Assembly (NCBI GenBank): GCA_030692045.1
Contig: JAUYCX010000037.1
Span: forward strand, 186,001 to 250,000
Direction: 5' to 3'
DNA: 64,000 nucleotides
DNA from: Candidatus Omnitrophota bacterium
GTDB taxonomy: Bacteria; Omnitrophota; Gorgyraeia; JAUYCX01
Both the position numbers and the translations under genes were made by a program. Positions 1 through 64,000 of this stretch are shown here, in pieces. Position 1 is the first letter of the stretch; every line of letters begins with the position of its first letter. The notes below the pieces were generated by a model. That model saw nothing but the letters and a program-made list of their open reading frames with translations. It had not been told where the DNA came from and searched no databases.

Positions 1-321
1 TTGAATAGATTATTGAAACAAAAGAAGGACAATTTACAGACAAAGATATTACGAAATAGAATTAAAGGAAAAACAATAAATAGTATATTTGCTGAAACTA
101 TAAAATATCTTTTAGAAAAAGAAGGGGCTCTTTCCACAAAAGAATTACATCCTTTTATACAGAACATTCATCCAGATATTTGTGATGATACAGTTGATAG
201 AGTAATTGATGGTCAACATTTCGGAAAGAAATGGAAGCATTTGGTTAGAGATGCCCAACAATCTCTGAAGAAAAAAAGGTTAATTTATTTAAAGGAAAAA
301 AAATGGCACTTAGCAAGTTAA
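1..321 (+). CDS. Winged-helix-like ORF, probably cut by the window edge
   Basis: The frame is open from the first base and stops at 319-321. The visible 106 residues are lysine-rich. Their C-terminal half (about residues 35-100) looks like a winged-helix region with the pattern helix, T-K-E-L-H-P, helix, then a basic segment ending in W-H-L-A-S. I do not recognise the family. A TTG at base 1 could be a start, but the reading frame may equally extend upstream. The next ORF begins inside its last codons, which suggests translational coupling and a shared accessory operon. A C-terminal domain of a restriction-associated or regulatory protein is possible but unproven. Confidence 0.45.
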   Translation: MNRLLKQKKDNLQTKILRNRIKGKTINSIFAETIKYLLEKEGALSTKELHPFIQNIHPDICDDTVDRVIDGQHFGKKWKHLVRDAQQSLKKKRLIYLKEKKWHLAS

Positions 322-578
322 ATAAATCTATAATGTGGATTATAAAGATTATTTCAAAACAGAGTTTCACAAACAAAGAGAGAGATTTTATAGTAGAACT
401 TGTAAGCGAAGAAGCAAGAAAAACTCGTGGCTTATATACTTTTATATTGCATGATATCATAGAGAGTAAACGATATTCCAACATATTTATAGAAGGCTCA
501 AGAATAGCACTTAACAATTTATTGTTAATAATTAAAGACAATTTTCTTCGCAAGGCTACCTATAGATTAGTTAAATAG
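303..578 (+). pseudogene. Small ORF, possibly the detached N-terminal part of the downstream nuclease
   Basis: This 91-residue ORF starts at an ATG preceded by AAAGGAAAAA and overlaps the end of the previous ORF by 19 bases. It has helical, charged sequence and no motif I recognise. It stops at 576-578, two bases before the ATG of the nuclease-like ORF. A single -1 shift at the A-run near 573-576 would join the two frames into one protein of about 270 residues, a common size for a type II restriction enzyme. I therefore list it as a likely fragment of a frameshifted gene. A genuine small partner protein or an assembly error are the alternatives. Confidence 0.4.
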
Positions 579-580
579 AA

Positions 581-1114
581 ATGGAATGGATCGGCTTTTA
601 TTTCCAGTTTTTATGTGAACATAATTTATCCGGTTTCGTAAAAATGCCTGGCCCAAAATATGGCAATGTTTCTTTCGATGGTTTTTACGATATTCCTTGG
701 GATTTTAAAGCACATGCCATTAATACCAGTAGTCATCAAATTATCGTTAATGATAGTGAGGCTACCGCAAATGCAATTCAAGAATATAAGGCGGTGGGAT
801 TAATTCTTGCTTTGGGAGAAGTTCAATATAATGATGAAAAACGAACATTTCAGAAATGGCATGATAATCTTAAAGGTGAAATGTCCCAATATGTAAGAGA
901 TAGAATTCAAAGAGGTGCATGGTCAAGATTACGGAAGGTATCGTTTGACTTGCAACAAATTTCTTTTATAAAGATAACCGACGATACCTTAGTTAAATGT
1001 GGTTCATTTCAGACAAATTTTAGAAATGCTAACGGTAGTCCTCGCCAATCGAAAGTACTAATAGATTTAGAGAATATCGATCAGGGATTAGAATATGTTA
1101 TAGAATTTAAATAA
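581..1114 (+). CDS. PD-(D/E)XK nuclease-like protein (possible type II restriction endonuclease, C-terminal part)
   Basis: The 177-residue product has an aromatic N-terminus followed by F-D33-G and then W-D41-F-K43-A-H. This fits the D...(D/E)-X-K core of the PD-(D/E)XK nuclease fold. A well-spaced tail (G-A-W-S-R-L-R, K-C-G-S-F-Q) looks like a compact globular enzyme. No methyltransferase is visible, but the window starts less than 600 bases upstream. The ATG has no clear ribosome-binding site of its own and follows the stop of the previous ORF by two bases. This supports either strong coupling or a broken single gene. The assignment rests on motif reading only; I cannot name the enzyme or its site. 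Confidence 0.5.
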   Translation: MEWIGFYFQFLCEHNLSGFVKMPGPKYGNVSFDGFYDIPWDFKAHAINTSSHQIIVNDSEATANAIQEYKAVGLILALGEVQYNDEKRTFQKWHDNLKGEMSQYVRDRIQRGAWSRLRKVSFDLQQISFIKITDDTLVKCGSFQTNFRNANGSPRQSKVLIDLENIDQGLEYVIEFK

Positions 1115-1152
1115 CTTTTCCTAGAGTTGTTGTGTAAAGCAAAGTTATTAAT

Positions 1153-1332
1153 ATGAGTAAATATAATAATATAAAATTTTTGAAAGAAACGAAGGCAAGA
1201 AATTCATACACTTGTGAGAAATGTAGTGCAGAAATTAAAATAGGTGAAATTTATTACAAGGAAAGCATCGGAAGGATTAATGTACCAGGCGTTAATCTTA
1301 AAAAATTTTGCTATAAGTGTGGTAAGGAATAA
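1153..1332 (+). CDS. Small zinc-ribbon protein (59 aa)
   Basis: A 59-residue ORF starts at the ATG at 1153. It has C-E-K-C near residue 21 and C-Y-K-C near residue 53, a classic two-knuckle zinc ribbon. The linker between the knuckles is basic and aromatic. It follows the nuclease-like ORF by 38 bases with no obvious terminator between them, so it may belong to the same accessory unit. I do not recognise a family. A role in nucleic-acid binding is plausible for such ribbons but is not shown by the sequence. Confidence 0.5.
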   Translation: MSKYNNIKFLKETKARNSYTCEKCSAEIKIGEIYYKESIGRINVPGVNLKKFCYKCGKE

Positions 1333-1359
1333 TAAAATGTTATATTTCTAATTCTATTC

Positions 1360-1382
1360 TAAAAATTCCTGGGACACATACC
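1360..1382. repeat. Possible relic of a REP/IS200-type end
   Basis: The intergenic stretch contains an AATTCCTGGGACACATACC-like word. Similar words flank REP-associated tyrosine transposase genes in several genomes; this comparison is from memory. No transposase ORF is present here, so this is at most a solitary remnant. Confidence 0.2.
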
Positions 1383-1404
1383 TTTTAAGTAAATTTTAAA
1401 GATG

Positions 1405-1587
1405 CCCCTCGCCTAAGCGCTTGTCAATTTCTCTGAAATTGACTGCGCAGGCTTCGGGGTTAATTCGCAGACGTCCCGACGTAACGTCGGGACTACAAGT
1501 TACGTTCACTCATTTTCCGCCACAAAAATTAGCGGATCCGCCAAGTATTTTGGCGGACATTCGTTCCGTAACTTGTCTGCTCATTAA
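1405..1587 (+). promoter_or_regulatory. Multi-hairpin leader of the palindromic family, upstream of rpmE
   Basis: First hairpin: CCCC at 1405-1408 pairs with GGGG at 1456-1459. An AAGC-type helix and a variable apical stem (TCAATTTC/GAAATTGA) lie inside. Then TTAATTCGCAG (from 1460) pairs with CTGCTCATTAA (to 1587), keeping a mismatched TC/TC. This encloses a perfect small hairpin of GTCCCGACGT and its complement, plus a long arm of ACAAGTTACG against CGTAACTTGT. That long arm carries an extra GGCGGA-type hairpin at its tip. The right border runs straight into the AAGGAGG ribosome-binding site of rpmE. Copies with different bases but the same pairing lie before htpX and before the small ORF at 38467. 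Function unknown. Confidence 0.75.
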
Positions 1588-1601
1588 GGAGGTTAGACAA
1601 A

Positions 1602-1811
1602 ATGAAACAAGGCATTCACCCACAGTATCAGGAAACAACCATTACCTGTGCTTGCGGAGAGGTAATTCACACGCGTTCCACCAAAAAAAATATTCGTGTA
1701 GAAATCTGCTCTAAGTGCCATCCATTTTTTACTGGTAAGCAGAAATTTGTAGACACAGCTGGACGAGTTGAGCGGTTTATGAAAAAATACGGCCAGAAAG
1801 AAACAAAGTAA
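1602..1811 (+). CDS. rpmE: 50S ribosomal protein L31
   Basis: The 69-residue product is a zinc-type L31. Cysteines C16, C18, C36 and C39 are in the positions expected for the metal-binding C+ form, and the start MKQGIHPQY is characteristic. L31 sits at the subunit interface of the ribosome. The ATG at 1602 follows AAGGAGG by about nine bases. prfA begins three bases after its stop, so rpmE, prfA and prmC read as one operon. The structured leader immediately upstream suggests post-transcriptional control, perhaps linked to zinc or stress; that is inference only. Confidence 0.95.
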
Positions 1812-1813
1812 TA

Positions 1814-2869
1814 ATGCACGATAAATACGAAAAGATAGAAGCTCGCTTTAAAGAGTTAGAAATTATTCTTTCAGACCCACAAGTTATGGCTGATAAACTT
1901 AAATATCAGGCGTTGGTCAAAGAATTATCAGAGATAACTGAATTGGTTAATAAATATCGTGAATTAAAAAAAGTAGTTACTCAAATAGAAGAATTAAGCC
2001 AACTATTAAAGGAAAAAAACCACGAGAAAGAATTTGTGGAATTAGCCAAAGAAGAACTACAAAATCTAAAAGTAAAAGAAAATCAGATTAAATCTGAATT
2101 AGAAAATTTATCAAAGAAAAAAACTGAAGCTAAAGATTCTGATATAATCGTAGAAATTAGAGCTGGCACAGGCGGCTTAGAGGCAAGTTTATTTGCCGCG
2201 GATTTATATCGTATGTATTCCAAATATGCCTTAAGGAAAAACTGGTCAGTTGATCTATTAAGCAGCCACCCCACAGAGGCCGGAGGCTTTAAAGAGATTA
2301 TTTTCAGTATTAAAGGCAAGGATGCTTTTAAAAGGATAAAGTTTGAAAGCGGCGTGCATCGGGTGCAACGCGTGCCAACAACAGAGGCCTCTGGCAGAAT
2401 TCATACCTCAACAGCCACAGTCGCAGTTTTAATAGAACCACAAGAGGTAGAACTTAAAATTGAACCCAAAGATTTAAAGATTGATGTATTTCGTTCCTCA
2501 GGCCCGGGCGGACAAAGCGTCAATACCACAGACTCTGCTGTGCGAATTACCCATTTGCCAACTGGTATGGTAATTACCTGTCAAGATGAACGCTCTCAAT
2601 TAAAAAATAAAAATAAGGCGATGAGGGTTTTAAGGGCTCGGCTTTTAGATAAAATGCAGCAGGCCTCACAAGATAAGGTTTCAGAGGTGCGCAAATCACA
2701 AATTGGCACAGCCCAAAGGAGTGAAAAGATACGCACATATAATTTCCCGGACCGAAGGGTAACAGACCATCGCGTGGGTTTTACTATGCATCAGCTTGAA
2801 GATTTCTTAGAGGGAGATATTGATGAGCTAATTGATGCCCTTATTAAAGAAGAGGAAAATTTACAATGA
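1814..2869 (+). CDS. prfA: Peptide chain release factor 1
   Basis: A 351-residue class I release factor. The stop-codon-reading motif is P-T-T, within R-V-P-T-T-E, which marks RF1 rather than RF2 (which has SPF). The catalytic G-G-Q lies in S-S-G-P-G-G-Q-S-V-N around residue 235. It recognises UAA and UAG and triggers peptidyl-tRNA hydrolysis on the ribosome. Its stop overlaps the start of prmC by four bases. PrmC methylates the GGQ glutamine, so substrate and modifying enzyme are translationally coupled, an arrangement common in bacteria. Confidence 0.97.
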   Translation: MHDKYEKIEARFKELEIILSDPQVMADKLKYQALVKELSEITELVNKYRELKKVVTQIEELSQLLKEKNHEKEFVELAKEELQNLKVKENQIKSELENLSKKKTEAKDSDIIVEIRAGTGGLEASLFAADLYRMYSKYALRKNWSVDLLSSHPTEAGGFKEIIFSIKGKDAFKRIKFESGVHRVQRVPTTEASGRIHTSTATVAVLIEPQEVELKIEPKDLKIDVFRSSGPGGQSVNTTDSAVRITHLPTGMVITCQDERSQLKNKNKAMRVLRARLLDKMQQASQDKVSEVRKSQIGTAQRSEKIRTYNFPDRRVTDHRVGFTMHQLEDFLEGDIDELIDALIKEEENLQ

Positions 2870-3666
2870 CAGAACAAGAATTGATGCTTAGCTCTATATT
2901 AGGTTGCAGCCGTTTTGAGCTTTATGCAAAGGAATTAAATCTTTCCCAGCAAGACAAATATGAATTTGATACCTTGACTGAGTGTCGGGCAAACGGAGAG
3001 CCATTACAGTATTTATTAAGGTTTACGGAATTTATGGGATTAAAATTCTTTGTGGATAGGCGGGTATTTATTCCTCGCCCAGAGACTGAGATTTTGGTAG
3101 AAGAGGTAATAAATTTAATTAAAAAAATAAAAATCAGCGTGAAAAATATTTTAGATATTGGCACAGGTTCAGGCAATATCGCAATAAGCCTTGCCAAGTT
3201 TCTAAGAGATGTAAAGGTTACTGCAGTGGATATTTCAGAGCAAGCCCTAAGGCTAGCAAAAGAAAATTCAATTTTGAACAAGGTAGATAAAAGGGTAGAG
3301 TTTTTTAGAATGGATTTCTTAAGTAGGGAGCCTTTGATTGACAATTACCAAGTCTTTGACCTAATAGTTTCTAATCCGCCGTATATTAACACCAGTGATT
3401 TAAGTTGCTTACCCAAAGAGGTAAGGCAAGAACCTATAATTGCCTTAGATGGCGGTTGGGATGGACTAAAATTCTATCGCGGGATTATTCAAAGGATAGA
3501 TAAATTCTTAAAAAAATCTGGCTTACTTGCGTTAGAGATGGGTTTTAATCAAAGCCAAGAAATAGTCAGATTGTTAGAACAGGCGCAAAAATTTCAAATT
3601 ATAAAGATTGTTAAAGATTATACTGACATTGAAAGGGTAATCATCGCTAGGGAGAAGAAACTCTAA
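2866..3666 (+). CDS. prmC: Release factor glutamine methyltransferase
   Basis: A 266-residue SAM-dependent methyltransferase. The SAM-binding loop D-I-G-T-G-S-G-N-I lies near residue 100, and the catalytic S-N-P-P-Y-I motif, which binds the target glutamine, near residue 170. The N-terminal helical domain is present, as expected for substrate recognition. It methylates the GGQ glutamine of RF1/RF2 in the cytoplasm. The ATG overlaps the prfA stop. It is the last gene of the rpmE operon and is followed by a repeat-rich spacer of about 170 bases. Confidence 0.95.
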   Translation: MTEQELMLSSILGCSRFELYAKELNLSQQDKYEFDTLTECRANGEPLQYLLRFTEFMGLKFFVDRRVFIPRPETEILVEEVINLIKKIKISVKNILDIGTGSGNIAISLAKFLRDVKVTAVDISEQALRLAKENSILNKVDKRVEFFRMDFLSREPLIDNYQVFDLIVSNPPYINTSDLSCLPKEVRQEPIIALDGGWDGLKFYRGIIQRIDKFLKKSGLLALEMGFNQSQEIVRLLEQAQKFQIIKIVKDYTDIERVIIAREKKL

Positions 3667-3790
3667 ACACTAAACTCTAAATCCTAAACAAACTCAAAAT
3701 ACAAAACTCAAATTCTCAAAAATGTTTTGGATTTTGGGTTTAGGGTTTTGGATTTGATTAGAGTTTAGGGTTTTGGATTTAGGGTTTAAC
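3664..3790. repeat. Word-repeat inverted hairpin (CTAAA/TTTAG type)
   Basis: The left arm iterates AAACTCTAAATCCTAAA-like words and the right arm iterates GGATTTAGGGTTTTGG-like words. Together they can fold as one long AT-rich hairpin between prmC and murA. There is no ORF. It is one of about six intergenic hairpins in the window built this way, each from a different short word. Confidence 0.6.
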
Positions 3791-3835
3791 ATTTTATCTG
3801 TGTATTTTTGATATCTTTAAATTATCTTTAAAAAT

Positions 3836-5119
3836 ATGGATAAACTTATTATTGAGGGAAAAGCCAGGCTAAAGGGAGAAGTAAGCGTAAGCGGAGCAAA
3901 GAATTCTGTTCTGCCGATTTTGGCGGCTACACTTTTAACCGACGAGGAATGTCGGATTGAGAATTGCCCTAATCTGCGCGATACCCACACAATGATTAAA
4001 CTTTTAAGGAGTCTTGGCAAGAATGCTGAGTTAAATAAGAATACAATTACTGTAACATCTAAGGGAAAAACAAACTACATCGCAGATTATAAATTGGTTT
4101 CCACAATGCGCGGTTCTTTTTGCGTCTTAGGACCGCTTTTAGCTAAGTTAAAAATGGCAAGGGTATCCTTGCCAGGCGGTTGCATAATTGGTGTAAGGCC
4201 TGTGGATTTGCATTTAAAAGGAATGAGGGCATTAGGCGCTAAAATAAATGTTCAGGGCGGTTATGTTGAGGCAAAGGCAAACAGTCTTAAAGGAAATCAT
4301 ATTTATCTGGGTGGAATTTTTGGCTCTTCAGTTTTAGCTACTGCTAATGTGATGATGGCAGCGTCTTTAGCTAAAGGAAAGACAACTATCGAGTCTGCTG
4401 CTTGCGAACCAGAGCTCGTGGATTTGGCAAATTTTTTAAATAAGATGGGCGCTAAAATAAAAGGGCAGGGCTCTCCAAAATTGGAAATTGAAGGGGTAAA
4501 GGAATTACACGGCACAGAATACAATGTTATTCCTGATAGAATTGAGGCTGGCACATTTTTAATTTTATCTGCCATTACAAGAGGAGATATCACTATAAAA
4601 GATGTCTGCTGGGAGCATCTATCGGCAATAATTGATAAATTGGAAGAAGCAGGTTTTGTAATTGAGAAAACAGACCCGCCTGACTGTCGGGCAGGTTGTA
4701 AAATTCAGCTAAGGGTTAAGAGAAAAATTAATCCTGTAAATGTGACAACGCTTCCCTATCCGGGTTTTCCCACGGATTTGCAGTCTCAATTTATGACCTT
4801 GATGGCTGTAACTCCTGGCGTGAGCGTAATCACAGAAAAGGTTTTTCCGGATAGATTTATCCATATTGCAGAACTAAACAGGATGGGTGCAAAGATTATG
4901 CGCGAAGGGGCTAGTGCTATTATTGAGGGGGTTAAGCAGTTATCCGCGGCCCCTGTAATGGCTTCAGACCTAAGGGCATCGGCAGCGCTTGTTTTGGCAG
5001 GTTTGGTTGCTAAAGGTAGAACTGAAATTTCCAGGATTTATCATTTGGAGAGGGGTTATGAAAATTTAGATGAGAAATTAACTAATTTAGGCGCTCGCGT
5101 CTGGCGAGAGAAGGAATAA
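3836..5119 (+). CDS. murA: UDP-N-acetylglucosamine 1-carboxyvinyltransferase
   Basis: A 427-residue EPSP-synthase-fold enzyme that transfers enolpyruvate from PEP to UDP-GlcNAc, the first committed step of peptidoglycan synthesis. The catalytic loop reads L-P-G-G-C116-I-I-G-V-R-P-V-D, so the PEP-binding and fosfomycin-target cysteine is retained. The N-terminal S-G-A-K-N-S (K22) and the C-terminal Y-H-L-E-R-G-Y are also typical. Family length is about 420 residues. The start at 3836 has no strong ribosome-binding site. trpG follows after four bases, an unusual pairing of cell-wall and amino-acid genes in one transcript. Confidence 0.96.
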   Translation: MDKLIIEGKARLKGEVSVSGAKNSVLPILAATLLTDEECRIENCPNLRDTHTMIKLLRSLGKNAELNKNTITVTSKGKTNYIADYKLVSTMRGSFCVLGPLLAKLKMARVSLPGGCIIGVRPVDLHLKGMRALGAKINVQGGYVEAKANSLKGNHIYLGGIFGSSVLATANVMMAASLAKGKTTIESAACEPELVDLANFLNKMGAKIKGQGSPKLEIEGVKELHGTEYNVIPDRIEAGTFLILSAITRGDITIKDVCWEHLSAIIDKLEEAGFVIEKTDPPDCRAGCKIQLRVKRKINPVNVTTLPYPGFPTDLQSQFMTLMAVTPGVSVITEKVFPDRFIHIAELNRMGAKIMREGASAIIEGVKQLSAAPVMASDLRASAALVLAGLVAKGRTEISRIYHLERGYENLDEKLTNLGARVWREKE

Positions 5120-5123
5120 AAAA

Positions 5124-5687
5124 ATGATTTTAGTTATAGACAATTATGATTCATTTACTTACAACCTCGTGCAATATTTAGGCGAGCTGGGAGAAAAAAT
5201 GAAGATATTCCGTAACGACAAACTAACGCTTAGGGATATCAAAAGGCTTAATCCAGAAAAAATTGTAATTTCTCCAGGACCCGGGTATCCGTCGGATGCT
5301 GGGATATCCTGCGATTGTATTCGGGAATTTGGCAGAAGTATTCCTATTTTAGGGGTATGTTTAGGCCACCAATGCATTGGAGAGGTTTTTGGCGGTAGAA
5401 TAGTTCAGGCAAGGCGTCTGATGCACGGAAAAACATCTCTTATCTATCATAATGGAGGGACAATTTTTAAAGGCATAGAAAATCCTTTTGAAGGAACTCG
5501 CTATCATTCATTATTGGTGGAAAGAAAAACATTTCCCAAGGACTTGGAGATTATTGCCTGGACAAAACAAGGTGAAATAATGGGTTTAAAGCATAAAACC
5601 TTACGCCTTTTTGGAGTGCAGTTTCATCCCGAGTCAATTTTAACCAAGCCCGGCAAGAAGCTGCTTAAGAATTTCTTAGATTTATGA
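5124..5687 (+). CDS. trpG: Anthranilate synthase glutamine amidotransferase component
   Basis: A 187-residue class I glutamine amidotransferase. The nucleophile is C79 in G-V-C-L-G-H-Q, with H-P-E near residue 169 completing the triad and the oxyanion motif S-P-G-P-G near residue 50. It supplies ammonia to TrpE, or to PabB if it is dual-purpose. No trpE or pabB lies in this window, so the synthase subunit must be elsewhere. The immediate coupling to trpD (4-base overlap) favours a tryptophan role over a folate role. Confidence 0.9.
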   Translation: MILVIDNYDSFTYNLVQYLGELGEKMKIFRNDKLTLRDIKRLNPEKIVISPGPGYPSDAGISCDCIREFGRSIPILGVCLGHQCIGEVFGGRIVQARRLMHGKTSLIYHNGGTIFKGIENPFEGTRYHSLLVERKTFPKDLEIIAWTKQGEIMGLKHKTLRLFGVQFHPESILTKPGKKLLKNFLDL

Positions 5688-6697
5688 TTAAAGATTCTAT
5701 TCAAAAACTTAAAAATAAAATTAACTTAAGCACTTTAGAGATTGAAGATTGCTTTCAAGAAATTATGTCTGGCAAAGCACAAAAACAGGAAATTGCTCAG
5801 TTTCTTTTGGACTTGCGCGAAAAGGGCGCGACTGTTGAAGAAATAACCGGCGCTGCCAAAATTATGCGAAAATTTGCGATTAAGATAGAAACCAATAAGG
5901 AAATTGTTTTGGATACCTGCGGAACAGGGGGAGATAAATTAGGCACATTTAATATTTCTACAATTTCTGCCTTGGTTGTGGCTGGTTGCGGAGTTACTGT
6001 AGCCAAACACGGCAATCGTTCTGCTTCAAGCAGATGTGGGAGTGCCGATGTTTTAGAGGCATTGGGTGTTAATCTCAATATGGATGTTTCATATTTAAAA
6101 GATTGTCTAAATAATATTGGCATTGCCTTTTTATTTGCGCAAAATCTTCATCCGGCGATGAAATATGCCGCAGCTGTAAGAAAAGAATTGGCTGTGGAGA
6201 CGATATTTAATATTTTAGGCCCCTTAACCAATCCTGCTTCTGCCACACATCAGATGATGGGAGTTTATGATAAAAATTTAGTTAACAGCTTAGTTTATGT
6301 TTTGAAAAATCTGGGATTAAAAAGGGCATTAGTGGTTCATGGAAGTGATGGATTAGATGAAGTAACTACAACCGGCATTAGCTTTGCCAGTGAATTTAAA
6401 GATGGCAATGTAAACTCATTTTCTATAAACCCCCAAGATTGTGGAATTAAAATTGTCGATATATCCCAGATAAAAGGCTCAGATTTATCTACAAATACTC
6501 AAATTCTTAAAGACATCTTAGGCGGACAAAGAGGCCCAAAAAGGGATATTGTTGTATTAAATGCTGGCTGTGCATTATATGTTGCGGAAAAGGCAAAAAA
6601 TATTCCAGACGGCATTAAGTTGGCTAAGGAGTCTATTGACAGCGGCGCTGCCTTAAAAAAATTAGAGCAACTTAGAGACTATTCTTTAAAAAAGTGA
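5684..6697 (+). CDS. trpD: Anthranilate phosphoribosyltransferase
   Basis: A 337-residue class IV phosphoribosyltransferase that joins anthranilate to PRPP. It has the signature D-T-C-G-T-G-G-D near residue 80 for PRPP binding, and K-H-G-N-R-S-A-S-S with the following G-S-A-D-V-L-E near residue 110 for anthranilate binding. The length matches the family (about 340). It overlaps trpG by four bases at its start and trpC by four at its end, so trpG-trpD-trpC are translationally coupled. Confidence 0.96.
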   Translation: MIKDSIQKLKNKINLSTLEIEDCFQEIMSGKAQKQEIAQFLLDLREKGATVEEITGAAKIMRKFAIKIETNKEIVLDTCGTGGDKLGTFNISTISALVVAGCGVTVAKHGNRSASSRCGSADVLEALGVNLNMDVSYLKDCLNNIGIAFLFAQNLHPAMKYAAAVRKELAVETIFNILGPLTNPASATHQMMGVYDKNLVNSLVYVLKNLGLKRALVVHGSDGLDEVTTTGISFASEFKDGNVNSFSINPQDCGIKIVDISQIKGSDLSTNTQILKDILGGQRGPKRDIVVLNAGCALYVAEKAKNIPDGIKLAKESIDSGAALKKLEQLRDYSLKK

Positions 6698-7473
6698 ACA
6701 ATGATTTCTTATCACAGATTGTCTTGCAAAAGAGAACAGAACTCAAAAAGAAAAAATTATTTTCTGCATTTAATCTTCGACTAAAAGCCCGAAGACCCAA
6801 GCTTAATCGCCAGTTTAAAAAAGCAATTTTCTCGCCAACAAGCTTAAGTCTGATTGCTGAAATTAAAAAGGCCTCGCCTTCCCGAGGCATATTAGTTGCT
6901 GACTTTAACCCTGTAAAAATTGCCAAAATTTATCAAAGTTGCGGAGCCAGCGCTATATCAACTTTAACTGAAGAAAAATATTTTCAAGGTAAACTTTCCC
7001 ATATCAAAGAAGTTCGCCAAAATGTAAGCCTTCCTGTTTTAAGAAAGGATTTTATCATTGATAAGTACCAGATTTACGAGTCTTACCGTGCAGGTAGCGA
7101 TGCTATTCTTTTAATTAGTGAGCTGCTTTCTCAAAAAAAACTAATTGAATTTTTAAATTTATCCCAAAGATTAGGATTAGATTGTTTAGTAGAGGTTCAT
7201 ACTCAAGAGGAATTAAAAAAGGCGTTGGATACCCCAGCTCAAATTATCGGAGTTAATAATCGCAACCTTCATAATTTTACTGTGGATTTAAATATAACCA
7301 AAATGCTAATACCCTTAATTCCCGACGATAAAATTAAAGTTTGCGAAAGCGGCATAAAAACAAAGGAAGATATTTCTTTATTAAAGAATCTGGGAGTAAA
7401 TGCGGTGTTAATTGGCGAGGCATTATTGGAGGCGCCAGATATTGCTTCAAAGATTAAAGAATTATTTAGTTAA
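6694..7473 (+). CDS. trpC: Indole-3-glycerol phosphate synthase
   Basis: A 259-residue TIM-barrel enzyme that closes the indole ring. Recognisable segments are I-A-E-I-K-K-A-S-P-S-R-G (catalytic Lys after strand 1), L-R-K-D-F-I (catalytic Lys), G-V-N-N-R-N-L and the phosphate-binding C-E-S-G-I-K. The start is a GTG at 6694 that overlaps the trpD stop. The gene is followed by a 185-base spacer holding a word-repeat hairpin before trpF. Confidence 0.95.
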   Translation: MNNDFLSQIVLQKRTELKKKKLFSAFNLRLKARRPKLNRQFKKAIFSPTSLSLIAEIKKASPSRGILVADFNPVKIAKIYQSCGASAISTLTEEKYFQGKLSHIKEVRQNVSLPVLRKDFIIDKYQIYESYRAGSDAILLISELLSQKKLIEFLNLSQRLGLDCLVEVHTQEELKKALDTPAQIIGVNNRNLHNFTVDLNITKMLIPLIPDDKIKVCESGIKTKEDISLLKNLGVNAVLIGEALLEAPDIASKIKELFS

Positions 7474-7489
7474 TTTTGAGAATTATTTT

Positions 7490-7649
7490 AACACCGCTAA
7501 GACGCAAAATGACCGCAAAAACGCAAAGAAACAAAGTAAAAAGCAGTGATAATATTAACTGTACTTAAAATAGTAAGAGAAAAATTGAGGAATTATCATT
7601 TTTTTAAAAGTTTTACGCCTTTGCGGATTTTTGCGCCTTTGCGGTGTAA
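7490..7649. repeat. Word-repeat inverted hairpin (CGCAAA type)
   Basis: The left arm is ACACCGCTAAGACGCAAAAT followed by more CCGCAAAAACGCAAAG words. The right arm, ending near 7647, reads TTTGCGGATTTTTGCGCC and TTTGCGGTGT. An AT-rich loop of about 80 bases separates them. The hairpin fills the trpC-trpF spacer and ends ten bases before the trpF start. The same word family recurs at 25495-25557. Confidence 0.75.
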
Positions 7650-7658
7650 ATATGTAAC

Positions 7659-8291
7659 ATGACCAGAATAAAAATTTGCGGCATTACAAATTTAAATGAC
7701 GCTTTGGCTGCTGTTAAATTTGGCGCCAATGCCTTAGGGTTCGTTTTTTACAAAAAAAGTCCACGCTACATATCTCCTAAAAAAGCCAAGAAAATTATTC
7801 AATCATTACCTGTATTTATTTCAAGTGTGGGTGTATTTGTAAATGAGAAAGAAAAACAGGTTAAAAGGATTGCTCAATTCTGTGGGCTTTCTTATCTACA
7901 ATTTCATGGGAGTGAAACAGCTAAATATTGTGGCAGATTTAATGGCTATAAAATAATTAAGGCCTTTAGGATAAAGGATATACATAGTTTTAAAAATATT
8001 CGCAATTTTAAAAAGGTTAAGGCTTATTTATTTGATGCATTTGATAAAAAAAGTTTTGGCGGCACAGGAAAGGCGTTTAATTGGGATTTACTAAAGCCCT
8101 ATTTAAAATTAAAAAAGCCAATTATTCTTTCCGGAGGCCTTAATATCAGAAACATTCAAGAGGCAATAAAAAAGTTTTCGCCTTACGCGCTAGACTTGTC
8201 AAGCGGCGTTGAAATCTCCTGCGGCAAAAAGAATCCCAAGCTCTTAAAGCAAATTTTTCGCCAAATCTATAAAAAACCTACCTATCAATAA
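7659..8291 (+). CDS. trpF: Phosphoribosylanthranilate isomerase
   Basis: A 210-residue TIM barrel that converts N-(5'-phosphoribosyl)-anthranilate to CdRP. K-I-C-G-I-T at the N-terminus contains the catalytic cysteine. D-A-F with G-G-T-G-K and L-S-S-G-V-E form the substrate and phosphate sites, as in the family. The ATG at 7659 lacks a Shine-Dalgarno sequence and lies just after a long hairpin, so its initiation may depend on upstream translation or on the hairpin. The radical SAM gene follows after six bases. Confidence 0.95.
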   Translation: MTRIKICGITNLNDALAAVKFGANALGFVFYKKSPRYISPKKAKKIIQSLPVFISSVGVFVNEKEKQVKRIAQFCGLSYLQFHGSETAKYCGRFNGYKIIKAFRIKDIHSFKNIRNFKKVKAYLFDAFDKKSFGGTGKAFNWDLLKPYLKLKKPIILSGGLNIRNIQEAIKKFSPYALDLSSGVEISCGKKNPKLLKQIFRQIYKKPTYQ

Positions 8292-8297
8292 ATTAAT

Positions 8298-9308
8298 ATG
8301 AGCAAAGAATTTTATCTTCAATGGCACATCACCAATCTTTGCAATTTACGCTGCCTTCATTGCTATCAGGATGATTTTTCCAACAAAGCAGATTTAAATT
8401 TGCAAGATTTAAAAAAAGTTGCCGATAACTTTTTATCTATTTTGAGTAAGTGGAAAAAACTCGCAGTTATTAATTTAACCGGCGGAGAGCCATTTTTAAA
8501 AAAAGAATTATTTGGGCTTTTGGAATATTTGAATAGCCACAAACAAGTAAAAAAGCTGGGAATAATCACTAATGCTACTTGTTTCAATAAAGATAACTTA
8601 TCAAAATTAAAGGAATTTAAAAAAATTAAGGAAATAAAACTTTCCTTAGAGGCAACAGATGAAGAGTTAAATGATTCAATTAGGGGCAAAGGCACTTTTG
8701 TAAAAATTCTAAAAGCAATTGAACTTTTAAAACAGCAAAATAAATTTGAGATTACTTTAATGTTTACGCTTTTTAAGAAGAATTTATCTGAGGTTTCCAA
8801 GCTATTTAATTTTGTAGAAAGTAAAGCAGTTGATGGTGTAATCTTTGAGCGTTTTATCCCTTTGGGAAAAGGAAGGGCGCTAAAACAAGAGTTGCTTTCC
8901 AAAGAAGAGTGGCATAAATTTTTGCTTAGCCTTTTGCAATTCTTGGAAATTCCATTTGAGAAGCAATTTTTTTCCTATAAGGCATTCTGGGTTAGATTTA
9001 AAAATGGGAAGCCCAGTTTATTTGGTGCGCCTTGTGTTGTGGCAGATAGCGGTATTTGTATTATGCCAAATGGAGATTGTTACCCTTGCCGCAGATTTAA
9101 TTTAAAGATTGGAAATTTATTACAAGAGCCCTTTGATAAAATTTATAAGAGTTCCAAAGTTTTAAAAGATTTAAGAAAGAGAAATAATCTAAAAGGCAAG
9201 TGTAGAACCTGTTTAATTAAAACTTGCCGAGGTTGTCGGGCTTTGGCATTTGCCTTAACCTCGGATTATTTGGCAGAGGATTTGCAATGTGATTACAATG
9301 GAGATTAA
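8298..9308 (+). CDS. Radical SAM protein with SPASM-type C-terminus
   Basis: A 336-residue radical SAM enzyme. The [4Fe-4S] motif is C15-N-L-R-C19-L-H-C22, and N-L-T-G-G-E-P near residue 60 is the SAM-binding GGE. The C-terminal 80 residues carry a cluster of cysteines (G-A-P-C, G-D-C-Y-P-C, G-K-C-R-T-C, C-R-G-C, Q-C-D), typical of SPASM domains that bind auxiliary clusters. Such proteins often modify ribosomal peptides or act as sulfatase maturases. No peptide substrate is evident here. It overlaps the next radical SAM gene by 20 bases, so the two are probably expressed together; substrate unknown. Confidence 0.85.
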   Translation: MSKEFYLQWHITNLCNLRCLHCYQDDFSNKADLNLQDLKKVADNFLSILSKWKKLAVINLTGGEPFLKKELFGLLEYLNSHKQVKKLGIITNATCFNKDNLSKLKEFKKIKEIKLSLEATDEELNDSIRGKGTFVKILKAIELLKQQNKFEITLMFTLFKKNLSEVSKLFNFVESKAVDGVIFERFIPLGKGRALKQELLSKEEWHKFLLSLLQFLEIPFEKQFFSYKAFWVRFKNGKPSLFGAPCVVADSGICIMPNGDCYPCRRFNLKIGNLLQEPFDKIYKSSKVLKDLRKRNNLKGKCRTCLIKTCRGCRALAFALTSDYLAEDLQCDYNGD

Positions 9309-10206
9309 ACGCCAATACATAAAATTAAGAAATTCAGCAGAACTTAAGCAAAGGATAAATTTATTAAATAGCATTTTAAATTCCTGTGAACTTTGCCCAC
9401 GCAAGTGCCATATTAACCGCTGGGAAGGTGAACTTGGGTTTTGTCGCAGTGGTAAGGATATGGTTGTTTCAAGTGTTTTTCCACATTTCGCTGAAGAAAA
9501 AGAGCTTGTGGGTAGTCAAGGTTCAGGAACCATATTTTTTACAAATTGCAATTTAGGTTGTTTATGCTGTCAAAATTTTGAAATTAGCCATTTGGCAGAG
9601 GGCGAGGTAATTGCAAAAGAGCAGCTGGCAAAGAATATGCTTTATTTGCAGGAAATCGGCTGTCACAACATCAATTTTGTTACACCCACACATTTTGTTC
9701 CTCAAATAATAGAGGCTTTAGAATTGGCTATAACTCAAGGATTAAATTTACCCTTAGTTTATAATTGTAGCGGCTATGAAAATGTAGAGGTAATAAAACT
9801 TTTAGAGGGAATTATTGATATTTATATGCCGGATATAAAATATTCAGATAAGATTAACGCTAAAAAATATTCCAATGCAGAAGATTATTTTGAAAGGGCA
9901 AAAGAAGCAGTTTTAGAAATGTATCGGCAGGTAGGGGATTTAGTTATAGAGAATGGAATTGCCCAAAGAGGGCTAATAGTGCGCCATTTGGTTTTACCAA
10001 ATGGCGCATCTGGCTCTTTTAAGGTATTAGAATTTCTCGCCAAAGAAGTTTCAAAGGATACTTTTATAAATATTATGAACCAATATAGACCCTGTTTTAA
10101 AGCTAATGAATTTCCTGAAATCAACCGTCGCGTCACTAAAGACGAATTTAATGAAGCGCTTCAAATGGCGACTAAGTTAGGCCTTATGCACGCCAAAGCC
10201 TATTGA
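9289..10206 (+). CDS. Pyruvate-formate-lyase-activating-like radical SAM protein (COG1313/PflX type)
   Basis: A 305-residue protein. An N-terminal C33-E-L-C36-P-R-K-C40 plus C52 precedes the radical SAM motif C87-N-L-G-C91-L-C-C94. This matches the uncharacterised PflA-like family with an extra N-terminal cysteine cluster. The start is taken as GTG at 9289, nine bases after a GAGG; ATG at 9298 is an alternative. It overlaps the SPASM radical SAM gene upstream. No glycyl-radical enzyme is present in the window, so the target is unknown. The promoter for the next gene overlaps its stop codon. Confidence 0.82.
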   Translation: MITMEIKRQYIKLRNSAELKQRINLLNSILNSCELCPRKCHINRWEGELGFCRSGKDMVVSSVFPHFAEEKELVGSQGSGTIFFTNCNLGCLCCQNFEISHLAEGEVIAKEQLAKNMLYLQEIGCHNINFVTPTHFVPQIIEALELAITQGLNLPLVYNCSGYENVEVIKLLEGIIDIYMPDIKYSDKINAKKYSNAEDYFERAKEAVLEMYRQVGDLVIENGIAQRGLIVRHLVLPNGASGSFKVLEFLAKEVSKDTFINIMNQYRPCFKANEFPEINRRVTKDEFNEALQMATKLGLMHAKAY

Positions 10207-10231
10207 AATTTTCATTAGAAATAATTATAAT
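10203..10231 (+). promoter_or_regulatory. Sigma-70-type promoter
   Basis: TTGAAA at 10203-10208 and TATAAT at 10226-10231 are separated by 17 bases. The -35 box overlaps the stop codon of the upstream radical SAM gene. It should start transcription of the exonuclease gene at 10256. Confidence 0.7.
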
Positions 10232-10255
10232 AGCGTTAATAAAATAGGAGAAAAA

Positions 10256-10927
10256 ATGGCTAAAATAATCTTTGATGTGGAAACCGTAGGTCAGGATTTT
10301 GAGTTGTTAGATGATATTTCAAAAGAATATTTCCTCAAATACGCTGATACAGAAGAAAAAAAACAAGAGGCAAAAAACAGTTTAAGTTTTTATCCCTTAA
10401 CTGCCCAAATTGTGGCAATTGGAATGCTTGATTCAGAAACCGACAAGGGTTATGTTTTTTTTCAGAATAACTCCCTAAAAAAAGAAGCCTTTAAAGAGGC
10501 AAACATCCAATTTATCTCTGGCACAGAAAAAGAAATTTTAAATAATTTCTGGAAGGTTTTAAAGGATTATACAACAGTTATCACCTTTAATGGACGGGTT
10601 TTTGATTGTCCGTTTGTAATGCTTCGTTCGGCAATATTAAAAATTAAGCCTTCAAAAAATCTAATGCCTCCACGCTATGGACACCTTGTGCATGTTGATC
10701 TTCAGGACCAGCTTTCCTTTTATGGGGCGATGTACAGGAAATTTAGTTTGCATATGTGGTGCAAGGCATTTGGCATAAAAAGCCCTAAGGAATCTGGTAT
10801 AACAGGTTTGGATGTGAAAAACCTTTTTAAAGAAGGAAGATATCTGGACATCGCCCGCTATTGCGCCGGGGATTTATCTGCTACAAAAGAACTTTACGGG
10901 TATTGGGAGAAGTATATTAAGTTTTAA
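10256..10927 (+). CDS. Predicted 3'-5' exonuclease related to PolB exonuclease domain
   Basis: A 223-residue stand-alone DnaQ-like exonuclease of the DNA_pol_B_exo2 type. Exo I is F-D-V-E-T (D7, E9), Exo II is T-F-N-G-R-x-F-D in the middle, and Exo III is A-R-Y-C-A-G-D near the C-terminus. The enzyme would remove 3' nucleotides from DNA, though its pathway is not known. GGAG seven bases upstream sets the ATG at 10256. It has its own promoter. A palindromic repeat element begins within its stop codon. Confidence 0.85.
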   Translation: MAKIIFDVETVGQDFELLDDISKEYFLKYADTEEKKQEAKNSLSFYPLTAQIVAIGMLDSETDKGYVFFQNNSLKKEAFKEANIQFISGTEKEILNNFWKVLKDYTTVITFNGRVFDCPFVMLRSAILKIKPSKNLMPPRYGHLVHVDLQDQLSFYGAMYRKFSLHMWCKAFGIKSPKESGITGLDVKNLFKEGRYLDIARYCAGDLSATKELYGYWEKYIKF

Positions 10928-11007
10928 TGAGCCCACGACTTATGGAACGAGAGTGAACATAAGTCGTCTGGGCGAATTAATCCGCCAAGCTTTGTGGCGG
11001 ATTAATT
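10924..11007 (-). repeat. Palindromic-family element (reverse orientation) plus adjacent hairpin
   Basis: Read on the minus strand, the element at 10924-10980 has the family layout. It runs TTAATTCGCCC, arm ACGACTTATG, loop, arm CATAAGTCGT, then GGGCTCATTAA. It shares the exonuclease stop codon. An abutting perfect 12-bp hairpin (AATTAATCCGCC/GGCGGATTAATT, 10975-11007) follows. No minus-strand gene is downstream, so here the element is not a leader; it may act as a 3' end or be simply inserted. Confidence 0.75.
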
Positions 11008-11026
11008 TAAATTTCCCTCCTAACCA

Positions 11027-11055
11027 TTGAAATTCAGCCATTTTCGTGTTATATT
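11027..11055 (+). promoter_or_regulatory. Promoter of the GEMM riboswitch
   Basis: TTGAAA at 11027-11032 and TATATT at 11050-11055 are separated by 17 bases. The expected start near 11062 coincides with the first base of the riboswitch P1 helix. Confidence 0.75.
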
Positions 11056-11062
11056 TATTTAT

Positions 11063-11237
11063 AGCCGATAAAGGTTATCTCCGGCGAAAGCCGGAGGTCG
11101 CAAAGCCAACAGGCCTAAGTTGCCTGAAAAAGACCCCGCTAAACGCGGGGCAAACCAATGCCGGTTAGGCAAAAAATAAGGCAAGATGGCGGCTGGGTTG
11201 CCGAAGTGAGGTGAAGGAAGCTAATCCTTTATCGGCT
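11063..11237 (+). ncRNA. Cyclic-di-GMP-I (GEMM) riboswitch
   Basis: A 12-bp outer helix, AGCCGATAAAGG with CCTTTATCGGCT, encloses the GEMM core. The core has a CTCCGG stem capped by a GAAA tetraloop, the conserved CGCAAAGCC junction, GGCCTAA (tetraloop receptor side), and the diagnostic ATGGCGGCTGGGTTGCCGAAG. An extra GC-rich hairpin (CCCCGC/GCGGGG) extends the second arm. In characterised examples this fold binds c-di-GMP. Here it is followed 28 bases later by an intrinsic terminator. GAGGTG at 11208-11213 can pair with CACCTC of that terminator, suggesting transcription control. Confidence 0.87.
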
Positions 11238-11264
11238 CGCAATCTTAAAAATTAGAATTTACTC

Positions 11265-11294
11265 ACACCTCCAAAATTATGGAGGTGTTTTTTT
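11265..11294 (+). terminator. Intrinsic terminator after the GEMM riboswitch
   Basis: ACACCTCC pairs with GGAGGTGT (8 bp, 8-base loop) and is followed by a T-run to 11294. It is probably the expression platform of the riboswitch. Read-through would reach the YkgJ-like gene. Confidence 0.88.
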
Positions 11295-11315
11295 GTCCGC
11301 AGTAGGCGGGTATTC

Positions 11316-11326
11316 TATGCTATAAT
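11316..11326 (+). promoter_or_regulatory. Extended -10 promoter placing the start site at an ATG
   Basis: TGC-TATAAT has its hexamer at 11321-11326. The expected transcription start, about seven bases further, is the A of the ATG at 11333. This implies a leaderless mRNA for the YkgJ-like gene when it is made from this promoter. No clear -35 box is seen. Confidence 0.5.
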
Positions 11327-11332
11327 AAAACC

Positions 11333-11605
11333 ATGAGCGAATACGAAGCATATCAAGACAGAAAGTCTCAAGATTATGAGGCACTTTGCAAACGCTGCGG
11401 TGCTTGCTGCGGTGCTTTGGATAAAGACCCTTGTGAACATCTTAAATTAGCAGGAGATGAAACATACATTTGCGATATTTATGAATACAGATTTGGCCTT
11501 CGGACTACAGTTGGTGGTAAGAAATTTCTCTGCATGCCCATCCGTAGAATTCTGTTTAAAACCTGGAGCGGTAGTGAATTTTGCGCCTACAAGAAGAACC
11601 CTTAG
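11333..11605 (+). CDS. YkgJ-like cysteine-cluster (metal-binding) protein
   Basis: A 90-residue protein with C-K-R-C-G-A-C-C near residue 20, followed by further cysteines at D-P-C, Y-I-C, F-L-C and F-C. This is the pattern of the zinc/iron-chelating YkgJ family (CxxCxxCC box). Its biochemical role is unsettled. It has no Shine-Dalgarno sequence and sits six bases after a -10 box, so translation may be leaderless. It is also the only gene in reach of the upstream c-di-GMP riboswitch, an odd target for that ligand. Confidence 0.75.
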   Translation: MSEYEAYQDRKSQDYEALCKRCGACCGALDKDPCEHLKLAGDETYICDIYEYRFGLRTTVGGKKFLCMPIRRILFKTWSGSEFCAYKKNP

Positions 11606-11662
11606 AATAGGTTAGCCCCACATAAAGCCGCTTTTATTTTCCCATTTAAAAAATTTGATTTT

Positions 11663-11672
11663 GTGATATAAT
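11663..11672 (+). promoter_or_regulatory. Candidate extended -10 promoter for htpX
   Basis: TGTGA-TATAAT has its hexamer at 11667-11672; the -35 region is poor. Transcription from about 11680 would place the whole palindromic-family leader in the 5' UTR of htpX. Confidence 0.5.
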
Positions 11673-11707
11673 ATATCTTCATTAAAATAAAGAAAGTCAA
11701 ACAGCAT

Positions 11708-11834
11708 ATCCCTCGCTTAAGCCCTTGAAAATTTCGAAGAAATTTTCTGCGTAAGCTCGGGATTAATTCGCAGACGGCTTTCAGCCTACAATTTACGTCG
11801 CTCTTTCAGGCTCCGTAAATTGTCTGCTCATTAA
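11708..11834 (+). promoter_or_regulatory. Multi-hairpin leader of the palindromic family, upstream of htpX
   Basis: It has the same architecture as the rpmE leader with different stem bases. Hairpin 1 is closed by ATCCC/GGGAT, with a GAAAATTTC/GAAATTTTC apical stem. Then TTAATTCGCAG pairs with CTGCTCATTAA around a GGC-TTTCA-GCC mini-hairpin, with the arm ACAATTTACG against CGTAAATTGT. The right border runs into AAAGGAGG of htpX. Confidence 0.75.
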
Positions 11835-11850
11835 AGGAGGTGTTTGAAAA

Positions 11851-12819
11851 ATGTTTTCACTAAAATTAAGAATGTGGTTATTGTGGATTGTGATGTTTGG
11901 AATTATTTACGCCATTGTTTCAATGCTTTCATATTCGTTTTTTGGCGTAAGGAATTTCAATTTCTATTTAGTCGTTTCTTTTATCATGATGTTTATTCAG
12001 TATATGATTGGCCCAAAGCTTGTGGAATGGTCAATGCGGGTTAAATATGTAAGAGAGCAGGAGTATCCGGAGCTTTTTCAGATGATTAGGGGGCTTTCTC
12101 AATTAGCCAATGTGCCAATGCCTAAGATTGGTATTTCCGATGTGTCACTTCCCAATGCCTTTGCCTTTGGCAGATGGAAGCGCGACGGAAGAATTTGCGT
12201 AACCAAAGGCATTTTAGGCCTACTGGATAGAGAAGAGCTGCGCGCAGTTTTAGGCCATGAGATGACTCACTTAAAAAATCGCGATGTCCTAACCATAACA
12301 CTTCTTTCAGTTATCCCTATGGTGCTTTACAGAATTGCCTGGAGCACGATGTATTATCGCGGTTCACGCAACCGTAGTGATGGCGCCAATACGGCTCTTA
12401 TTGGAGTGCTGGCATTTATTTTTTATTTTATCACCAACCTTTTAGTTCTTTATGCCTCAAGGATAAGAGAATATTTTGCTGATCGGGGTTCCGTATCTTT
12501 AGGTAATCCAGCGCATAATTTAGCCTCTGCACTTTATAAATTGGTTTATGGCGCTGCCAGAACTCCCAAAGAATCTCTGGCAGAGGTTGAAGGGCTTAAG
12601 GCGTTTTTTATAAATGACCCCTCTGTTGCATTGAAAGAAATCAGAGAGTTAAGTGTAATAGATAAAGACCACAGTGGTTCAATTGATTCTTTAGAATTAA
12701 TGGCTTTAAGAGACAAGCAAGTTAAAGTTTCAGCCGGAGCAAAACTTATGGAATTGTTAAGCACTCATCCAAATATGCTTAAGCGCATTAAACAATTGTC
12801 CAGCTACGAAAGGCTTTAA
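11851..12819 (+). CDS. htpX: HtpX-family membrane zinc metalloprotease with an EF-hand loop
   Basis: A 322-residue M48 protease. N-terminal membrane segments lie near residues 10-55, the zinc site H136-E-M-T-H140 and the third ligand E207 in R-E-Y-F-A-D follow, and two further hydrophobic stretches lie around 147-165 and 183-202. Family members degrade misfolded membrane proteins. Residues 271-282 form a textbook EF-hand calcium loop (D-K-D-x-S-G-x-I-D-x-x-E) in a C-terminal insertion, which E. coli HtpX lacks. The ATG at 11851 follows AAAGGAGG. Expression is probably influenced by the structured leader. Confidence 0.9.
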
Positions 12820-12823
12820 AATT

Positions 12824-14185
12824 ATGGATGAGTCTAAAATAATTTTAAGAGAAAAGGAAATTCCACAGAGTTGGTATAATATCCTACCGGATTTGCCTAA
12901 ACCTTTACCTCCGCCCATAAACCCAAAGACAAACAAACCTGTTTCGCCAGAGGATTTATTGCCGATATTTCCTATGTCTTTGATTAAACAAGAGATGAGC
13001 CTTAAGCCTTGGATTGATATTCCCGACGATGTCTTGGAGGTTCTAAAGATTTGGCGTCCCACTCCTTTAAGGCGCGCACTTAACTTGGAAAAGGCTTTAA
13101 ATACTCCTGCCAGAATTTATTATAAGGATGAGTCAGTTAGTCCGCCCGGAAGTCATAAACCCAACACTGCTGTGGCACAAGCCTATTACAACAAAAGCGA
13201 AGGCGTAAAACGCCTGGCTACAGAAACCGGCGCTGGTCAGTGGGGTTCTGCTTTGGCTTTTGCCTGCAATAAATTTGGCTTAAAATGCACAGTCTATATG
13301 GTTAAGATTAGCTACGAGCAAAAGCCATACCGGCGCTCTTTAATGCAGGTCTGGAATGCACAAGTTCATCCTTCTCCTACAAAGTTAACAAAGGCAGGAA
13401 AAAGTGTTTTAAAGCAAGACCCCAATTCTTTGGGAAGTTTAGGCATTGCCATTTCTGAAGCAGTAGAAGATGCTGCAACTCACGATGATGCTAAATATTC
13501 TCTGGGCAGTGTTTTAAATCATGTATTGCTTCATCAAACAATAGTAGGTTTGGAAATAAAACGGCAATTAGAAATTGCCCAGGTGCAGCCTGATATTTTA
13601 ATTGGCTGTGTAGGCGGAGGAAGTAATTTTGCCGGATTTTGCTTTCCCTTTGTAAAAGAAAAAATAAATGGAAAGGTCTTAAGGATTGTGGCAGTTGAGC
13701 CGACTGCTTGCCCAACCCTAACCAAAGGTCCTTATCAATATGATTTTGGCGACAATGTGGGTTTAACTCCGCTTTTAAAGATGTATACCTTAGGACATAA
13801 ATTTGTTCCTGCAGGAATTCATGCTGGTGGCTTAAGATACCACGGTATGTCGCCAATAATCTCGTTATTAGTCAATGAAAAGATTATTGAGGCAAGGGCA
13901 TATGCTCAAAATCCTGTGTTTGAAGCAGCTGTTTTATTTGCCCAAACTGAAGGGTTTTTGCCAGCGCCAGAAACTGCTCACGCAATTAAGGCAGCCATTG
14001 ATGAGGCAATAATTTGCAAAGAAAAAAAACAAGAAAAATGCATTGTATTTAATTACAGCGGACACGGCCATTTCGACTTGACTGCTTATGATGAATACTT
14101 TGCTGGTAAGCTTAAAGATTTTGCTCATCCCGAAAGTGCCATAAAAAAGGCTTTAGCTAGCGTTCCTAAATGTATTGAGTTATAG
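12824..14185 (+). CDS. trpB2: TrpB2-type tryptophan synthase beta-like enzyme
   Basis: A 453-residue fold-type II PLP enzyme. The lysine motif is [10 protein letters not shown], and a long N-terminal extension (W-Y-N-I-L-P-D-L-P...P-M-S-L) is typical of TrpB2 rather than canonical TrpB. G-C-V-G-G-G-S-N binds the PLP phosphate. TrpB2 enzymes make tryptophan from indole and serine, usually without a stable TrpA complex, and may salvage indole. A canonical trpB-trpA pair lies 2.8 kb downstream, so both forms coexist. Confidence 0.92.
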
Positions 14186-14197
14186 AAATTGAGACTA

Positions 14198-14311
14198 TTG
14201 AAAAAGTATTTTTTAACACGGATTTTCACGGATTTCTTACGGATTTCACGGATTTTTTATCCATAAAATCCGCTCTTTTATCCGTGTAATCCGTGTCCAA
14301 AATGGTTTTTC
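14198..14311. repeat. Word-repeat inverted hairpin (CACGGATTT type)
   Basis: The left arm iterates CACGGATTT and TACGGATTT. The right arm iterates ATCCGTGTAATCCGTGT, and TGAAAAA/TTTTTCA lies at the base. It fills the spacer after trpB2. It is the same design as the other word-repeat hairpins but with a different word. Confidence 0.7.
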
Positions 14312-14327
14312 AACGCTCTGAAATTCG

Positions 14328-14633
14328 ATGGCCAAAAGACTTTTAAGGAGCTGGATTGAGATTGATGTCGATGAAGTTAGCGAGCATTTGCTAATTATAG
14401 GAGATTTGCTGGCGAGTTGCTCAAAGTGTTCGTCTCTTGATTTGAAATCAGATTCAAAATCCTGCCCAAAGTGCAACACCCAGTTTAAATACATTGCCTT
14501 TAGGAATCCCGAAGAAAATTTTTCTAAAATTCTGAAGCTTAAACAAGAAAACCCCAACTCGATTTTTATTGACTACAATGATTTTAAAAAGATAACCGGC
14601 TCAATAAAGGCCAGAAAATTATTTAAATCATAG
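14328..14633 (+). CDS. Small zinc-ribbon protein, function unknown
   Basis: A 101-residue protein. C-S-K-C near residue 31 and C-P-K-C near residue 46 form a short zinc ribbon. It is followed by about 50 residues with D-Y-N-D-F-K-K-I-T-G-S-I-K-A-R-K-L-F-K near the C-terminus. I do not recognise a named family. Its stop abuts the start of the M20 peptidase gene, so the two are probably co-translated. The start has no strong ribosome-binding site and lies close to the preceding hairpin. Confidence 0.6.
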   Translation: MAKRLLRSWIEIDVDEVSEHLLIIGDLLASCSKCSSLDLKSDSKSCPKCNTQFKYIAFRNPEENFSKILKLKQENPNSIFIDYNDFKKITGSIKARKLFKS

Positions 14634-15770
14634 ATGGTAAATAAAAACAGGCTGATTGCTTTAATGAGAAAAATGCTTCGCCTCGAATCGGAAAACCCTC
14701 CGGGCAATGAATATCGCTTAGCCGCGCTGGTTAAAAAAGAACTTAAAGCTATAAGCTTAAAGGTTAAAACTTATGAATTTGCCAAGTCAAGGCCAAATGT
14801 TGTAGGCATCTTAAAAGGTAAAGTTGGTAAACAGTCTATTCTTTTAACTCCTCATTTAGATACCGTACCTGCAGGGGCGGGATGGAGGTTTAATCCATAT
14901 GCAGCAAAAATTTATCGGGGAAGAATTTACGGACGAGGCGCAACCGACTGCAAAGGAAATTTAGCTAGTAGTTTAGAGGCCTTAAGAAGCTTAAGGCAGG
15001 ATAATATAAAGCTAAATAAAGATATAATTTTTGCTGCCACAGTTGATGAGGAGACAGGAAGCGATAAAGGTATTAAACCATTAATAGAAAAAAGAATTTT
15101 AAAGCCGGACTTTTGTCTAATTTTGGATTCTGATGAGTTTGATATCGTAGTGGCGCAAAAAGGCCTCATCCATTTTAAAGTAAAAATTTTTGGAAAAAAA
15201 GCCCACGGCGCTTATCCTGATAGGGGCATCAATGCAATTGAAATTGCTTCCAGAATTATTACCCAGCTTAAGTCGTATAAATTTAAATACTCGCCACATC
15301 CGCTTCTTAAAAAGCCAACCATCAATATCGGAACCATTAAAGGCGGGGATAAGGTAAACATGGTGGCTGACTTTTGTGAATTTGAGGTGGATTTAAGATT
15401 TCTCCCGGGGATGACAGCGCAAAATATTCTAAACGAAATCAAAAAAATAATTAAGGCAAATGCAAAAAAATTTAAATTAGAAATTAACGGCTTGCAAAAA
15501 CCAAGCATTATCAAAAAAGATAATCCTTTAATTAAAACCCTTATCAAGGTTAATAAAAGACTGCGGGGACATTTTAGGCTAAAGGGAAGCGAAGGCGCAA
15601 CTGTGATAAGTTTTTTTAATGAAAAGGCTATCCCAGCAGTAGCAACAGGTTTTGGTTCACGAAATCAAGCCCATGCCACAGATGAGTTTGTTTTAATAGA
15701 TAACCTTTATAAAGGCGCTAAACTACTGGAAGAATTTCTAAAGGAGTTTGATAAAGTTGAGGCCAATTAA
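14634..15770 (+). CDS. M20-family metallopeptidase (ArgE/DapE/CPG2-like)
   Basis: A 378-residue zinc amidohydrolase. Metal-ligand segments are H-L-D-T-V-P, G-R-G-A-T-D-C-K-G, and D-E-E-T-G-S-D-K-G with the catalytic glutamate. A central dimerisation domain (residues about 180-290) and a C-terminal ligand region (G-F-G-S-R-N-Q-A-H) follow. Such enzymes deacylate N-acyl amino acids or cleave dipeptides. The exact substrate (acetylornithine, succinyl-DAP or a peptide) cannot be told from sequence alone. It is not placed with arginine or lysine genes. Confidence 0.87.
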   Translation: MVNKNRLIALMRKMLRLESENPPGNEYRLAALVKKELKAISLKVKTYEFAKSRPNVVGILKGKVGKQSILLTPHLDTVPAGAGWRFNPYAAKIYRGRIYGRGATDCKGNLASSLEALRSLRQDNIKLNKDIIFAATVDEETGSDKGIKPLIEKRILKPDFCLILDSDEFDIVVAQKGLIHFKVKIFGKKAHGAYPDRGINAIEIASRIITQLKSYKFKYSPHPLLKKPTINIGTIKGGDKVNMVADFCEFEVDLRFLPGMTAQNILNEIKKIIKANAKKFKLEINGLQKPSIIKKDNPLIKTLIKVNKRLRGHFRLKGSEGATVISFFNEKAIPAVATGFGSRNQAHATDEFVLIDNLYKGAKLLEEFLKEFDKVEAN

Positions 15771-16185
15771 ACATTTGGTTGCCAGTTGCGCAACAGGCGC
15801 ACTCTTTTATTTATACTCAAAGTCTGTTTTGGCAAGTTTAGTCTGTTTTTTGTCTGGAGTTTTTATTGATTTAGACCATGTTTTCGATTTTTATTTTCAT
15901 TATAAAAGATTGACGCTGAGCATAAAGGAGTTCTATTTAAGCTGTGAAGAGTACAGGTTTGACAGACTGTTTTTATTTTTCCATTCTTTGGAGTGGATAT
16001 TATTGCTGTGGATTTTGATAGCTATTTTTAAACTAAATTTAATCTGGGTAGCTTTTGCTTTGGGGATTTCTTTACATATTGTTATGGATATGATTGGCAA
16101 TAGACTATTTAGTTACGCTTACTTTTTTATTTATCGCTGGCTAAAAGGATTTAGGGCTGAGTCCTTATCTAGAGATGCGCTATAA
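15757..16185 (+). CDS. Multi-pass membrane protein resembling YdjM-type predicted hydrolases
   Basis: A 142-residue protein with four or so hydrophobic segments. Polar residues lie in V-F-I-D-L-D-H-V-F-D, F-F-H-S-L-E-W and L-H-I-V-M-D. This conserved D/H pattern resembles the YdjM (PF04307) family of membrane-bound, predicted metal-dependent hydrolases. I chose the TTG at 15757, ten bases after AAGGAG; the TTG at 15748 sits only one base after it. It overlaps the M20 gene by 14 bases and the next gene by 11. Confidence 0.6.
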   Translation: MRPIKHLVASCATGALFYLYSKSVLASLVCFLSGVFIDLDHVFDFYFHYKRLTLSIKEFYLSCEEYRFDRLFLFFHSLEWILLLWILIAIFKLNLIWVAFALGISLHIVMDMIGNRLFSYAYFFIYRWLKGFRAESLSRDAL

Positions 16186-16951
16186 TCAAAAACTTTCTTT
16201 CTTTATGATTTTTACCTTAGGTTTTTCGATTTTATTATTAATATTAAATTATAAATCTTATATTTTTTCAGAAAGTAAAGCATTAGCACAAAAATCAGAA
16301 TTAACAACTGCTTCACAAGTTTTTCCCTTCAGTAAAGGAGAGAAGATTATTTACAATGTAGCGTTATTTGGGATTAAAATTGGGCAGGCGCAATTACAAT
16401 TTTTAGGTAAAACGAATCTTAATAATAAAGTGGCAGAACTTATTATTTTATCCACTGATGTAAATAACCTTAAAGATGTAGAAAAGATATATGTGGATAG
16501 TAACTCATTTTTGCCTTTGCGTATTGAACGCGATGTCGTCTTTTTTGGCAAAAAGATGCGCATTATTGAGGAATATAATATGAAAGAAAACTCCCTTATG
16601 GTTTCGAAAACTGAAGGCGGGAAAACTACTAAGAAAATATTCCAATCTTTTAAGCCTATGCAGAATATCATTTCGCTAATCTTTATGTTGCGTAAATCTA
16701 AATCTCTTGAAATTGGGCAAAAAATTTCTGTTGTAACTCCTTTACTTAACTTTGATATGAAGGTCGCCAAGTTGGTGAATTTCTCCACGGCGAACGATAA
16801 ATTCAAGGCCTATTTTTTAGAAAGCTCTCCTAAGAGATATCGTATCTGGATTGACCAAGGCGCAAGAAGAATTCCCTTAAGAGTTGATGGGGCGATTGCT
16901 TTTGGCAATGCCGCAATGGTGATGACAAAATTCATTCCCGGAGAAAATTAA
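16175..16951 (+). CDS. DUF3108 domain protein with N-terminal membrane anchor
   Basis: A 258-residue protein. Residues about 8-25 are a signal anchor or uncleaved signal peptide. The rest matches the DUF3108 pattern: [13 protein letters not shown] near residue 51, G-I-K-I-G-Q-A, and a beta-rich body ending in P-L-R-V-D-G. DUF3108 proteins are periplasmic and of unknown function. It overlaps the previous membrane gene and lies one base before trpB. Confidence 0.8.
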
Positions 16952-16952
16952 T

Positions 16953-18119
16953 ATGCTGCCTGATAAAAAAGGACATTTTGGAGAATTTGGCGGAAGGTTT
17001 GTCTCGGAAACTCTTATGGCGAGTCTATCTAAATTAGAGCAGGTTTATCAGGTAGCCAAACAAGACAAAGGGTTTATCCAAGAATTAAATTATTATCTTA
17101 AAGAATATGCAGGCCGCCCAACACCATTATATTTTGCTAAAAATTTAAGTCGTCTCTATGGGTTTAAGATTTATTTAAAGAGAGAAGACCTCTTGCACAC
17201 AGGCGCGCATAAAATAAATAATACGCTCGGACAAATACTTTTAGCCAAGCGCATGAATAAAAAACGCATTATTGCAGAAACTGGCGCAGGCCAGCACGGT
17301 GTTGCCGCAGCCACAGTTTGCGCCCTTTTTGGTCTTAAGTGCGTCGTTTATATGGGCACAGAAGATATTAAACGTCAGGCCCTAAATGTTTTTCGAATGA
17401 AATTGCTGGGCGCTGAAGTTAAGCCTGTAAATAGCGGTTCTTGTACTTTAAAGGATGCCTTAACTGAGGCTTTAAGGGATTGGGTTACTAATGTAAGGGA
17501 TACTTTTTATGTTATTGGCAGTGTAGCAGGGCCGCATCCTTATCCAATGATAGTGAGGGATTTCCAATGCGTAATTGGCAGAGAAACAAAAAAACAAATT
17601 CTTCAAAAGGAAAAACGGCTTCCTGATTATTTACTGGCTTGTGTGGGCGGCGGAAGTAATGCTATGGGGCTTTTCCATCCGTTCTTTAATAACAAAAGGG
17701 TTAAGTTTATTGGCATAGAAGCAGCTGGCCGGGGTTTAAATACCAAGTTACATGCAGCTACCTTGGTTAAGGGTAGCGTTGGCATTTTACACGGCAGTAA
17801 AAGTGATTTATTGCAGGATAAAGATGGACAGGTAAATATTGCCCATTCTATTGCCGCGGGTTTAGATTATCCAGGTGTAGGTCCTGAGCATGCCTATTAT
17901 AAAAGGATTGGCAGGGCTAAGTATTTTGCCGTAACGGATAAACAGGCTGTTGAGGCATTTAAATTACTCTCTCAAAAAGAGGGTATAATTCCAGCCTTAG
18001 AGTCAGCGCATGCGATTTATTTCTTGAAGGTCTTAGCCAGAAAGATAAATCGAGGCAAAATTGCTATTGTATGTTTGTCTGGTCGGGGAGATAAGGATGT
18101 GGCTGGATTTATTAAATAG
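16953..18119 (+). CDS. trpB: Tryptophan synthase beta chain
   Basis: A 388-residue canonical TrpB1. PLP binds the lysine in H-T-G-A-H-K-I-N-N near residue 85; [10 protein letters not shown] binds the PLP phosphate, and the catalytic glutamate lies in A-E-T-G-A-G-Q-H-G. It condenses indole, channelled from TrpA, with serine. Its stop is immediately followed by the trpA start, so the two subunits are made together. A divergent TrpB2 copy lies upstream. Confidence 0.96.
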
Positions 18120-18932
18120 ATGACTAAAATGCAAAACAGAATTGATAAAAGATTCGCACAATTAAGAAGAGAGAAAAGAAAGGCATTTATTGCTTTTATT
18201 ACAGCCGGTGACCCCAATTTATCAACTACCAAAAAATTAGTTTTGGCTTTAGAGAAAACGGCTTCTGTTGATATTATTGAATTGGGGGTGCCATTTTCTG
18301 ACCCTATGGCTGATGGGCCGGTTATTCAGGCAGCATCCCTGCGAGCTTTAAAGAATAAAACTAATCTTAAGAAAATCTTAATGCTTGTAAGAGATATTCG
18401 CCGCAGTTCCTCTATCCCTATAGCCTTGATGAGCTATTACAATCCTATTTTTCATCTTGGTATTGAACATTTTGTATCCCAAGCTGTTAAAAGCGGTGTG
18501 GATGGTGTAATTATTCCTGATTTACCGCCTGAAGAAGCAGGGCAATTTTTAAATTTAGCTAAAAAAAATAGCCTTGCCTTAATATTTTTTGTTTCGCCTA
18601 CCAGCACAAAAGAAAGGATAAAGCTTGTATCAAAACTTTCCACTGGTTTTATCTATTATGTTTCCTTAACTGGCACAACTGGACAGACATTAATCCTGCC
18701 GGAAAAACTCTTAAACAATATCCGTTTAGTTAAAAAATATACGCATAAACCCATATGTGTGGGTTTTGGTATATCTAACAGTAAACAGGTTAAGAAAATA
18801 GCTAAAGTCTGCGATGGAGTGATTGTAGGCTCTGCCATAGTAAAACAAATTGAGCATAATTTAGCTAAGAAAAATATAGTGGAAAATATTGTTAAGTTTG
18901 TTAAGAATTTAAGCTGCCCGCTTAAGGCATAA
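18120..18932 (+). CDS. trpA: Tryptophan synthase alpha chain
   Basis: A 270-residue TIM barrel that releases indole from indole-3-glycerol phosphate. The catalytic glutamate lies in I-E-L-G-V-P-F-S-D-P-M-A-D-G-P near residue 52, and the catalytic aspartate in V-D-G-V-I-I-P-D-L-P near residue 63 of the standard alignment. The phosphate loop is V-G-F-G-I-S. Length is normal. It follows trpB with no gap and completes the visible trp genes; only trpE is missing from the window. Confidence 0.96.
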   Translation: MTKMQNRIDKRFAQLRREKRKAFIAFITAGDPNLSTTKKLVLALEKTASVDIIELGVPFSDPMADGPVIQAASLRALKNKTNLKKILMLVRDIRRSSSIPIALMSYYNPIFHLGIEHFVSQAVKSGVDGVIIPDLPPEEAGQFLNLAKKNSLALIFFVSPTSTKERIKLVSKLSTGFIYYVSLTGTTGQTLILPEKLLNNIRLVKKYTHKPICVGFGISNSKQVKKIAKVCDGVIVGSAIVKQIEHNLAKKNIVENIVKFVKNLSCPLKA

Positions 18933-18938
18933 ATATTT

Positions 18939-20201
18939 ATGTACAAGAAAACTTTACTCGATAATGGTATAAGAATTGTAACATCTAAAATGCCCAGCCG
19001 CGAATCAGTCTCAATCGGAGTTTGGATAAGCGTTGGCGGGCGTTATGAGGATATGAAGCTAAAAGGCATTGCTCATTACTTGGAACATATTGCCTTTAAA
19101 GGTTCAAAAAAATATTCCTGCCAACAAATAAAAGAGTCAATCGAAGGCGTAGGGGGAGCTCTTAATGGTTTTACAGCTGAAGAATTTACCTGTTATTTAG
19201 CAAAGGTGCCGTCTAAATATTTAAATTTAGCTTTGAGGGTTCTATTGGATATGACCTTTAATCCCCTTATTCTTGCCAAAGATGTGGATAAGGAGAAAAC
19301 TGTAATTTTGGAAGAACTTAAGATGTATATGGACTTACCGCAACATTATGTTGGGGATTTGTTAGATTCACTGTTATGGCCAAATCATCCTTTAGGAATG
19401 AATATTGCTGGAACATTAGAAACGGTAAGCCATGTCAACTCAGATAATTTATTAAATTTTAAACAAAGATTTTATGAGCCTCGACGAGCAGTGATTGCTG
19501 TTTGCGGTAATTTAGAGCATGCTGATACAGTTGAGGAGATAAAGAAAATCATCAGCCTCAATTATAAATTCAGAAAGATAAATTTTTTAAAGGCTAATTC
19601 GCGGCAATTAAAACCAAGATTTAATTTTTACGATAAAGAAACACAGCAAAACCATTTGGCGATTGGTTTTCATGCTCTAAAAAGAGATCATCCTGATAGA
19701 TTTGCTTTGGGGCTTTTGCACGTCGTATTAGGTGCAAATATGTCCAGCCGTTTATTCCAGCAGGTAAGAGAAGTTAGGGGATTGGCATACGAGATTTCCT
19801 CAAATTTAAAACGCTTTGCCGATACGGGTGCATTTATTATTCAAGCCGGAGTAGATAATAAAAATAGTTTTCAGGCAATTAAGGTTATTTTAGAAGAGTT
19901 AAGAAAGATTCAGTTACAGAAAGTTAAGCAAGATGAATTTTTGCGCGCAAAGGAATATTTCTTGGGCCAATTGTCTTTGGCATTAGAAGATACCTTAGAA
20001 CATATGTTTTGGATTGGTGAATCAACTTCTGCCTTGGATAAAATCTTTACCAAGCAAGAAATTTTTGAAAAGGTACAACAAATCAAAAGAGAAGACTTAT
20101 TAAGGGTGGCAAGGGGTATTTTTAAAAAAAATAATTTTAACTTGGCCTTGATTGGTAAATTGGGACAAAAAGAAAAAGAAAAAATCAAAGGCCTCTTTTA
20201 A
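18939..20201 (+). CDS. M16-family zinc peptidase
   Basis: A 420-residue pitrilysin-type protease. The inverted zinc motif H-Y-L-E-H lies near residue 43 and the distal glutamate in E-E-F-T-C-Y, as in active subunits. The C-terminal half has the non-catalytic M16 fold with R-E-V-R-G-L-A-Y. Such proteins cleave short peptides or leader peptides. It begins six bases after trpA and ends two bases before the CNNM gene. No obvious peptide substrate is nearby, although a radical SAM/SPASM gene lies 10 kb upstream. Confidence 0.9.
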   Translation: MYKKTLLDNGIRIVTSKMPSRESVSIGVWISVGGRYEDMKLKGIAHYLEHIAFKGSKKYSCQQIKESIEGVGGALNGFTAEEFTCYLAKVPSKYLNLALRVLLDMTFNPLILAKDVDKEKTVILEELKMYMDLPQHYVGDLLDSLLWPNHPLGMNIAGTLETVSHVNSDNLLNFKQRFYEPRRAVIAVCGNLEHADTVEEIKKIISLNYKFRKINFLKANSRQLKPRFNFYDKETQQNHLAIGFHALKRDHPDRFALGLLHVVLGANMSSRLFQQVREVRGLAYEISSNLKRFADTGAFIIQAGVDNKNSFQAIKVILEELRKIQLQKVKQDEFLRAKEYFLGQLSLALEDTLEHMFWIGESTSALDKIFTKQEIFEKVQQIKREDLLRVARGIFKKNNFNLALIGKLGQKEKEKIKGLF

Positions 20202-20203
20202 AT

Positions 20204-21193
20204 ATGATTATAATCCTTTTAATTATTTTGTTGGTACTATCGGCATTTTTTTCAGCTACTGAAAGTGCCCTGATTGGTTTAAGCAAGATTCGCTTAAGGC
20301 ATCTTTTAGCCAAAGGCCAAAGAAATGCAGAGTTACTTTATAACTTAATCACAAAAAAGTTAGACAAATTTGTGGCTGCGATATTAATTGGAAATAATTT
20401 TGTAAATATTGCAATCTCTGGCATTGTTACGGTGCTATTCTTAAAATATTTTGGTCCCAAATGGGGAGTGTTAATTTCTATTTTGGGTGTAAGTTTTTTT
20501 GTTCTGATATTTTGTGAAATTACTCCCAAGATTTTCGGCATTCAGCATTCAGAGAAATTCTCGCTTTGGGTTGCACCTTTGGTTGAGGGTTTAATCAAAA
20601 TATTTGAGCCATTAGTTTTTATCTTTATTAAAATTAGTAATTTTATAATTAGGATATTCGGCGCAGTTCCTCCTAAACGTTCACCCTTAATCTCAGAGGA
20701 GGAACTGCGCTTAATGATAGAATTAGGAAAAGAGGAAGGCGTATTAAGCGACGAAGAAAGAAAGATGTTACATAGAATTTTTGAATTTGGCGATACTACC
20801 GTTGAGGCGGTCATGGTTCCTAAGGAAAAAATAGTTTCAATTGACATTAAGGCAACTGTCGAGGAGCTTCTGGATATACTTGTTGAAAGAGGCCATGCAC
20901 GTTTACCGGTTTATGAAAATACTACCGACAACATTGTTGGCATAATATACGCCCATGAATTATTGCACATCTGGAAGAATAAAGAGTTAATTGTGCCTTC
21001 TGACCTTGTTCACCCGGCATATGCAGTTGAACCCAACAAGCGCGTTAATGAACTTTTAAGGGAGTTTCAGGCCAAGAAGGCCCAGATTGCAATAATTGTA
21101 GATAAGGACAAAAAAGCATTGGGCTTGGTTACATTAGAGGATTTAATTGAAGAAATCGTTGGCGAGATAGAAGAAGAGAAGTTTTTAGTTTGA
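20204..21193 (+). CDS. CNNM/CorC-type membrane protein with CBS domains
   Basis: A 329-residue protein. The N-terminal 150 residues form the CNNM (DUF21) membrane domain, with S-A-T-E-S-A near residue 20 and several hydrophobic helices. A linker and two CBS repeats (G-D-T-T-V-E-A-V-M-V-P and A-Q-I-A-I-I-V-D) follow, ending in V-G-E-I-E-E-E. It lacks the C-terminal CorC_HlyC domain of longer relatives. Related proteins handle Mg2+/Co2+ efflux. A promoter for the next operon overlaps its stop. Confidence 0.88.
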   Translation: MIIILLIILLVLSAFFSATESALIGLSKIRLRHLLAKGQRNAELLYNLITKKLDKFVAAILIGNNFVNIAISGIVTVLFLKYFGPKWGVLISILGVSFFVLIFCEITPKIFGIQHSEKFSLWVAPLVEGLIKIFEPLVFIFIKISNFIIRIFGAVPPKRSPLISEEELRLMIELGKEEGVLSDEERKMLHRIFEFGDTTVEAVMVPKEKIVSIDIKATVEELLDILVERGHARLPVYENTTDNIVGIIYAHELLHIWKNKELIVPSDLVHPAYAVEPNKRVNELLREFQAKKAQIAIIVDKDKKALGLVTLEDLIEEIVGEIEEEKFLV

Positions 21194-21218
21194 CAAAGGC
21201 AGTTATTTGTGGTAAAAA
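21190..21218 (+). promoter_or_regulatory. Promoter of the DUF5679-rsfS-argS unit
   Basis: TTGACA at 21190-21195 and TAAAAA at 21213-21218 are separated by 17 bases. The -35 box overlaps the CNNM stop codon. Confidence 0.6.
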
Positions 21219-21273
21219 TGTATCATATGAATCATTGCTACCTAAACTTGTATCGTCATTAAAGGAGGTGTAA

Positions 21274-21417
21274 ATGGAAACTGGATATTGTGTAAAATGT
21301 AAAGCAAAGAAACAGATGAAGGATGAGCAAAAGGTGACTATGAAGAATGGCCGCCCTGCAATGAAGGGTAAGTGTTCAACCTGCGGAACCGGTATGTATA
21401 AGATATTAAAGAAATAA
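21274..21417 (+). CDS. DUF5679-like zinc-ribbon protein (47 aa)
   Basis: A 47-residue protein. Y-C-V-K-C-K near residue 5 and C-S-T-C-G near residue 34 flank the segment V-T-M-K-N-G-R-P-A, the hallmark of DUF5679 proteins. The ATG follows AAAGGAGG, and the bases before it (TCATTAAAGGAGG) are identical to the right border of the palindromic leaders, although no hairpin precedes it. It is the first gene after the promoter and precedes rsfS. Function unknown; a nucleic-acid or ribosome-associated role is only a guess. Confidence 0.8.
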   Translation: METGYCVKCKAKKQMKDEQKVTMKNGRPAMKGKCSTCGTGMYKILKK

Positions 21418-21436
21418 TTCTTTATACTAAGAAAAG

Positions 21437-21805
21437 ATTAGCTCAAAAGTAAGAAAAAAATTAACCGCAAGACAAAAAGCAATATCAATTGCTAAGCTTG
21501 CCTTAGAGAAAAAAGCAGAAGATATTACTGTTTTGGATATGCGAGGGATTGTAAACTTCTGCGATTTCTTTGTAATTGCTAGCGGTTTAGTGGATAGGCA
21601 CGTGCGAGCAATTGCCCAGGGTATTGCGGAAGGCCTTAAAAACCTTGGGCTTAAACCTTGGCATGCCGAAGGTGAAGAGCAGGCTCAATGGATTTTGCTG
21701 GATTTTGGCGATTGCGTTGTGCATATCTTTGAGAAGAGCATTAGAGATTTTTATGATTTAGAATACCTCTGGCAGGATGCGCCCCGAGTAGCCTTAAAGA
21801 GATGA
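21437..21805 (+). CDS. rsfS: Ribosomal silencing factor RsfS, with apparent non-standard start codon
   Basis: RsfS binds L14 and blocks subunit joining in starved cells. The family core is visible: A-L-E-K-K-A-E-D-I-T-V-L-D-M-R-G, then C-D-F-F-V-I-A-S-G, and W-I-L-L-D-F-G-D-C-V-V-H-I-F. The conserved N-terminal part lies upstream of the first ATG/GTG/TTG-type codon (TTG at 21533). The frame is open back to a stop at 21428-21430, and the only plausible initiators there are ATT at 21437 or ATA/ATT near 21482. I chose ATT at 21437, giving 122 residues. It overlaps argS by four bases. Confidence 0.75.
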   Translation: MSSKVRKKLTARQKAISIAKLALEKKAEDITVLDMRGIVNFCDFFVIASGLVDRHVRAIAQGIAEGLKNLGLKPWHAEGEEQAQWILLDFGDCVVHIFEKSIRDFYDLEYLWQDAPRVALKR

Positions 21806-23475
21806 TACAGGATTTAAGAAGTAGTCTCGAGATTTTAATCGAGACTGTGGTTTTAGAGCTATCGTCGGGAGTCCAAAAAGAAATTCCCCCCATTCAATTA
21901 GAAATTCCCCATGACAAAGCAAACGGAGACCTGGCTTGTAATATTGCTCTTAAAATAGCCGCTGATTTAAAACAGAATCCTTTCCATATTGCAAATAAGT
22001 TAAAAGAGGCCTTATCTAAGCGAATTGAAAACTGCCCACTTTCGCAGAAAATAAAAAATATTGAAGTAAAACATCCGGGTTTTATAAATTTCTTCTTATC
22101 AGATGAATCACTTTACGAAATTTTAAAGCAGATAATTAAAGAAAATAGAAGCTTTGGCAGAAGTAAAATTGGAAAAGGGAAAAGGGTCCAGATAGAATTT
22201 GTAAGCGCCAATCCCACCGGCCCATTAAGTGTAGCGCATGCTCGTCAGGCAGCTGTGGGAGATGCCCTTGCCAATATCTTAAAATTCTTAGGCTTCAATG
22301 TATCAAGGGAATATTATATTAATGATGAAGGCACGCAAATTGATATTTTGGGCAAATCTATTCTTTCCCGTTTGGAGGAATTGCTCGGTGAGGTATCAGA
22401 ATTTCCTGAAAATGGCTATCAGGGAGAATATATCTATGATATTGCCAAAGATTTTATTGAAAAACAATCCTCAAAAAAAACAGAAACTAAGAAAGATTTT
22501 AAATTTCTCTCTCAATATGGCGTTGATTATATTTTAAAGATTATCAAAAATGACCTTGATGATTTTAAGCTTAGGTTTGATATATTCAGCCGTCAATCGC
22601 AAATAGCTAAAAGAGGAAATGTAGAAAAGGTTATCGGAGTTTTAAGAAAGAAAGGCTTTATTTATGAAAAGGATGGCGCTACTTGGTTTAAATCCACAAC
22701 ATTCGGTGATGATAAAGACCGTGTGCTTATAAAAAGTGACGGAAGCTTTACTTATCTTGCCCCGGATATCGTCTATCATAAAGATAAATTTAAACGAGGA
22801 TTTAATTGGGTAATAAATATTTGGGGACCAGACCATCATGGCTATATTCCACGTTTAAAGGCAGCTGTTGAGGCATTGGGATATAAAAAAGATATGCTTT
22901 CAATTATCATCGTACAACTAGCCACCCTTTTTAAACAAGGAAAACCCATCACCATGTCTACACGACGAGGGCAATACATAAGTTTACGCGAGGTAGTGGA
23001 TGAAGTGGGAGTAGATGCCGCAAGATTCTTCTTTTTGATGCGCAGAACCGACTCACACCTTGATTTTGACTTGGAATTGGCAAAAAAACAATCTCCAGAA
23101 AATCCAGTATTCTATATTCAGTATGCTCATGCGCGCATTGCCAGTATCATTAATTTGGCAAAAGAAAACAAGATTACTTCAAAGAACATTGACTTTGGCC
23201 TAATTAAACAGCCAGAAGAATTAGGCCTTATAAAAAAACTTAATTCTTTTCCTGATGTGCTTGTTGGTTGTTTCAAATTACTTGACCCTTATGCTTTGGT
23301 TAACTTTCTTCAAGAATTAGCTACAGATTTTCACAAATTTTACGATAACTGCCGCGTGATTAACGATGATAATCTGCCGCTTACTCTAAGCCGGCTTAAG
23401 CTAATCGAGGCAGTAAAGGTAGTTTTAGAGAGCGGCTTAAATCTTTTAGGCATAAGCGCCCCTGATAAAATGTAA
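21802..23475 (+). CDS. argS: Arginyl-tRNA synthetase
   Basis: A 557-residue class I synthetase. The N-terminal Add1 domain is present. The HIGH-equivalent lies in S-A-N-P-T-G-P-L-S-V-A-H-A-R near residue 135, the KMSKS-equivalent is M-S-T-R-R-G-Q near residue 392, and a C-terminal DALR anticodon-binding domain is rich in helices. It charges tRNA-Arg in the cytoplasm. The start overlaps rsfS, and recJ follows after two bases. Confidence 0.96.
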   Translation: MIQDLRSSLEILIETVVLELSSGVQKEIPPIQLEIPHDKANGDLACNIALKIAADLKQNPFHIANKLKEALSKRIENCPLSQKIKNIEVKHPGFINFFLSDESLYEILKQIIKENRSFGRSKIGKGKRVQIEFVSANPTGPLSVAHARQAAVGDALANILKFLGFNVSREYYINDEGTQIDILGKSILSRLEELLGEVSEFPENGYQGEYIYDIAKDFIEKQSSKKTETKKDFKFLSQYGVDYILKIIKNDLDDFKLRFDIFSRQSQIAKRGNVEKVIGVLRKKGFIYEKDGATWFKSTTFGDDKDRVLIKSDGSFTYLAPDIVYHKDKFKRGFNWVINIWGPDHHGYIPRLKAAVEALGYKKDMLSIIIVQLATLFKQGKPITMSTRRGQYISLREVVDEVGVDAARFFFLMRRTDSHLDFDLELAKKQSPENPVFYIQYAHARIASIINLAKENKITSKNIDFGLIKQPEELGLIKKLNSFPDVLVGCFKLLDPYALVNFLQELATDFHKFYDNCRVINDDNLPLTLSRLKLIEAVKVVLESGLNLLGISAPDKM

Positions 23476-23477
23476 CC

Positions 23478-25160
23478 ATGCAAAAAATTTGGAATATACC
23501 TTCCCCTTTGCCATTTGGCCAAATAAAATTAGCCAAGAACTTAGACATCCATCCTCTAATTGCTCAAATTCTCATTAATCGAAATATCACAGACGAAAGC
23601 CAAGCCAGAATTTTTCTCGAAGCTGATTTATCAATGCTTTACGACCCTTTTAGATTAAAGGATATGGATAGGGCAGTTGAGAGAATAAAACAAGCTAAAA
23701 GGAATAATGAAAGCGTGTTAATCTTTGGAGATTATGATGTTGATGGAATTACTGCCTGCGCACTTTTAAAATCCACCCTTTTAAAAATGGGGCTAAAGGT
23801 TTCGCATTACATTCCTCATCGCTTAAATGAAGGATATGGTTTAAATGGAAGTGTAGAAAAATTGGCAAAGCATAAAAAAATTGATTTGCTAATCAGTGTT
23901 GATTGTGGAATCACTAGTATCATAGAGATAGAGGCCCTTAACAAAACAGGCATAGATACAATTATTGTTGATCATCATGAGCCTTTAAAGCATAAGTTGC
24001 CTAAGGCTGTGGCAATTATTAATTCCAAAAGGCATGATTGTACTTATCCCTTCAAAGATTTAGCAGCCGTGGGTTTGGTTTTTAAGCTTTGTGGGGCAAT
24101 GGAAGCAAAAACATTAACAGAAGACCTCGATTTCGTAGCTTTAGGCACAATCGCTGATGTAATGAGTTTAACTGGCGAAAACCGTATCCTGGTTAAGCAC
24201 GGTTTAAAACAGATAAACAGGACAAAAAAGAAAGGCTTGCAGGCATTAATCGAAGTTTCTGGCTTAAAGGATAAATCAATTGAGCCAAGTTTTATCAGTT
24301 TTATTCTAGCTCCTCGCTTAAATGCCAGTGGACGCTTAAGTTCAGCCGAGAAATCTCTAAGCCTACTCTTAAGCCAAGATTTAAATCAGGCTTTAAATTT
24401 GGCTCGTGAGTTAAACGATGAAAACAAAATGCGACAAAAAATTCAGGAGGAGATATTAAGCGAGGCATTAAGTCTTGTAGAGAAGGAAGTAAATTTTAAA
24501 GAGCATAATATTATTGTGGTTAGCAAGCAAGGTTGGCACAGGGGGGTTTTAGGGATTGTAGCTTCTAAAATAACAGAAAGATTTTATAGGCCAAGCATTG
24601 TTATTTCCTTAGAGCAAAATTTAGGTCGCGGCTCAGGCCGTTCTATCGAGAGTTTTCATCTATTCAATGCCCTTTCAAGTTGCTCAAGTTTATTAAAGAA
24701 TTTTGGCGGCCATGCCTTTGCTGCCGGTTTAACTATTTCTAAAGAGAATATTGAGCCATTTAAATTGCTTTTAAATAGTTTTGCCAAAGAAAAAATTGCG
24801 CCGCAGGATTTAAACCCAAGTTTAAAAATTGATGCAGAGTTTCCATTGTCAGCTTTAAATTTAAAGCTGATTAAAGATATAGAGAATTTAGCGCCATTTG
24901 GCGTAGGAAATCCTAAGCCGCTTTTATGCTCGCGCAATTTAAAACTAAAAGGCAAGCCTATAGTTTTAAGGGGTGAAACAATTAAATTCTGGGTTACTGA
25001 CGGAAAATTAACCTGTCAAGTCTTAGGTTTTGGAATGGTTAGTCTCTTGGATATTATCTCTGAGGCAAAACATTTAGATTTAGTTTATACGCCTGCCATT
25101 GATACTTGGCGAGAAGAGCCGGCAATTCAAATAGAACTTAAAGATATAAAGGTTGGCTAA
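23478..25160 (+). CDS. recJ: Single-stranded-DNA-specific exonuclease RecJ
   Basis: A 560-residue DHH-family nuclease. Motifs are D85-Y-D-V-D-G90, the V-D-C-G-I motif, D165-H-H167 (metal site), and the DHHA1 region G-R-G-S-G-R near residue 380. The C-terminal OB-like domain is present. RecJ degrades single-stranded DNA 5'-3' in recombination and repair. It is the last gene of the argS operon and converges on rpmB, with only 28 bases between their ends. Confidence 0.95.
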   Translation: MQKIWNIPSPLPFGQIKLAKNLDIHPLIAQILINRNITDESQARIFLEADLSMLYDPFRLKDMDRAVERIKQAKRNNESVLIFGDYDVDGITACALLKSTLLKMGLKVSHYIPHRLNEGYGLNGSVEKLAKHKKIDLLISVDCGITSIIEIEALNKTGIDTIIVDHHEPLKHKLPKAVAIINSKRHDCTYPFKDLAAVGLVFKLCGAMEAKTLTEDLDFVALGTIADVMSLTGENRILVKHGLKQINRTKKKGLQALIEVSGLKDKSIEPSFISFILAPRLNASGRLSSAEKSLSLLLSQDLNQALNLARELNDENKMRQKIQEEILSEALSLVEKEVNFKEHNIIVVSKQGWHRGVLGIVASKITERFYRPSIVISLEQNLGRGSGRSIESFHLFNALSSCSSLLKNFGGHAFAAGLTISKENIEPFKLLLNSFAKEKIAPQDLNPSLKIDAEFPLSALNLKLIKDIENLAPFGVGNPKPLLCSRNLKLKGKPIVLRGETIKFWVTDGKLTCQVLGFGMVSLLDIISEAKHLDLVYTPAIDTWREEPAIQIELKDIKVG

Positions 25161-25188
25161 TGTTGAGGAGTTATTTTTTTAACACTAA

Positions 25189-25416
25189 TTAAGCCTTTTG
25201 GATTTTGCCAGCCTTAATGCAGCGAGTACAAACTCGCATGGTTTTTACAACACCAGCAATTCTTACCCTTACCCTTTGTAGATTTGGCAGGAATCTTCGA
25301 TGAACGTGTCCAGTAATCTTTTGGCCAGCGCCGCCCTTGGCTTTTGCCATACCTCGGCGTTTAATTGTTCGACCAGATTGAATACCCTTGCCGCAGATTT
25401 GACATACTTTTGACAT
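25189..25416 (-). CDS. rpmB: 50S ribosomal protein L28
   Basis: A 75-residue L28 on the minus strand, the only one in the first 38 kb. C-Q-I-C-G-K-G near the N-terminus and C-T-R-C-I-K near the C-terminus show the zinc-binding form, and R-R-F-L-P-N-L-Q is the family signature. Start ATG at 25416. It has its own promoter at 25451-25478 and is transcribed alone towards recJ. Confidence 0.95.
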   Translation of the reverse strand: MSKVCQICGKGIQSGRTIKRRGMAKAKGGAGQKITGHVHRRFLPNLQRVRVRIAGVVKTMRVCTRCIKAGKIQKA

Positions 25417-25450
25417 ATTTATTTTCCCTTTTTAAATAATTGTAAAAGAG

Positions 25451-25478
25451 AGTATACTTGAAAATATAGTTTTGTCAA
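25451..25478 (-). promoter_or_regulatory. Promoter of rpmB
   Basis: On the minus strand TTGACA (25478-25473) and TATACT (25456-25451) are separated by 16 bases, about 35 bases upstream of the rpmB ATG. Confidence 0.75.
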
Positions 25479-25494
25479 GCGGAAAAATATGGTT

Positions 25495-25557
25495 ACACCG
25501 CTAAACCGCAAAAGCACCGCAAAAACGCAAGGAATTCTTTGCGTTTTTGCGGTGTTA
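25495..25557. repeat. Word-repeat inverted hairpin (CGCAAA type)
   Basis: CACCGCAAAAACGCAA pairs perfectly over 16 bases with TTGCGTTTTTGCGGTG around a GGAATTC-type loop, preceded by ACACCGCTAAACCGCAAAAG. It uses the same words as the trpC-trpF hairpin 18 kb away and lies between the rpmB promoter and the helicase gene. Confidence 0.8.
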
Positions 25558-25630
25558 ATCAAATTAGTTTAAAAAAATATCTTTTTATTTTATATCCCTT
25601 TTGCGATTTCGCGTTTCGAGTTTAATAAAT

Positions 25631-28600
25631 ATGGAAGACAAAATCCTAGATGGTCTTAACCCTCAACAAAAAGAAGCGGTTATTCACAAAGAAGGTCCTT
25701 TATTGATTATTGCCGGAGCTGGAACCGGTAAAACTGCAGTAATTACCCGTCGTATTGCCTATCTTATCAGTGTAGAAAAAGTTAAGCCAGAAGAAATTCT
25801 TGCGCTCACCTTTACTGACAAAGCTGCAGGGGAAATGCAAGAGCGGGTAGATATTTTAGTTCCCTACGGCTTTACTGATACCTGGATTTCCACCTTTCAT
25901 GCCTTTGGTGATAGGGTCTTAAGGGAGAATGCCTTAGAAATGGGTTTAACTCCGGATTTTCGAGTTCTCACTCGCCCGGAAACAATTGTATTTTTTCGAG
26001 AACACCTTTTTGAGTTTCCGCTTTTCTATTACCGGCCATTAAGCGACCCCACAAAATTCATTGAGGCAATGATTACCTTATTTAGCCGCTCAAAGGATGA
26101 GGACGTATCCTCTGAAGAATATTTAGACTACTCAGAGAAACTTTTAGAAAAGGCAAATAAAGAAGCGCCAACTGATGCGGCTTTAAAAGAAGAGGCCCAG
26201 CGTCAAATAGAGCTTTCCGCTTGTTATAAAAAATATCAAGAGCTTTTAAGTAAAGAAGGAAAGGTTGATTTTGGCAACCAGTTTTATTTAACCTTAGAGC
26301 TATTTCGCAAACACCCGCAAGTTTTAAGTCGTTATCAGAGTCAATTTAAATTTATTCTGGTGGATGAATTCCAGGATACAAATTACGCCCAGTTAGAACT
26401 GGTTAAGTTATTGGCAGAAAAACACAAAAATTTAACGGTGGTGGCTGATGATGACCAGTGTGTGCCTGCAGGGACCCTGATTGAGACTATCAAAGGCAAG
26501 AAAAAGGTTGAAGATATAAAACTAGGCCAAGAGGTAATTACTGCGGTTGGCAAAGGCTATACTACAAAATCTATTGTTACCAAAATATTTAAGAATAAGA
26601 AAACAGTGCGTTTCTTAACTTTTTATACTGAAAGCGGATATAAGATTACCGTGACTAACAATCACAAAATGTTTTGTTACGTTGCGCCGTCTTTAGGTAA
26701 AAAGGATCTTTATTATGTTTATTTAATGTGGAGGCAGGGTTTGGGCTGGCGCTTAGGCACAACCTTTGATTTGTCCGGCAGATTAAGAATAGAAAGGTCA
26801 GCAGATAAGATTATTGGTATCAAGTGTTTTTCTACTGAAGAAGAGGCAGCCTATTATGAAGTTTTGTACTCATTAGAGTACGGCATACCCACTGTCTGTT
26901 TTATGAAAAGGAAAAATATCTATGTTGCTGGCCATTGGCTTGAGAGACTTTATCAAGAGATAGATACAGAAAAAGGCGCAAGAGAATTAGCCAAGGATTT
27001 AGATATTGACCTTAATAGCCATCATTTTTGTTTAGGCGCAGTTACAAGGGGTAATAAAGCAAGAATTAAGATAAACCTTGAGCTTTGTTATCGTAAATAT
27101 TCCAGCAAGACACCGCGCGCAAAGCTATTGAAAAATCCCGGTGTATCGCATTTAGTCTATTTGGAAACCTCTGATACTAAGATTATACATAAACTTCAAA
27201 AAGCAGGTTTTTCTTTAAGAAAAGCCAAAAAGGGCAAATGTTTAAAAATCGCAAGCACTGATATTAAGAAATTAGGCGTAATTACTGATAAATTGCAAAA
27301 AATTACTAACGGAATTATGGAATATAAATTCAGAGTAGGAACAAGGAACATAACTCATGGCGCATCTTTAGTAATGCCTGCCTCAAATGTTTTAAGGGGG
27401 CATTACTTGCCAATTTATAAAAATAAGCGCATCATTTACGATAGAATAACCAAGGTTACCTCAGAGCTAAAATCTCGAATAGTTTATGATTTAGAAATTG
27501 CCAGGACCCATAACTTTATTGCTGATGGAGTAGTCGTGCACAATTCTATCTATAAATGGCGAGGAGCCGCTGTAAGTAACATCTTAAATTTTATGAATAC
27601 CTACGCCCAAGCAAAAAAGATAAGTTTAACTCAAAATTACCGCTCCACACAAACAATATTAGACTCTGCCTATCGGCTAATCCAGTTTAACAATCCTGAC
27701 CGCTTTGAAGTTAAAGCAAATATAGATAAGCGATTAGTTGGCTTAGTTTCTAAGGGCAAGGAAGTTACTCATCTACATTTTGACACAATTTCCTCAGAAG
27801 CAGATGCGTTGGCAAAGATAATTGAGGATAAAGTGAAGAAAAAAGAATACTCATATCAGGATTTTGCAATTTTAGTGAGGTCCAACTCTGATGCTCAGCC
27901 CTTTTTGAGAAGTCTTAATATGAAAGGTATTCCTTGGAGATTTAGCGGCAATCAAGGGCTTTATTCACGCGAGGAAATACGTTTGTGTATTTCATTCTTA
28001 AGGATTGTTGCCAATACAGCTGATTCTTTAAGTCTGTATTATCTTTTAAGCTCTGCGATTTATAAAGTATCTCTGATGGATTTAACCAAGTGTATGCATT
28101 ATTCTTCCCGTCGACACATTCCCTTATTTAATATTTTACAAAATATTGACTCAATTGAGGAAGTTAAAGATATTTCTCCAGAATCAGCACAAAAGATTAA
28201 CAAGGCAATCTTAGAGCTCGAGAAATATATTGAAGGCTCGCGCAATTTAAGTACCGGACGGCTGTTGTATCTTTTTCTAACCGAAACTAAGTATCTTAAA
28301 GGTCTGGTGCAAAATCCTAATTTAGAAAATGAAGAGAAAATCAGAAATTTAGCGAAATTCTTTGAGATTGTCAGCAATTTTGAGAATGTGGCAAGAGAAG
28401 ATAGGGTTTTATATTTTGTAAATTATCTGGATATGCTGGTTAATGCCGGTGATGATCCGGCAACTGCTGAGGCAGACTTTGATACTGATGCAGTCAATGT
28501 CTTAACTATTCACAAGGCAAAAGGCTTGGAATTTAATCTAGTATTTTTAGTTAGTTTAGTGATGGGGCGTTTTCCTTGGCCGCATCGTCATGACCCTTTA

Positions 28601-29638
28601 GAGCTACCCCTGCCCCTGGTTAAAGATATTTTACCTTCGGGAGATTTTCATATACAGGAAGAGAGGCGGCTGTTTTATGTGGGAATGACCCGCGCAAAAA
28701 AGGAGTTATATCTAACCTCTGCGTTAGATTATGGCACAGAGCGCCAGAGAAAGATAAGCTGTTTTGTCTTCGAGGCTTTAGGCAAAGAAGAAGAATTAGC
28801 CAAGGCAAAAAAGACAAAAGCCATTGAGGAAATCAGACGGTTTGCTCCAGTTAAAGAGGCAAAAAAACTTCCCAAAACCCAAATTCCTTGCGATGAAATA
28901 TTAAACCTAAGCTACTATCAGATAGACGATTATCTCACCTGTCCTTTAAAATACAAATATGTGCATATTTTGCGTGTGCCCATTATGGAACATCATGCTG
29001 TGCTTTATGGAAAAGCTTTGCACGATAGCGTGCAGAAATATTTCCAGAATAGGATGAAAGGAATTCCTATGAAGCAGGAGGAAGTACTCCAAGTATTTGA
29101 GCAAACTTTTAAACCAGAGGGCTTTTTTAGCCGAGAACATCTGGAGGAAAGGCATAAATTAGGTATTGAGGCGCTAAAGAATTTCTATAAAACACAAGAA
29201 AAATTAGAAATTGTGCCAAAATTTATAGAAAAGTCTTTTTCTTTTGTGCTGGACTGCGACAGAATAATCGGCAGATGGGATAGAATTGATGAAGTCAACG
29301 GAGAAGCAATTATTATTGATTTTAAATCTTCAGATATCAAGAAACAAAAGGATGCAGATAAGCGCACTAAAGAAAGTTTACAGCTTTCAATTTATAGCTT
29401 GGCTTATAAAAATATTTTTGGCAAACTTCCAGACTGGCTGGAGTTGCATTTTTTAGAGTCTGGAATTGTCGGCAGGGCTAAACCACAAGAAAGTCGCTTA
29501 GAAAAAACTATTGAAGAGATAAAACAGGCATCAGCTGGAATTAGGGCTCAGGATTTTAAAGCCAAGCCCGCATTTCAAGCCTGCAGTTACTGCGCCTATA
29601 ACCAGATTTGCCCATTTTCTGTAGCGCAAACCAGGTAA
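25631..29638 (+). CDS. UvrD/PcrA-type helicase fused to a RecB-like nuclease, interrupted by an intein
   Basis: The precursor is 1335 residues. The N-extein has Walker A G-A-G-T-G-K-T near residue 32 and D-E-F-Q-D-T-N (motif II). The host sequence is broken inside motif III between D-D-D-Q and S-I-Y-K-W-R-G. After the intein come N-Y-R-S-T, H-K-A-K-G-L-E-F and G-M-T-R-A-K-K (SF1A motifs). The C-terminus is a PD-(D/E)XK nuclease (I-I-I-D-F-K-S-S) with C-T-C-P-type and C-S-Y-C-x5-C cysteines, as in Fe-S AddB/Cas4-like nucleases. I chose the ATG at 25631; a TTG at 25601 is in frame. It likely acts in double-strand-break repair. Confidence 0.93.
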   Translation: MEDKILDGLNPQQKEAVIHKEGPLLIIAGAGTGKTAVITRRIAYLISVEKVKPEEILALTFTDKAAGEMQERVDILVPYGFTDTWISTFHAFGDRVLRENALEMGLTPDFRVLTRPETIVFFREHLFEFPLFYYRPLSDPTKFIEAMITLFSRSKDEDVSSEEYLDYSEKLLEKANKEAPTDAALKEEAQRQIELSACYKKYQELLSKEGKVDFGNQFYLTLELFRKHPQVLSRYQSQFKFILVDEFQDTNYAQLELVKLLAEKHKNLTVVADDDQCVPAGTLIETIKGKKKVEDIKLGQEVITAVGKGYTTKSIVTKIFKNKKTVRFLTFYTESGYKITVTNNHKMFCYVAPSLGKKDLYYVYLMWRQGLGWRLGTTFDLSGRLRIERSADKIIGIKCFSTEEEAAYYEVLYSLEYGIPTVCFMKRKNIYVAGHWLERLYQEIDTEKGARELAKDLDIDLNSHHFCLGAVTRGNKARIKINLELCYRKYSSKTPRAKLLKNPGVSHLVYLETSDTKIIHKLQKAGFSLRKAKKGKCLKIASTDIKKLGVITDKLQKITNGIMEYKFRVGTRNITHGASLVMPASNVLRGHYLPIYKNKRIIYDRITKVTSELKSRIVYDLEIARTHNFIADGVVVHNSIYKWRGAAVSNILNFMNTYAQAKKISLTQNYRSTQTILDSAYRLIQFNNPDRFEVKANIDKRLVGLVSKGKEVTHLHFDTISSEADALAKIIEDKVKKKEYSYQDFAILVRSNSDAQPFLRSLNMKGIPWRFSGNQGLYSREEIRLCISFLRIVANTADSLSLYYLLSSAIYKVSLMDLTKCMHYSSRRHIPLFNILQNIDSIEEVKDISPESAQKINKAILELEKYIEGSRNLSTGRLLYLFLTETKYLKGLVQNPNLENEEKIRNLAKFFEIVSNFENVAREDRVLYFVNYLDMLVNAGDDPATAEADFDTDAVNVLTIHKAKGLEFNLVFLVSLVMGRFPWPHRHDPLELPLPLVKDILPSGDFHIQEERRLFYVGMTRAKKELYLTSALDYGTERQRKISCFVFEALGKEEELAKAKKTKAIEEIRRFAPVKEAKKLPKTQIPCDEILNLSYYQIDDYLTCPLKYKYVHILRVPIMEHHAVLYGKALHDSVQKYFQNRMKGIPMKQEEVLQVFEQTFKPEGFFSREHLEERHKLGIEALKNFYKTQEKLEIVPKFIEKSFSFVLDCDRIIGRWDRIDEVNGEAIIIDFKSSDIKKQKDADKRTKESLQLSIYSLAYKNIFGKLPDWLELHFLESGIVGRAKPQESRLEKTIEEIKQASAGIRAQDFKAKPAFQACSYCAYNQICPFSVAQTR
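26459..27544 (+). mobile_element. Intein (362 aa) in helicase motif III
   Basis: The intein runs from C277 (C-V-P-A-G-T-L-I) to H-N638, with serine as the +1 extein residue. Block B is T-V-T-N-N-H near residue 345; blocks F/G are V-Y-D-L-E-I-A-R-T-H-N-F-I-A-D-G followed by V-V-V-H-N. Excision restores D-D-D-Q-S-I-Y. At 362 residues it is longer than a mini-intein. I see no LAGLIDADG or HNH box. Instead, residues about 361-420 (Y-V-Y-L-M, W-R-L-G-T-T, R-L-R, and E410 in A-Y-Y-E) resemble the order of a GIY-YIG nuclease core. Confidence 0.92.
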
Positions 29639-29668
29639 ATGAAACAGCTCGCTTTTAATTTTGTGAGT

Positions 29669-29814
29669 GGTTTGGTTTGGATTTGAGCTGCACGTAGAAA
29701 ATTTGAGCGGGCAGGGATGCCCCTAATAATCTAATTCAGGCAGAGCGAAAATTTCTTCGAGCGCAGTCCTGGCTCGCTGGGACAGGACAAGCGGTGCAGC
29801 GAAAAACAAACCAA
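29669..29814. repeat. Large inverted repeat after the helicase gene
   Basis: GGTTTGGTTTGGATTTGAGC plus TGCAC at the left pair with GTGCAGC plus AAACAAACCAA at the right. Internal hairpins GGGC/GCCC and TCCTG/CAGGA lie between. There is no ORF. It may be a 3' structured end, a non-autonomous element or an RNA; I cannot tell which. Confidence 0.5.
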
Positions 29815-29855
29815 GACAGGATCCACAAAAGGCTTACAATTTCAAAAATATTAAG

Positions 29856-29884
29856 TTGACAATTAACCATTAGCAGTGTATACT
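29856..29884 (+). promoter_or_regulatory. Strong sigma-70-type promoter upstream of the cold-shock genes
   Basis: A consensus TTGACA at 29856-29861 and TATACT at 29879-29884 are separated by exactly 17 bases. The start is expected near 29891. Confidence 0.8.
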
Positions 29885-29890
29885 TAGTTC

Positions 29891-29954
29891 AAGTAGTAAA
29901 GCGTGGAAATCTTAAGCCGCGAGGCGAAGGAAGAAATCGCCAAAGCGGTTTTTT
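29891..29954 (+). ncRNA. Short terminated leader or small RNA
   Basis: From the predicted start, about 60 bases lead to a hairpin (CCGC 29917-29920 with GCGG 29945-29948, enclosing GCGA/TCGC) followed by six Ts. The unit promoter-to-terminator could be a small RNA, or an attenuator for the cold-shock gene 290 bases further on. I do not recognise an RNA family. Confidence 0.5.
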
Positions 29955-30003
29955 GTTTAGGGGTAAATTCAATTAGAGATTTCTTAAACTTTTACTAAAA
30001 TTT

Positions 30004-30058
30004 TAAATGAAGCCACAACTTACGGAATGAAATGACGTAAGTTGTTTGGCTGAATTTA
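30004..30058 (-). repeat. Palindromic-family element (reverse orientation)
   Basis: On the minus strand it reads TAAATTCAGCC, arm ACAACTTACG, loop, arm CGTAAGTTGT, then GGCTTCATTTA. The flanks TAAAT/ATTTA differ from those of other copies (TTAAT/ATTAA) but still pair, and the internal TTC/TCA mismatch is kept. Confidence 0.7.
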
Positions 30059-30164
30059 CCCAGCACTAATTTTTGAAAGAGCGCTTTATTAAAAACAAAA
30101 GGGGGACTGGGTAATTAACTCAAAGATTTTGAACACTGCACTATTACAAAAATTAGTGCTGGGT
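30058..30164. repeat. 18-bp perfect inverted repeat with 71-base interior
   Basis: ACCCAGCACTAATTTTTG at 30058-30075 is the exact complement of 30147-30164. It lies exactly between a reverse and a forward copy of the palindromic family, giving a nested three-hairpin block ahead of the cold-shock gene. The interior has no ORF. Confidence 0.75.
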
Positions 30165-30220
30165 CCAATTCGCACAGCAACTTATGTTCATTAACATTCC
30201 ATAAGTTGCGTGCTCATTGA
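30165..30220 (+). promoter_or_regulatory. Palindromic-family element (forward) upstream of the cold-shock gene
   Basis: CAAT-TC-GCAC then arm GCAACTTATG, loop, arm CATAAGTTGC and GTGC-TC-ATTG. The flanks covary again (CAAT/ATTG). It ends eight bases before the AGGAGG of the cold-shock gene, matching the position of the longer leaders of rpmE and htpX. Confidence 0.7.
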
Positions 30221-30240
30221 AGAAAGGAGGTAATGAAGCA

Positions 30241-30441
30241 ATGGCACGAGGAAAAGTAAAATGGTTCAATAACCAGAAAGGTTATGGGTTTATTACTTCT
30301 GAATCTGGTAGTGATGTATTTGTACATCATAGCGCGATTCAAAGTGAAGGCTATAAATCTTTAGCAGAAGGCCAGGAAGTCGAGTTTGATATCGAAAAAG
30401 GCCCTAAGGGTGAACAAGCCACCAATGTTGTAAAGCTGTAG
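30241..30441 (+). CDS. Cold-shock-domain protein
   Basis: A 66-residue single cold-shock domain. G-K-V-K-W-F-N near the N-terminus and G-Y-G-F-I with D-V-F-V-H-H form RNP1 and RNP2, as in CspA-type RNA chaperones. The ATG at 30241 follows AGGAGG by about nine bases; an in-frame TTG at 30217 would read through the ribosome-binding site and is rejected. A second, more divergent cold-shock gene follows after 59 bases. The unusually long structured 5' region fits the idea of post-transcriptional control. Confidence 0.95.
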
Positions 30442-30500
30442 AGAAAAAACAAAAAGTCAGGTTCTTTTTAATCCTGGCTCATTAAAAAAGGAGACTTAAA

Positions 30501-30704
30501 ATGCACACAGGAAAAATAAAGAAAATAGTCAGCGACAGAGGTTTCGGTTTTATTAGTGACACAGATGGCAGGGAAGTATTCTTTCATCAAAGCAGCCTTG
30601 TCGACGTGCAGTTTACTGCAATAAAAGAAGAACAGGCTGTGGAATTTGAAGTGGAAAATTCTCCCAAAGGTCCACGAGCGGTCAATGTGCGTATTGTACA
30701 ATAA
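30501..30704 (+). CDS. Second cold-shock-domain protein, divergent
   Basis: A 67-residue cold-shock domain. G-K-I-K-K-I replaces the usual K-W-F-N, while G-F-G-F-I and E-V-F-F-H-Q remain, so RNP1/RNP2 are recognisable. Loss of the tryptophan is seen in the more divergent branch of the family. AAAAAAGGAG lies upstream, preceded by a small AGTCAGG/CCTGGCT hairpin and CTCATTAA, a short version of the motif that ends the palindromic leaders. Probably co-transcribed with the first cold-shock gene. Confidence 0.9.
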   Translation: MHTGKIKKIVSDRGFGFISDTDGREVFFHQSSLVDVQFTAIKEEQAVEFEVENSPKGPRAVNVRIVQ

Positions 30705-30723
30705 TAGCTGGCTTTAAATTTCC

Positions 30724-30751
30724 TTGACTATTACCAATTTTAGATTATAAT
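30724..30751 (+). promoter_or_regulatory. Promoter of rpsO-pnp
   Basis: TTGACT at 30724-30729 and TATAAT at 30746-30751 are separated by 16 bases, about 43 bases before the rpsO start. Confidence 0.75.
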
Positions 30752-30793
30752 AATTTTATTGAGAGGCGAAAAATTGAATTAAGGAGGTAATAG

Positions 30794-31063
30794 TTGCCAC
30801 TGGCCAAAGAAAAGAAAAAACAATTGATTGAAAATTTTAAACTTCATGCTCAGGATACTGGTTCAGCAGAGGTACAGATTGCTTTATTATCTGAAAGGAT
30901 TAATGGCTTAACCGAACATTTCAAGCTCCATCGCAAGGACTTTAGTTCCCGCCGAGGACTCCTGCAGTTAGTTGGCCAGCGCCGACGCCTTTTGAGCTAT
31001 CTTAAAAAGACCGATTCCCATAAATACGAAGAAATCTTGAATAAATTAAGTTTACGTAAATGA
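30794..31063 (+). CDS. rpsO: 30S ribosomal protein S15
   Basis: An 89-residue S15. The signature H-x-x-D-x-G-S-x-E-V-Q is present, then L-T-E-H-F-K-x-H-x-K-D-x-x-S-R-R-G-L near residue 45. It binds the 16S rRNA central domain. The start is a TTG preceded by AAGGAGG. The rpsO-pnp order is widely conserved, and pnp begins ten bases later. Confidence 0.97.
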   Translation: MPLAKEKKKQLIENFKLHAQDTGSAEVQIALLSERINGLTEHFKLHRKDFSSRRGLLQLVGQRRRLLSYLKKTDSHKYEEILNKLSLRK

Positions 31064-31073
31064 GGTATTGCCA

Positions 31074-33164
31074 ATGAGTTTAGAACAAGTTTCTGTGCCT
31101 TTTGGCAGGGAAAATTTAGTTATTGAAACCGGAAAATTTGCCAAACAAGCCAACGCTTCTGTTACAGTTCAGTATGGCGGAACAGTGGTGTTAGTTACTG
31201 CTTGTATTTCCAGAGAGGCCAAAGAGGGTCAAGATTTTTTCCCTCTGACTCTTGAGAATCAGGAAAAAACCTATGCCGCAGGCCGCATTCCCGGAGGTTT
31301 TTTTAAAAGAGAGGGCAGGCCTTCGGAAAATGAGATTTTAGCCGCACGGCTTATTGACCGACCCATTAGGCCTTTGTTTCCTAAAGATTTATTGCAAGAG
31401 GTTCAGATAATGGGTATTGTTTTATCCAGCGATGCTGAATTTGATCCAGACATTCTGGCAGTAACAGGAGCATCTGCAGCTCTATCTATTTCTGAGATTC
31501 CTTTTAATGGACCCATTGCTGCTGTTCGCGTGGCAAGTGTAGATAATAAATTTATGATTAACCCCACCTATGCCCAGCGGGAAGCCTCAGCTTTAGATAT
31601 AGTTGTAGTGGGTAACAAAAATAGTGTAGTGATGATTGAGGGTTTGGCAAAACAAGCGCCAGAAGAAGAGGTTTTAGAGGCAATTAAATTCGGCTTTAAT
31701 AATTTGAAAGTAGCGCTTAATCTGCAGGAGGAATTGGTAAAGAAGGTTGGCAAAGCGAAATTGCAAATTGAGGCAAAGTTAATCGAACCAGAAATTATCC
31801 AAAAGGTTAAACAGCTTTCCAAGGTCGAGTTAGATAAAATTTTCCAGATGAGCAAAAAAGAGGAAAGGCAAGAGGTTATGGATTTGCTTCTGAAAAGATT
31901 AGTTAAAGAGCTCATTCCTGACAATGAGACAACAGCCCCAAGCTTAACTAACGCAGATATAAAAAAGATTCTCGAGGATATTGAATGTAGAGAAGTCAGG
32001 CGCAGGGTTATTGAAGAAAGTAAAAGAATAGACGGCCGCGACACAAAAACAATTCGAGCCATAAGTTGTGAAGTAGGTGTTTTGCCGCGCACTCACGGCT
32101 CGGGCCTGTTTACGCGAGGCCAAACTCAAAGCTTGGCAGTTACAACTTTGGGAACGCGCTCTGATGAGCAAATGATTGAGGCGTTAGAGGGAGAAAGCCA
32201 CAAGTCTTTTATGCTACATTACAGCTTTCCACCTTTTAGTGTGGGTGAGATAAAGCCAATTAGGGGTCCTGGAAGGCGCGAGATTGGCCACGGGGCTTTG
32301 GCTGAGCGCTCGTTATCTGCAGTAATGCCTACTAAAGATGAATTTCCTTACACCATCAGGGTAGTTTCAGAAATACTGGAGTCAAATGGTTCCTCCAGTA
32401 TGGCAACAGTGTGTGCTTCAACTCTTTCTTTGATGGATGCAGGGGTGCCCATAAAAGAGTCTGTGGCAGGAATTTCTATTGGTTTGATAAAAGAGGCTAA
32501 CAAAAATATTCTTCTCACAGATATTACGGGTTTAGAAGACCATTTTGGAGATATGGATTTTAAGGTTGCCGGCACTAAAAACGGAATAACTGCTATTCAG
32601 TTGGATTTAAAGATTGACGGGATTGATTTTGATACACTTTCACAAGCTATGAAAGAAAGTAAACTCGCCAGGATATTTATCTTAGAGAAGATGAAGCAGG
32701 CAATCTCAGCTCCACGTCAAACTTTATCCAGCTTTGCGCCGCGCATTACCAATTTGAAAATTAATCCTGAAAAAATCGGAGAACTCATTGGTCCAGGAGG
32801 AAAAACTATTAGAAAGATAATTGAGACAACCGGCGTTACCATTGATATCGAGGATGACGGAAGCGTTTTGGTTGCCTCCAATGACTCTGTTGCTTCAGAT
32901 AAGGCAATTGAGATAATTAAAGGTTTGACTGAAGAGGCGCAGGTTGGCAAGATTTATACAGGAAAGATAAAGCGCATCACCAACTTCGGCGCCTTTTGCG
33001 AAATATTGCCGGGTAAGGAGGGTTTAATCCACATCTCGGAATTGTCCAAGGATTATGTTAAATCTGTTGAAGATGTGGTAAAGGTTGGCGAGGAAGTAAA
33101 GGTTAAGGTCATTGAAATCGACGAGCTTGGCAGAATTAATTTAAGTAAAAAACAAGCAGAATGA
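31074..33164 (+). CDS. pnp: Polyribonucleotide nucleotidyltransferase
   Basis: A 696-residue PNPase. Two RNase PH-like domains are separated by a helical linker (residues about 240-310); a KH domain with I-G-P-G-G-K-T-I-R and an S1 domain (G-K-I-K-R-I-T-N-F-G-A-F) follow at the C-terminus. It degrades RNA 3'-5' by phosphorolysis. I chose the ATG at 31074, seven bases after GAGGT; an in-frame TTG at 31068 is closer to it. The S1 end is full length. ftsK overlaps its stop by four bases. Confidence 0.97.
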   Translation: MSLEQVSVPFGRENLVIETGKFAKQANASVTVQYGGTVVLVTACISREAKEGQDFFPLTLENQEKTYAAGRIPGGFFKREGRPSENEILAARLIDRPIRPLFPKDLLQEVQIMGIVLSSDAEFDPDILAVTGASAALSISEIPFNGPIAAVRVASVDNKFMINPTYAQREASALDIVVVGNKNSVVMIEGLAKQAPEEEVLEAIKFGFNNLKVALNLQEELVKKVGKAKLQIEAKLIEPEIIQKVKQLSKVELDKIFQMSKKEERQEVMDLLLKRLVKELIPDNETTAPSLTNADIKKILEDIECREVRRRVIEESKRIDGRDTKTIRAISCEVGVLPRTHGSGLFTRGQTQSLAVTTLGTRSDEQMIEALEGESHKSFMLHYSFPPFSVGEIKPIRGPGRREIGHGALAERSLSAVMPTKDEFPYTIRVVSEILESNGSSSMATVCASTLSLMDAGVPIKESVAGISIGLIKEANKNILLTDITGLEDHFGDMDFKVAGTKNGITAIQLDLKIDGIDFDTLSQAMKESKLARIFILEKMKQAISAPRQTLSSFAPRITNLKINPEKIGELIGPGGKTIRKIIETTGVTIDIEDDGSVLVASNDSVASDKAIEIIKGLTEEAQVGKIYTGKIKRITNFGAFCEILPGKEGLIHISELSKDYVKSVEDVVKVGEEVKVKVIEIDELGRINLSKKQAE

Positions 33165-35308
33165 AACAGCAGCATCTTAACGAAATAAGGGCAATTATTA
33201 TTTTTGGAAGTTGCCTAATTATTCTTGCAAGCCTTGTTTCTTACACACCATTTGATTTACCTTTTTATACTTCACACCCAAATGTTCCGGCAAAAAATTT
33301 TATCAGAATTTTTGGCGCCTATTTAGCAGGCGCCTTATTTTTTATTATTGGCTGGAGCGCATTTTTTATAGTAGTTTTTCTGCTATTTTGGGCCTGGAAT
33401 AAATTAAAAGGCCAGGAAATTGGCTTTAGATTCTCTAAGGTTGCGAGTACCATTATCTTATTTCTGGTTTTAAGTTGTTTATTTGGCTTGAGTGAAAGCA
33501 GAATAACCAATGTTCGCTACGAAAGAGGAGGTTTTTTAGGGTTTGTAATTGGCGATTTTTTACTTAAATATTTCGGAAGGCTGGGCGCGTACATAATTTT
33601 AATTACTCTGGGCATCTTATCGCTTCTTTTAATTGGAGAGTTTTTAATCTCTCCTTTAATTTTTAAGGTGCCGAATTATTTTGCTGGTTTAGTGAAATTG
33701 GCTAAATCCATCTTGCCCAAAAAAAGAGAAAAGACTGTCTCTCTAATGCAGAAACCTGCCAAATTAGAAACACCCCTGTTGGATACTTTTACTAAGAGAG
33801 AAACCAAGATTGAAATAAGAACTAAAACCCAGCCCATAATTAAAGAAGCAAAGCCTTTTTTAAAAGAGGACTTAAAAGAAAAAGAGCCGCGTATTGTGGG
33901 AGAATATCACCTTCCCACATTAGATTTATTGGATAATCCACCGCCCTTATCTTCCAGGCATATAAAAGAGGATTTAATGAGCAACGCCAAAATCTTAGAG
34001 GAGACATTAGGGGATTTTGGCGTAAGCGTTCGTGTTGCAGACATTGAACGAGGTCCAGTAATCACCCGTTATGAATTGGAACCAGCGCCGGGTGTTAAGG
34101 TTCAAAGGATTACCACGCTTTCCGACGACATTGCTTTGGCAATGAAGGCGCATAGCGTGAGAATTGTGGCTCCCATTCCGGGTAAAAGTAGAGTAGGGGT
34201 AGAGGTGCCAAATTCACAGTCAAGCATTGTTTATCTAAAGGAAGTGCTTTCCTCTGATGAATTTAAAACTGCCGGCTCAAAATTAACCTTAGCCTTGGGA
34301 AAAGACATTGCTGGAAAGCCTGTGGTGGCAGATTTAAGCGAGATGCCGCATCTTTTAATTGCCGGAACAACTGGCTCTGGAAAAACTGTCTGTGTGAATA
34401 GTCTGATTATGTCCATTTTGTTTAATTCTTCTCCTCAAGAGGTAAAGTTTTTAATGGTTGACCCAAAAATGGTGGAATTAGCGCCCTTTAATGGTTTACC
34501 GCATTCATTATGTCCGGCAGTAACTGATCCCAAAAAAGTTTCCCTTGCTTTAAACTGGGTGGTTAATGAGATGGAACAACGTTATACACTTTTGGCTAAG
34601 CTGGGAGTGCGTAATATCGAGGCTTATAATGCGAAACAGGAAAAGCTTCCTTATATTGTGGTAATCATTGATGAGTTGGCAGACTTAATGGCAGTTGCCG
34701 CCAATCATATTGAGAATGCGATAACTCGTCTGGCGCAATTATCCCGAGCTGTGGGAATTCATTTAATTTTGGCAACCCAACGACCCTCAGTAGATGTTAT
34801 CACAGGGGTAATAAAGGCAAATTTCCCGGCAAGAATTTCCTTTAAAGTTGCCTCAAAGGTTGACTCGCGAACAGTGTTGGATATGAATGGTGCAGACAAG
34901 CTTTTAGGACATGGAGATTTACTTTTTCTAAAGCCTGGCGATGCTAAACCCATACGTGCACAAGGAAGCCTTATTCAGGATAAAGAAATTGAGCGGGTGG
35001 TTGAGTTTATTAAAAATCAGCAAGAGCCGATGTATGACGAAGAGATAATCAAGGAACAAGAGAAAAGTTCAATTACTCAGGATTTAGGCAAGGATGAATT
35101 ATTTGATGAGGCAGTTAAATTAATTCTGGAAAGCAATCAAGCATCTGTTTCTATTTTACAGAGAAGATTGCGTTTGGGCTATACCCGTGCTGCGCGATTA
35201 ATTGATATGATGGAGCAAGAAGGAATTATTGGATCCTATCGTGGCAGTAAGCCGCGCGAGATATTAGTGGATAGAGAGAGTTATTTGGACAGTTCAAAGA
35301 ATGGATGA
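33161..35308 (+). CDS. ftsK: DNA translocase FtsK
   Basis: A 715-residue FtsK/SpoIIIE ATPase. Four or so membrane helices fill the first 180 residues; a shorter linker than in E. coli follows. The motor has Walker A G-T-T-G-S-G-K-T near residue 410 and Walker B V-V-I-I-D-E-L-A-D. The C-terminal winged-helix gamma domain (L-Q-R-R-L-R-L-G-Y-T-R-A-A-R-L) recognises KOPS sites. It moves chromosome ends through the septum. A XerD-like recombinase, its usual partner, is at 52.7 kb. Confidence 0.96.
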   Translation: MKQQHLNEIRAIIIFGSCLIILASLVSYTPFDLPFYTSHPNVPAKNFIRIFGAYLAGALFFIIGWSAFFIVVFLLFWAWNKLKGQEIGFRFSKVASTIILFLVLSCLFGLSESRITNVRYERGGFLGFVIGDFLLKYFGRLGAYIILITLGILSLLLIGEFLISPLIFKVPNYFAGLVKLAKSILPKKREKTVSLMQKPAKLETPLLDTFTKRETKIEIRTKTQPIIKEAKPFLKEDLKEKEPRIVGEYHLPTLDLLDNPPPLSSRHIKEDLMSNAKILEETLGDFGVSVRVADIERGPVITRYELEPAPGVKVQRITTLSDDIALAMKAHSVRIVAPIPGKSRVGVEVPNSQSSIVYLKEVLSSDEFKTAGSKLTLALGKDIAGKPVVADLSEMPHLLIAGTTGSGKTVCVNSLIMSILFNSSPQEVKFLMVDPKMVELAPFNGLPHSLCPAVTDPKKVSLALNWVVNEMEQRYTLLAKLGVRNIEAYNAKQEKLPYIVVIIDELADLMAVAANHIENAITRLAQLSRAVGIHLILATQRPSVDVITGVIKANFPARISFKVASKVDSRTVLDMNGADKLLGHGDLLFLKPGDAKPIRAQGSLIQDKEIERVVEFIKNQQEPMYDEEIIKEQEKSSITQDLGKDELFDEAVKLILESNQASVSILQRRLRLGYTRAARLIDMMEQEGIIGSYRGSKPREILVDRESYLDSSKNG

Positions 35309-36035
35309 TATTGAGGGCTTAGGAAGTCAATTAAGACAGGTAAGAGAGGCGCGCGGCATTTCTTTGGAAGAGGTTCAAGCCAAGACAAAAATCCCCATTG
35401 ACATACTGCGCTCAATTGAGCGAGAAGAAAAAATAAGAAGATTAAGCCCCGTATATTTAAAAGGCTTCTTAAAAATTTATGCCAAGTTTTTGGGTGTTAA
35501 GATTACGACAGATGAGGCGTCTAAAACAGGCGCCTCTTTTGCTCCAAAGAAGGAATCAAATGCATTTGAAAAATCAAAGTTTCAATTATCTAGCGGCAAA
35601 AAAATAAATTATTTTTTATGGATTAAAATATTCGTTTCTTTAGTAATTTTAATTGTGTTAATTCGTTTCGTTATTTTCTTAAGTCACAAGAGAAAATTAG
35701 CTCCTTCAAAGACAAGCGTACCTCAAGTTGTTTCAACAGTTAAGCTTCCCGAAGTTCGAAGCCAAGAGAAAGCCACCCGTCGAAAACTTGCCATTCGTGC
35801 CAAGGAAAATACCTGGTTGCAGGTTAAATGCGATGGCAAATTATTTTTTAGGGGAATATTAAGAAAAGGCACTTCAGAGAGTTGGGTTGCCAAAGATAAA
35901 TTTGAATTATCAGTTGGCAATGCCGCGGCAATAGACTTAGAATTGGATAACAAAGTTATCTCTCCCTTGGGAAGACGAGGGCAGGCCCTCAAGAATATCA
36001 CAATCACCAAAGACGGCTTATCGGTGGAGAAGTAA
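35301..36035 (+). CDS. rodZ: RodZ-like helix-turn-helix membrane protein
   Basis: A 244-residue protein. The N-terminal Xre-type HTH (L-R-Q-V-R-E-A-R-G-I-S-L-E-E-V) is followed by a Y-L-K-G-F-L segment, one membrane helix near residues 108-126, and a periplasmic DUF4115-type domain (W-L-Q-V-K-C-D-G, G-N-A-A-A-I-D-L). This is the RodZ layout that links MreB to the cell wall. It overlaps ftsK by eight bases. No mreB is in the window. Confidence 0.87.
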   Translation: MDDIEGLGSQLRQVREARGISLEEVQAKTKIPIDILRSIEREEKIRRLSPVYLKGFLKIYAKFLGVKITTDEASKTGASFAPKKESNAFEKSKFQLSSGKKINYFLWIKIFVSLVILIVLIRFVIFLSHKRKLAPSKTSVPQVVSTVKLPEVRSQEKATRRKLAIRAKENTWLQVKCDGKLFFRGILRKGTSESWVAKDKFELSVGNAAAIDLELDNKVISPLGRRGQALKNITITKDGLSVEK

Positions 36036-36047
36036 AATCAACTTTCC

Positions 36048-37316
36048 ATGAGAGTAGGAATCATTAGCTTAGGTTGTGCACGCAATCTGGTAGACTCAGA
36101 ACAGTTGCTGGGACGCATAAATCAAAAAGGTTTTGAGATCGTGGATATCGATTGCGCAGATGTGGCCATTGTGAATACCTGTGCCTTCATACAAGAGGCA
36201 ACAGAGGAATCTTTGGATATAATTTTTGAGCTTTTAGAATTAAAGAAAAAAGGCAAATTAAAAAAGATAATTGTTGCGGGTTGCTTACCGCAAAGATATA
36301 AACAGGAGCTTTACCCTAACTTAAAAGGAGTTGATTGTTTTGTAGGAAAACTGTCTTTAAATAATGGAAAATTAAATCCAACCTATAAATTAACCCCAAG
36401 GCATTTTTCTTATGTTAAAATTTGCGAAGGCTGTGTAAATAAATGCAGTTATTGTGTAATCCCAAAAATTAAGGGCCCCTTTACCAGCCGAGAGATAAGT
36501 TCAATTGTCGACGAGGTTAAAAGATTAGACCAAGAGAGAGTTGTTGAGATAAATTTAATCGGTCAGGATATTACTTCTTATGGAATGGATTTATACAAAA
36601 AGCCAAAGTTAACCCATCTTTTAAAAGAAATACTTAAAAGTACGCAAAATTTTAAGTGGCTAAGGCTAATTTATACACACCCCTCGCACATTGAGGATAG
36701 CTTAATTGAAATAATTAAAAACGAAGAGCGAATTGTAAAATATATTGACTTACCTATTCAGCACATTAATGATAAAATCTTAAGAATGATGAACCGAAAG
36801 GTTACAAAAAAATATTTACTTAGCTTAATTGAGAAATTACGCAAAGAAATTCCCTCAATTGCCATAAGAACATCTTTAATCGTGGGTTTTCCCGGAGAAA
36901 CTGACCAGAATTTCAAGGAGCTTTTAAATTTTATTGAAGAAATAAAATTTGAAAGATTAGGTGTATTTATCTATTCCAGAGAGAAAGAGACACCTGCCTA
37001 TAATTTTCAAGGCCATCTTCCAGAAAAAATCAAAAAAGAACGTTTTGATATTTTAATGCAGCAACAGCAAAAGATTTCTCAAGGAATAAATGCTTGTTTT
37101 ATGGGAAAAGAGATGGAAATTCTAATTGATACTGAAGATGTTGACAAAAAGTTAGGCCCAGAAGAGAACATTTACTTGGGTAGAACTTATGCAGATGCGC
37201 CAGAAGTAGATGGCATAGTTTATGTTTATGCCAAGAAAAAACATATTCCCGGAGAATTTGTGAAGGTAAGAATTAAAGATACTTTAGAGTATGATTTGGT
37301 GGGAGAGGAATTATGA
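36048..37316 (+). CDS. rimO: Ribosomal protein S12 methylthiotransferase RimO
   Basis: A 422-residue radical SAM methylthiotransferase. The N-terminal UPF0004 domain has G-C-A-R-N-L-V-D-S-E, which favours RimO over MiaB. Radical SAM cysteines are in C-V-N-K-C-S-Y-C near residue 130, and a TRAM domain ends the protein. It modifies an aspartate of S12. pgsA starts at its last codons (4-base overlap). Confidence 0.94.
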   Translation: MRVGIISLGCARNLVDSEQLLGRINQKGFEIVDIDCADVAIVNTCAFIQEATEESLDIIFELLELKKKGKLKKIIVAGCLPQRYKQELYPNLKGVDCFVGKLSLNNGKLNPTYKLTPRHFSYVKICEGCVNKCSYCVIPKIKGPFTSREISSIVDEVKRLDQERVVEINLIGQDITSYGMDLYKKPKLTHLLKEILKSTQNFKWLRLIYTHPSHIEDSLIEIIKNEERIVKYIDLPIQHINDKILRMMNRKVTKKYLLSLIEKLRKEIPSIAIRTSLIVGFPGETDQNFKELLNFIEEIKFERLGVFIYSREKETPAYNFQGHLPEKIKKERFDILMQQQQKISQGINACFMGKEMEILIDTEDVDKKLGPEENIYLGRTYADAPEVDGIVYVYAKKKHIPGEFVKVRIKDTLEYDLVGEEL

Positions 37317-37888
37317 ATCTGCCCAATAGATTAACAATTTCCAGAATTATTTTAACCTTATTTTTTATCATTTTTATTTCTTTAAAAGGCTTAGGTCCTA
37401 AGGTTGTGGCATTTATTGTTTTTATTATTGCCTCTTTAACAGATTATTATGACGGCTACTTAGCCCGTCGCAATAATCAGATAACCGACTTTGGAAAATT
37501 AATGGACCCAATTGCCGATAAGATTTTAATCCTCTCAGCTTTTTTAGCTTTTGTGCAGATGCAATTAATAAGTGCTTGGATGGTTGTAGTGATTTTTAGC
37601 CGCGAGGCGCTAATTACGGGACTGCGGCTTTTTGCAATTAACAAGGGTAAGGTTTTGGAGGCAGAGGCAGCAGGCAAGCATAAAACCGCCTCCCAAATGG
37701 TGGCTATATTTTTAATTTTCATTTTTATAATTTTTAAAGAGACGCTGCTTAGATTTTATTCTTGGGGCAACACAATTAATTCTATTTTCAGAATAAGTAT
37801 ATTTGTTTTAATGCTTATAACCGTTGGTTTAACCATTATCTCAGGCCTGTCATATCTTTGGCGGAATCGCCATTTAATCCATGTCTAA
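37313..37888 (+). CDS. pgsA: CDP-diacylglycerol-glycerol-3-phosphate 3-phosphatidyltransferase
   Basis: A 191-residue membrane CDP-alcohol phosphotransferase. The full signature D-G-x2-A-R-x8-G-x3-D-x3-D is present (D-G-Y-L-A-R...G-K-L-M-D-P-I-A-D) near residue 44, with five or so membrane helices. It makes phosphatidylglycerol phosphate. The next gene, pgpA, removes that phosphate; the two overlap by eight bases, so the pathway is complete here. Confidence 0.94.
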   Translation: MNLPNRLTISRIILTLFFIIFISLKGLGPKVVAFIVFIIASLTDYYDGYLARRNNQITDFGKLMDPIADKILILSAFLAFVQMQLISAWMVVVIFSREALITGLRLFAINKGKVLEAEAAGKHKTASQMVAIFLIFIFIIFKETLLRFYSWGNTINSIFRISIFVLMLITVGLTIISGLSYLWRNRHLIHV

Positions 37889-38336
37889 AAAACTTTTCAA
37901 ATTAATTTCTACATTTTTTTATTTAGGTTGTTTTCCTTTTATTCCCGGCACAATGGGTAGTTTTGCGGGGGTTTTGGTTTATCTGTTTGTGGCTGATTTT
38001 TTAACCGCCTATGCGGTAATGACAATATATATTTTAATTTTAGGTTTTGCGGTTTGTAGTCAGGCAGAAAAGTTATTTGAAAGAAATGACCCGCCAGAGG
38101 TAGTGATTGATGAGGTTTGCGGAATGCTTATTGCCTTGTTTAGCTTGCCTAAGACTTGGCCAATTATTTTTTGCGCCTTTTTTCTGTTTAGAGGTTTTGA
38201 TACGATTAAACCTTGGCCAATTGATAAATTGGAAAAAGTTCCATTTGGCGCTGGCATAATGCTGGATGATATAATGGCTGGGGTTTATACGAATTTGGTT
38301 ATGCGGATAGCATTGTTGTTAGCACCCCTTGCTTAA
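37881..38336 (+). CDS. pgpA: Phosphatidylglycerophosphatase A
   Basis: A 151-residue membrane phosphatase. V-I-D-E-V-C-G-M near residue 70, R-G-F-D-T-I-K-P-W-P and D-D-I-M-A-G-V are PgpA hallmarks. It dephosphorylates PGP to phosphatidylglycerol. The last codons (A-P-L-A-stop) lie inside the first hairpin of a palindromic-family leader, so that element supplies the 3' end of the reading frame, suggesting insertion at the gene end. Confidence 0.94.
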   Translation: MSKKLFKLISTFFYLGCFPFIPGTMGSFAGVLVYLFVADFLTAYAVMTIYILILGFAVCSQAEKLFERNDPPEVVIDEVCGMLIALFSLPKTWPIIFCAFFLFRGFDTIKPWPIDKLEKVPFGAGIMLDDIMAGVYTNLVMRIALLLAPLA

Positions 38337-38454
38337 GCGCGCCGAAAATCTCTTCGACATTTTCGGCGCAAGCTTCGGGGTCAATTCGCAGACGCCCTAC
38401 GGGCTACAATTTATGTCGTCCTTTCAGGACTTCCATAAATTGTCTGCTCATTGA
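38325..38454 (+). promoter_or_regulatory. Multi-hairpin leader of the palindromic family, upstream of a 36-aa ORF
   Basis: Hairpin 1 is CCCC/GGGG with GCTTAAGCGC/GCGCAAGC and a GCCGAAAATC/GATTTTCGGC-like apical stem. Then TCAATTCGCAG pairs with CTGCTCATTGA around a GCCC-TAC-GGGC mini-hairpin and an ACAATTTATG/CATAAATTGT arm. All four variable stems differ from those in the rpmE and htpX leaders yet still pair. AAAGGAGG follows. Confidence 0.75.
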
Positions 38455-38466
38455 AAGGAGGAAGAA

Positions 38467-38577
38467 GTGTCTTCACAATTGTTTTGGCAGATTGTGCTTT
38501 TGATTATCATCTTTGTATTTGTGAAAAGTTTTGTTAAATGCATGCATGATACGTATTGTATGAAGTGTAAGAAGTAA
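38467..38577 (+). CDS. Single-pass membrane peptide with C-terminal CxxC (36 aa)
   Basis: GTG at 38467 follows AAAGGAGGAAGAA. The 36-residue product has one hydrophobic helix (residues about 6-20) and a cysteine-rich tail K-C-M-H-D-T-Y-C-M-K-C-K-K, which may bind a metal. The full-length structured leader and strong ribosome-binding site argue that it is translated. I know no family. Confidence 0.5.
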   Translation: MSSQLFWQIVLLIIIFVFVKSFVKCMHDTYCMKCKK

Positions 38578-38699
38578 TTATCCTACCCAGTTTTTAGCAA
38601 CTCAATTCTTTTTCGCTCACACACCCTTAAGTTGGCTCGCTGTTAGAACAAATTCAAACAAATTCATATCAGAACTCCCTAATTATTTCTCTGATAATC

Positions 38700-39269
38700 T
38701 TATTTGAGATTTGCTGGATTTAGTACTTCGTAGATAGGTCCTGATGGCGTAAGAGTGCTCTTAAAGAGAGTTAGTTTATCAACTTCCTGAATTATAGGTG
38801 AAGAGATTTTAGTTTGCTTCAACTTATCAATTAAATGAATCATGCCGCGAGATGACCTGATCCTGCCGATTGTGATGTGAGGAGTAAATTCGCGTTCTTC
38901 TTTGGCAAAACCTAATTTCTCTAATTTTTCCTCAAGAGACAAAACAATTTCAGCAATAATTCCAGTTGGTTCTTGGCAATTAAACCAGATAACTCGAGGG
39001 GATGAGATTTTGGGAAATACGCCCAATTCATTTAATTCAAAACTAAATCTTTCAAAATTAGCTGCGATGTCTTTAAGTATTTGAAAGATAATTTCAATTT
39101 GAGAAGTTTCAACATTGCCTAAGAATTTTAAGGTTAGATGAATATTTTCTGGCTTAACCCATTTGACATCAGCTCCTGAGGATTTTAATTCTCTTTGAAT
39201 TTGGGAAATTTTTTCTTGGTTTTCTGGGGAAAGTTCTATGGCGATAAAGGAGCGGATGGTTTCACTCAT
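38700..39269 (-). CDS. thpR: RNA 2',3'-cyclic phosphodiesterase
   Basis: A 189-residue 2H phosphoesterase (LigT/ThpR). The two catalytic motifs are H44-L-T-L and H131-I-T-I, within the usual R-S-F-I-A-I-E-L start. It opens 2',3'-cyclic phosphates in RNA. Minus strand, overlapping pncC by four bases. The pair is convergent with the pgpA operon. Confidence 0.93.
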   Translation of the reverse strand: MSETIRSFIAIELSPENQEKISQIQRELKSSGADVKWVKPENIHLTLKFLGNVETSQIEIIFQILKDIAANFERFSFELNELGVFPKISSPRVIWFNCQEPTGIIAEIVLSLEEKLEKLGFAKEEREFTPHITIGRIRSSRGMIHLIDKLKQTKISSPIIQEVDKLTLFKSTLTPSGPIYEVLNPANLK

Positions 39270-39730
39270 AACATTTTTTCTAGAAGTTTCAAAGCAGATT
39301 CAGCTGCCAGTGATTTAATTGAAAGCCGGCGTCCTTTAAAATTAAATTTCTTTACAATTGATTTTTCAGCTATGGCTAAGGCAATGTAAACTAAACCCAC
39401 TGGTTTTGTGGCGGTTGCGCCAGTTGGTCCGGCAATTCCCGTAATTGCCATGCCAAAATCTGTTTTGGCGATTTTTCTAATGTTTTTCGCCATTAAAAGG
39501 CAGGCCTCTTTACTTACAGCGCCTTTTGTTTTGATTAAATTTTCGCTTATATTAAGTAGATTTATTTTTGCTTGATTAGAATAGGCAACAATTCCCAATT
39601 TAAAATATCGAGAACTGCCGGGAATGTTGGTTAGTTTATGGCAAATTAATCCTCCGGTGCAGGATTCGGCGATAGATATAGTTTTGTGTTTTTGCTTTAG
39701 AAGTTTTGCAATCTTTTGTTCTGTTTTCAT
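39266..39730 (-). CDS. pncC: Nicotinamide-nucleotide amidase (CinA C-terminal domain)
   Basis: A 154-residue stand-alone CinA C-terminal domain. S-I-A-E-S-C-T-G-G-L near residue 18 has the catalytic serine region, and I-T-G-I-A-G-P-T-G-A lies near residue 100. It deamidates NMN in pyridine-nucleotide recycling. The N-terminal CinA domain is absent. It is translated first in a two-gene minus-strand operon with thpR. Confidence 0.92.
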   Translation of the reverse strand: MKTEQKIAKLLKQKHKTISIAESCTGGLICHKLTNIPGSSRYFKLGIVAYSNQAKINLLNISENLIKTKGAVSKEACLLMAKNIRKIAKTDFGMAITGIAGPTGATATKPVGLVYIALAIAEKSIVKKFNFKGRRLSIKSLAAESALKLLEKML

Positions 39731-39749
39731 TCTGATTTAAGATTTTCTT

Positions 39750-39793
39750 AACGCAAATGGTCGCAGATTTAAATTATCTGCGTAATCTGCGTT
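39750..39793. repeat. Word-repeat inverted hairpin (GCAGATT type)
   Basis: AACGCAAATGGTCGCAGATT pairs with AATTATCTGCGTAATCTGCGTT-like sequence. It lies just upstream of pncC and is the same design as the other word-repeat hairpins. Confidence 0.6.
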
Positions 39794-39845
39794 CAAAAAG
39801 TTTATTTATTAATTATATCATAGCTTAAGATAAATTACTTAAAAT

Positions 39846-40031
39846 AAATTTCTTGGTCGAGAAAGTCTTGTCGGCATCAAGCGAAATTTAAACCCCGTTA
39901 GAAATTTTGCTTTCCTAAGAATAGCCATAACGATATTTCTAACGGGGTAAACGTCAGCTGGCAAATATTTCTTGCGCCGACAAAGTCTTGTCGGCATCAA
40001 GAAAAAACTAAACGCTAGTCAGCAGTTTTTT
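39846..40031. repeat. Two structured hairpin units with 120-bp spacing
   Basis: Both units contain the identical word AAAGTCTTGTCGGCATCAAG, at 39862-39881 and 39982-40001. In each, it forms a TTGTCGGC-type hairpin inside a TTTCTTG/CAAGAAA-type outer stem. Each unit continues with AAAC-C/G and a second hairpin whose stem differs between copies: GCGAAATTT/AAATTTTGC in unit 1 and AAGAAAAAACT/AGTTTTTTCTT in unit 2. A 14-bp stem ACCCCGTTAGAAAT/ATTTCTAACGGGGT spans between units. There is no ORF and no known family. Confidence 0.6.
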
Positions 40032-40032
40032 C

Positions 40033-40061
40033 TTGACAATGCGAATCTTTTGGGTTATATT
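40033..40061 (+). promoter_or_regulatory. Promoter of the FMN riboswitch and riboflavin operon
   Basis: TTGACA at 40033-40038 and TATATT at 40056-40061 are separated by 17 bases. The -35 box overlaps the descending arm of the preceding hairpin. Start expected near 40068. Confidence 0.8.
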
Positions 40062-40068
40062 TATAAAG

Positions 40069-40243
40069 CTTTCGGGATAAGGTGAAATACCTGACTGGTA
40101 GTGAACCCTTAAGCGTAGTCGAAGGGTAAGCCTACGAGCCTTGAGCGAAGCGGAAGGCGAAGTCCCGCCAAAGGCGGGACGAGGACTCAAGGTTGAGTTG
40201 GTGAAATGCCAACGCCAATAGTATAGTCTAGATGGGAGAGAGC
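40069..40243 (+). ncRNA. FMN riboswitch (RFN element)
   Basis: Conserved blocks are in order: GGGATAAGGTGAAATACCTG and ACTGGTAGTGA, then GCCTACGAGCC, then TTGGTGAAATGCCAAC, GCCAATAGTATAGTC and TAGATGGGAGAGAGC. Outer helix GCTTTC pairs with GAGAGC. The variable arm is long and GC-rich (a CCCGCC/GGCGGG hairpin). It senses FMN and sits before ribBA-ribH-ribD-ribE. Confidence 0.96.
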
Positions 40244-40284
40244 AGAACCACAGATTACACAGATTTAGACTTGATTACACAGAT

Positions 40285-40315
40285 AATCCCGAAGGCAACT
40301 TAGGGATTTTTTTTT
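40285..40315 (+). terminator. Terminator in the FMN riboswitch expression platform
   Basis: AATCCC pairs with GGGATT around a 12-base loop, then nine Ts. FMN binding would favour this hairpin. The spacer before it carries CACAGATTACACAGATT-like word repeats, which could form the competing structure. Confidence 0.82.
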
Positions 40316-40416
40316 GAGCCCACGACTTACGGAACGAAGAGACGTAAGTCGTATGGGCGAAAAAATCCCGCCCTTTTGGCACGAGCGAAAAATATAAACT
40401 ACCAAAAGGGCGGGAT
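40310..40416 (-). repeat. Palindromic-family element (reverse) followed by a 15-bp hairpin
   Basis: On the minus strand TTTTTTCGCCC, ACGACTTACG, loop, CGTAAGTCGT, GGGCTCAAAAAA (40310-40365). The outer flanks are A/T runs that still pair, and one is the T-tract of the riboswitch terminator. ATCCCGCCCTTTTGG (40365-40379) then pairs perfectly with 40402-40416. Confidence 0.7.
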
Positions 40417-40450
40417 AATAGAAGAACGAAATCAATCAAAAGTACAAAAT

Positions 40451-40960
40451 ATGGAAAAGAAGTTAGTTGGAGTGAAGGGAATCTTAAAAAAGGGCATAGT
40501 AGCAATTGTAATAGCATCTATTTTAATGGGAATTTTTGTTTTTCTTGATATTTTTTTTATTCTACGAGGCAAAACCATCCACATTAGCAATGTGGCACAA
40601 AAGAAAGTGATAACCCTTTCAAGCGGTATGCAATACCCCGATGGCATTCATATTCTTATTACTGGTAATATTGATGGAATGGCGAGTATATATAAACTTT
40701 ATAACGAAAAAAAAGAAAATATAAGATATAAAGTTGAGAAAGGAAAGGTGCATTTATGTTTGACTTCAGAATGGTATGAAGACGAGTGTGTAATTATTTA
40801 TGAACCCGTTGATGTTAAATCTGGAGCATTACAAATAAGATACAGATTCAGTAATAACCATGAAAATCTTAAACTAATTAAAATTTATATCATATTGGTT
40901 TCTATTATATTTATATCAATATTTATCACCCGTCCCAAAATAAAGGAGCAGTTTCAATGA
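40451..40960 (+). CDS. Two-helix membrane protein in the riboflavin operon, function unknown
   Basis: A 169-residue protein. One membrane helix lies near residues 15-37, a soluble mainly beta-type domain of about 100 residues follows, then a second helix near 142-160 and a basic tail. No motif I recognise; it does not resemble the ECF-type riboflavin transporter RibU, which has more helices. It lies between the FMN riboswitch and ribBA, overlapping ribBA by four bases, so it should be FMN-regulated. I chose the ATG at 40451 over an in-frame TTG at 40376 inside a hairpin; no clear ribosome-binding site. Confidence 0.55.
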
Positions 40961-42171
40961 GTTTTAATACTATTCCAGAAATAATCGAAGATTTAAAGCA
41001 AGGCAAGATGGTCATTGTTATTGATGACGAAGGCCGTGAGAATGAAGGGGATTTAGTTTTGAGCGCCTCTTTTGCCAAGCCGCAAGATTTAAATTTTATG
41101 GCAAAAGAGGCGCGAGGTTTAATTTGTATTCCTATGGAAGAAGAGCGGTTAAACTTTCTAAATCTTCATCCTATGAAAGATAATCTTACTACGCGCCACC
41201 AAGCTGTAAAAGACCGCTTTGGCACTGCTTGGATGATATCTGTGGATGCGGCGTATGGAATAACCACTGGGATCTCTGCATATGATCGTGCTCAAACCAT
41301 TAGGGTTTTAATTGACTCAAAAAGTAAACCAGAGGATTTAATAACACCCGGACATTTGTTTCCTTTAAAGGCACAAAAGGGCGGAGTTTTGGTAAGGGCT
41401 GGGCATACTGAAGCAGCTGTTGATTTAATGCGTTTAACCGGACTTTATCCTGCAGGGGTAATCTGCGAGATAATGAATGACGATGGCACAATGGCGCGTA
41501 CCCCACAATTAGTTGAGTTTGCTAAAAAACATAATTTAAAAATCTGTACTATTGCCAGTTTAATCGAGTTTCGTAGGTTTTCAGAAAAGCTTATAAGTAA
41601 AACTACCGAAACTTCTATCCCCACAAAATTTGGCAGATTTAAATTGTTGCTTTATGAATCCACTGTGGATAAGAATTATCATCTGGCACTGGTTACGGGT
41701 AAGATAAATAAAGAGGAGCCAATTCTGGTGCGTGTGCATTCAGAATGTTTAACCGGCGATGTCTTTGGGTCTTTGCGCTGTGACTGCGGAGAGCAATTGC
41801 ATAAATCTATTGAGATGATTGCAAAACAGGGTTGTGGAATTATCCTTTATATGAATCAGGAGGGGCGAGGAATTGGTTTGGTTAACAAACTTAAGGCATA
41901 TAATTTACAGGATACGGGAATGGATACTGTTGAGGCAAATGAGGCATTGGGTTTTGCTGCGGATTTACGCGATTACGGAATTGGCGCGCAGATATTGGTA
42001 GATTTGGGTGTAGAAAAAATTCGGCTTTTAACCAATAACCCGCGTAAAATTGTGGGGTTGGAGGGTTATGGTTTGAAGGTAGTGGAGCGAGTTTCCTTAA
42101 AGACTAAGTTGACTTCCTTAAATAAAAAATATTTGCAGACTAAGAGGGAAAAGTTAGGGCATATCTTGTAA
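40957..42171 (+). CDS. ribBA: 3,4-dihydroxy-2-butanone 4-phosphate synthase / GTP cyclohydrolase II
   Basis: A 404-residue bifunctional enzyme. The RibB half has [10 protein letters not shown] near residue 25 and G-H-T-E-A near residue 150. The RibA half has the zinc site H-S-E-C-x-T-G-D and R-C-D-C-G near residue 265, and N-Q-E-G-R-G-I-G. It makes both riboflavin precursors from ribulose 5-phosphate and GTP. ribH follows after 36 bases. Confidence 0.97.
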
Positions 42172-42207
42172 TTTATGCCTAATGGAAAATTGAGAGGAGG
42201 AGGTAAA

Positions 42208-42672
42208 ATGGTTAAGAAAATCGAAGGCAGTTTAATTGCTAAAGGTAAAAAATTTAGCATAGTTGCATCGCGCTTTAATGATTTTGTCACCAAAGAGCTT
42301 GTAGACGGATGCGTAGATACCTTAGTGCGTCATGGAGTAAATGATGACGATATTAGCGTTACTTGGGTTCCTGGCGCATTTGAGATACCTACCATTGCCA
42401 AACGTTTGGTAAGCTTAAAAAATATTGATGCAGTTATTTGCTTGGGCACAATTATTCGGGGAGCTACCCCGCATTTCGATTACATTGCTTCAGCGGTGGC
42501 CAAGGGCATTGCCAAGGTTTCTTTAGACTCAGGAAAACCAGTTGTGTTTGGCGTAATTACTGCTGATACAATTGAGCAGGCAATTGAGCGCGCCGGCACC
42601 AAAGACGGAAATAAAGGAAAAGACGCGGCTCTAAATGCCATTGAAATGGCAAATCTTTTAGAGAAACTCTAA
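42208..42672 (+). CDS. ribH: 6,7-dimethyl-8-ribityllumazine synthase
   Basis: A 154-residue lumazine synthase. F-N-D-F-V-T near residue 21, W-V-P-G-A-F-E-I-P near residue 52, and [12 protein letters not shown] near residue 77 carry the substrate and catalytic residues. The ATG at 42208 follows a very strong AGGAGGAGG; an in-frame upstream start at 42175 is less likely. It condenses the two RibBA products. Confidence 0.96.
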
Positions 42673-42696
42673 GTTAGTTGATAGGTTGATAGGCGA

Positions 42697-43122
42697 ATGA
42701 GAAAACGCACAAAATCCAGAGACTATGCCTTAAAATTTCTTTATCAAATTGATATTACCAAAGAGTCAAGCGATAAAGATTTCGAAGAATTTTGGCAGAA
42801 TCAAGAAGAGCCATATGCTGAAGTTAAGGAATTTGCCTTCACTTTGGTTAAAGGTACTATTGAAAACTTAAAAGATATTGATAAGAAGATTACTGATTAT
42901 GCCGTGAATTGGCAGTTAAAGCGCATGGCAGTTGTGGATAGGAATATTTTAAGATTGGCAACCTTTGAGTTACTTTATCTAAAGGACATTCCGCCTAAGG
43001 TATCCATAAATGAGGCTGTAGATTTAGCAAAAAAATACGGAGACATTGAATCCGGACGCTTTGTTAATGGAATACTTGACAAAATAAACAAGACCGAGTG
43101 CTTAGATAAGAAATCTTCTTAA
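42697..43122 (+). CDS. nusB: Transcription antitermination factor NusB
   Basis: A 141-residue all-helical NusB. R-x-Y-A-L-K-F-L-Y-Q near the N-terminus, V-D-R-N-I-L-R-L-A-T-F-E-L near residue 85, and K-V-S-I-N-E-A-V-D-L-A-K-K-Y-G are the family signature. It acts with NusE/S10 in rRNA antitermination. Its place after ribH is widely conserved. Confidence 0.95.
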   Translation: MRKRTKSRDYALKFLYQIDITKESSDKDFEEFWQNQEEPYAEVKEFAFTLVKGTIENLKDIDKKITDYAVNWQLKRMAVVDRNILRLATFELLYLKDIPPKVSINEAVDLAKKYGDIESGRFVNGILDKINKTECLDKKSS

Positions 43123-43158
43123 GATAAGTCTACGTTCAATAATGATTTCAAAAATTTC

Positions 43159-43980
43159 ATGAAATACGCTGATTTACATATCCACACTAATTTATCTGAT
43201 AGTACCTACTCGCCTCGCCAGGTAGTAAAATTATCCCTAAAAAATAAACTTTCTGCAATTAGCATTACTGACCATGATACAGTTGATGCAATTGAACCCA
43301 TCCAAAAAATAGCCAATCCTTTGGGATTAGAGATAATTCCGGGAATTGAGATGACTTGCGACATTGATGGCATAGAGATTCATATCTTAGGTTATTTTAT
43401 TGATTATAAAGATAAAAATTTTCTAAACAAACTTAAGGAATTAAGACAAATTAGAGTTGAGCGCATTCATAAAATGGTTGAAAAGTTGAAAGGTTTAGGG
43501 TTAACTGGGATGAAGGCAGAGGAGGTTGTTAAATCAGCTGGCAGAGGAGCAGTTGGGCGTGTGCATTTGGCTGTTGCGATGCAGAAAAAAGGTTATGTTG
43601 GTTCAATTCAGGAGGCTTTTTATAAATTTATTCACGACAAAGGCCCTGCCTATGTTAGTAAATTTAGATTTAAGCCGCAAGAGGTAATTGATTTAATCAT
43701 AAAAAATAATGGTATCCCTGTTTTGGCGCATCCGCATACATTGGGTAGAAAAAAGTTTATTGAGGAGTTTGTAGGTTTTGGTTTAAAAGGCATTGAAGTT
43801 TTTTATCCTGAATACACGCACACCCAAACAGAATATTACAAAAATTTTGCCGATAAATTTAATTTGCTTTTAACTGGCGGCTCAGATTGTCACGGAGAAA
43901 TTAGGGAGGGTAATTCTATCGGTAAGATTAAAATTCCTTATGAACTGGTTGAGAAATTAAGACAAGCATATGAACGATGA
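43159..43980 (+). CDS. PHP-domain phosphoesterase (TrpH/RNase AM-like)
   Basis: A 273-residue PHP protein. D-L-H-I-H-T-N-L-S-D-S-T, T-D-H-D-T near residue 38, and the late G-S-D-C-H-G supply metal ligands; E-I-H-I-L-G-Y is present. Relatives hydrolyse 5' nucleotides from short RNA (RNase AM) or 3',5'-bisphosphates. It sits inside the riboflavin operon between nusB and ribD, overlapping ribD by 11 bases, probably for co-expression only. Confidence 0.88.
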   Translation: MKYADLHIHTNLSDSTYSPRQVVKLSLKNKLSAISITDHDTVDAIEPIQKIANPLGLEIIPGIEMTCDIDGIEIHILGYFIDYKDKNFLNKLKELRQIRVERIHKMVEKLKGLGLTGMKAEEVVKSAGRGAVGRVHLAVAMQKKGYVGSIQEAFYKFIHDKGPAYVSKFRFKPQEVIDLIIKNNGIPVLAHPHTLGRKKFIEEFVGFGLKGIEVFYPEYTHTQTEYYKNFADKFNLLLTGGSDCHGEIREGNSIGKIKIPYELVEKLRQAYER

Positions 43981-45061
43981 ATATTATATGAGAATTGCCA
44001 TTAATTTGGCTTTGAAGGCAAAGGGTCAAACAAGTCCTAACCCTTTGGTGGGCGCCTTAATTGTAAAGAATAGTCGGATAATTTCTTCTGGTTACCATCA
44101 CAAAGCTGGTTTGCCTCATGCTGAAATAATTGTTTTAAACAAGGCAGGTAAAAAGGCAAAGGGAGCAAAATTATATATTAACTTAGAGCCCTGTTGCCAT
44201 TTTGGCAGAACTGCGCCTTGCGTTTATGCGATTTTGGAAAGCGGTATTAAAAAGGTAATTATTGGTACAATTGACCCTAATCCAATGATGAATGGCAAGA
44301 GCATCAAACTGTTGCAAGCACACGGCGTTGAAGTAAAAGCAGGTATTTTAGAAAAGGAATGCCTTGATATAAATCAGCCGTTTATAAAGTATATCACTAA
44401 AAGAATTCCTTATGTTACTGTTAAAACCGCCCAATCTTTAGATGGTAGGATTGCTACCAAAACCGGGCAATCAAAATGGATAACCACTGAATATGCGCGT
44501 AAATATAGCCACAACTTAAGAAAACTTTATGATGCGATTGTAGTTGGGGTAAATACGGTTATAAAGGATAATCCATTGTTGAACTCAACTACGAATAAGA
44601 GGTTCTTTAAAGTTGTAATAGATCGAGAATTGAAGATATCCACAAAGGCAAGAATTTTTTCTAAGGAATCCAAGGCAGAGATTATAATTGCATCGGGTAA
44701 TAGAGCTTTAGAAAGTAAAAAAAATATTTTAGAAAAGATGGGCGCAAAAGTTTTAACTTTTGCGCCCCAAAAAGGACAGATTCCTTTAAAGAAGCTATTA
44801 TCCAGCCTAGCTGAATTAGAGATTAGTAACATTTTGGTTGAGGGCGGTGGAGAAACTATAGGGAGATTCTTTGATGCAAACTTAGTAGATAAGGTTTTAT
44901 TTTTTATTGCAGCAAAAATAATCGGCGGAAAAGAAGCGATAAGTTCTGTAATGGGAGAAGGAATTAGAAAAATTAGTCAGGCAACTCAGATTAAAGATTG
45001 GGAATTTAAAAAAATTGGTCAAGATTTATTAATAGAAGGAAATGTTTACCGGTATAATTGA
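43970..45061 (+). CDS. ribD: Bifunctional diaminohydroxyphosphoribosylaminopyrimidine deaminase / reductase
   Basis: A 363-residue RibD. The deaminase zinc site is H-A-E near residue 50 with P-C-C-H-F-G-R-T-A-P-C. The reductase domain starts near residue 145 (V-T-V-K-T-A-Q-S-L-D-G-R-I-A) and contains V-E-G-G-G-E. It carries out the second and third steps after RibA. It overlaps ribE by 20 bases. Confidence 0.96.
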   Translation: MNDEYYMRIAINLALKAKGQTSPNPLVGALIVKNSRIISSGYHHKAGLPHAEIIVLNKAGKKAKGAKLYINLEPCCHFGRTAPCVYAILESGIKKVIIGTIDPNPMMNGKSIKLLQAHGVEVKAGILEKECLDINQPFIKYITKRIPYVTVKTAQSLDGRIATKTGQSKWITTEYARKYSHNLRKLYDAIVVGVNTVIKDNPLLNSTTNKRFFKVVIDRELKISTKARIFSKESKAEIIIASGNRALESKKNILEKMGAKVLTFAPQKGQIPLKKLLSSLAELEISNILVEGGGETIGRFFDANLVDKVLFFIAAKIIGGKEAISSVMGEGIRKISQATQIKDWEFKKIGQDLLIEGNVYRYN

Positions 45062-45647
45062 AGAATTAGGTAAGATTGTAAGGATAGAAAACTTAAAAGG
45101 CAATCGTCTCTTAACCATAGGAGCACAAAAGGTTATTGACTTAACTAAAATCGGAGACAGTATTGCGGTTAACGGAGTTTGTTTAACAGTTGTGAAGATA
45201 GAGAATAAAAATTTATCTTTTGAGGTGATACCAGAAACTTTGGATAAAACAAATTTGAAATTTCTTAAAGTTTCTGATTCAGTGAATTTAGAGCGTTCTT
45301 TAAAATTCAATGAAAGAATCGGCGGACATTTATTAAGCGGCCACATTGATACAGTGGGAATAATCCGAAAAAAAAGCTTTACCTTGGGAGGTTATAAATT
45401 TGAAATTGCGCTGGACAAAGATTTTCTTCCATTCATTGTAAATAAAGGGTCAGTTGCTATAGATGGGATTAGTTTGACCGCGGCAAACATTAAGGGAAAT
45501 ACATTTAGCGTCTATATAATCCCACATACTTTAAAGGTAACAACCTTAGGGTTTAAAGGTCCTTCAAGTTATGTAAATATTGAAGTGGATATGTTAGGAA
45601 AATATGTTTTGTCTTTATTAAAAAGCCAGCAAACAGTAATATCTTAA
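45042..45647 (+). CDS. ribE: Riboflavin synthase alpha chain
   Basis: A 201-residue protein with two lumazine-binding barrels. The N-barrel starts M-F-T-G-I-I-E-E-L-G and has N-G-V-C-L-T-V; the second has D-G-I-S-L-T-A and G-H-I-D-T-V-G joins them. It dismutates two lumazines into riboflavin. It is the final gene of the FMN-switched operon. Confidence 0.96.
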   Translation: MFTGIIEELGKIVRIENLKGNRLLTIGAQKVIDLTKIGDSIAVNGVCLTVVKIENKNLSFEVIPETLDKTNLKFLKVSDSVNLERSLKFNERIGGHLLSGHIDTVGIIRKKSFTLGGYKFEIALDKDFLPFIVNKGSVAIDGISLTAANIKGNTFSVYIIPHTLKVTTLGFKGPSSYVNIEVDMLGKYVLSLLKSQQTVIS

Positions 45648-45655
45648 AAAACTAA

Positions 45656-45748
45656 TTTAAACACTAATTTCCACGAATTTTCAACTAATTACCACGAATA
45701 AATTAGTGGTAATTAGCGTTAGATTCGCGTCAATTAGCGTTCTAAACA
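45656..45748. repeat. Word-repeat inverted hairpin (ACTAATT type)
   Basis: The left arm iterates ACTAATTTCCACGAA and AACTAATTACCACGAA. The right arm iterates TTAGTGGTAATTAGCGTTAG and CAATTAGCG. It lies between ribE and the ketosynthase-like gene. Confidence 0.65.
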
Positions 45749-45753
45749 AAAGG

Positions 45754-45782
45754 TTGACAATCTTTTCTTAAAAAGAGAAAAT
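45754..45782 (+). promoter_or_regulatory. Candidate promoter of the FabF-like cluster
   Basis: A perfect TTGACA at 45754-45759 precedes a weak -10 (GAAAAT, 45777-45782) by 17 bases. The ATG is only eight bases beyond, so the leader would be very short. Confidence 0.4.
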
Positions 45783-45789
45783 AGAACTA

Positions 45790-47025
45790 ATGGAAAGGCG
45801 CGTAGTTATAACAGGTGTGGGAATTCTAGCCTCTAACGGAATTGGAAAGGATGCTTTTTGGAATTCTTTATCGGAAGGTAAGACTGGCTTTAAGAGAGTC
45901 AGCTTGTTTGACACATCTGAATTAACTGTAAAACAGGCAGGAGAGATTACAGAATTTGATGCCACAAAGTTTTTAGGCACAAAGGGCCTTAGGACTTTAG
46001 ACCGCAGTACAAAACTTATTTGTTCTGCAGCAAAGCTTGCCATACAAGACGCTAAATTGCAAATTACACAAGAGAATACTTATGATACTGGAGTTTGCGT
46101 TGGTACAACTTTAGGCAGTGTTTATAGTATTAGCGAATTTGATAAGCAGGCTTTAAGAGAAGGTCCTCGTTCAGTAAATCCAATGCTATTTCCCAATACC
46201 GTGATAAATTCTCCAGCTTCGCAGGTTTCAATTTGGTGTAATATCAAAGGCTTTAATACCACCATCTCAACTGGTTTTACAGCTAGTCTTGACTCTTTAA
46301 GTTATGCCGCTGATTTTATAAAATGGGGTAAGGCGAAGATTATTTTGGCAGGCGGTGTTGAGGAGATGTGCATTCAAACATTTTTAGGGTTTTATAAATT
46401 AAAATTCTTATCTGGTTCAAAGGAAAATGAAGAATTTATCTCCTGCCCTTTTGATAGAAGAAGAAATGGAATTGTTTTTGGAGAAGGAGCGGGATTTTTA
46501 GTTTTGGAAGATTTGGAATCAGCGCAAAAAAGAAATGTAGATATTTTAGCTGAGGTTAGCGGATTTGGCATAAGCTTTGATCCCTTTAGAATAAACAAAT
46601 ACAATCCTCGAGGGGATGGTTTAAAACAGGCAATGCGCTCGGCTTTGGAGAATACAGGTTTTTCAGTTGAAGACATTGATTGTATATTTGCCAATGCCAA
46701 TTCTACAATTGCAGCAGATAAGATTGAAACTGAAGCCATAAAAGAGGTTTTTGGAGAATGTGCTTATAAGATTCCTATAACTGCTATAAAGTCAATGACT
46801 GGAGAGGGTTTTAGTGTTTCGGGAATTTTTGAGGCGGTTTCTGCGGTAGGCGCAATTAAAAATAGTTTTATTCCTCCTACGGTAAATTACGAGGTTAAAG
46901 ATGAGGCTTGCGATTTAGATTATGTACCCAATAAATCTTCGCATTTACAATTAAAAAATGTGATGGTAATTACCTTTGGCCCAAGCGGCAGTAATACGGT
47001 TATGATTTTAAAAAGGTATGAATAA
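45790..47025 (+). CDS. FabF-like ketosynthase lacking the Cys-His-His triad (chain-length-factor-like)
   Basis: A 411-residue thiolase-fold protein colinear with FabF. The active-site segment reads I-S-T-G-F163-T-A-S, so the nucleophilic cysteine is phenylalanine. The first histidine position is N302 (A-N-A-N-S-T) and the second is E339 (K-S-M-T-G-E), while K334 is kept. The gating segment F-G-P-S-G-S-N is also altered. Such triad loss is known from chain length factors of type II polyketide and aryl-polyene systems, which pair with an active ketosynthase. No active partner is in the window. fabG and fabZ follow at once. Confidence 0.85.
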   Translation: MERRVVITGVGILASNGIGKDAFWNSLSEGKTGFKRVSLFDTSELTVKQAGEITEFDATKFLGTKGLRTLDRSTKLICSAAKLAIQDAKLQITQENTYDTGVCVGTTLGSVYSISEFDKQALREGPRSVNPMLFPNTVINSPASQVSIWCNIKGFNTTISTGFTASLDSLSYAADFIKWGKAKIILAGGVEEMCIQTFLGFYKLKFLSGSKENEEFISCPFDRRRNGIVFGEGAGFLVLEDLESAQKRNVDILAEVSGFGISFDPFRINKYNPRGDGLKQAMRSALENTGFSVEDIDCIFANANSTIAADKIETEAIKEVFGECAYKIPITAIKSMTGEGFSVSGIFEAVSAVGAIKNSFIPPTVNYEVKDEACDLDYVPNKSSHLQLKNVMVITFGPSGSNTVMILKRYE

Positions 47026-47772
47026 ATGGATTTAAAAGGAAAGGTAGCAATAGTTACAGGTGGAAGCAGGGGAATTGGCAGAGAAATTGTTTTGGCATTA
47101 GCAAAGAAAGGCTGTTTTATTGCCTTTAATTATTTTAAGAATGAATCTTTAGCCGAGAGTTTGATTAAAGAAGTTAAGTCTTTAAACACAAAGGCAATTG
47201 CCAGAATGGTTGACATTAGAGATTTCGAGAAAGTTAAATTATGGGTGGAAGATGTTAAAAGAGAATTTGGTCAATTGGATATTTTAATAAATAATGCAGG
47301 TATAATTAATGATAAAGCATTAATGCTTATGGAGCCAGTTGATTGGCAGGAGGTTATTAAGATAAATTTAATCGGCGTCTTTAATGTTACCCGTGCCTGC
47401 ATAGTAACATTTTTAAAACAGAAAAGCGGTAATATTGTAAATATTTCTTCTGTTAGCGGCATAACCGGCACTAACCGTCAGACAAATTATTCTGCCAGCA
47501 AAGCAGGAATTATTGGTTTTACAAAATCTTTAGCTAAAGAAGTGGCAGCGTTTAATATCAAGGTCAATGCCGTTGCTCCAGGTTATATTGAAACTGACAT
47601 GCTCTCTAATCTAAAAGAAGATTATAAACAGCAATTGCTAAACAGTATTCCCATGAATAGGTTTGGTAAGTCTGCTGAGGTGGCAAATGTTGTTTTATTT
47701 TTATTGAGTCAACAGGCTTCCTACATTACAGGCCAGGTGATAGTGGTAGATGGCGGTTTGTCTATGAAATAA
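47026..47772 (+). CDS. fabG: 3-oxoacyl-ACP reductase (SDR family)
   Basis: A 248-residue short-chain dehydrogenase. The cofactor motif is T-G-G-S-R-G-I-G near residue 10, N-N-A-G lies near residue 87, and the catalytic S-S-V-S and Y-S-A-S-K near residue 150. V-A-P-G-Y-I-E-T-D-M is the typical FabG segment. It reduces 3-ketoacyl-ACP. It starts directly after the triad-less ketosynthase gene, so it may serve a dedicated pathway rather than housekeeping fatty acid synthesis. Confidence 0.92.
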   Translation: MDLKGKVAIVTGGSRGIGREIVLALAKKGCFIAFNYFKNESLAESLIKEVKSLNTKAIARMVDIRDFEKVKLWVEDVKREFGQLDILINNAGIINDKALMLMEPVDWQEVIKINLIGVFNVTRACIVTFLKQKSGNIVNISSVSGITGTNRQTNYSASKAGIIGFTKSLAKEVAAFNIKVNAVAPGYIETDMLSNLKEDYKQQLLNSIPMNRFGKSAEVANVVLFLLSQQASYITGQVIVVDGGLSMK

Positions 47773-47798
47773 ATGAGGGCATAAGTTATGCGCTCATT
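47772..47798 (+). promoter_or_regulatory. Hairpin with CTCATTAA border upstream of fabZ
   Basis: AATGAG pairs with CTCATT and GCATAA with TTATGC in a compact hairpin. It ends CTCATTAA shortly before the AGAGAGG of fabZ. It is a minimal relative of the palindromic leaders. Confidence 0.5.
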
Positions 47799-47815
47799 AA
47801 AAAGAGAGGTTATAA

Positions 47816-48244
47816 ATGCTTGACATTGAAGAGATTAAGAAGATTTTACCACAAAGATTTCCTTTTTTAATGATTGACCGCGTTATAGAAATTAAGGAAA
47901 ATGAAAGTTTGGTAGCCTTGAAAAATGTTACAGCCAATGAGAATTTTTTTCAAGGCCATTTTCCTGAGAAAAAGGTTATGCCAGGGGTTCTGATTATTGA
48001 AGCAATGGCGCAAGCCTCAATAATATTCTTTTATCTTAGCAAAAGGCCAGAAGGTAAACCCATTTATTATTTAGGAAAATTAGAGGCAAGATTTTTTAAT
48101 CCTGTTGTGCCGGGTGATCAGCTTAAGATTGAAGTAAGGCCTCTAAAGTTAATGAGTAAGTTAGGAGTTGTCAAAACAGAGGCATTTGTCAAAGATAAGT
48201 TAGTTGCTTCTTCTGAAATAACCTTTAGTGTTAAGCAGGAATAA
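47816..48244 (+). CDS. fabZ: 3-hydroxyacyl-ACP dehydratase FabZ
   Basis: A 142-residue hot-dog-fold dehydratase. L-P-Q-R-F-P-F-L-M-I-D-R-V near the N-terminus, then G-H-F-P-E-K-K-V-M-P-G-V-L-I-I-E-A-M-A-Q with the catalytic His and Glu. It dehydrates 3-hydroxyacyl-ACP, the step after FabG. It is the third gene of the ketosynthase-like cluster. Confidence 0.95.
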   Translation: MLDIEEIKKILPQRFPFLMIDRVIEIKENESLVALKNVTANENFFQGHFPEKKVMPGVLIIEAMAQASIIFFYLSKRPEGKPIYYLGKLEARFFNPVVPGDQLKIEVRPLKLMSKLGVVKTEAFVKDKLVASSEITFSVKQE

Positions 48245-48295
48245 ATTTTAACAGCACTCTTAAATTAATATCCTACCCAAAACAGCCTCTAATTA

Positions 48296-48324
48296 TTGCT
48301 AACTCTAAAGATTTCTGTTATACT
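48296..48324 (+). promoter_or_regulatory. Promoter of tRNA-Pro
   Basis: TTGCTA at 48296-48301 and TATACT at 48319-48324 are separated by 17 bases, about 42 bases before the tRNA. Confidence 0.6.
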
Positions 48325-48366
48325 AAAAAACGCACTTGGATTTAGGAAGTTGTTAGAGAGATGAGA

Positions 48367-48442
48367 CGGGGAGTAGCTCAGCTTGGCTTAGAGCGCAACG
48401 TTCGGGACGTTGAGGCCGTGGGTTCAAGTCCCACCTCCCCGA
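48367..48442 (+). tRNA. tRNA-Pro(CGG)
   Basis: Acceptor stem CGGGGAG/CTCCCCG with discriminator A. The D arm is AGCTCAGCTTGGCTTAGAGC, the anticodon stem CAACG/CGTTG with loop TTCGGGA (anticodon CGG, codon CCG), and the T arm GTGGG-TTCAAGT-CCCAC. The C1-G72 pair is typical of bacterial tRNA-Pro. CCA is not encoded; a CCA-adding enzyme gene lies at 53547. Confidence 0.95.
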
Positions 48443-48503
48443 TGAATTTAGTTGATGCACATTTTTTGCGCTACCTAAAGCATTGTAAGTTCGTTTATCA
48501 ACT

Positions 48504-48772
48504 ATGAAGCGTTTGCACATAATTTATTCTGGAATGGTTCAAGGCGTAGGCTTTAGATTCACTGCGAAGCGTTTAGCTAATGATTTAGAGCTTAGCGGTT
48601 GGGTTAGGAACAATCGAGATAGAACTGTGGAGATAGTTTGCGAAGGTTCTGAGGATAAATTATCAGAATTCTTAAGAAAAATTGAAGATTCACTTGCAGG
48701 TTATATCCGCAGTAAAGATGTCAACTGGATAGAGTCAACCGGAGAATTTAAAGATTTTTCAATAAAGTTTTA

Positions 48773-48773
<1 letters not shown>
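48504..48773 (+). CDS. acyP: Acylphosphatase
   Basis: An 89-residue acylphosphatase. G-M-V-Q-G-V-G-F-R near residue 10 has the catalytic arginine, and G-W-V-R-N-N-R-D near residue 32 has the catalytic asparagine. It hydrolyses acyl phosphates. Its stop overlaps the start of the metallophosphoesterase gene. Confidence 0.94.
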
Positions 48774-52029
<3,256 letters not shown>

Positions 52030-52032
52030 TCT

Positions 52033-52647
52033 ATGATTTTAGAACATATAATTGTTGGTTCAATGGAAGTGAATTGTTATCTTTTAGGCTCAGAGACTTC
52101 AAAGGACGCGGTTATTATTGACCCAGGAGATGATTACCCAAAAATTAAGAAACTTTTAGAGAGGCTGAAATTAAATCCTAAATTCATTATTAATACCCAT
52201 GGCCATATGGACCACATTGGCGCAGATGATAAATTTAACCTGCCAGTTTATATCCATCGGCTGGATGCAGGTTGCTTAATTAATCCAGAAAAAAATCTTT
52301 CTGCAATGTTTGGCTTGGCGTATTCAGTAAAATCTGTTGCTTGGCCTCTTGATGATGGCAAGACAATAAATCTCGAAAACTTAAATTTAGAAATTATCCA
52401 CACCCCTGGCCATACGCCGGGCAGCATCTGTATAAAGGTTAACAATATAGTTTTTACAGGTGACACATTATTCCAAGGCGGAATTGGCAGAACAGATTTT
52501 CCCGGTGCCTCAGAAAGCAATTTATTTCGTTCCATTCGGGAGAAACTGTTAACTTTAGATGACGAAACAATTATCTATCCCGGCCATGGACCAAATTCAA
52601 CCATCGGTCAAGAAAGAAAAAGTAATCCATTCTTAATTGGCATATAA
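52033..52647 (+). CDS. Metallo-beta-lactamase-fold hydrolase (glyoxalase II-like)
   Basis: A 204-residue MBL protein. T-H-G-H-M-D-H near residue 55 is the zinc motif, H-T-P-G-H-T-P-G-S near residue 120 and T-G-D-T-L-F near residue 140 complete the site, with a late P-G-H-G. This is the YcbL/GloB-like branch that hydrolyses thioesters; the natural substrate is uncertain. Confidence 0.9.
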   Translation: MILEHIIVGSMEVNCYLLGSETSKDAVIIDPGDDYPKIKKLLERLKLNPKFIINTHGHMDHIGADDKFNLPVYIHRLDAGCLINPEKNLSAMFGLAYSVKSVAWPLDDGKTINLENLNLEIIHTPGHTPGSICIKVNNIVFTGDTLFQGGIGRTDFPGASESNLFRSIREKLLTLDDETIIYPGHGPNSTIGQERKSNPFLIGI

Positions 52648-52659
52648 ATTAATCGAAGA

Positions 52660-53547
52660 ATGAAGGAATTATTAGATGAGTTTATAAATTATTTGTCTGT
52701 GGAACGCGGATTATCTGTGAATACGCTTCTGGCTTACAAGAGTGATCTAAATAAATATTTTGATTATTTAACTAAGCAAAATATTTTCTCATTAGAAAAT
52801 GTTGACAAAAATAGAATTACATCTTTTTTGTTAATGCAGAAACAAAAAAATATGTCTGTAAATTCTGTCAGCAGAAATTTAGCGGCTATAAAATCGTTTC
52901 ATCGTTTCTTAGTTAGGGAGGGATTAAACAAGTTAGACCCAACCAGTCTTCTTGAGTCTCCCAAAGTTTTTAAACCCATGCCAGATGTTTTAAGCCAGGC
53001 AGAGATTGAATTAATGATTAGAATTTCCTACTCGCGTAATTGGCAGGGCATAAGGGATAATGCTTTGTTGGAGCTATTATACGCAAGTGGTATGCGGGTT
53101 TCTGAAATTGTAAATCTAAAGATAGAAGATTTAAATTTGGATGTGGGGTTTGTTCGCTGTATTGGCAAAGGACAAAAAGAAAGGGTTGTGCCAATTGGAA
53201 AAAAAGCCATACTTGCTGTTGAGAGATATTTAGGTAAAATTAGACCAAAATTGGCTAAGGAAAATTCTGGTTCTTTTGTATTTTTAAGTAGATTAAGCAA
53301 GAAAATAAGTCGCCAGAGTATTTGGAAACTAATTAAACATTATGCCAAAAAGGCAAGGATAAAAAAGACTATCAAACCCCACACCTTAAGACATTCTTTT
53401 GCTACGCACCTTTTAGAGCGTGGTGCTGATTTACGTAGTGTTCAGGAAATGTTAGGACACGCTGATATCTCAACAACTCAGATTTATACACATATTGACA
53501 AAGACCGGCTTAAGGCAATACATAAGAAGTTTCATCCTCGACCATAA
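52660..53547 (+). CDS. xerD: Tyrosine recombinase XerC/XerD family
   Basis: A 295-residue recombinase. The N-terminal SAM-like core-binding domain is followed by the catalytic domain with R146, K170, H241-x-x-R244, H267 and the nucleophile Y276. All are in Xer spacing, and it ends soon after. It resolves chromosome dimers at dif with FtsK, which is also in the window. XerC and XerD cannot be told apart with certainty by eye. It overlaps cca by one base. Confidence 0.92.
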   Translation: MKELLDEFINYLSVERGLSVNTLLAYKSDLNKYFDYLTKQNIFSLENVDKNRITSFLLMQKQKNMSVNSVSRNLAAIKSFHRFLVREGLNKLDPTSLLESPKVFKPMPDVLSQAEIELMIRISYSRNWQGIRDNALLELLYASGMRVSEIVNLKIEDLNLDVGFVRCIGKGQKERVVPIGKKAILAVERYLGKIRPKLAKENSGSFVFLSRLSKKISRQSIWKLIKHYAKKARIKKTIKPHTLRHSFATHLLERGADLRSVQEMLGHADISTTQIYTHIDKDRLKAIHKKFHPRP

Positions 53548-54815
53548 TGGAAAATAATTTATTAGAAAATCTTAATCCAGAGCTTAAAAAAACCTTAAAG
53601 ATAATTGGCAAAAAAGCAGATGCATCTAAAATTCGAGCATTTGTTGTGGGTGGTTTTGTTAGAGATATTCTATTAAAAAAAGATAACTTAGATTTAGATA
53701 TTGTAGTTGAGGCAAGCGCCATAAACTTTGCAAGGCATTTATTAAAATTAATTCTTGGCAAACTTACCATTCATAATAAATTTAACACTGCAACACTTGT
53801 CTCTCAAAAATTTAGAATTGACTTTACAACAGCCAGGCGCGAAACATATGCTCATCCGTCTGCTTTACCAGATATATATCCCGGAACAATTAGAGATGAT
53901 TTATTTCGTCGGGATTTTACAATTAATGCTATGGCAATTTCTCTAAATCAATCATCTTTTGGGAAGTTAATGGATTTTTTTGGAGGGCAAAAGGATTTAA
54001 GCCAGAAGAAAATTCGTATTTTGCATGAATTAAGTTTTGCGGATGATCCAACCAGAATTTTAAGGGCTATAAGATTTAAAGAGCGTTTTAATTTTGTGAT
54101 AGAAAAAAGGACTGCTTATTTAATGAAACAAGCTTTAAAGTCAAAAGCCCTTCTTTTAGTTAAGCCACCCAGAATCTTTGATGAACTTATCCATATTTTA
54201 AAAGAAGAAAAACCTGCGAAATATATTTTATCAATCAAGCGGATTTGCGGTTTTGAATTTATCGACCCCAGAATTAAGCTAGATTCTTTTATTATTAAAT
54301 TGCTTAAAGAAGCAGAAAGGCAGATTAGTTGGTTTCAGGTTGACTTTGCCAAGAAAAGAAAATTGGATTCTTGGTTAATTTATTTTATGATTTTGTTGAA
54401 TAAGGTTAATATTAAAACAGTCTATAAAATAATTCATCGTTTTAATTTAAAAAGGGGAGATACTAAGCGCATCATTTCGTGTAAAAATATTACTAATACA
54501 GAAAGAATTTTAAATAAAAAGATATTGAAGTTAAGCGAAATTTTCAAAGTCCTTGAGCCTTTAAGCTATGAAGTAATATTGTTAATAAAAATCAAATCCA
54601 ATTCGCCCTTAGTTAGAAAAAGGATTATTACTTTTTTTAAAATTCTTAATGGATTAAAATTAGCCACAAATGGCGAAGACCTAAAAAGGTTAGGATTAAA
54701 ACAAGGAAAAAGTTTAGGCCTGCTTTTAGAAAGGCTTCTTCATAAAAAGATAGATGGTTTACTCAAAACAAAGCAAGCAGAGCTTTCCCTTATAAAACAG
54801 CTGATAGCTAAATGA
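53547..54815 (+). CDS. cca: CCA tRNA nucleotidyltransferase / poly(A) polymerase family protein
   Basis: A 422-residue class II nucleotidyltransferase. V-G-G-F-V-R-D near residue 34 and the metal pair L-D-L-D near residue 50 form the head. R-R-D-F-T-I-N-A-M-A and D-D-P-T-R-I-L-R-A-I-R-F are the neck motifs. The C-terminal part is longer than in minimal CCA enzymes. It adds or repairs 3' CCA, needed here because the tRNA-Pro gene lacks it. A poly(A) polymerase or partial (CC- or A-adding) activity cannot be excluded. Confidence 0.88.
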   Translation: MENNLLENLNPELKKTLKIIGKKADASKIRAFVVGGFVRDILLKKDNLDLDIVVEASAINFARHLLKLILGKLTIHNKFNTATLVSQKFRIDFTTARRETYAHPSALPDIYPGTIRDDLFRRDFTINAMAISLNQSSFGKLMDFFGGQKDLSQKKIRILHELSFADDPTRILRAIRFKERFNFVIEKRTAYLMKQALKSKALLLVKPPRIFDELIHILKEEKPAKYILSIKRICGFEFIDPRIKLDSFIIKLLKEAERQISWFQVDFAKKRKLDSWLIYFMILLNKVNIKTVYKIIHRFNLKRGDTKRIISCKNITNTERILNKKILKLSEIFKVLEPLSYEVILLIKIKSNSPLVRKRIITFFKILNGLKLATNGEDLKRLGLKQGKSLGLLLERLLHKKIDGLLKTKQAELSLIKQLIAK

Positions 54816-55093
54816 CAGTTGGGATATTAAAAATAGCGCTATTTATCCCCAGCAGCAATTCCTTAAAGGAGAAACGCAGGGTAATGCTTAGTTTATGCGA
54901 TCTTTTAAGAAATAGATTCAATATTTCGCTTGCGCAAATTGACGCGCAAGATAAATGGCAAAGGTCAGTTGTGGCTATTGCCTGCGTGGCAACTAAGAGA
55001 CCGTTTGTGGACCGGGCGATTTCGAAGATTATAGATTTTATTCGGGATTTTAATCAAGTGGAATTAATTGATTATGAAGTGGAGTTAATTTAA
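54812..55093 (+). CDS. DUF503 (YlxP-like) protein
   Basis: A 93-residue protein with the DUF503 pattern: L-F-I-P-S-S-N-S-L-K-E-K-R near residue 10 and N-R-F-N-I-S near residue 35. The family is usually next to rbfA, as it is here (rbfA starts right after its stop). It is probably linked to ribosome maturation, but the function is not established. Confidence 0.88.
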   Translation: MTVGILKIALFIPSSNSLKEKRRVMLSLCDLLRNRFNISLAQIDAQDKWQRSVVAIACVATKRPFVDRAISKIIDFIRDFNQVELIDYEVELI

Positions 55094-55447
55094 ATGAGCC
55101 GAATAGAAAGGATAAATCAAGCCTTAAAAAAGGAGATTAGTAATATTATTCAAAATGAACTTAAAGATCCGCGTTTGGGTTTTATCACAGTTACTAAAGT
55201 AGAAGTTGGCCGTGATTTGCATTATGCCAAGGTAAGTTATAGTGTCCTTGGTGATAAAATACAAATACAAAAGGCAGGGAAAGGATTAAAAAGCGCTGCG
55301 GGTTTTATCCGCAAACTTATCGCAGAGAGAATAAAAATGCGTTATACCCCGGAGCTGAGCTTTAAATTTGATAATTCAGTTGAATATAGTGTGCGCATAT
55401 TTGAACAATTGGAAAGGATTAAAAATGAGTCTAAAAACAATCATTAA
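55094..55447 (+). CDS. rbfA: Ribosome-binding factor A
   Basis: A 117-residue KH-like protein. R-I-x-R-I-N-Q-A-L-K-K-E-I near the N-terminus, I-T-V-T-K-V-E-V-G-R-D-L near residue 34, and R-Y-T-P-E-L-S-F near residue 86 are RbfA hallmarks. It matures the 16S rRNA 5' end. It overlaps nrnA by 23 bases. Confidence 0.95.
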   Translation: MSRIERINQALKKEISNIIQNELKDPRLGFITVTKVEVGRDLHYAKVSYSVLGDKIQIQKAGKGLKSAAGFIRKLIAERIKMRYTPELSFKFDNSVEYSVRIFEQLERIKNESKNNH

Positions 55448-56393
55448 GGCTTTAAAACGCTACGACAGATTTCTTATAACCAGCCATCACAATATCGAGA
55501 CTGATGCTTTGGGTTCTGAATTAGCCTTGGCAAATTGGTTAAAGGCAAACAAGAAGAAATTCTTTATAGTTAATCAAGATTTTGTGCCTTTAGCGTATAG
55601 ATTTTTACCCGGCATCAAATCCGTATTTAATCTGCCTAAAATAAAATCAGATCTTAAATTTGATGCCGTAATTATTCTGGACTGTTCTAATTTTGATAGA
55701 ATAGGAACTGTTAAAGGGCAAATTTTTGAAGATAAACCCACCATCAATATTGACCATCATCGGTCAAATGAAAATTTTGGTAATTTTAATTGGGTAAAAC
55801 CAACAGCCTCTTCAACAGCAGAGATGATTTACGAGATTTACAAGGCAAGCAATGTTAAAATTAGCAAGAAAATTGCCTTGCTTTTATATACCGGGATTAT
55901 GACGGATACTGGGTCGTTTCGTTTTGAAAATACCACATCCTTCACGCATAAAGTTATTTCTGAGTTGCTAAAATTTAAAATTCCCATTAAAGATATTTAC
56001 CACAAAATTTATGAAAGTTTTGCGGCTTCTGAAATGAGATTATTTTGTAATGTTATTAAAGACTTTAAGATCGATAAATCTAAGAGAATTGCCTGGCTGG
56101 AATTAGAATTAGGATTATTGGATGAGCAAAAAAGTAAGCTTGATTTAAATGATGCGATATTTAATATTCTACGCTCCATTGAAACAGTGGAGGTAGCAAT
56201 AATTTTTAGGGAATCTAAGAAAAAAGATTCTGTGCGGGTAAATTTTAGGTCACAGGGTAAGGTAAATGTTGGGAAGCTTGCTTATTCTTTTGGTGGCGGA
56301 GGCCATCGGGCAGCCAGTGGTTGTGTCATAAAGGGAAACTTAAGGCAAGTGACTAGTCGTGTGTTTAAGAGAATAAATAAGCTATTAAAATAG
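55425..56393 (+). CDS. nrnA: DHH-family phosphoesterase (NrnA-type oligoribonuclease/pAp phosphatase)
   Basis: A 322-residue DHH/DHHA1 protein. S-H-H-N-I-E-T-D-A-L-G replaces the usual H-x-x-P-D-x-D-A, I-L-D-C-S lies near residue 85, N-I-D-H-H near residue 108, and G-I-M-T-D-T-G near residue 162. The DHHA1 motif G-G-G-G-H-R-A-A-S-G lies near the end. It degrades nano-RNA and pAp. I chose the ATG at 55425, preceded by GGAAAGG; an upstream in-frame start inside rbfA is unlikely. Confidence 0.9.
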   Translation: MSLKTIIKALKRYDRFLITSHHNIETDALGSELALANWLKANKKKFFIVNQDFVPLAYRFLPGIKSVFNLPKIKSDLKFDAVIILDCSNFDRIGTVKGQIFEDKPTINIDHHRSNENFGNFNWVKPTASSTAEMIYEIYKASNVKISKKIALLLYTGIMTDTGSFRFENTTSFTHKVISELLKFKIPIKDIYHKIYESFAASEMRLFCNVIKDFKIDKSKRIAWLELELGLLDEQKSKLDLNDAIFNILRSIETVEVAIIFRESKKKDSVRVNFRSQGKVNVGKLAYSFGGGGHRAASGCVIKGNLRQVTSRVFKRINKLLK

Positions 56394-57050
56394 ATGGATG
56401 GCATCTTAGTAATCGATAAGCCGCAAGGTATTACCTCGCACGATTGTGTTAAAAAGATAAGAAAAATTTTCGGCGTTAAAAAAGTTGGGCACGCTGGTAC
56501 ATTAGACCCTTTAGCCACGGGCATTTTAGTTGTTCTCTTGGGCAAGGCCACGCGTAAGTTTTTAGATTTTTCTGGCTTTGATAAGGAATACGAAGCCACA
56601 CTTACCCTTGGCATCACAACAGACACAGGTGATATCCAAGGTAAAATAATTAAAACATTGCCGTTTGATCATGTCAGACGAGAAAATGTTTTGCAGGCAT
56701 TTAACAATTTTGTGGGTGTGATTGAGCAGATTCCGCCTATGGTATCAGCCTTAAAATATCATGGTGAGAAACTTTATCAACTGGCCAGGAGGGGAATTGT
56801 AGTTGAGCGTCGCCCCAGAAAAATATGTATCCATAGCTTAACCTTGACAGAATATGTTCCACCGGAACTTAATTTTAAAGTTAAATGCTCCAAGGGCACA
56901 TATATAAGAACATTGGCAGAAGATATCGGCACAATGCTTGGTTGCGGCGGATGTATATCTTCGATTAGGCGGATAGGTTTAGGGCCCTTTAAAATTGAAG
57001 AAGCCATAAAGTTAGAAGAAATAAATGCAAGTCATTTACGACATCAGTAA
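56394..57050 (+). CDS. truB: tRNA pseudouridine(55) synthase
   Basis: A 218-residue TruB. G-H-A-G-T-L-D-P-L-A-T-G near residue 38 contains the catalytic aspartate. P-P-M-V-S-A-L-K lies near residue 115, and K-C-S-K-G-T-Y-I-R-T-L is present. It is shorter than E. coli TruB (314) because the C-terminal PUA domain is absent. It begins directly after nrnA and overlaps ribF by 26 bases. Confidence 0.94.
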   Translation: MDGILVIDKPQGITSHDCVKKIRKIFGVKKVGHAGTLDPLATGILVVLLGKATRKFLDFSGFDKEYEATLTLGITTDTGDIQGKIIKTLPFDHVRRENVLQAFNNFVGVIEQIPPMVSALKYHGEKLYQLARRGIVVERRPRKICIHSLTLTEYVPPELNFKVKCSKGTYIRTLAEDIGTMLGCGGCISSIRRIGLGPFKIEEAIKLEEINASHLRHQ

Positions 57051-57969
57051 AATTAAGCAGTTTAAAAAGGCGGTGTTAGCTATCGGCGTATTCGATGGTT
57101 TGCATTTGGGGCATCAACTTGTAATCAAAAAAACAGTTGAAGAGGCAAAAAAGATAAATGGAAAAACAATAGTTTTGACATTCTTTCCTCATCCCAACCA
57201 TGTTTTAAAGCCCGCGAAATATTTGCCATTTCTAGTGTCGCTAAAGCATCGTTTAAAATTGATAGAAAAGCTTGGAGTTGATGTTTGTATTTTAGTTAAC
57301 TTTACAGAGAATTTTTCAAACTTGTCAGCCAGGAACTTTGTAGAGAGATTTTTGGTAAAGAAGATTAAACCTCGGAAGATTTTCGTGGGAGCTGATTTTA
57401 CATTTGGGAAAGATAAAAATGGAAATGTAGATTTATTAAGAAAATTAGGCGATTTTTACGGTTTTAAAACAAAAGAGATTCCCCGCCTTAAAATTTCAGG
57501 GGAGGTTATCAGTAGCACTCTAATTCGAGGTTTAATAAAAGATGGTAACCTAAACAAAGCTAGTTTATTTTTAGGCCGTCCTGTATCAATTTTAGGAAAG
57601 GTAATGAAGGGTAAAGGTATAGGAAGGGTTTTAGGTTTTCCTACTGCAAACATAACTAATTCTCATGAGGTAATGCCTTCTACTGGTGTTTATGCAGTAA
57701 GAGTAGCATTTAATAAAAGAAAGTTTTTAGGCATGGCCTATATCGCTGGTCCAAGGTTATATAAAAATTTAAAACCTTTTCTAGAGGTACATGTTTTTAA
57801 TTTTAAAAAAAATCTTTATGGAAAGGAAATAGAAGTTGAGTTTTATAAAAAAATTCGTAAAGAAAAAAGATTTAAACATCAGAATGCTTTGAGGAAAGAA
57901 ATAGGCAACGATGCTAAAAAAGTCAAAAAATTTTTTAGCCCGCATCCAAATCTAAAAACCGCACCTTAA
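57025..57969 (+). CDS. ribF: Bifunctional riboflavin kinase / FAD synthetase
   Basis: A 314-residue RibF. The adenylyltransferase half has G-V-F-D-G-L-H-L-G-H near residue 20 and S-S-T-L-I-R-G near residue 170. The kinase half has G-F-P-T-A-N-I near residue 205 and E-V-H-V-F-N-F. It makes FMN and FAD from riboflavin. It is not under the FMN riboswitch here; it follows truB, a common order. Confidence 0.95.
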   Translation: MQVIYDISKIKQFKKAVLAIGVFDGLHLGHQLVIKKTVEEAKKINGKTIVLTFFPHPNHVLKPAKYLPFLVSLKHRLKLIEKLGVDVCILVNFTENFSNLSARNFVERFLVKKIKPRKIFVGADFTFGKDKNGNVDLLRKLGDFYGFKTKEIPRLKISGEVISSTLIRGLIKDGNLNKASLFLGRPVSILGKVMKGKGIGRVLGFPTANITNSHEVMPSTGVYAVRVAFNKRKFLGMAYIAGPRLYKNLKPFLEVHVFNFKKNLYGKEIEVEFYKKIRKEKRFKHQNALRKEIGNDAKKVKKFFSPHPNLKTAP

Positions 57970-58046
57970 AACTCCCCCATATCTAGTTTAATTAAGTTTC
58001 AATTCTACAACCTGTTGTGATACAAAAAATAAGCTAAATTTTAGAC

Positions 58047-58075
58047 TTGACAAAATTGATTTAGCTGTTTAAAAT
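58047..58075 (+). promoter_or_regulatory. Promoter of the dcw cluster
   Basis: TTGACA at 58047-58052 and TAAAAT at 58070-58075 are separated by 17 bases. The MraZ boxes begin nine bases downstream. Confidence 0.8.
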
Positions 58076-58083
58076 GCTGTTAA

Positions 58084-58108
58084 GTGGAGTAGAGTGGTTT
58101 AAAGTGGA
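58084..58108 (+). promoter_or_regulatory. MraZ operator (three direct repeats)
   Basis: GTGG occurs at 58084, 58094 and 58104, an exact 10-base period (GTGGA, GTGGT, GTGGA). MraZ is known to bind such evenly spaced repeats upstream of its own gene. Their position at the transcription start predicts autorepression of mraZ and the cell-division genes behind it. Confidence 0.88.
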
Positions 58109-58113
58109 GAAAT

Positions 58114-58551
58114 ATGTTTTACGGTGAATATGAACATACTATTGACCGCAAGGGTCGCCTTATCCTCCCTTCAAAATTTAGAGAGGTAGCCAAGGCAAAT
58201 TTTATTGAGAAATTTTTTATTACTCGGGGCTTGGATAAATGTTTATTTATGTTTGGCGAGGAAGAGTGGAAGGTTCAGGAGCAGAAATTTAAATCCATGC
58301 CCTTTACTAAGCAGGAGATTAGAAAATTTAACCGCATATATTTTTCTGGCGCGATAGATATAATTCCTGACCGACAAGGCAGATTTATTATCCCGCAGTT
58401 TTTAAAGGACTTTGCCAATATAAAACGGGATGTAGTAATTATAGGGGTTGCCAACCGTATCGAGATTTGGTCAAAGACACTTTGGCAGGAATTTTATAGT
58501 TCGTCGCGTGAGTCTTATGAGGATATAGCTGAAAAATTAATTGAGACCTAA
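58114..58551 (+). CDS. mraZ: Transcriptional regulator MraZ
   Basis: A 145-residue protein with two AbrB-like halves. F-Y-G-E-Y-E-H-T-I-D-R-K-G-R-L-I-L-P at the N-terminus and D-R-Q-G-R-F-I-I-P near residue 88 carry the duplicated D-x-x-G-R signature. MraZ binds the repeats upstream of its gene and controls the dcw cluster; it also modulates RsmH, the next gene. The boxes are at 58084-58108. Confidence 0.96.
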   Translation: MFYGEYEHTIDRKGRLILPSKFREVAKANFIEKFFITRGLDKCLFMFGEEEWKVQEQKFKSMPFTKQEIRKFNRIYFSGAIDIIPDRQGRFIIPQFLKDFANIKRDVVIIGVANRIEIWSKTLWQEFYSSSRESYEDIAEKLIET

Positions 58552-58560
58552 CTTTTAAGA

Positions 58561-59445
58561 GTGTTACACATACCAGTAATGAGTAAAGAAATTTTGCAGA
58601 TTTTCTCACTTAGGGATGGTGATATCGTGGTGGATTGTACAATAGGTACCGGCGGACATTCAGAGCAGTTTTTAAGGGTTATTTCTCCCCAAGGAAGGCT
58701 TATAGGCATAGACCGTGATATTGAATCTTTAAATGTAGCTAAAGAAAGATTAAAAAATTTCCAAAATAATTTGGAGCTTGTCCACGAGGATTTTCGTAAT
58801 TTAGATCTGGTTTTAAAGCGTCTCAATATAAAAGATGTAGATGCATTTCTTTTTGATTTGGGAGTTTCTAGTTTTCAATTGGATAATCCAGAAAGAGGTT
58901 TCAGTTTAAAATCCCAAGGCCCTTTGGATATGCGTTTTGACAAAGAAAGCTACATCTTAGCTTACGATTTAGTTAATTATTTATCAGAACAGGAAATCTC
59001 ATCAATTATACAGGCGTTTGGCCAGGAGCGTTTTCATAATAGAATAGCAAGATTCTTGGTTAAGGAGAGAAACATAAGACCAATTTCAACTACGCAGGAC
59101 TTAAGCGATATAGTCTTAAAGGCAATACCCTATCGCTATCATAGCCATAAGATTCATCCAGCCACTCAGACATTTCAGGCTTTTCGGATTGCAGTAAATC
59201 GTGAGCTAGAATCTTTGGAAATTGCTTTAGAAAAGTCAATGCAATTTTTAAGGAAAGTTGGACACATTTGTGTGGTCTCATTCCATTCATTAGAGGAAAG
59301 GATAGTTAAAGAGAAATTTATTAAATTTTCAAAAGATGGATTAATCAAAATACTAACTAAAAGGCCCCTTCGGCCAACGATAAGAGAAATACGACAAAAT
59401 TTGCGTTGTCGAAGTGCTCGTTTAAGAGCTGCAGAAAGGATTTAA
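58561..59445 (+). CDS. rsmH: 16S rRNA (cytosine(1402)-N(4))-methyltransferase
   Basis: A 294-residue methyltransferase. V-D-C-T-I-G-T-G-G-H-S near residue 22 binds SAM, and D-L-G-V-S-S-F-Q-L-D near residue 98, R-F-H-N-R-I-A-R and S-F-H-S-L-E-E-R near residue 240 are RsmH signatures. The start is a GTG (M-L-H-I-P-V-M). ftsL begins at the last base of its stop codon. Confidence 0.96.
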   Translation: MLHIPVMSKEILQIFSLRDGDIVVDCTIGTGGHSEQFLRVISPQGRLIGIDRDIESLNVAKERLKNFQNNLELVHEDFRNLDLVLKRLNIKDVDAFLFDLGVSSFQLDNPERGFSLKSQGPLDMRFDKESYILAYDLVNYLSEQEISSIIQAFGQERFHNRIARFLVKERNIRPISTTQDLSDIVLKAIPYRYHSHKIHPATQTFQAFRIAVNRELESLEIALEKSMQFLRKVGHICVVSFHSLEERIVKEKFIKFSKDGLIKILTKRPLRPTIREIRQNLRCRSARLRAAERI

Positions 59446-59825
59446 TGAAACTGTCAAGATTTATTTATTCAGTAATTTTTATAACTATAATTTGTATAAT
59501 TTATGTACAGCTCCAGATACAAATTTTTGAATTGGCTTATAATGGCAAGAAAAGGGAAGCTACTTTTAAAGAGTTGCTTGATAGAAGGGCTGTCATGATG
59601 TATAATATAAATAAATTAGAATCTGCACACAATATTGGAACGAGTTTATTGAGCCGTGACTCAAATTTAGTGTTTACCGATAAAACGCAGATTGTAAAAC
59701 TAGATTTACCAATCCAGTTGGCGGGTATACTTAATACAGAGCCCAAGTTAGAAAATAAAAGACCAAATTGGTTAAGCAACTTTTTCTCTTTAAAGTCAGA
59801 GGCTCAGGCAAAGCCCATAAAATAA
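59445..59825 (+). CDS. ftsL: FtsL-like cell division protein
   Basis: A 126-residue protein. A short cytoplasmic start, one membrane helix near residues 7-25, and a region that can form a coiled coil (residues about 26-65) give the FtsL layout. Sequence conservation in FtsL is weak, so the call leans on position between rsmH and ftsI. The tail is longer than in E. coli FtsL. I chose the ATG at 59445, which overlaps the rsmH stop by one base. Confidence 0.75.
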   Translation: MKLSRFIYSVIFITIICIIYVQLQIQIFELAYNGKKREATFKELLDRRAVMMYNINKLESAHNIGTSLLSRDSNLVFTDKTQIVKLDLPIQLAGILNTEPKLENKRPNWLSNFFSLKSEAQAKPIK

Positions 59826-59835
59826 ATAATTTGTT

Positions 59836-61563
59836 GTGTATATTAAAAAGCATACCCTGCGTTTTAGCGCAGTTTTCCTCTTTTTTATTGTCGCACTTTC
59901 CCTCCTGTTAATAAAACTTGTTTTAATCCAAATTTTCCGTTCTGAATATTTAATTAAGTTAGCAGCCAGCCAACATAATCATTTTCTGGAGTTAGAACCT
60001 CAAAGGGGCACTATATACGATAGAAACTTAAGGCCATTAGCTTTAAACCTACCAGCCTATTCTATCTATGCTGTGCCACGAGAAATAAAGGACAAGTTTA
60101 TAATCATTCAAAAGCTTAGGCAATTCGTGAATGTCGATGAAGGTTTTTTGTTAGAGCGTCTTTCTAGGAAAAAAGCATTTGTCTGGCTTATAAGAAAACT
60201 ACCTTTAAGCACAATAGAAAAAATCAAATCACTAAAACTTGAAGGAATTGGTTTTATAAAGGAGAGTAAGCGCCATTACCCAAACAGCCATTTGGCAAGC
60301 CAGACAATCGGCTTTGCAGGAATGGATAACGTGGGATTAGAAGGATTGGAATTAATGTATGATAAATATTTAAAGGGTGAGTTTGGTTGGTGCTTTGTTT
60401 TGCGGGACGCCCGTCAGAGGGAATTGCTTTTAGAAAAAGATAATGTTCCTGCCAGAGATGGCTTTGATATTGTTTTAACAATTGATGAGACTATTCAGTA
60501 TATTGCCGAGCGCGAACTTGACCTTGCCTTTAAAAAACATAATGCAAGAGGAGCCACAATTATTGTAATGAATCCTAAGACCGCAGAAATCTTGGCTTTA
60601 GCAAACAGGCCTACCTTTGACATCAATAAATATAACGAGGCTGGTTTAGAAGAGAGGCGTAACCGTGCTATCTGCGATTTGTTTGAGCCTGGTTCCGTAT
60701 TTAAAATTGTTACTGCCACAGCAGCCATTGCCGAAGGCAAGGTTTCTGAAGAAGATAGATTCTTTTGCGAGAATGGTAAATTCCAGGTGGCTAACCACAT
60801 TTTGCATGACCATAGACCCCATGGTTGGTTAAAATTTAGAGAGGTAATTGAGCAATCAAGTAATATCGGTACAACCAAGGTTGCACAAATTTTAGGTGCG
60901 CAAATTATTTATGATTACTCCAAGAAATTTGGCTTTGGCCAGAAAACAAATATAGATTTACCAGGAGAGATTTCTGGTATGTTAAAAGAGCCACGCTTTT
61001 GGTCTAAGACTTCTATTGGTGCAGTGCCAATTGGTCAGGAAATAGGGGTTAATGTTCTTCAACTTGCTGTTGCAATTTCCTCAATTGCCAACGATGGTTT
61101 ACTTATGAAGCCATTTATAGTTAGATATATTCGCGATAAGCAAGGCGAAGTAATCAAAGAATTTAGCCCTGTTTCTATTAGGCAAATCATGGAGCCAGCA
61201 ATTGCCAATCGCCTGAAACAAATTTTAACTGGTGTAATAGAAAATGGAACCGGCAAGTTAGGCCAAGTTTTAGGATACAAGGCAGCAGGTAAAACCGGCA
61301 CAGCCCAGAAATTGGAACCAAATGGCAGTTATTCTCATAATAAATTTTTTGCCTCTTTTATCGGCTTTGTTCCAGTAGAAGACCCTAAATTAGCAATTGT
61401 AGTAATCGTAGATGAACCGCATCCATCTTATTTTGGCGGAACTGTCTGCGCTCCAGTATTTAAAAGAGTAGCTGAGGATTCCTTAAGATACCTTGAGGCA
61501 ACTTCCTTAAAAGAATTTGTTAAATCTGATGAAACTAAGACTTATCCTGCCGCAATTAGATAA
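59836..61563 (+). CDS. ftsI: Penicillin-binding protein 3-type septal transpeptidase
   Basis: A 575-residue class B PBP. It has one N-terminal membrane helix near residues 11-32, a dimerisation domain with R-G-T-I-Y-D-R-N near residue 57, and a transpeptidase domain with S287-V-F-K290, S341-S-N343 and K486-T-G. No PASTA domains. It cross-links septal peptidoglycan. The GTG start lies ten bases after the ftsL stop. It overlaps murE by 35 bases. Confidence 0.95.
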   Translation: MYIKKHTLRFSAVFLFFIVALSLLLIKLVLIQIFRSEYLIKLAASQHNHFLELEPQRGTIYDRNLRPLALNLPAYSIYAVPREIKDKFIIIQKLRQFVNVDEGFLLERLSRKKAFVWLIRKLPLSTIEKIKSLKLEGIGFIKESKRHYPNSHLASQTIGFAGMDNVGLEGLELMYDKYLKGEFGWCFVLRDARQRELLLEKDNVPARDGFDIVLTIDETIQYIAERELDLAFKKHNARGATIIVMNPKTAEILALANRPTFDINKYNEAGLEERRNRAICDLFEPGSVFKIVTATAAIAEGKVSEEDRFFCENGKFQVANHILHDHRPHGWLKFREVIEQSSNIGTTKVAQILGAQIIYDYSKKFGFGQKTNIDLPGEISGMLKEPRFWSKTSIGAVPIGQEIGVNVLQLAVAISSIANDGLLMKPFIVRYIRDKQGEVIKEFSPVSIRQIMEPAIANRLKQILTGVIENGTGKLGQVLGYKAAGKTGTAQKLEPNGSYSHNKFFASFIGFVPVEDPKLAIVVIVDEPHPSYFGGTVCAPVFKRVAEDSLRYLEATSLKEFVKSDETKTYPAAIR

Positions 61564-62989
61564 GGAATTATTAGACAGCTTTGGAAATATAGAAATTAAG
61601 GGCATAAGCTGTAACTCACAATCTGTTTCTAATGATTATATTTTTGTGGCAATTAGAGGTACAAAGCTTGATGCTAATAGATTTATTTATGATGCGATAA
61701 ACAAAGGTGCAAGAATAATAATTAGCGACAGCATTGAGAGTTTTTCGCAGTCTAAAAAAGCTGTATTTATCAAGGTTAAAGATTGTCGAGAAACCTTATC
61801 TAAAATTGCTGCTAATTTTTATGGCAGACCCTCAGAAAAAATCAAGGTAATTGGCATAACAGGAACTAACGGTAAAACCACAATCTCTTATTTATTGGAA
61901 AATATTTTACAAAAAGCTGGTTTTGATGTTGGCGTGATTGGAACGATAAATTATCGCTTTAAGAATAGACTTATCCCTGCAATAAATACAACTCCTGGCC
62001 CTTTAGAAATTCAATCTTTATTAAATTCAATGCTTAAAGAGAAGCTAAAATATGCTGTTATGGAGGTTTCTTCTCATTCATTGGATCAAAAAAGGGTTTT
62101 GCATGTAAATTTCCAAAGTGCGATATTCACTAATTTAACCGCTGAACATTTGGATTATCACCCTAATCTTGAGAATTATTTCCAAGCCAAAGCAAAGCTA
62201 TTTAAAAATTTAAATAAAACCGCTTGCGCAATTGTAAATCTCGACGACAAATATGCCAAAGAGCTGATTAAAATTACGCCTGCTGATGTTTTAACTTACG
62301 GGATTATTCATAAGGATGCTGATGTAAGGGCAGAGGAGTTATGCCTTACCATAGATGGAGCTAAATTTAAACTCATCACCAAGGATTGTATATCTGAAAT
62401 AAAAACTGATTTAGTAGGCAAACACAATGTCTATAATATTTTAGCGGCAATAAGTTTAGCATTGGCTGAAAAAATTGATTTGAATATCATAAGGCAGGCA
62501 ATTGAAGGCTTCAAGGGAGTGCCGGGTAGGTTAGAAGAAGTTAAGTCTGGTTTAAATTTCAGGGTTTTTGTAGATTTTGCACACACACCCGATGCCTTAA
62601 AAAATGTCTTAACCAGTTTAAAAGAATTTAATCCTGCGCGCATAATTTTAGTTTTTGGTTGCGGAGGAGACAGGGACAGAATTAAACGCCCGTTAATGGG
62701 CAAGATTGCAAGTTGCATGGCGGATTTTTCAATTATTACCTCTGATAATCCGCGCAGTGAAGATCCGCAATCTATTGCTGATCAAATTATTCAAGGTATG
62801 AGTTCAAAAGATTATAAAATTATTCTGGATAGAAAAGAGGCAATAAAAGAGGCTCTGTCTTTGGCAAGAAAAGATGATTTGGTCCTAATTGCTGGTCGTG
62901 GCCATGAGGCATATCAGGTGTTTAAAGACATAACAATTGCTTTTGATGATAGGCAAGAAGTAAAAAATATTTTGGAATGTTTAAAGTAG
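61529..62989 (+). CDS. murE: UDP-MurNAc-tripeptide ligase (meso-DAP-adding)
   Basis: A 486-residue Mur ligase. The P-loop is G-I-T-G-T-N-G-K-T-T near residue 115; S-S-H-S-L-D-Q and H-T-P-D-A-L are present. The specificity motif is D-N-P-R (T-S-D-N-P-R-S-E-D), which selects meso-diaminopimelate rather than lysine. I chose the ATG at 61529; an in-frame TTG at 61517 is possible. It overlaps ftsI upstream and murF downstream. Confidence 0.96.
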   Translation: MKLRLILPQLDKELLDSFGNIEIKGISCNSQSVSNDYIFVAIRGTKLDANRFIYDAINKGARIIISDSIESFSQSKKAVFIKVKDCRETLSKIAANFYGRPSEKIKVIGITGTNGKTTISYLLENILQKAGFDVGVIGTINYRFKNRLIPAINTTPGPLEIQSLLNSMLKEKLKYAVMEVSSHSLDQKRVLHVNFQSAIFTNLTAEHLDYHPNLENYFQAKAKLFKNLNKTACAIVNLDDKYAKELIKITPADVLTYGIIHKDADVRAEELCLTIDGAKFKLITKDCISEIKTDLVGKHNVYNILAAISLALAEKIDLNIIRQAIEGFKGVPGRLEEVKSGLNFRVFVDFAHTPDALKNVLTSLKEFNPARIILVFGCGGDRDRIKRPLMGKIASCMADFSIITSDNPRSEDPQSIADQIIQGMSSKDYKIILDRKEAIKEALSLARKDDLVLIAGRGHEAYQVFKDITIAFDDRQEVKNILECLK

Positions 62990-64000
62990 GGGAAATTCTA
63001 AAAGCAACGGGGGAAAAGCTAATTCAAGGAAATAAGGATTGTCATTTCCTGGGTATTTCTATTGATTCGCGCACCATAAGACCCGGAGAGTTGTTTTTGG
63101 CTATTAAAGGTAACAATTTTGATGGCCACAATTTTATTAACGAGGCAATAAGAAAATCTGCCAGAGGAATTGTTATCTCGAGAAATAAAAGTTTTTCAGC
63201 TGCAAAGAATTTAGTTATTATTCGAGTAAAGGATACAACGAAGGCATTAGGAGATATTGCAAGATATAATCGAGAAAGATTTAATATTCCTTTGGTAGCC
63301 ATTACAGGAAGCAATGGCAAAACCACCACCAAAGAGATGTTAGCTTTTGTGCTTGAAAAAAGATTTAAAGTTTTAAAAGCGATGGCAACTTTTAATAATC
63401 AAATCGGTGTTCCTCTGACACTTTTAAAATTAAGACGAAGCCATGAAATTGTTGTATTGGAATTAGGCACTAACCATTTTGGCGAGATAGATTATCTTTC
63501 CAAAATCTGTCAACCCAATATTGCTATAATTACTAATATCGCTCCGTCTCATTTAGAGTTTTTCAAGAACTTAAATAATGTTTTTAAAGAGAAATATTCC
63601 TTAATAAGAAATCTTAAACAGGAGAAAGTTGCAATTGTTAATGGCGATGACAGATATTTGAATAGGCTAAATCAATATCCAAATCCAAAAATGGTTATCA
63701 AATTTGGTATTAATAATAAAAGTGATTTTAAGGCTGAAAATATTGAATTGATAAATGAAAAAATTCGATTTTACTTAAACGGCAAAATTTCAATAGACCT
63801 AAATACAATTGCCAAGCACAATGTGTATAATTGTTTAGCTGCCATTGCCTGTTGTAAATACTTTCATTTAGATTATAATTGTATACAAGATTCATTAAAA
63901 GAGTTTAGTTTTCCTTCCGGCAGGTTAGAGGTAAAGAATTTCAAAAATATCAAGGTTATCGACGATACCTACAATGCTAATCCATTGTCTTTTAAGAATG
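62977..64000 (+). CDS. murF: UDP-MurNAc-tripeptide-D-alanyl-D-alanine ligase (C-terminus beyond window)
   Basis: The reading frame opens at the ATG at 62977, inside the murE end (13-base overlap), and stays open to the last base, giving 341 residues. S-I-D-S-R-T-I-R-P-G-E-L-F-L-A-I-K-G near the N-terminus and the P-loop A-I-T-G-S-N-G-K-T-T-T-K-E near residue 108 are MurF features. V-L-E-L-G-T-N-H-F-G-E-I and D-D-T-Y-N-A-N-P at the edge confirm it. It adds D-Ala-D-Ala. Only the far C-terminus is missing. Confidence 0.95.
   Translation, partial: MFKVGEILKATGEKLIQGNKDCHFLGISIDSRTIRPGELFLAIKGNNFDGHNFINEAIRKSARGIVISRNKSFSAAKNLVIIRVKDTTKALGDIARYNRERFNIPLVAITGSNGKTTTKEMLAFVLEKRFKVLKAMATFNNQIGVPLTLLKLRRSHEIVVLELGTNHFGEIDYLSKICQPNIAIITNIAPSHLEFFKNLNNVFKEKYSLIRNLKQEKVAIVNGDDRYLNRLNQYPNPKMVIKFGINNKSDFKAENIELINEKIRFYLNGKISIDLNTIAKHNVYNCLAAIACCKYFHLDYNCIQDSLKEFSFPSGRLEVKNFKNIKVIDDTYNANPLSFKN

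Follow-up and report, generated by a model that had tools for sequence, protein, structure and literature searches.

Palindromes in the window

The window, by which we mean the whole 64,000-nt stretch of DNA that was analysed, holds seven copies of a palindrome here called HP. All seven had been listed in a first-pass annotation and all were found, the final copy at 40311-40365; the layout attributed to them was also borne out, including N5 flanks that differ between copies but are complementary within each. In order, an HP consists of an N5 flank, TC, a 4-bp stem, a 2-nt bulge (or an inserted hairpin) and an arm AC[AG]A[CTG]TTA[CT]G, followed by a loop, the complementary arm, a 4-bp stem, TC and the complementary N5, and the foot in aligned copies reads TNAATTC / TCATTNA.

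The first copy (1460-1587, plus strand) contains two inserted hairpins and lies directly 5' of the Shine-Dalgarno (SD) sequence (AAGGAGG) of rpmE (1602-1811; Pfam match Ribosomal_L31). It adjoins a plus-strand hairpin of a second palindrome family at 1405-1459 (CCCC-TC-GCCT-AA-GCGC...GCGC-AGGC-TTC-GGGG), the C-run and G-run ends of which recur at 11710-11761 and 38325-38380. The copy at 10924-10980 (minus strand) overlaps the stop codon of the ORF at 10256-10927, a predicted exonuclease, while that at 11763-11834 (plus strand), adjoined by the hairpin CCCTCGC..GCTCGGG (11710-11761, plus strand), lies shortly upstream of the SD of an M48 peptidase gene (11851-12819). Another hairpin, CCCC..GGGG (38325-38380, plus strand), adjoins the copy at 38381-38454 (plus strand), which is followed by AAAGGAGG and by a short ORF with a GTG start. 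The final copy (minus strand) has an FMN riboswitch on one side and the next gene on the other; an inverted-repeat hairpin, CCCGCCCTTTTGG..CCAAAAGGGCGGG, occupies 40367-40414 (plus strand), and its repeat is nearly the same as that bounding the GIY-YIG gene of L186/L310. Rfam matches in the window are limited to FMN, c-di-GMP-I and tRNA. Every HP in the window directly adjoins a second hairpin or an inverted-repeat arm, a point that the annotation had missed, and in the copies at 1460, 11763 and 38381 an extra hairpin replaces the 2-nt bulge.

The remaining two copies, at 30004-30058 (minus strand) and 30165-30220 (plus strand), are both present, but as parts of one composite rather than as two independent copies. 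This complete non-autonomous composite (30004-30220, plus strand) has the form HP(-) - TIR - 71-nt spacer - TIR - HP(+), with the left terminal inverted repeat (TIR), CCCAGCACTAATTTTTG, at 30059-30075 and the right one, CAAAAATTAGTGCTGGG, at 30147-30163 (both plus strand), and it reaches as far as the SD of a cold-shock-like gene, the ATG of which is at about 30241. Its two ends match those of GIY-YIG element L311 with 93% and 83% identity, and a repeat nearly the same as CCCAGCACTAATTTTTG bounds GIY-YIG genes in L281-L283, L291 and L307.

Copy number and covariation

The annotation had proposed a covariance-model search of this and related genomes, and further copies proved abundant. A model built from 22 copies gave at least 132 HPs in this genome (G000) at E<=1e-3. 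HPs were also present in 151 of the 246 genomes of the class and in members of other classes within the phylum; copy number is patchy, from 0 to at least 132 per genome. In the 2.19-Mb genome the arm-loop-arm pattern is matched exactly 42 times, against 0 times for a reversed control pattern. The covariation suspected in the arms is well above both of its controls: both sides change in 12 of 19 pairs, and the score is 0.415, compared to 0.142 +/- 0.015 for shuffled copies (reached in 0 of 500 shuffles) and at most 0.070 when partners are slid.

The cause of this covariation is a separate matter from the mobile-element reading developed below. It is quite conceivable, though we would hold the idea only tentatively, that the covariation is unselected and that template switching during replication of quasi-palindromes copies one arm onto the other. 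Such copying would fit the near-perfect Watson-Crick pairing with few intermediates, the complementarity of the inner flank to a context-dependent outer flank, and the occurrence of chimeric copies and of copies with inverted apical loops. However, the TC/TC mismatch, the bulge and the loop mismatches persist across HPs, which argues that something keeps them from being perfected. A duplication of TNA at single HPs was considered and rejected, since N and N' are complementary rather than equal.

Hairpin pairs and the nuclease gene between them

When neighbouring HPs lie less than 600 bp apart, they are arranged as HP(-) followed by HP(+), and hence face outward, in 41 of 43 pairs. These pairs sit after the stop codon of one gene and before the SD of the next, and the outer HP flank often provides the stop codon of the upstream gene. 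Longer composites hold, between the HPs, a gene for a GIY-YIG nuclease of ~80 residues (in G000, G033 and G025). Across the elements the protein is a single GIY-YIG domain of about 80-110 residues that matches PF01541 with E values of 1e-9 to 4e-11, and its invariant residues (Y18, G20, R28, H32 and E56) include the Y-x-G, Arg, His and Glu of GIY-YIG enzymes. Pfam matches of the element ORF are confined to GIY-YIG and related nuclease models, with no DDE transposase among them.

HPs are enriched next to the nuclease gene. An HP lies within ~40 bp in 18 of the 30 best nuclease matches (on both sides in 10), as compared to 0 of 30 generic GIY-YIG genes with an HP within 100 bp and 0 of 29 plsX loci with an HP. 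The gene downstream of the element is co-directional with the nuclease ORF in 47 of 48 cases. One genome, G003, has many HPs and few GIY-YIG genes.

Terminal inverted repeats, insertion sites and an empty site

TIRs bound 27 of 29 element-type GIY-YIG genes, versus 1 of 29 generic GIY-YIG genes and 0 of 29 Y1 genes. They are 14-24 bp long and begin with CCC, and their sequence varies between elements and matches within one. In the HP-bearing subtype, to which the window belongs, an HP is appended to the outer side of each TIR, giving HP(-)-TIR-...-TIR'-HP(+). HP-free relatives are ~290 bp long and are inserted in start codons at A|TGAA, with TGAA on both sides in 8 of 19 and on the right flank in 13 of 19; no target-site duplication (TSD) was seen in L288 and L289. 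In these elements the SD and ATG of the host begin the nuclease ORF (MNPAP...), which stops at the right TIR (...GAG*), and the right TIR carries a new SD that, together with the duplicated TGAA, gives the interrupted gene a GTG start. A single ORF running from TIR to TIR with a restored GTG was read in L294, L306, L313, L316, L339, L343 and L347. Elements are found at unrelated genes, including nrdR, an rfbA-like gene, rpmF-plsX and others.

An empty site for the nrdR insertion of G184 was found in its genus mate G084: the joined flanks from G184 align without gaps to G084 (750 of 889 positions identical), and the insertion measures 295 bp, including one TGAA. This HP-free insertion is the one strict empty site, the comparison for HP-bearing elements being that at rpmF-plsX, which falls short of a strict empty site. 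The boundaries of HP-bearing composites show a modest excess of direct repeats (anchored permutation p = 0.011) and no clean TSD, and an unanchored TSD test on these composites gave no signal. Between G033 and its genus mate G059 the DNA is too diverged for an empty-site alignment.

A probable, very small mobile element

The palindromes are very probably the outer termini of a tiny mobile element with a single gene, that for a GIY-YIG nuclease, and those of the many non-autonomous elements derived from it. At the level of sequence, the family, its structure, its linkage to the nuclease, the TIRs and the gene-preserving placement are established, and mobility is demonstrated for one insertion, by its TSD and empty site. 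The core of the element is [TIR]-GIY-YIG gene-[TIR']. We infer that the nuclease drives the element, perhaps by cutting the target and/or the folded ends, and that copying may proceed via DNA intermediates folded into hairpins or cruciforms, which would account for arms that always match. The short HP copies share their ends with the nuclease-bearing ones and would be mobilised in trans. An HP-free element would enter a start codon at A|TGAA and duplicate TGAA; the captured host SD and ATG would then start the nuclease, and the right TIR would resupply an SD and a GTG start to the entered gene. We lean, with some reserve, towards a new class of autonomous transposon of ~290 bp, in which a GIY-YIG protein of ~100 residues is the transposase, the repeats are recognised by their shape and not their sequence, and start codons are targeted with the ribosome-binding site and start supplied anew.

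Alternatively, the GIY-YIG gene could be a passenger resembling a homing endonuclease, with a host or trans-acting recombinase moving the inverted-repeat element. To our knowledge, GIY-YIG domains have been described in homing endonucleases and in repair nucleases, not in transposases, and many copies have no nuclease gene. This alternative is nonetheless unlikely: in the elements read, among 51 with a TIR score of at least 12, the GIY-YIG ORF is the sole gene between the repeats, it often spans the whole distance between the TIRs, and Y1 transposases are unlinked.

The annotation had also raised a multi-hairpin leader or RNA motif, and a cis-regulatory RNA, such as a protein-binding or translation-controlling hairpin, would be in keeping with the strong covariation and with the many HPs directly 5' of an SD and start codon. 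Yet G·T pairs (18) do not outnumber A·C mispairs (22) among 2355 HP pairs, which argues that the pairing arose or was maintained at the level of DNA rather than RNA. Moreover, of 134 copies 40 are at the 3' ends of genes and 52 at 5' ends, copy number is patchy, no Rfam match was found at the HPs, and a mobile element accounts for their placement; a leader is thus highly improbable.

REPINs and REP sequences associated with RAYTs (PMC3116915, PMC3733652) are short, imperfect, intergenic palindromes that form inverted pairs and occur many times per genome, and the HPs resemble them in these respects (41 HP(-)..HP(+) composites), as well as in having non-autonomous copies. That a RAYT (Y1) transposase spreads the HPs as REP/REPIN elements nevertheless deserves hardly any credence: the genome does hold 6 Y1_Tnp genes, and among the first 39 genomes every one with at least 11 HPs has at least one Y1 gene, but no HP lies within ~1.5 kb of any of 35 Y1_Tnp loci, G008 and G034 have HPs without a Y1 gene and G006, G018 and G026 the reverse, the GTAG/CGTC tag of REP/RAYT systems is absent from the foot of aligned HPs, and a different gene, GIY-YIG, lies with CCC TIRs between the palindromes. 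The first-pass description of a selected, REP-like structure with a fixed internal loop was largely right as to a dispersed, intergenic family of palindromes in inverted pairs, but not as to the RAYT link that it had named as a check.

Comparison with known systems

The element fits no transposon class that we found described. Like insertion sequences (DDE or HUH) and MITEs, it has one ORF between TIRs, a TSD and small non-autonomous derivatives; of the hallmarks of a DDE insertion sequence, TIRs around one ORF (27 of 29) and, in the HP-free subtype, a TSD are present, and a DDE transposase is not. Unlike those elements, it measures about 290-460 bp overall, encodes as its sole protein an 80-110 residue GIY-YIG nuclease, has TIRs that vary between elements while matching within each, and inserts into start codons, replacing the SD and start codon. 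A length of ~290 bp is, as far as we know, far below that of known autonomous insertion sequences.

Free-standing GIY-YIG homing endonucleases, such as Seg of phage T4, are likewise single-domain genes that spread to intergenic gaps. A homing endonuclease gene homes to one cognate site by way of flanking homology, whereas the present element is bounded by TIRs, shows a 4-bp TSD and occupies many unrelated sites, with no constant cognate site among those at nrdR, the rfbA-like gene, rpmF-plsX and others. The double-hairpin elements and GC clusters of fungal mitochondria are mobile hairpin pairs too, but belong to organelle genomes, and we know of no GIY-YIG ORF linked between their hairpins. 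Insertions with a GIY-YIG ORF in rRNA genes of CPR bacteria match neither intron class and, as the paper notes, do not look to have spread by homing; they differ from the present element in residing in rRNA genes and in another group (PMC11270868).

If the nuclease does mobilise the element, this would be a transposon class without any known transposase fold and among the smallest possible transposons, one short ORF with its own inverted repeats as ends. It illustrates how a selfish element can survive in dense operons while leaving the genes at its insertion sites intact: it captures start signals and supplies an SD, a start and a stop in return. A mobile element also accounts for a hairpin family spread through the phylum, which might otherwise be mistaken for regulatory RNA, and the HPs are a case in which strong covariation is no evidence of RNA function. 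A GIY-YIG system specific for start codons could serve as a DNA-targeting tool.

Relatives elsewhere and short composites

Searches of plasmids, phages and viral contigs gave four distant rhizobial GIY-YIG matches to the nuclease on plasmids, none in phages, and four weak relatives on viral contigs that have no matching inverted repeats; the window leader had no matches in a plasmid search. Among the short HP composites, the gap has a mode of ~105 nt. A strict tie between the internal T/A polarity of these 105-nt composites and gene direction was seen in the first three contigs and failed in the full set, in which T was found in 10 of 13 at 3' ends and A in 12 of 18 at 5' ends.

The palindrome family

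The first-pass annotation described seven copies of a dispersed palindrome (HP) that share a common layout; all seven are real, and the layout was confirmed. An exact arm-loop-arm pattern had 42 matches in the draft source genome (2.19 Mb) versus none for the reversed pattern, and a covariance model built from 22 copies (R1) found at least 132 copies there. At E<=1e-6, R1 matches occur in 151 of the 246 genomes of the class and also outside it, in genomes from other classes of the same phylum; a genome may have no copy or more than a hundred. At its base the HP has 5-6 bp of stem, reaching 8 at most, and then a TC/TC mismatch. Next come 4 bp of free sequence, which lead to either a 2-nt bulge or a hairpin inserted in its place; the 10-bp arm follows, and the structure closes with another small mismatch and the apical hairpin. 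Read on the opposite strand, the mismatches are GA/GA, which is the tandem G·A type. The proposed covariation also held, with a score of 0.415 versus 0.142 after shuffling and at most 0.070 with slid partners, and both-side variation was seen at 12 of the 19 paired positions of the HP.

At three loci (L001 1501, L025 2025 and L032 1973) the HP carries its apical loop in the opposite orientation to the base, and the copy at L021 2011 is chimeric; these look as if they were products of recombined palindrome arms. A second hairpin family (CCCC-TC-GCCT-AA-GCGC...), found in the window at 1405-1459, 11710-11761 and 38325-38380, has an HP-like architecture (mismatch, 4 bp, 2-nt bulge) with a different arm sequence, and lies immediately upstream of an HP at all three places. 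Another palindromic family, AACACTAATT..CGCGAAT / ATTAGTGGTAATTAGCG, occurs at window 45660-45741 and at L042 1288-1384, a locus with a gene for a Y1 transposase.

Pairing at the DNA level

If an RNA fold were under selection, G·U pairs would be tolerated more readily than A·C. In the 115 HP copies with all three stems sufficiently complete, the 2355 pairs counted comprise 2284 Watson-Crick, 18 G·T and 22 A·C pairs and 31 of other kinds, and HPs lie at gene 3' ends (40 copies) as well as 5' ends (52). Since G·T is not favoured over A·C and 3'-end copies are present, the pairing is maintained, or was created, at the DNA level, either by hairpin selection or by template switching. The structure noticed in the first-pass annotation is real and important, but its reading as a leader or RNA motif gives way to another, in which HPs form the ends of a mobile element. 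Two HP copies adjoin riboswitches in the window, the one at 10924-10980 a c-di-GMP-I riboswitch (11063-11205) and the one at 40311-40365 an FMN riboswitch (40064-40247).

Ends of a mobile element

Neighbouring HPs less than 600 bp apart follow the order HP(-) then HP(+) in 41 of 43 pairs, with an internal gap mostly near 105 nt and sometimes near 270. Directly inside each HP is an inverted-repeat or hairpin arm, usually starting with CCC, whose sequence is CCCAGCACTAATTTT in most of the source genome and different elsewhere. Such composites (two HPs and the DNA between) span the whole gap from the upstream gene's stop codon to the next gene's Shine-Dalgarno sequence. At gene 3' ends the outer flank of the HP often contributes the stop codon, TGA or TAA according to frame (distances -6, -3, -2). 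At 5' ends the usual outer flank is TCATTNA, with AAGGAGG after it. In each case the inner flank complements whichever outer flank is present.

The source genome carries one HP-bearing element between rpmF and plsX, a junction that in relatives is mostly short and has no R1 match in any. Direct repeats at the outer boundaries of HP-bearing elements are somewhat commoner than in mismatched pairs (p = 0.011), the best being 16/18 at L178, and this comparison found no uniform target-site duplication.

A GIY-YIG gene between the ends

Composites of the ~270-nt class encode a GIY-YIG protein (PF01541) of ~80 residues. HP-GIY-HP units were also found in two genomes from other families of the class (G033 and G025), where the proteins are down to 33-36% identical to the first. 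With a profile of eight HP-flanked GIY-YIG proteins, searched across 246 genomes, an HP lay within ~40 bp in 18 of the 30 best loci and on both sides in 10, always HP(-) on the left and HP(+) on the right. Controls had no HP within 100 bp of 30 generic GIY-YIG loci and none at 29 plsX loci. The suggestion of a REP/RAYT-like hairpin fared poorly, as none of 35 Y1 transposase loci had an HP within ~1.5 kb.

Matching terminal inverted repeats (TIRs; score >=12), sought in the flanks only and without R1, bound 27 of 29 element-type GIY-YIG genes; among the controls they bound 1 of 29 generic GIY-YIG genes and none of 29 Y1 genes. An enlarged set holds 51 such elements, of which 32 have HP-type flanks and 19 do not. 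The repeats match within each element and vary between elements (CCCAGCACTAATTTT, CCCCCACACCAATTAT, CCCCGCACCTTCT, CCCAGCCCCTCCT, CCCCGCCCTTTTGGC, CCCTTGACATTTTGC). The unit consists of a single GIY-YIG gene between TIRs, and many short copies share its ends. Of the 48 elements whose downstream open frame could be called, 47 have the nuclease ORF in the same direction as that frame. The solved sequences found nearest to the nuclease, UPF0213 proteins and SLX1, all match weakly. Structure-specific nucleases such as SLX1 belong to the GIY-YIG enzymes, as do restriction and homing enzymes.

Insertion at start codons

The HP-free subtype inserts at start codons with a target-site duplication. The placement of the elements spares the genes. 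TGAA forms the right flank in 13 of the 19 HP-free elements and the left flank as well in 8, the target being the start codon, A|TGAA. At seven loci (L306, L313, L316, L339, L343, L347 and L294) a single ORF starts at the captured ATG or GTG and reads through the GIY-YIG domain; it begins MNPAP... or similar, as encoded by the left repeat, and in five of the seven it terminates at the right repeat with GAG* or RAG*. The interrupted gene regains a GTG start from the last G of the right repeat plus TGAA, preceded within that repeat by AGGAGG, GGAAGG or GAAGG, and its protein starts plausibly, e.g. VKCPFCGYKED (NrdR), VKGIVLAGG or VNILQILPE. L294 and L347 hold nested or tandem start-codon elements, the GIY-YIG element lying beside further CCCCGCACC or CCCCGCCC repeats.

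A search for NrdR among relatives in the genus and family of G184, a genome with a 295-bp insert (one TGAA included) at nrdR, revealed an empty site. The joined flanks minus the insert align without gaps to G084 over 889 bases (750 identical) and to G310 over 907 bases, across the junction ...ATATGAAATGTCC..., and the element was therefore inserted at this site with a 4-bp duplication. L382, in genome G171, seems to be a decayed relative at the same nrdR start codon. The remnants upstream of nrdR at L382 and at L375 in genome G323 (ATGAACCCTGCAC...; GGTACGGG|ATGAAG) have the appearance of insertions at that codon, either independent or decayed.

Mechanism and known systems

The GIY-YIG protein may cut the target, the folded ends, or both. 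Because the ends vary in sequence yet stay matched, the simplest guess is that they would be recognised by shape and that copying would pass through a hairpin or cruciform stage. The element has a domain found in homing enzymes, but does not keep to one cognate site; it resembles REPINs, but lacks their RAYT and tag; and it acts like an insertion sequence with its MITEs, but without a DDE transposase. An open-access library, a scope outside which most subscription journals and all preprints fall, yielded no description of such an element, and its novelty is provisional to that extent. The nearest lead comes from CPR rRNA genes, in which insertions of unknown type encode GIY-YIG proteins (PMC11270868).

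Elsewhere in the window, at 25601-29638, a 1345-aa UvrD/AddA-like helicase-nuclease ORF carries an intein (PF14890, residues 318-648).

Follow-up and report, generated by a model that had tools for sequence, protein, structure and literature searches.

A conserved GEMM-I aptamer RNA of Omnitrophota with a long P1 helix, a putative promoter and terminator of its own, and a changing downstream gene

The window, that is, the whole stretch of 64,000 nucleotides from a Candidatus Omnitrophota bacterium that was analyzed, contains a GEMM-I (c-di-GMP-I) aptamer that precedes a small cysteine-cluster open reading frame (ORF). The features of the locus are as follows.

11027..11055, + strand: putative promoter of the RNA, TTGAAA-17-TATATT with TG before the -10 (10/12, sigma-70-like)
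11063..11205, + strand: GEMM-I (c-di-GMP-I) aptamer, RF01051, 48.8 bits
11063..11074, + strand: 5' strand of P1, AGCCGATAAAGG, including the pocket base G20 (11073)
11124..11180, + strand: 57-nt insertion in the P3 loop, with extra hairpins
11207..11225, + strand: linker
11226..11237, + strand: 3' strand of P1, CCTTTATCGGCT, complementary to 11063-11074
11265..11295, + strand: intrinsic terminator, stem 11265-11288 (9 pairs) plus T-run
11318..11326, + strand: extended -10 box TGCTATAAT, ending 6 nt before the ATG, candidate leaderless promoter of the ORF
11333..11605, + strand: 90-aa cysteine-cluster ORF, YcgN-like, the next gene after the RNA

The match to RF01051 (gathering cut-off 35, E 1.7e-6) confirmed the GEMM-I aptamer that the first-pass annotation had recognized. 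The aptamer possesses G20, the conserved GCAAAG stretch and the terminal GCCGAA, all sequence marks of GEMM-I. We take the numbering of G20 to be that of the Vc2 structure, assume for G20, A47 and C92 their usual roles in the GEMM-I aptamer, and regard an A at position 20 as presumably the mark of the cGAMP-type GEMM-Ib. The specificity base, which the annotation had singled out as worth checking, was G in the window and in 81/81 loci examined (the best 81 matches of model R1, described below), suggesting c-di-GMP rather than cGAMP as the ligand. cGAMP specificity was ruled out on this base, as A20 was absent from the window and from all of these loci. Three ordinary Omnitrophota GEMM-I aptamers (L008, L017 and L022, ~1501-1592) have A, not G, at position 20, GATAATAGCAAAC. 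The P3 insertion of the window copy had not been noticed in the first-pass annotation, and the J1/2 of this copy is unusual, reading GGUUAUC instead of GGCAAAC (3/81 loci). The 241-nt leader folded 6.1 sd below dinucleotide shuffles (z -6.1; 0/200 as low). An FMN riboswitch is also present in the window (40064-40247, 88.4 bits).

The promoter and the terminator proposed earlier were both borne out by our scan, which found 4 promoter-like sites (2.0 expected) and 3 terminator-like sites (1.0 expected). From these two signals, the transcript is predicted to be ~235 nt long, starting near 11057 and ending after 11288. The 12-bp P1 that encloses the aptamer had likewise gone unnoticed in that annotation. 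In the centroid fold, GGUGAAGGA of the linker (11210-11218) can pair with UCCUUUAUC (11225-11233) and thereby competes with P1. The terminator was predicted to form at 0.9996 in the full transcript, and a T-tract after P1 is missing in the window (3 T in 12 bases). The annotation had further proposed an antiterminator between GAGGTG (11208-11213) and CACCTC (11266-11271). These segments are complementary, but the forced antiterminator fold at full length (-72.5 kcal/mol) lay 19.6 kcal/mol above the best fold (-92.1 kcal/mol), which contains the terminator, and its base-pair probability was < 2e-4 at the tested transcript lengths where formation was possible. The antiterminator was therefore rejected for the window, and it may still apply to loci in which the RNA adjoins a YcgN-like gene.

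The 90-aa ORF is present as annotated and has real homologs, which were found in 24/59 genomes searched, and its eight cysteines are conserved across 10 aligned sequences. Relatives in named records belong mostly to Candidatus Omnitrophota, with some from Neomarinimicrobiota and others. The name YkgJ had to be given up. A Pfam search with the window protein returned 0 families at E 10, and the CxxCxxCC (YkgJ) family PF03692 matched one of the 10 aligned proteins (E 3.5) and missed the window protein, so that membership was rejected. The nearest models were those of NCBIfam YcgN (PRK05170 models; best 20.7 bits, E 3.3e-4), far under the cut-off of 150; the protein thus appears to bear a distant resemblance to YcgN, below the level of membership. 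A c-di-GMP link to the htpX region had also been suggested. However, a close htpX directly behind the YcgN-like gene was seen in no loci other than the window and those of f34 (L066/L195, L067), indicating that htpX is not a conserved partner. The HtpX-like M48 peptidase of the window (11851-12819) contains an EF-hand-like stretch at residues 265-285 (E 1.2e-4, below the Pfam cut-off).

RF01051 was common in the class to which the window belongs (54/59 genomes at E 0.001). Among 80 named loci with a homolog of the 90-aa gene, GEMM-I was directly upstream in four (L066, L067, L072 and L092) and further upstream in two (L095 and L123), and none was found near the remaining 74 at the gathering threshold. 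The promoter, P1 and long P3 of the window are common to the four loci and L095. In most such loci, trp genes or an exonuclease gene are followed by the RNA and the YcgN-like gene, often with zinc ribbon (ZnR), M20 peptidase and DUF3108 genes behind. Model R1, which was built from six of the window-like RNAs, found matches in 257 of 384 class genomes at 1e-6, ordinary GEMMs included. In a phylum-wide draw of 384 genomes, 113 had a match at 1e-12, all in the same class except G405 (61 bits). We examined the best 81 R1 matches, which carry 18 family labels; the hits at the window and at L067 were represented by those two loci themselves. The pattern GATAAAGGTTATCNCC with one mismatch matched 117/384 genomes; these matches were taken as mostly due to chance and were not used, and locus L230, fetched for such a match, was dropped.

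A near-invariant long P1, GCCGATAAAG/CTTTATCGGC, closes the aptamer in 77/81 of these best R1 matches, and the pocket base G20 usually falls within the helix. The complement of the 5' strand lies 5-94 nt beyond the core, and in most cases the two strands read GCCGATAA[AG]G and CTTTATCGGC. Long-P1 sequences served to build R1, which is therefore biased toward the P1 5' strand; the model ends before the 3' strand, which was therefore not selected for by the search. R1 was used for finding only, because some of its RNAalifold pairs are doubtful. In an alignment of 61 sequences (long-P1 loci of moderate length only, at most 6 from family f19), both-side changes in P1 occupied 10 cells, a value reached in 0/500 shuffles, and the number of pairs with both-side changes was 3, with 45/500 shuffles as high. 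T occurred at at least 5 of the 12 bases following P1 in 68/77 loci. Further, a promoter-like site (at least 9/12) was detected at the same place in 63/80 loci versus 101/1600 mononucleotide shuffles. Among ordinary GEMMs of the class (n=34), the long P1 was absent except in L006, L028 and L030. In the 3' flank of L006, 13 nt within the terminator hairpin that follows are complementary to the 5' strand of the aptamer, possibly a different switch.

In many loci trpF is adjacent to the RNA, and the next gene varies: YcgN-like, zinc ribbon, DAHP synthase, very long secreted-looking proteins and others were seen. Gene calls were automatic, except that the DAHP synthase gene next in L197 was set to the same strand by hand, and neighbour names such as RsmE and GH1-like were assigned by eye. 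In the 77 long-P1 loci, the next gene was on the same strand in 55 and on the opposite strand in 20, with none within the stretch in two. All 15 members of one family had an opposite-strand next gene and make up 15 of these 20 cases. Both neighbours were opposite in 17 loci of four families (f19, with 14, f38, f43 and f46), and in f19 an opposite-strand gene stands on each side of the RNA. In ordinary GEMMs, the next gene was opposite in at most 2/34. As in a cis-acting riboswitch, a terminator stands before the gene, but a conserved same-strand target is absent; as in merRNA (see below), an aptamer with its own promoter and terminator has no conserved downstream ORF. The riboswitch had been read as belonging to the lone 90-aa gene, whereas the RNA is conserved and the gene behind it is not.

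An extended -10 box (TATAAT) before the window ORF, absent from the first-pass annotation, suggests that the gene may have its own leaderless transcript. In the long-P1 loci, a TATAAT or extended -10 was found before 18/43 same-strand next genes versus 3.7 expected from dinucleotide shuffles, often within ~11 nt of the start, and no such box was found in the other 25/43. In ordinary GEMMs, the count was 0/28 (0.8 expected). The median distance from the RNA to the next gene was 152 nt in the long-P1 loci versus 72 nt in ordinary GEMMs. The control consisted of 34 loci, mainly the highest-scoring Rfam hits; for the -10 and spacing comparison L030, itself of the long-P1 kind, was excluded, leaving 33, of which 32 had an ORF and 28 a spacer of sufficient length. 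In family f38 (L212, L231, L248 and L257), a TATAAT-like box often stands between P1 and the second hairpin, immediately behind the 3' strand of P1.

The window genome (G000; 2.19 Mb, 119 contigs) contains five RF01051 matches, four of them above the cut-off, and its 10 GGDEF and 14 PilZ matches show that it has c-di-GMP machinery. EAL domains are the usual c-di-GMP hydrolases, and none was matched in the domain search of this genome. Another GEMM-I of the genome (L004, 1665-2897) precedes a prepilin-like protein with an apparent intein/hedgehog-type (HINT) domain, as judged by eye. At L003 (103-1171), genes that by eye are PAPS-reductase-like and permease-like follow a GEMM-I located at a contig end, an unusual neighbourhood for c-di-GMP. 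At L051 (101-359), a group-I-intron-like match of 31.3 bits (cut-off 50) was observed just before a 23S rRNA piece.

An RNA whose own start and stop are conserved while the next gene changes may be a stand-alone signal-binding RNA. The aptamer, promoter, P1, terminators and changing downstream gene can be read in the sequences themselves, as predicted features, and we consider it fairly probable that the RNA works mainly as a self-contained c-di-GMP-binding RNA with its own promoter and terminator, the YcgN-like neighbour not being its fixed target. The window element would then represent a conserved RNA of Omnitrophota, in which a promoter of its own drives transcription of a GEMM-I aptamer. 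A P1 of 10-13 bp would close the aptamer and overlap the ligand pocket, and the RNA would be ended by P1 plus the U-tract, by the following hairpin terminator, or by both, in the window by the second only. Most transcripts would presumably end there. For binding, c-di-GMP would have to free AAAGG, including G20, in competition with the upper half of P1, so that the ligand would toggle the RNA between the long P1 and the aptamer. The toggle has no visible effect in cis in the window; any downstream effect may be exerted in trans or by holding c-di-GMP, as proposed for merRNA. The position before the YcgN-like gene would reflect old synteny with the trp cluster. Several observations speak against a stand-alone RNA: the missing T-tract after P1 in the window, the 25/43 same-strand next genes in which no -10 box was found, the origin of 15 of the 20 opposite-strand cases in one family, and the lack of EAL matches. 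In addition, the next gene in the window shares the strand of the RNA, and in several family labels the RNA is followed directly by a YcgN-like gene.

These last points lead to the ordinary cis-acting c-di-GMP-I riboswitch, in which the ligand would stabilize P1, the terminator would form and the YcgN-led genes would be off, whereas without ligand the linker would pair with the terminator arm and allow read-through. The RNA is immediately followed by the YcgN-like gene in the window, L066/L195, L067, L072/L196, L092/L198, L212 and L231, and in a swap test of seven YcgN-adjacent loci each linker paired better with its own terminator than with swapped ones (0/20000 permutations; ~0.00085 without the close relative L195). 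Further, the ATG directly follows the terminator in L067, L195 and L212, with hardly room for a promoter between, and stands 6-10 nt past the T-run in L067 and L195. With all loci taken together, however, excess complementarity was not significant (p 0.23 with 27 loci, 0.07 with 23 loci), nor was it found in six ZnR loci (0.76) or 10 other loci (0.53), a grouping by next gene that was chosen after the 27-locus result had been seen. The 27 loci derive from 29, L202 and L211 being without a second terminator by search; the set of 23 further drops L197 and L216 (long linkers) and L199 and L209 (no stable hairpin). The energy of the antiterminator state in the window, the unconserved downstream gene and its frequent promoter-like box also argue against this mechanism, and we regard it as unlikely for the RNA in general, if a serious competitor. 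The excess in the YcgN-adjacent loci points to possible cis control, present or past, in that branch. The earlier idea of a c-di-GMP link to the cysteine-cluster gene accordingly stands as a possibility in some lineages and falls as a general, gene-bound relation.

Control of a larger block (ZnR, M20 peptidase, DUF3108 and trpB), by which c-di-GMP would tune part of the trp cluster, seems improbable to us. Many loci retain the ZnR-M20 peptidase-DUF3108-trpB block behind the RNA, with ZnR as the first gene in L201, L205, L206, L213, L218 and L228, but a separate extended -10 often stands just ahead of the ZnR start (L201, L205, L228 and L246), the block is absent or interrupted elsewhere, and the surroundings of the f19 and f3 copies are different. 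It is more improbable still that the element is a functionless degenerate remnant kept by chance beside trpF. The odd J1/2 and modest score of the window copy would fit such decay; a near-invariant P1 with some compensatory changes across 18 family labels, the invariant G20 and the retained promoter do not.

We therefore return to the self-contained RNA and compare it with known systems. Like usual cis-acting GEMM-I riboswitches (RF01051), it has the aptamer core, the GAAA loop, G20, a promoter before and a terminator after; unlike them, it has a long near-invariant P1 over the pocket, a long P3 and a changing or opposite-strand next gene. According to its description, merRNA of Bdellovibrio bacteriovorus is a massively expressed small RNA of 445 nt that contains a c-di-GMP riboswitch without a conserved ORF downstream, was found by its authors only in Bdellovibrio, and was proposed by them as a c-di-GMP reservoir (PMC3627812). 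The Omnitrophota RNA shares with merRNA a c-di-GMP aptamer lacking a conserved downstream ORF, and differs in its predicted length of ~235 nt and its conservation over one class; the likeness is one of features. Bc1 of Bacillus thuringiensis is reported to be a GEMM-I followed by two intrinsic terminators that precedes mcpE and seems locked off at any c-di-GMP level (PMC11218506). Two intrinsic terminators also follow GEMM-I in Omnitrophota relatives; the dual terminator of Bc1 is described there as separate from P1, whereas in most relatives P1 plus the T-tract resembles the first terminator (PMC11218506). Bc1 is thus a precedent for a GEMM-I that carries two terminators and seems to be locked off in cis (PMC11218506).

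The aptamer class is known. In the literature searched, a partial selection that included few subscription journals, we found no description of a syntenic form that occurs class-wide, has a long P1, terminates itself and is followed by a changing gene. More tentatively, and with somewhat less than even confidence, we propose a class-wide, mostly single-copy, c-di-GMP-responsive stand-alone RNA in which one near-invariant helix is both ligand gate, covering G20, and terminator stem, and which acts in trans or as a c-di-GMP store; it would be a conserved counterpart of merRNA. It is customary to name a riboswitch after the gene behind it; for this RNA, adjacency alone is no ground for assuming c-di-GMP control of the YcgN-like gene or htpX. 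GCCGATAAAG ... CTTTATCGGC provides a simple sequence mark by which further copies may be sought. If the proposal is true, this RNA would provide a second, wider example of a c-di-GMP aptamer acting as an RNA in its own right.
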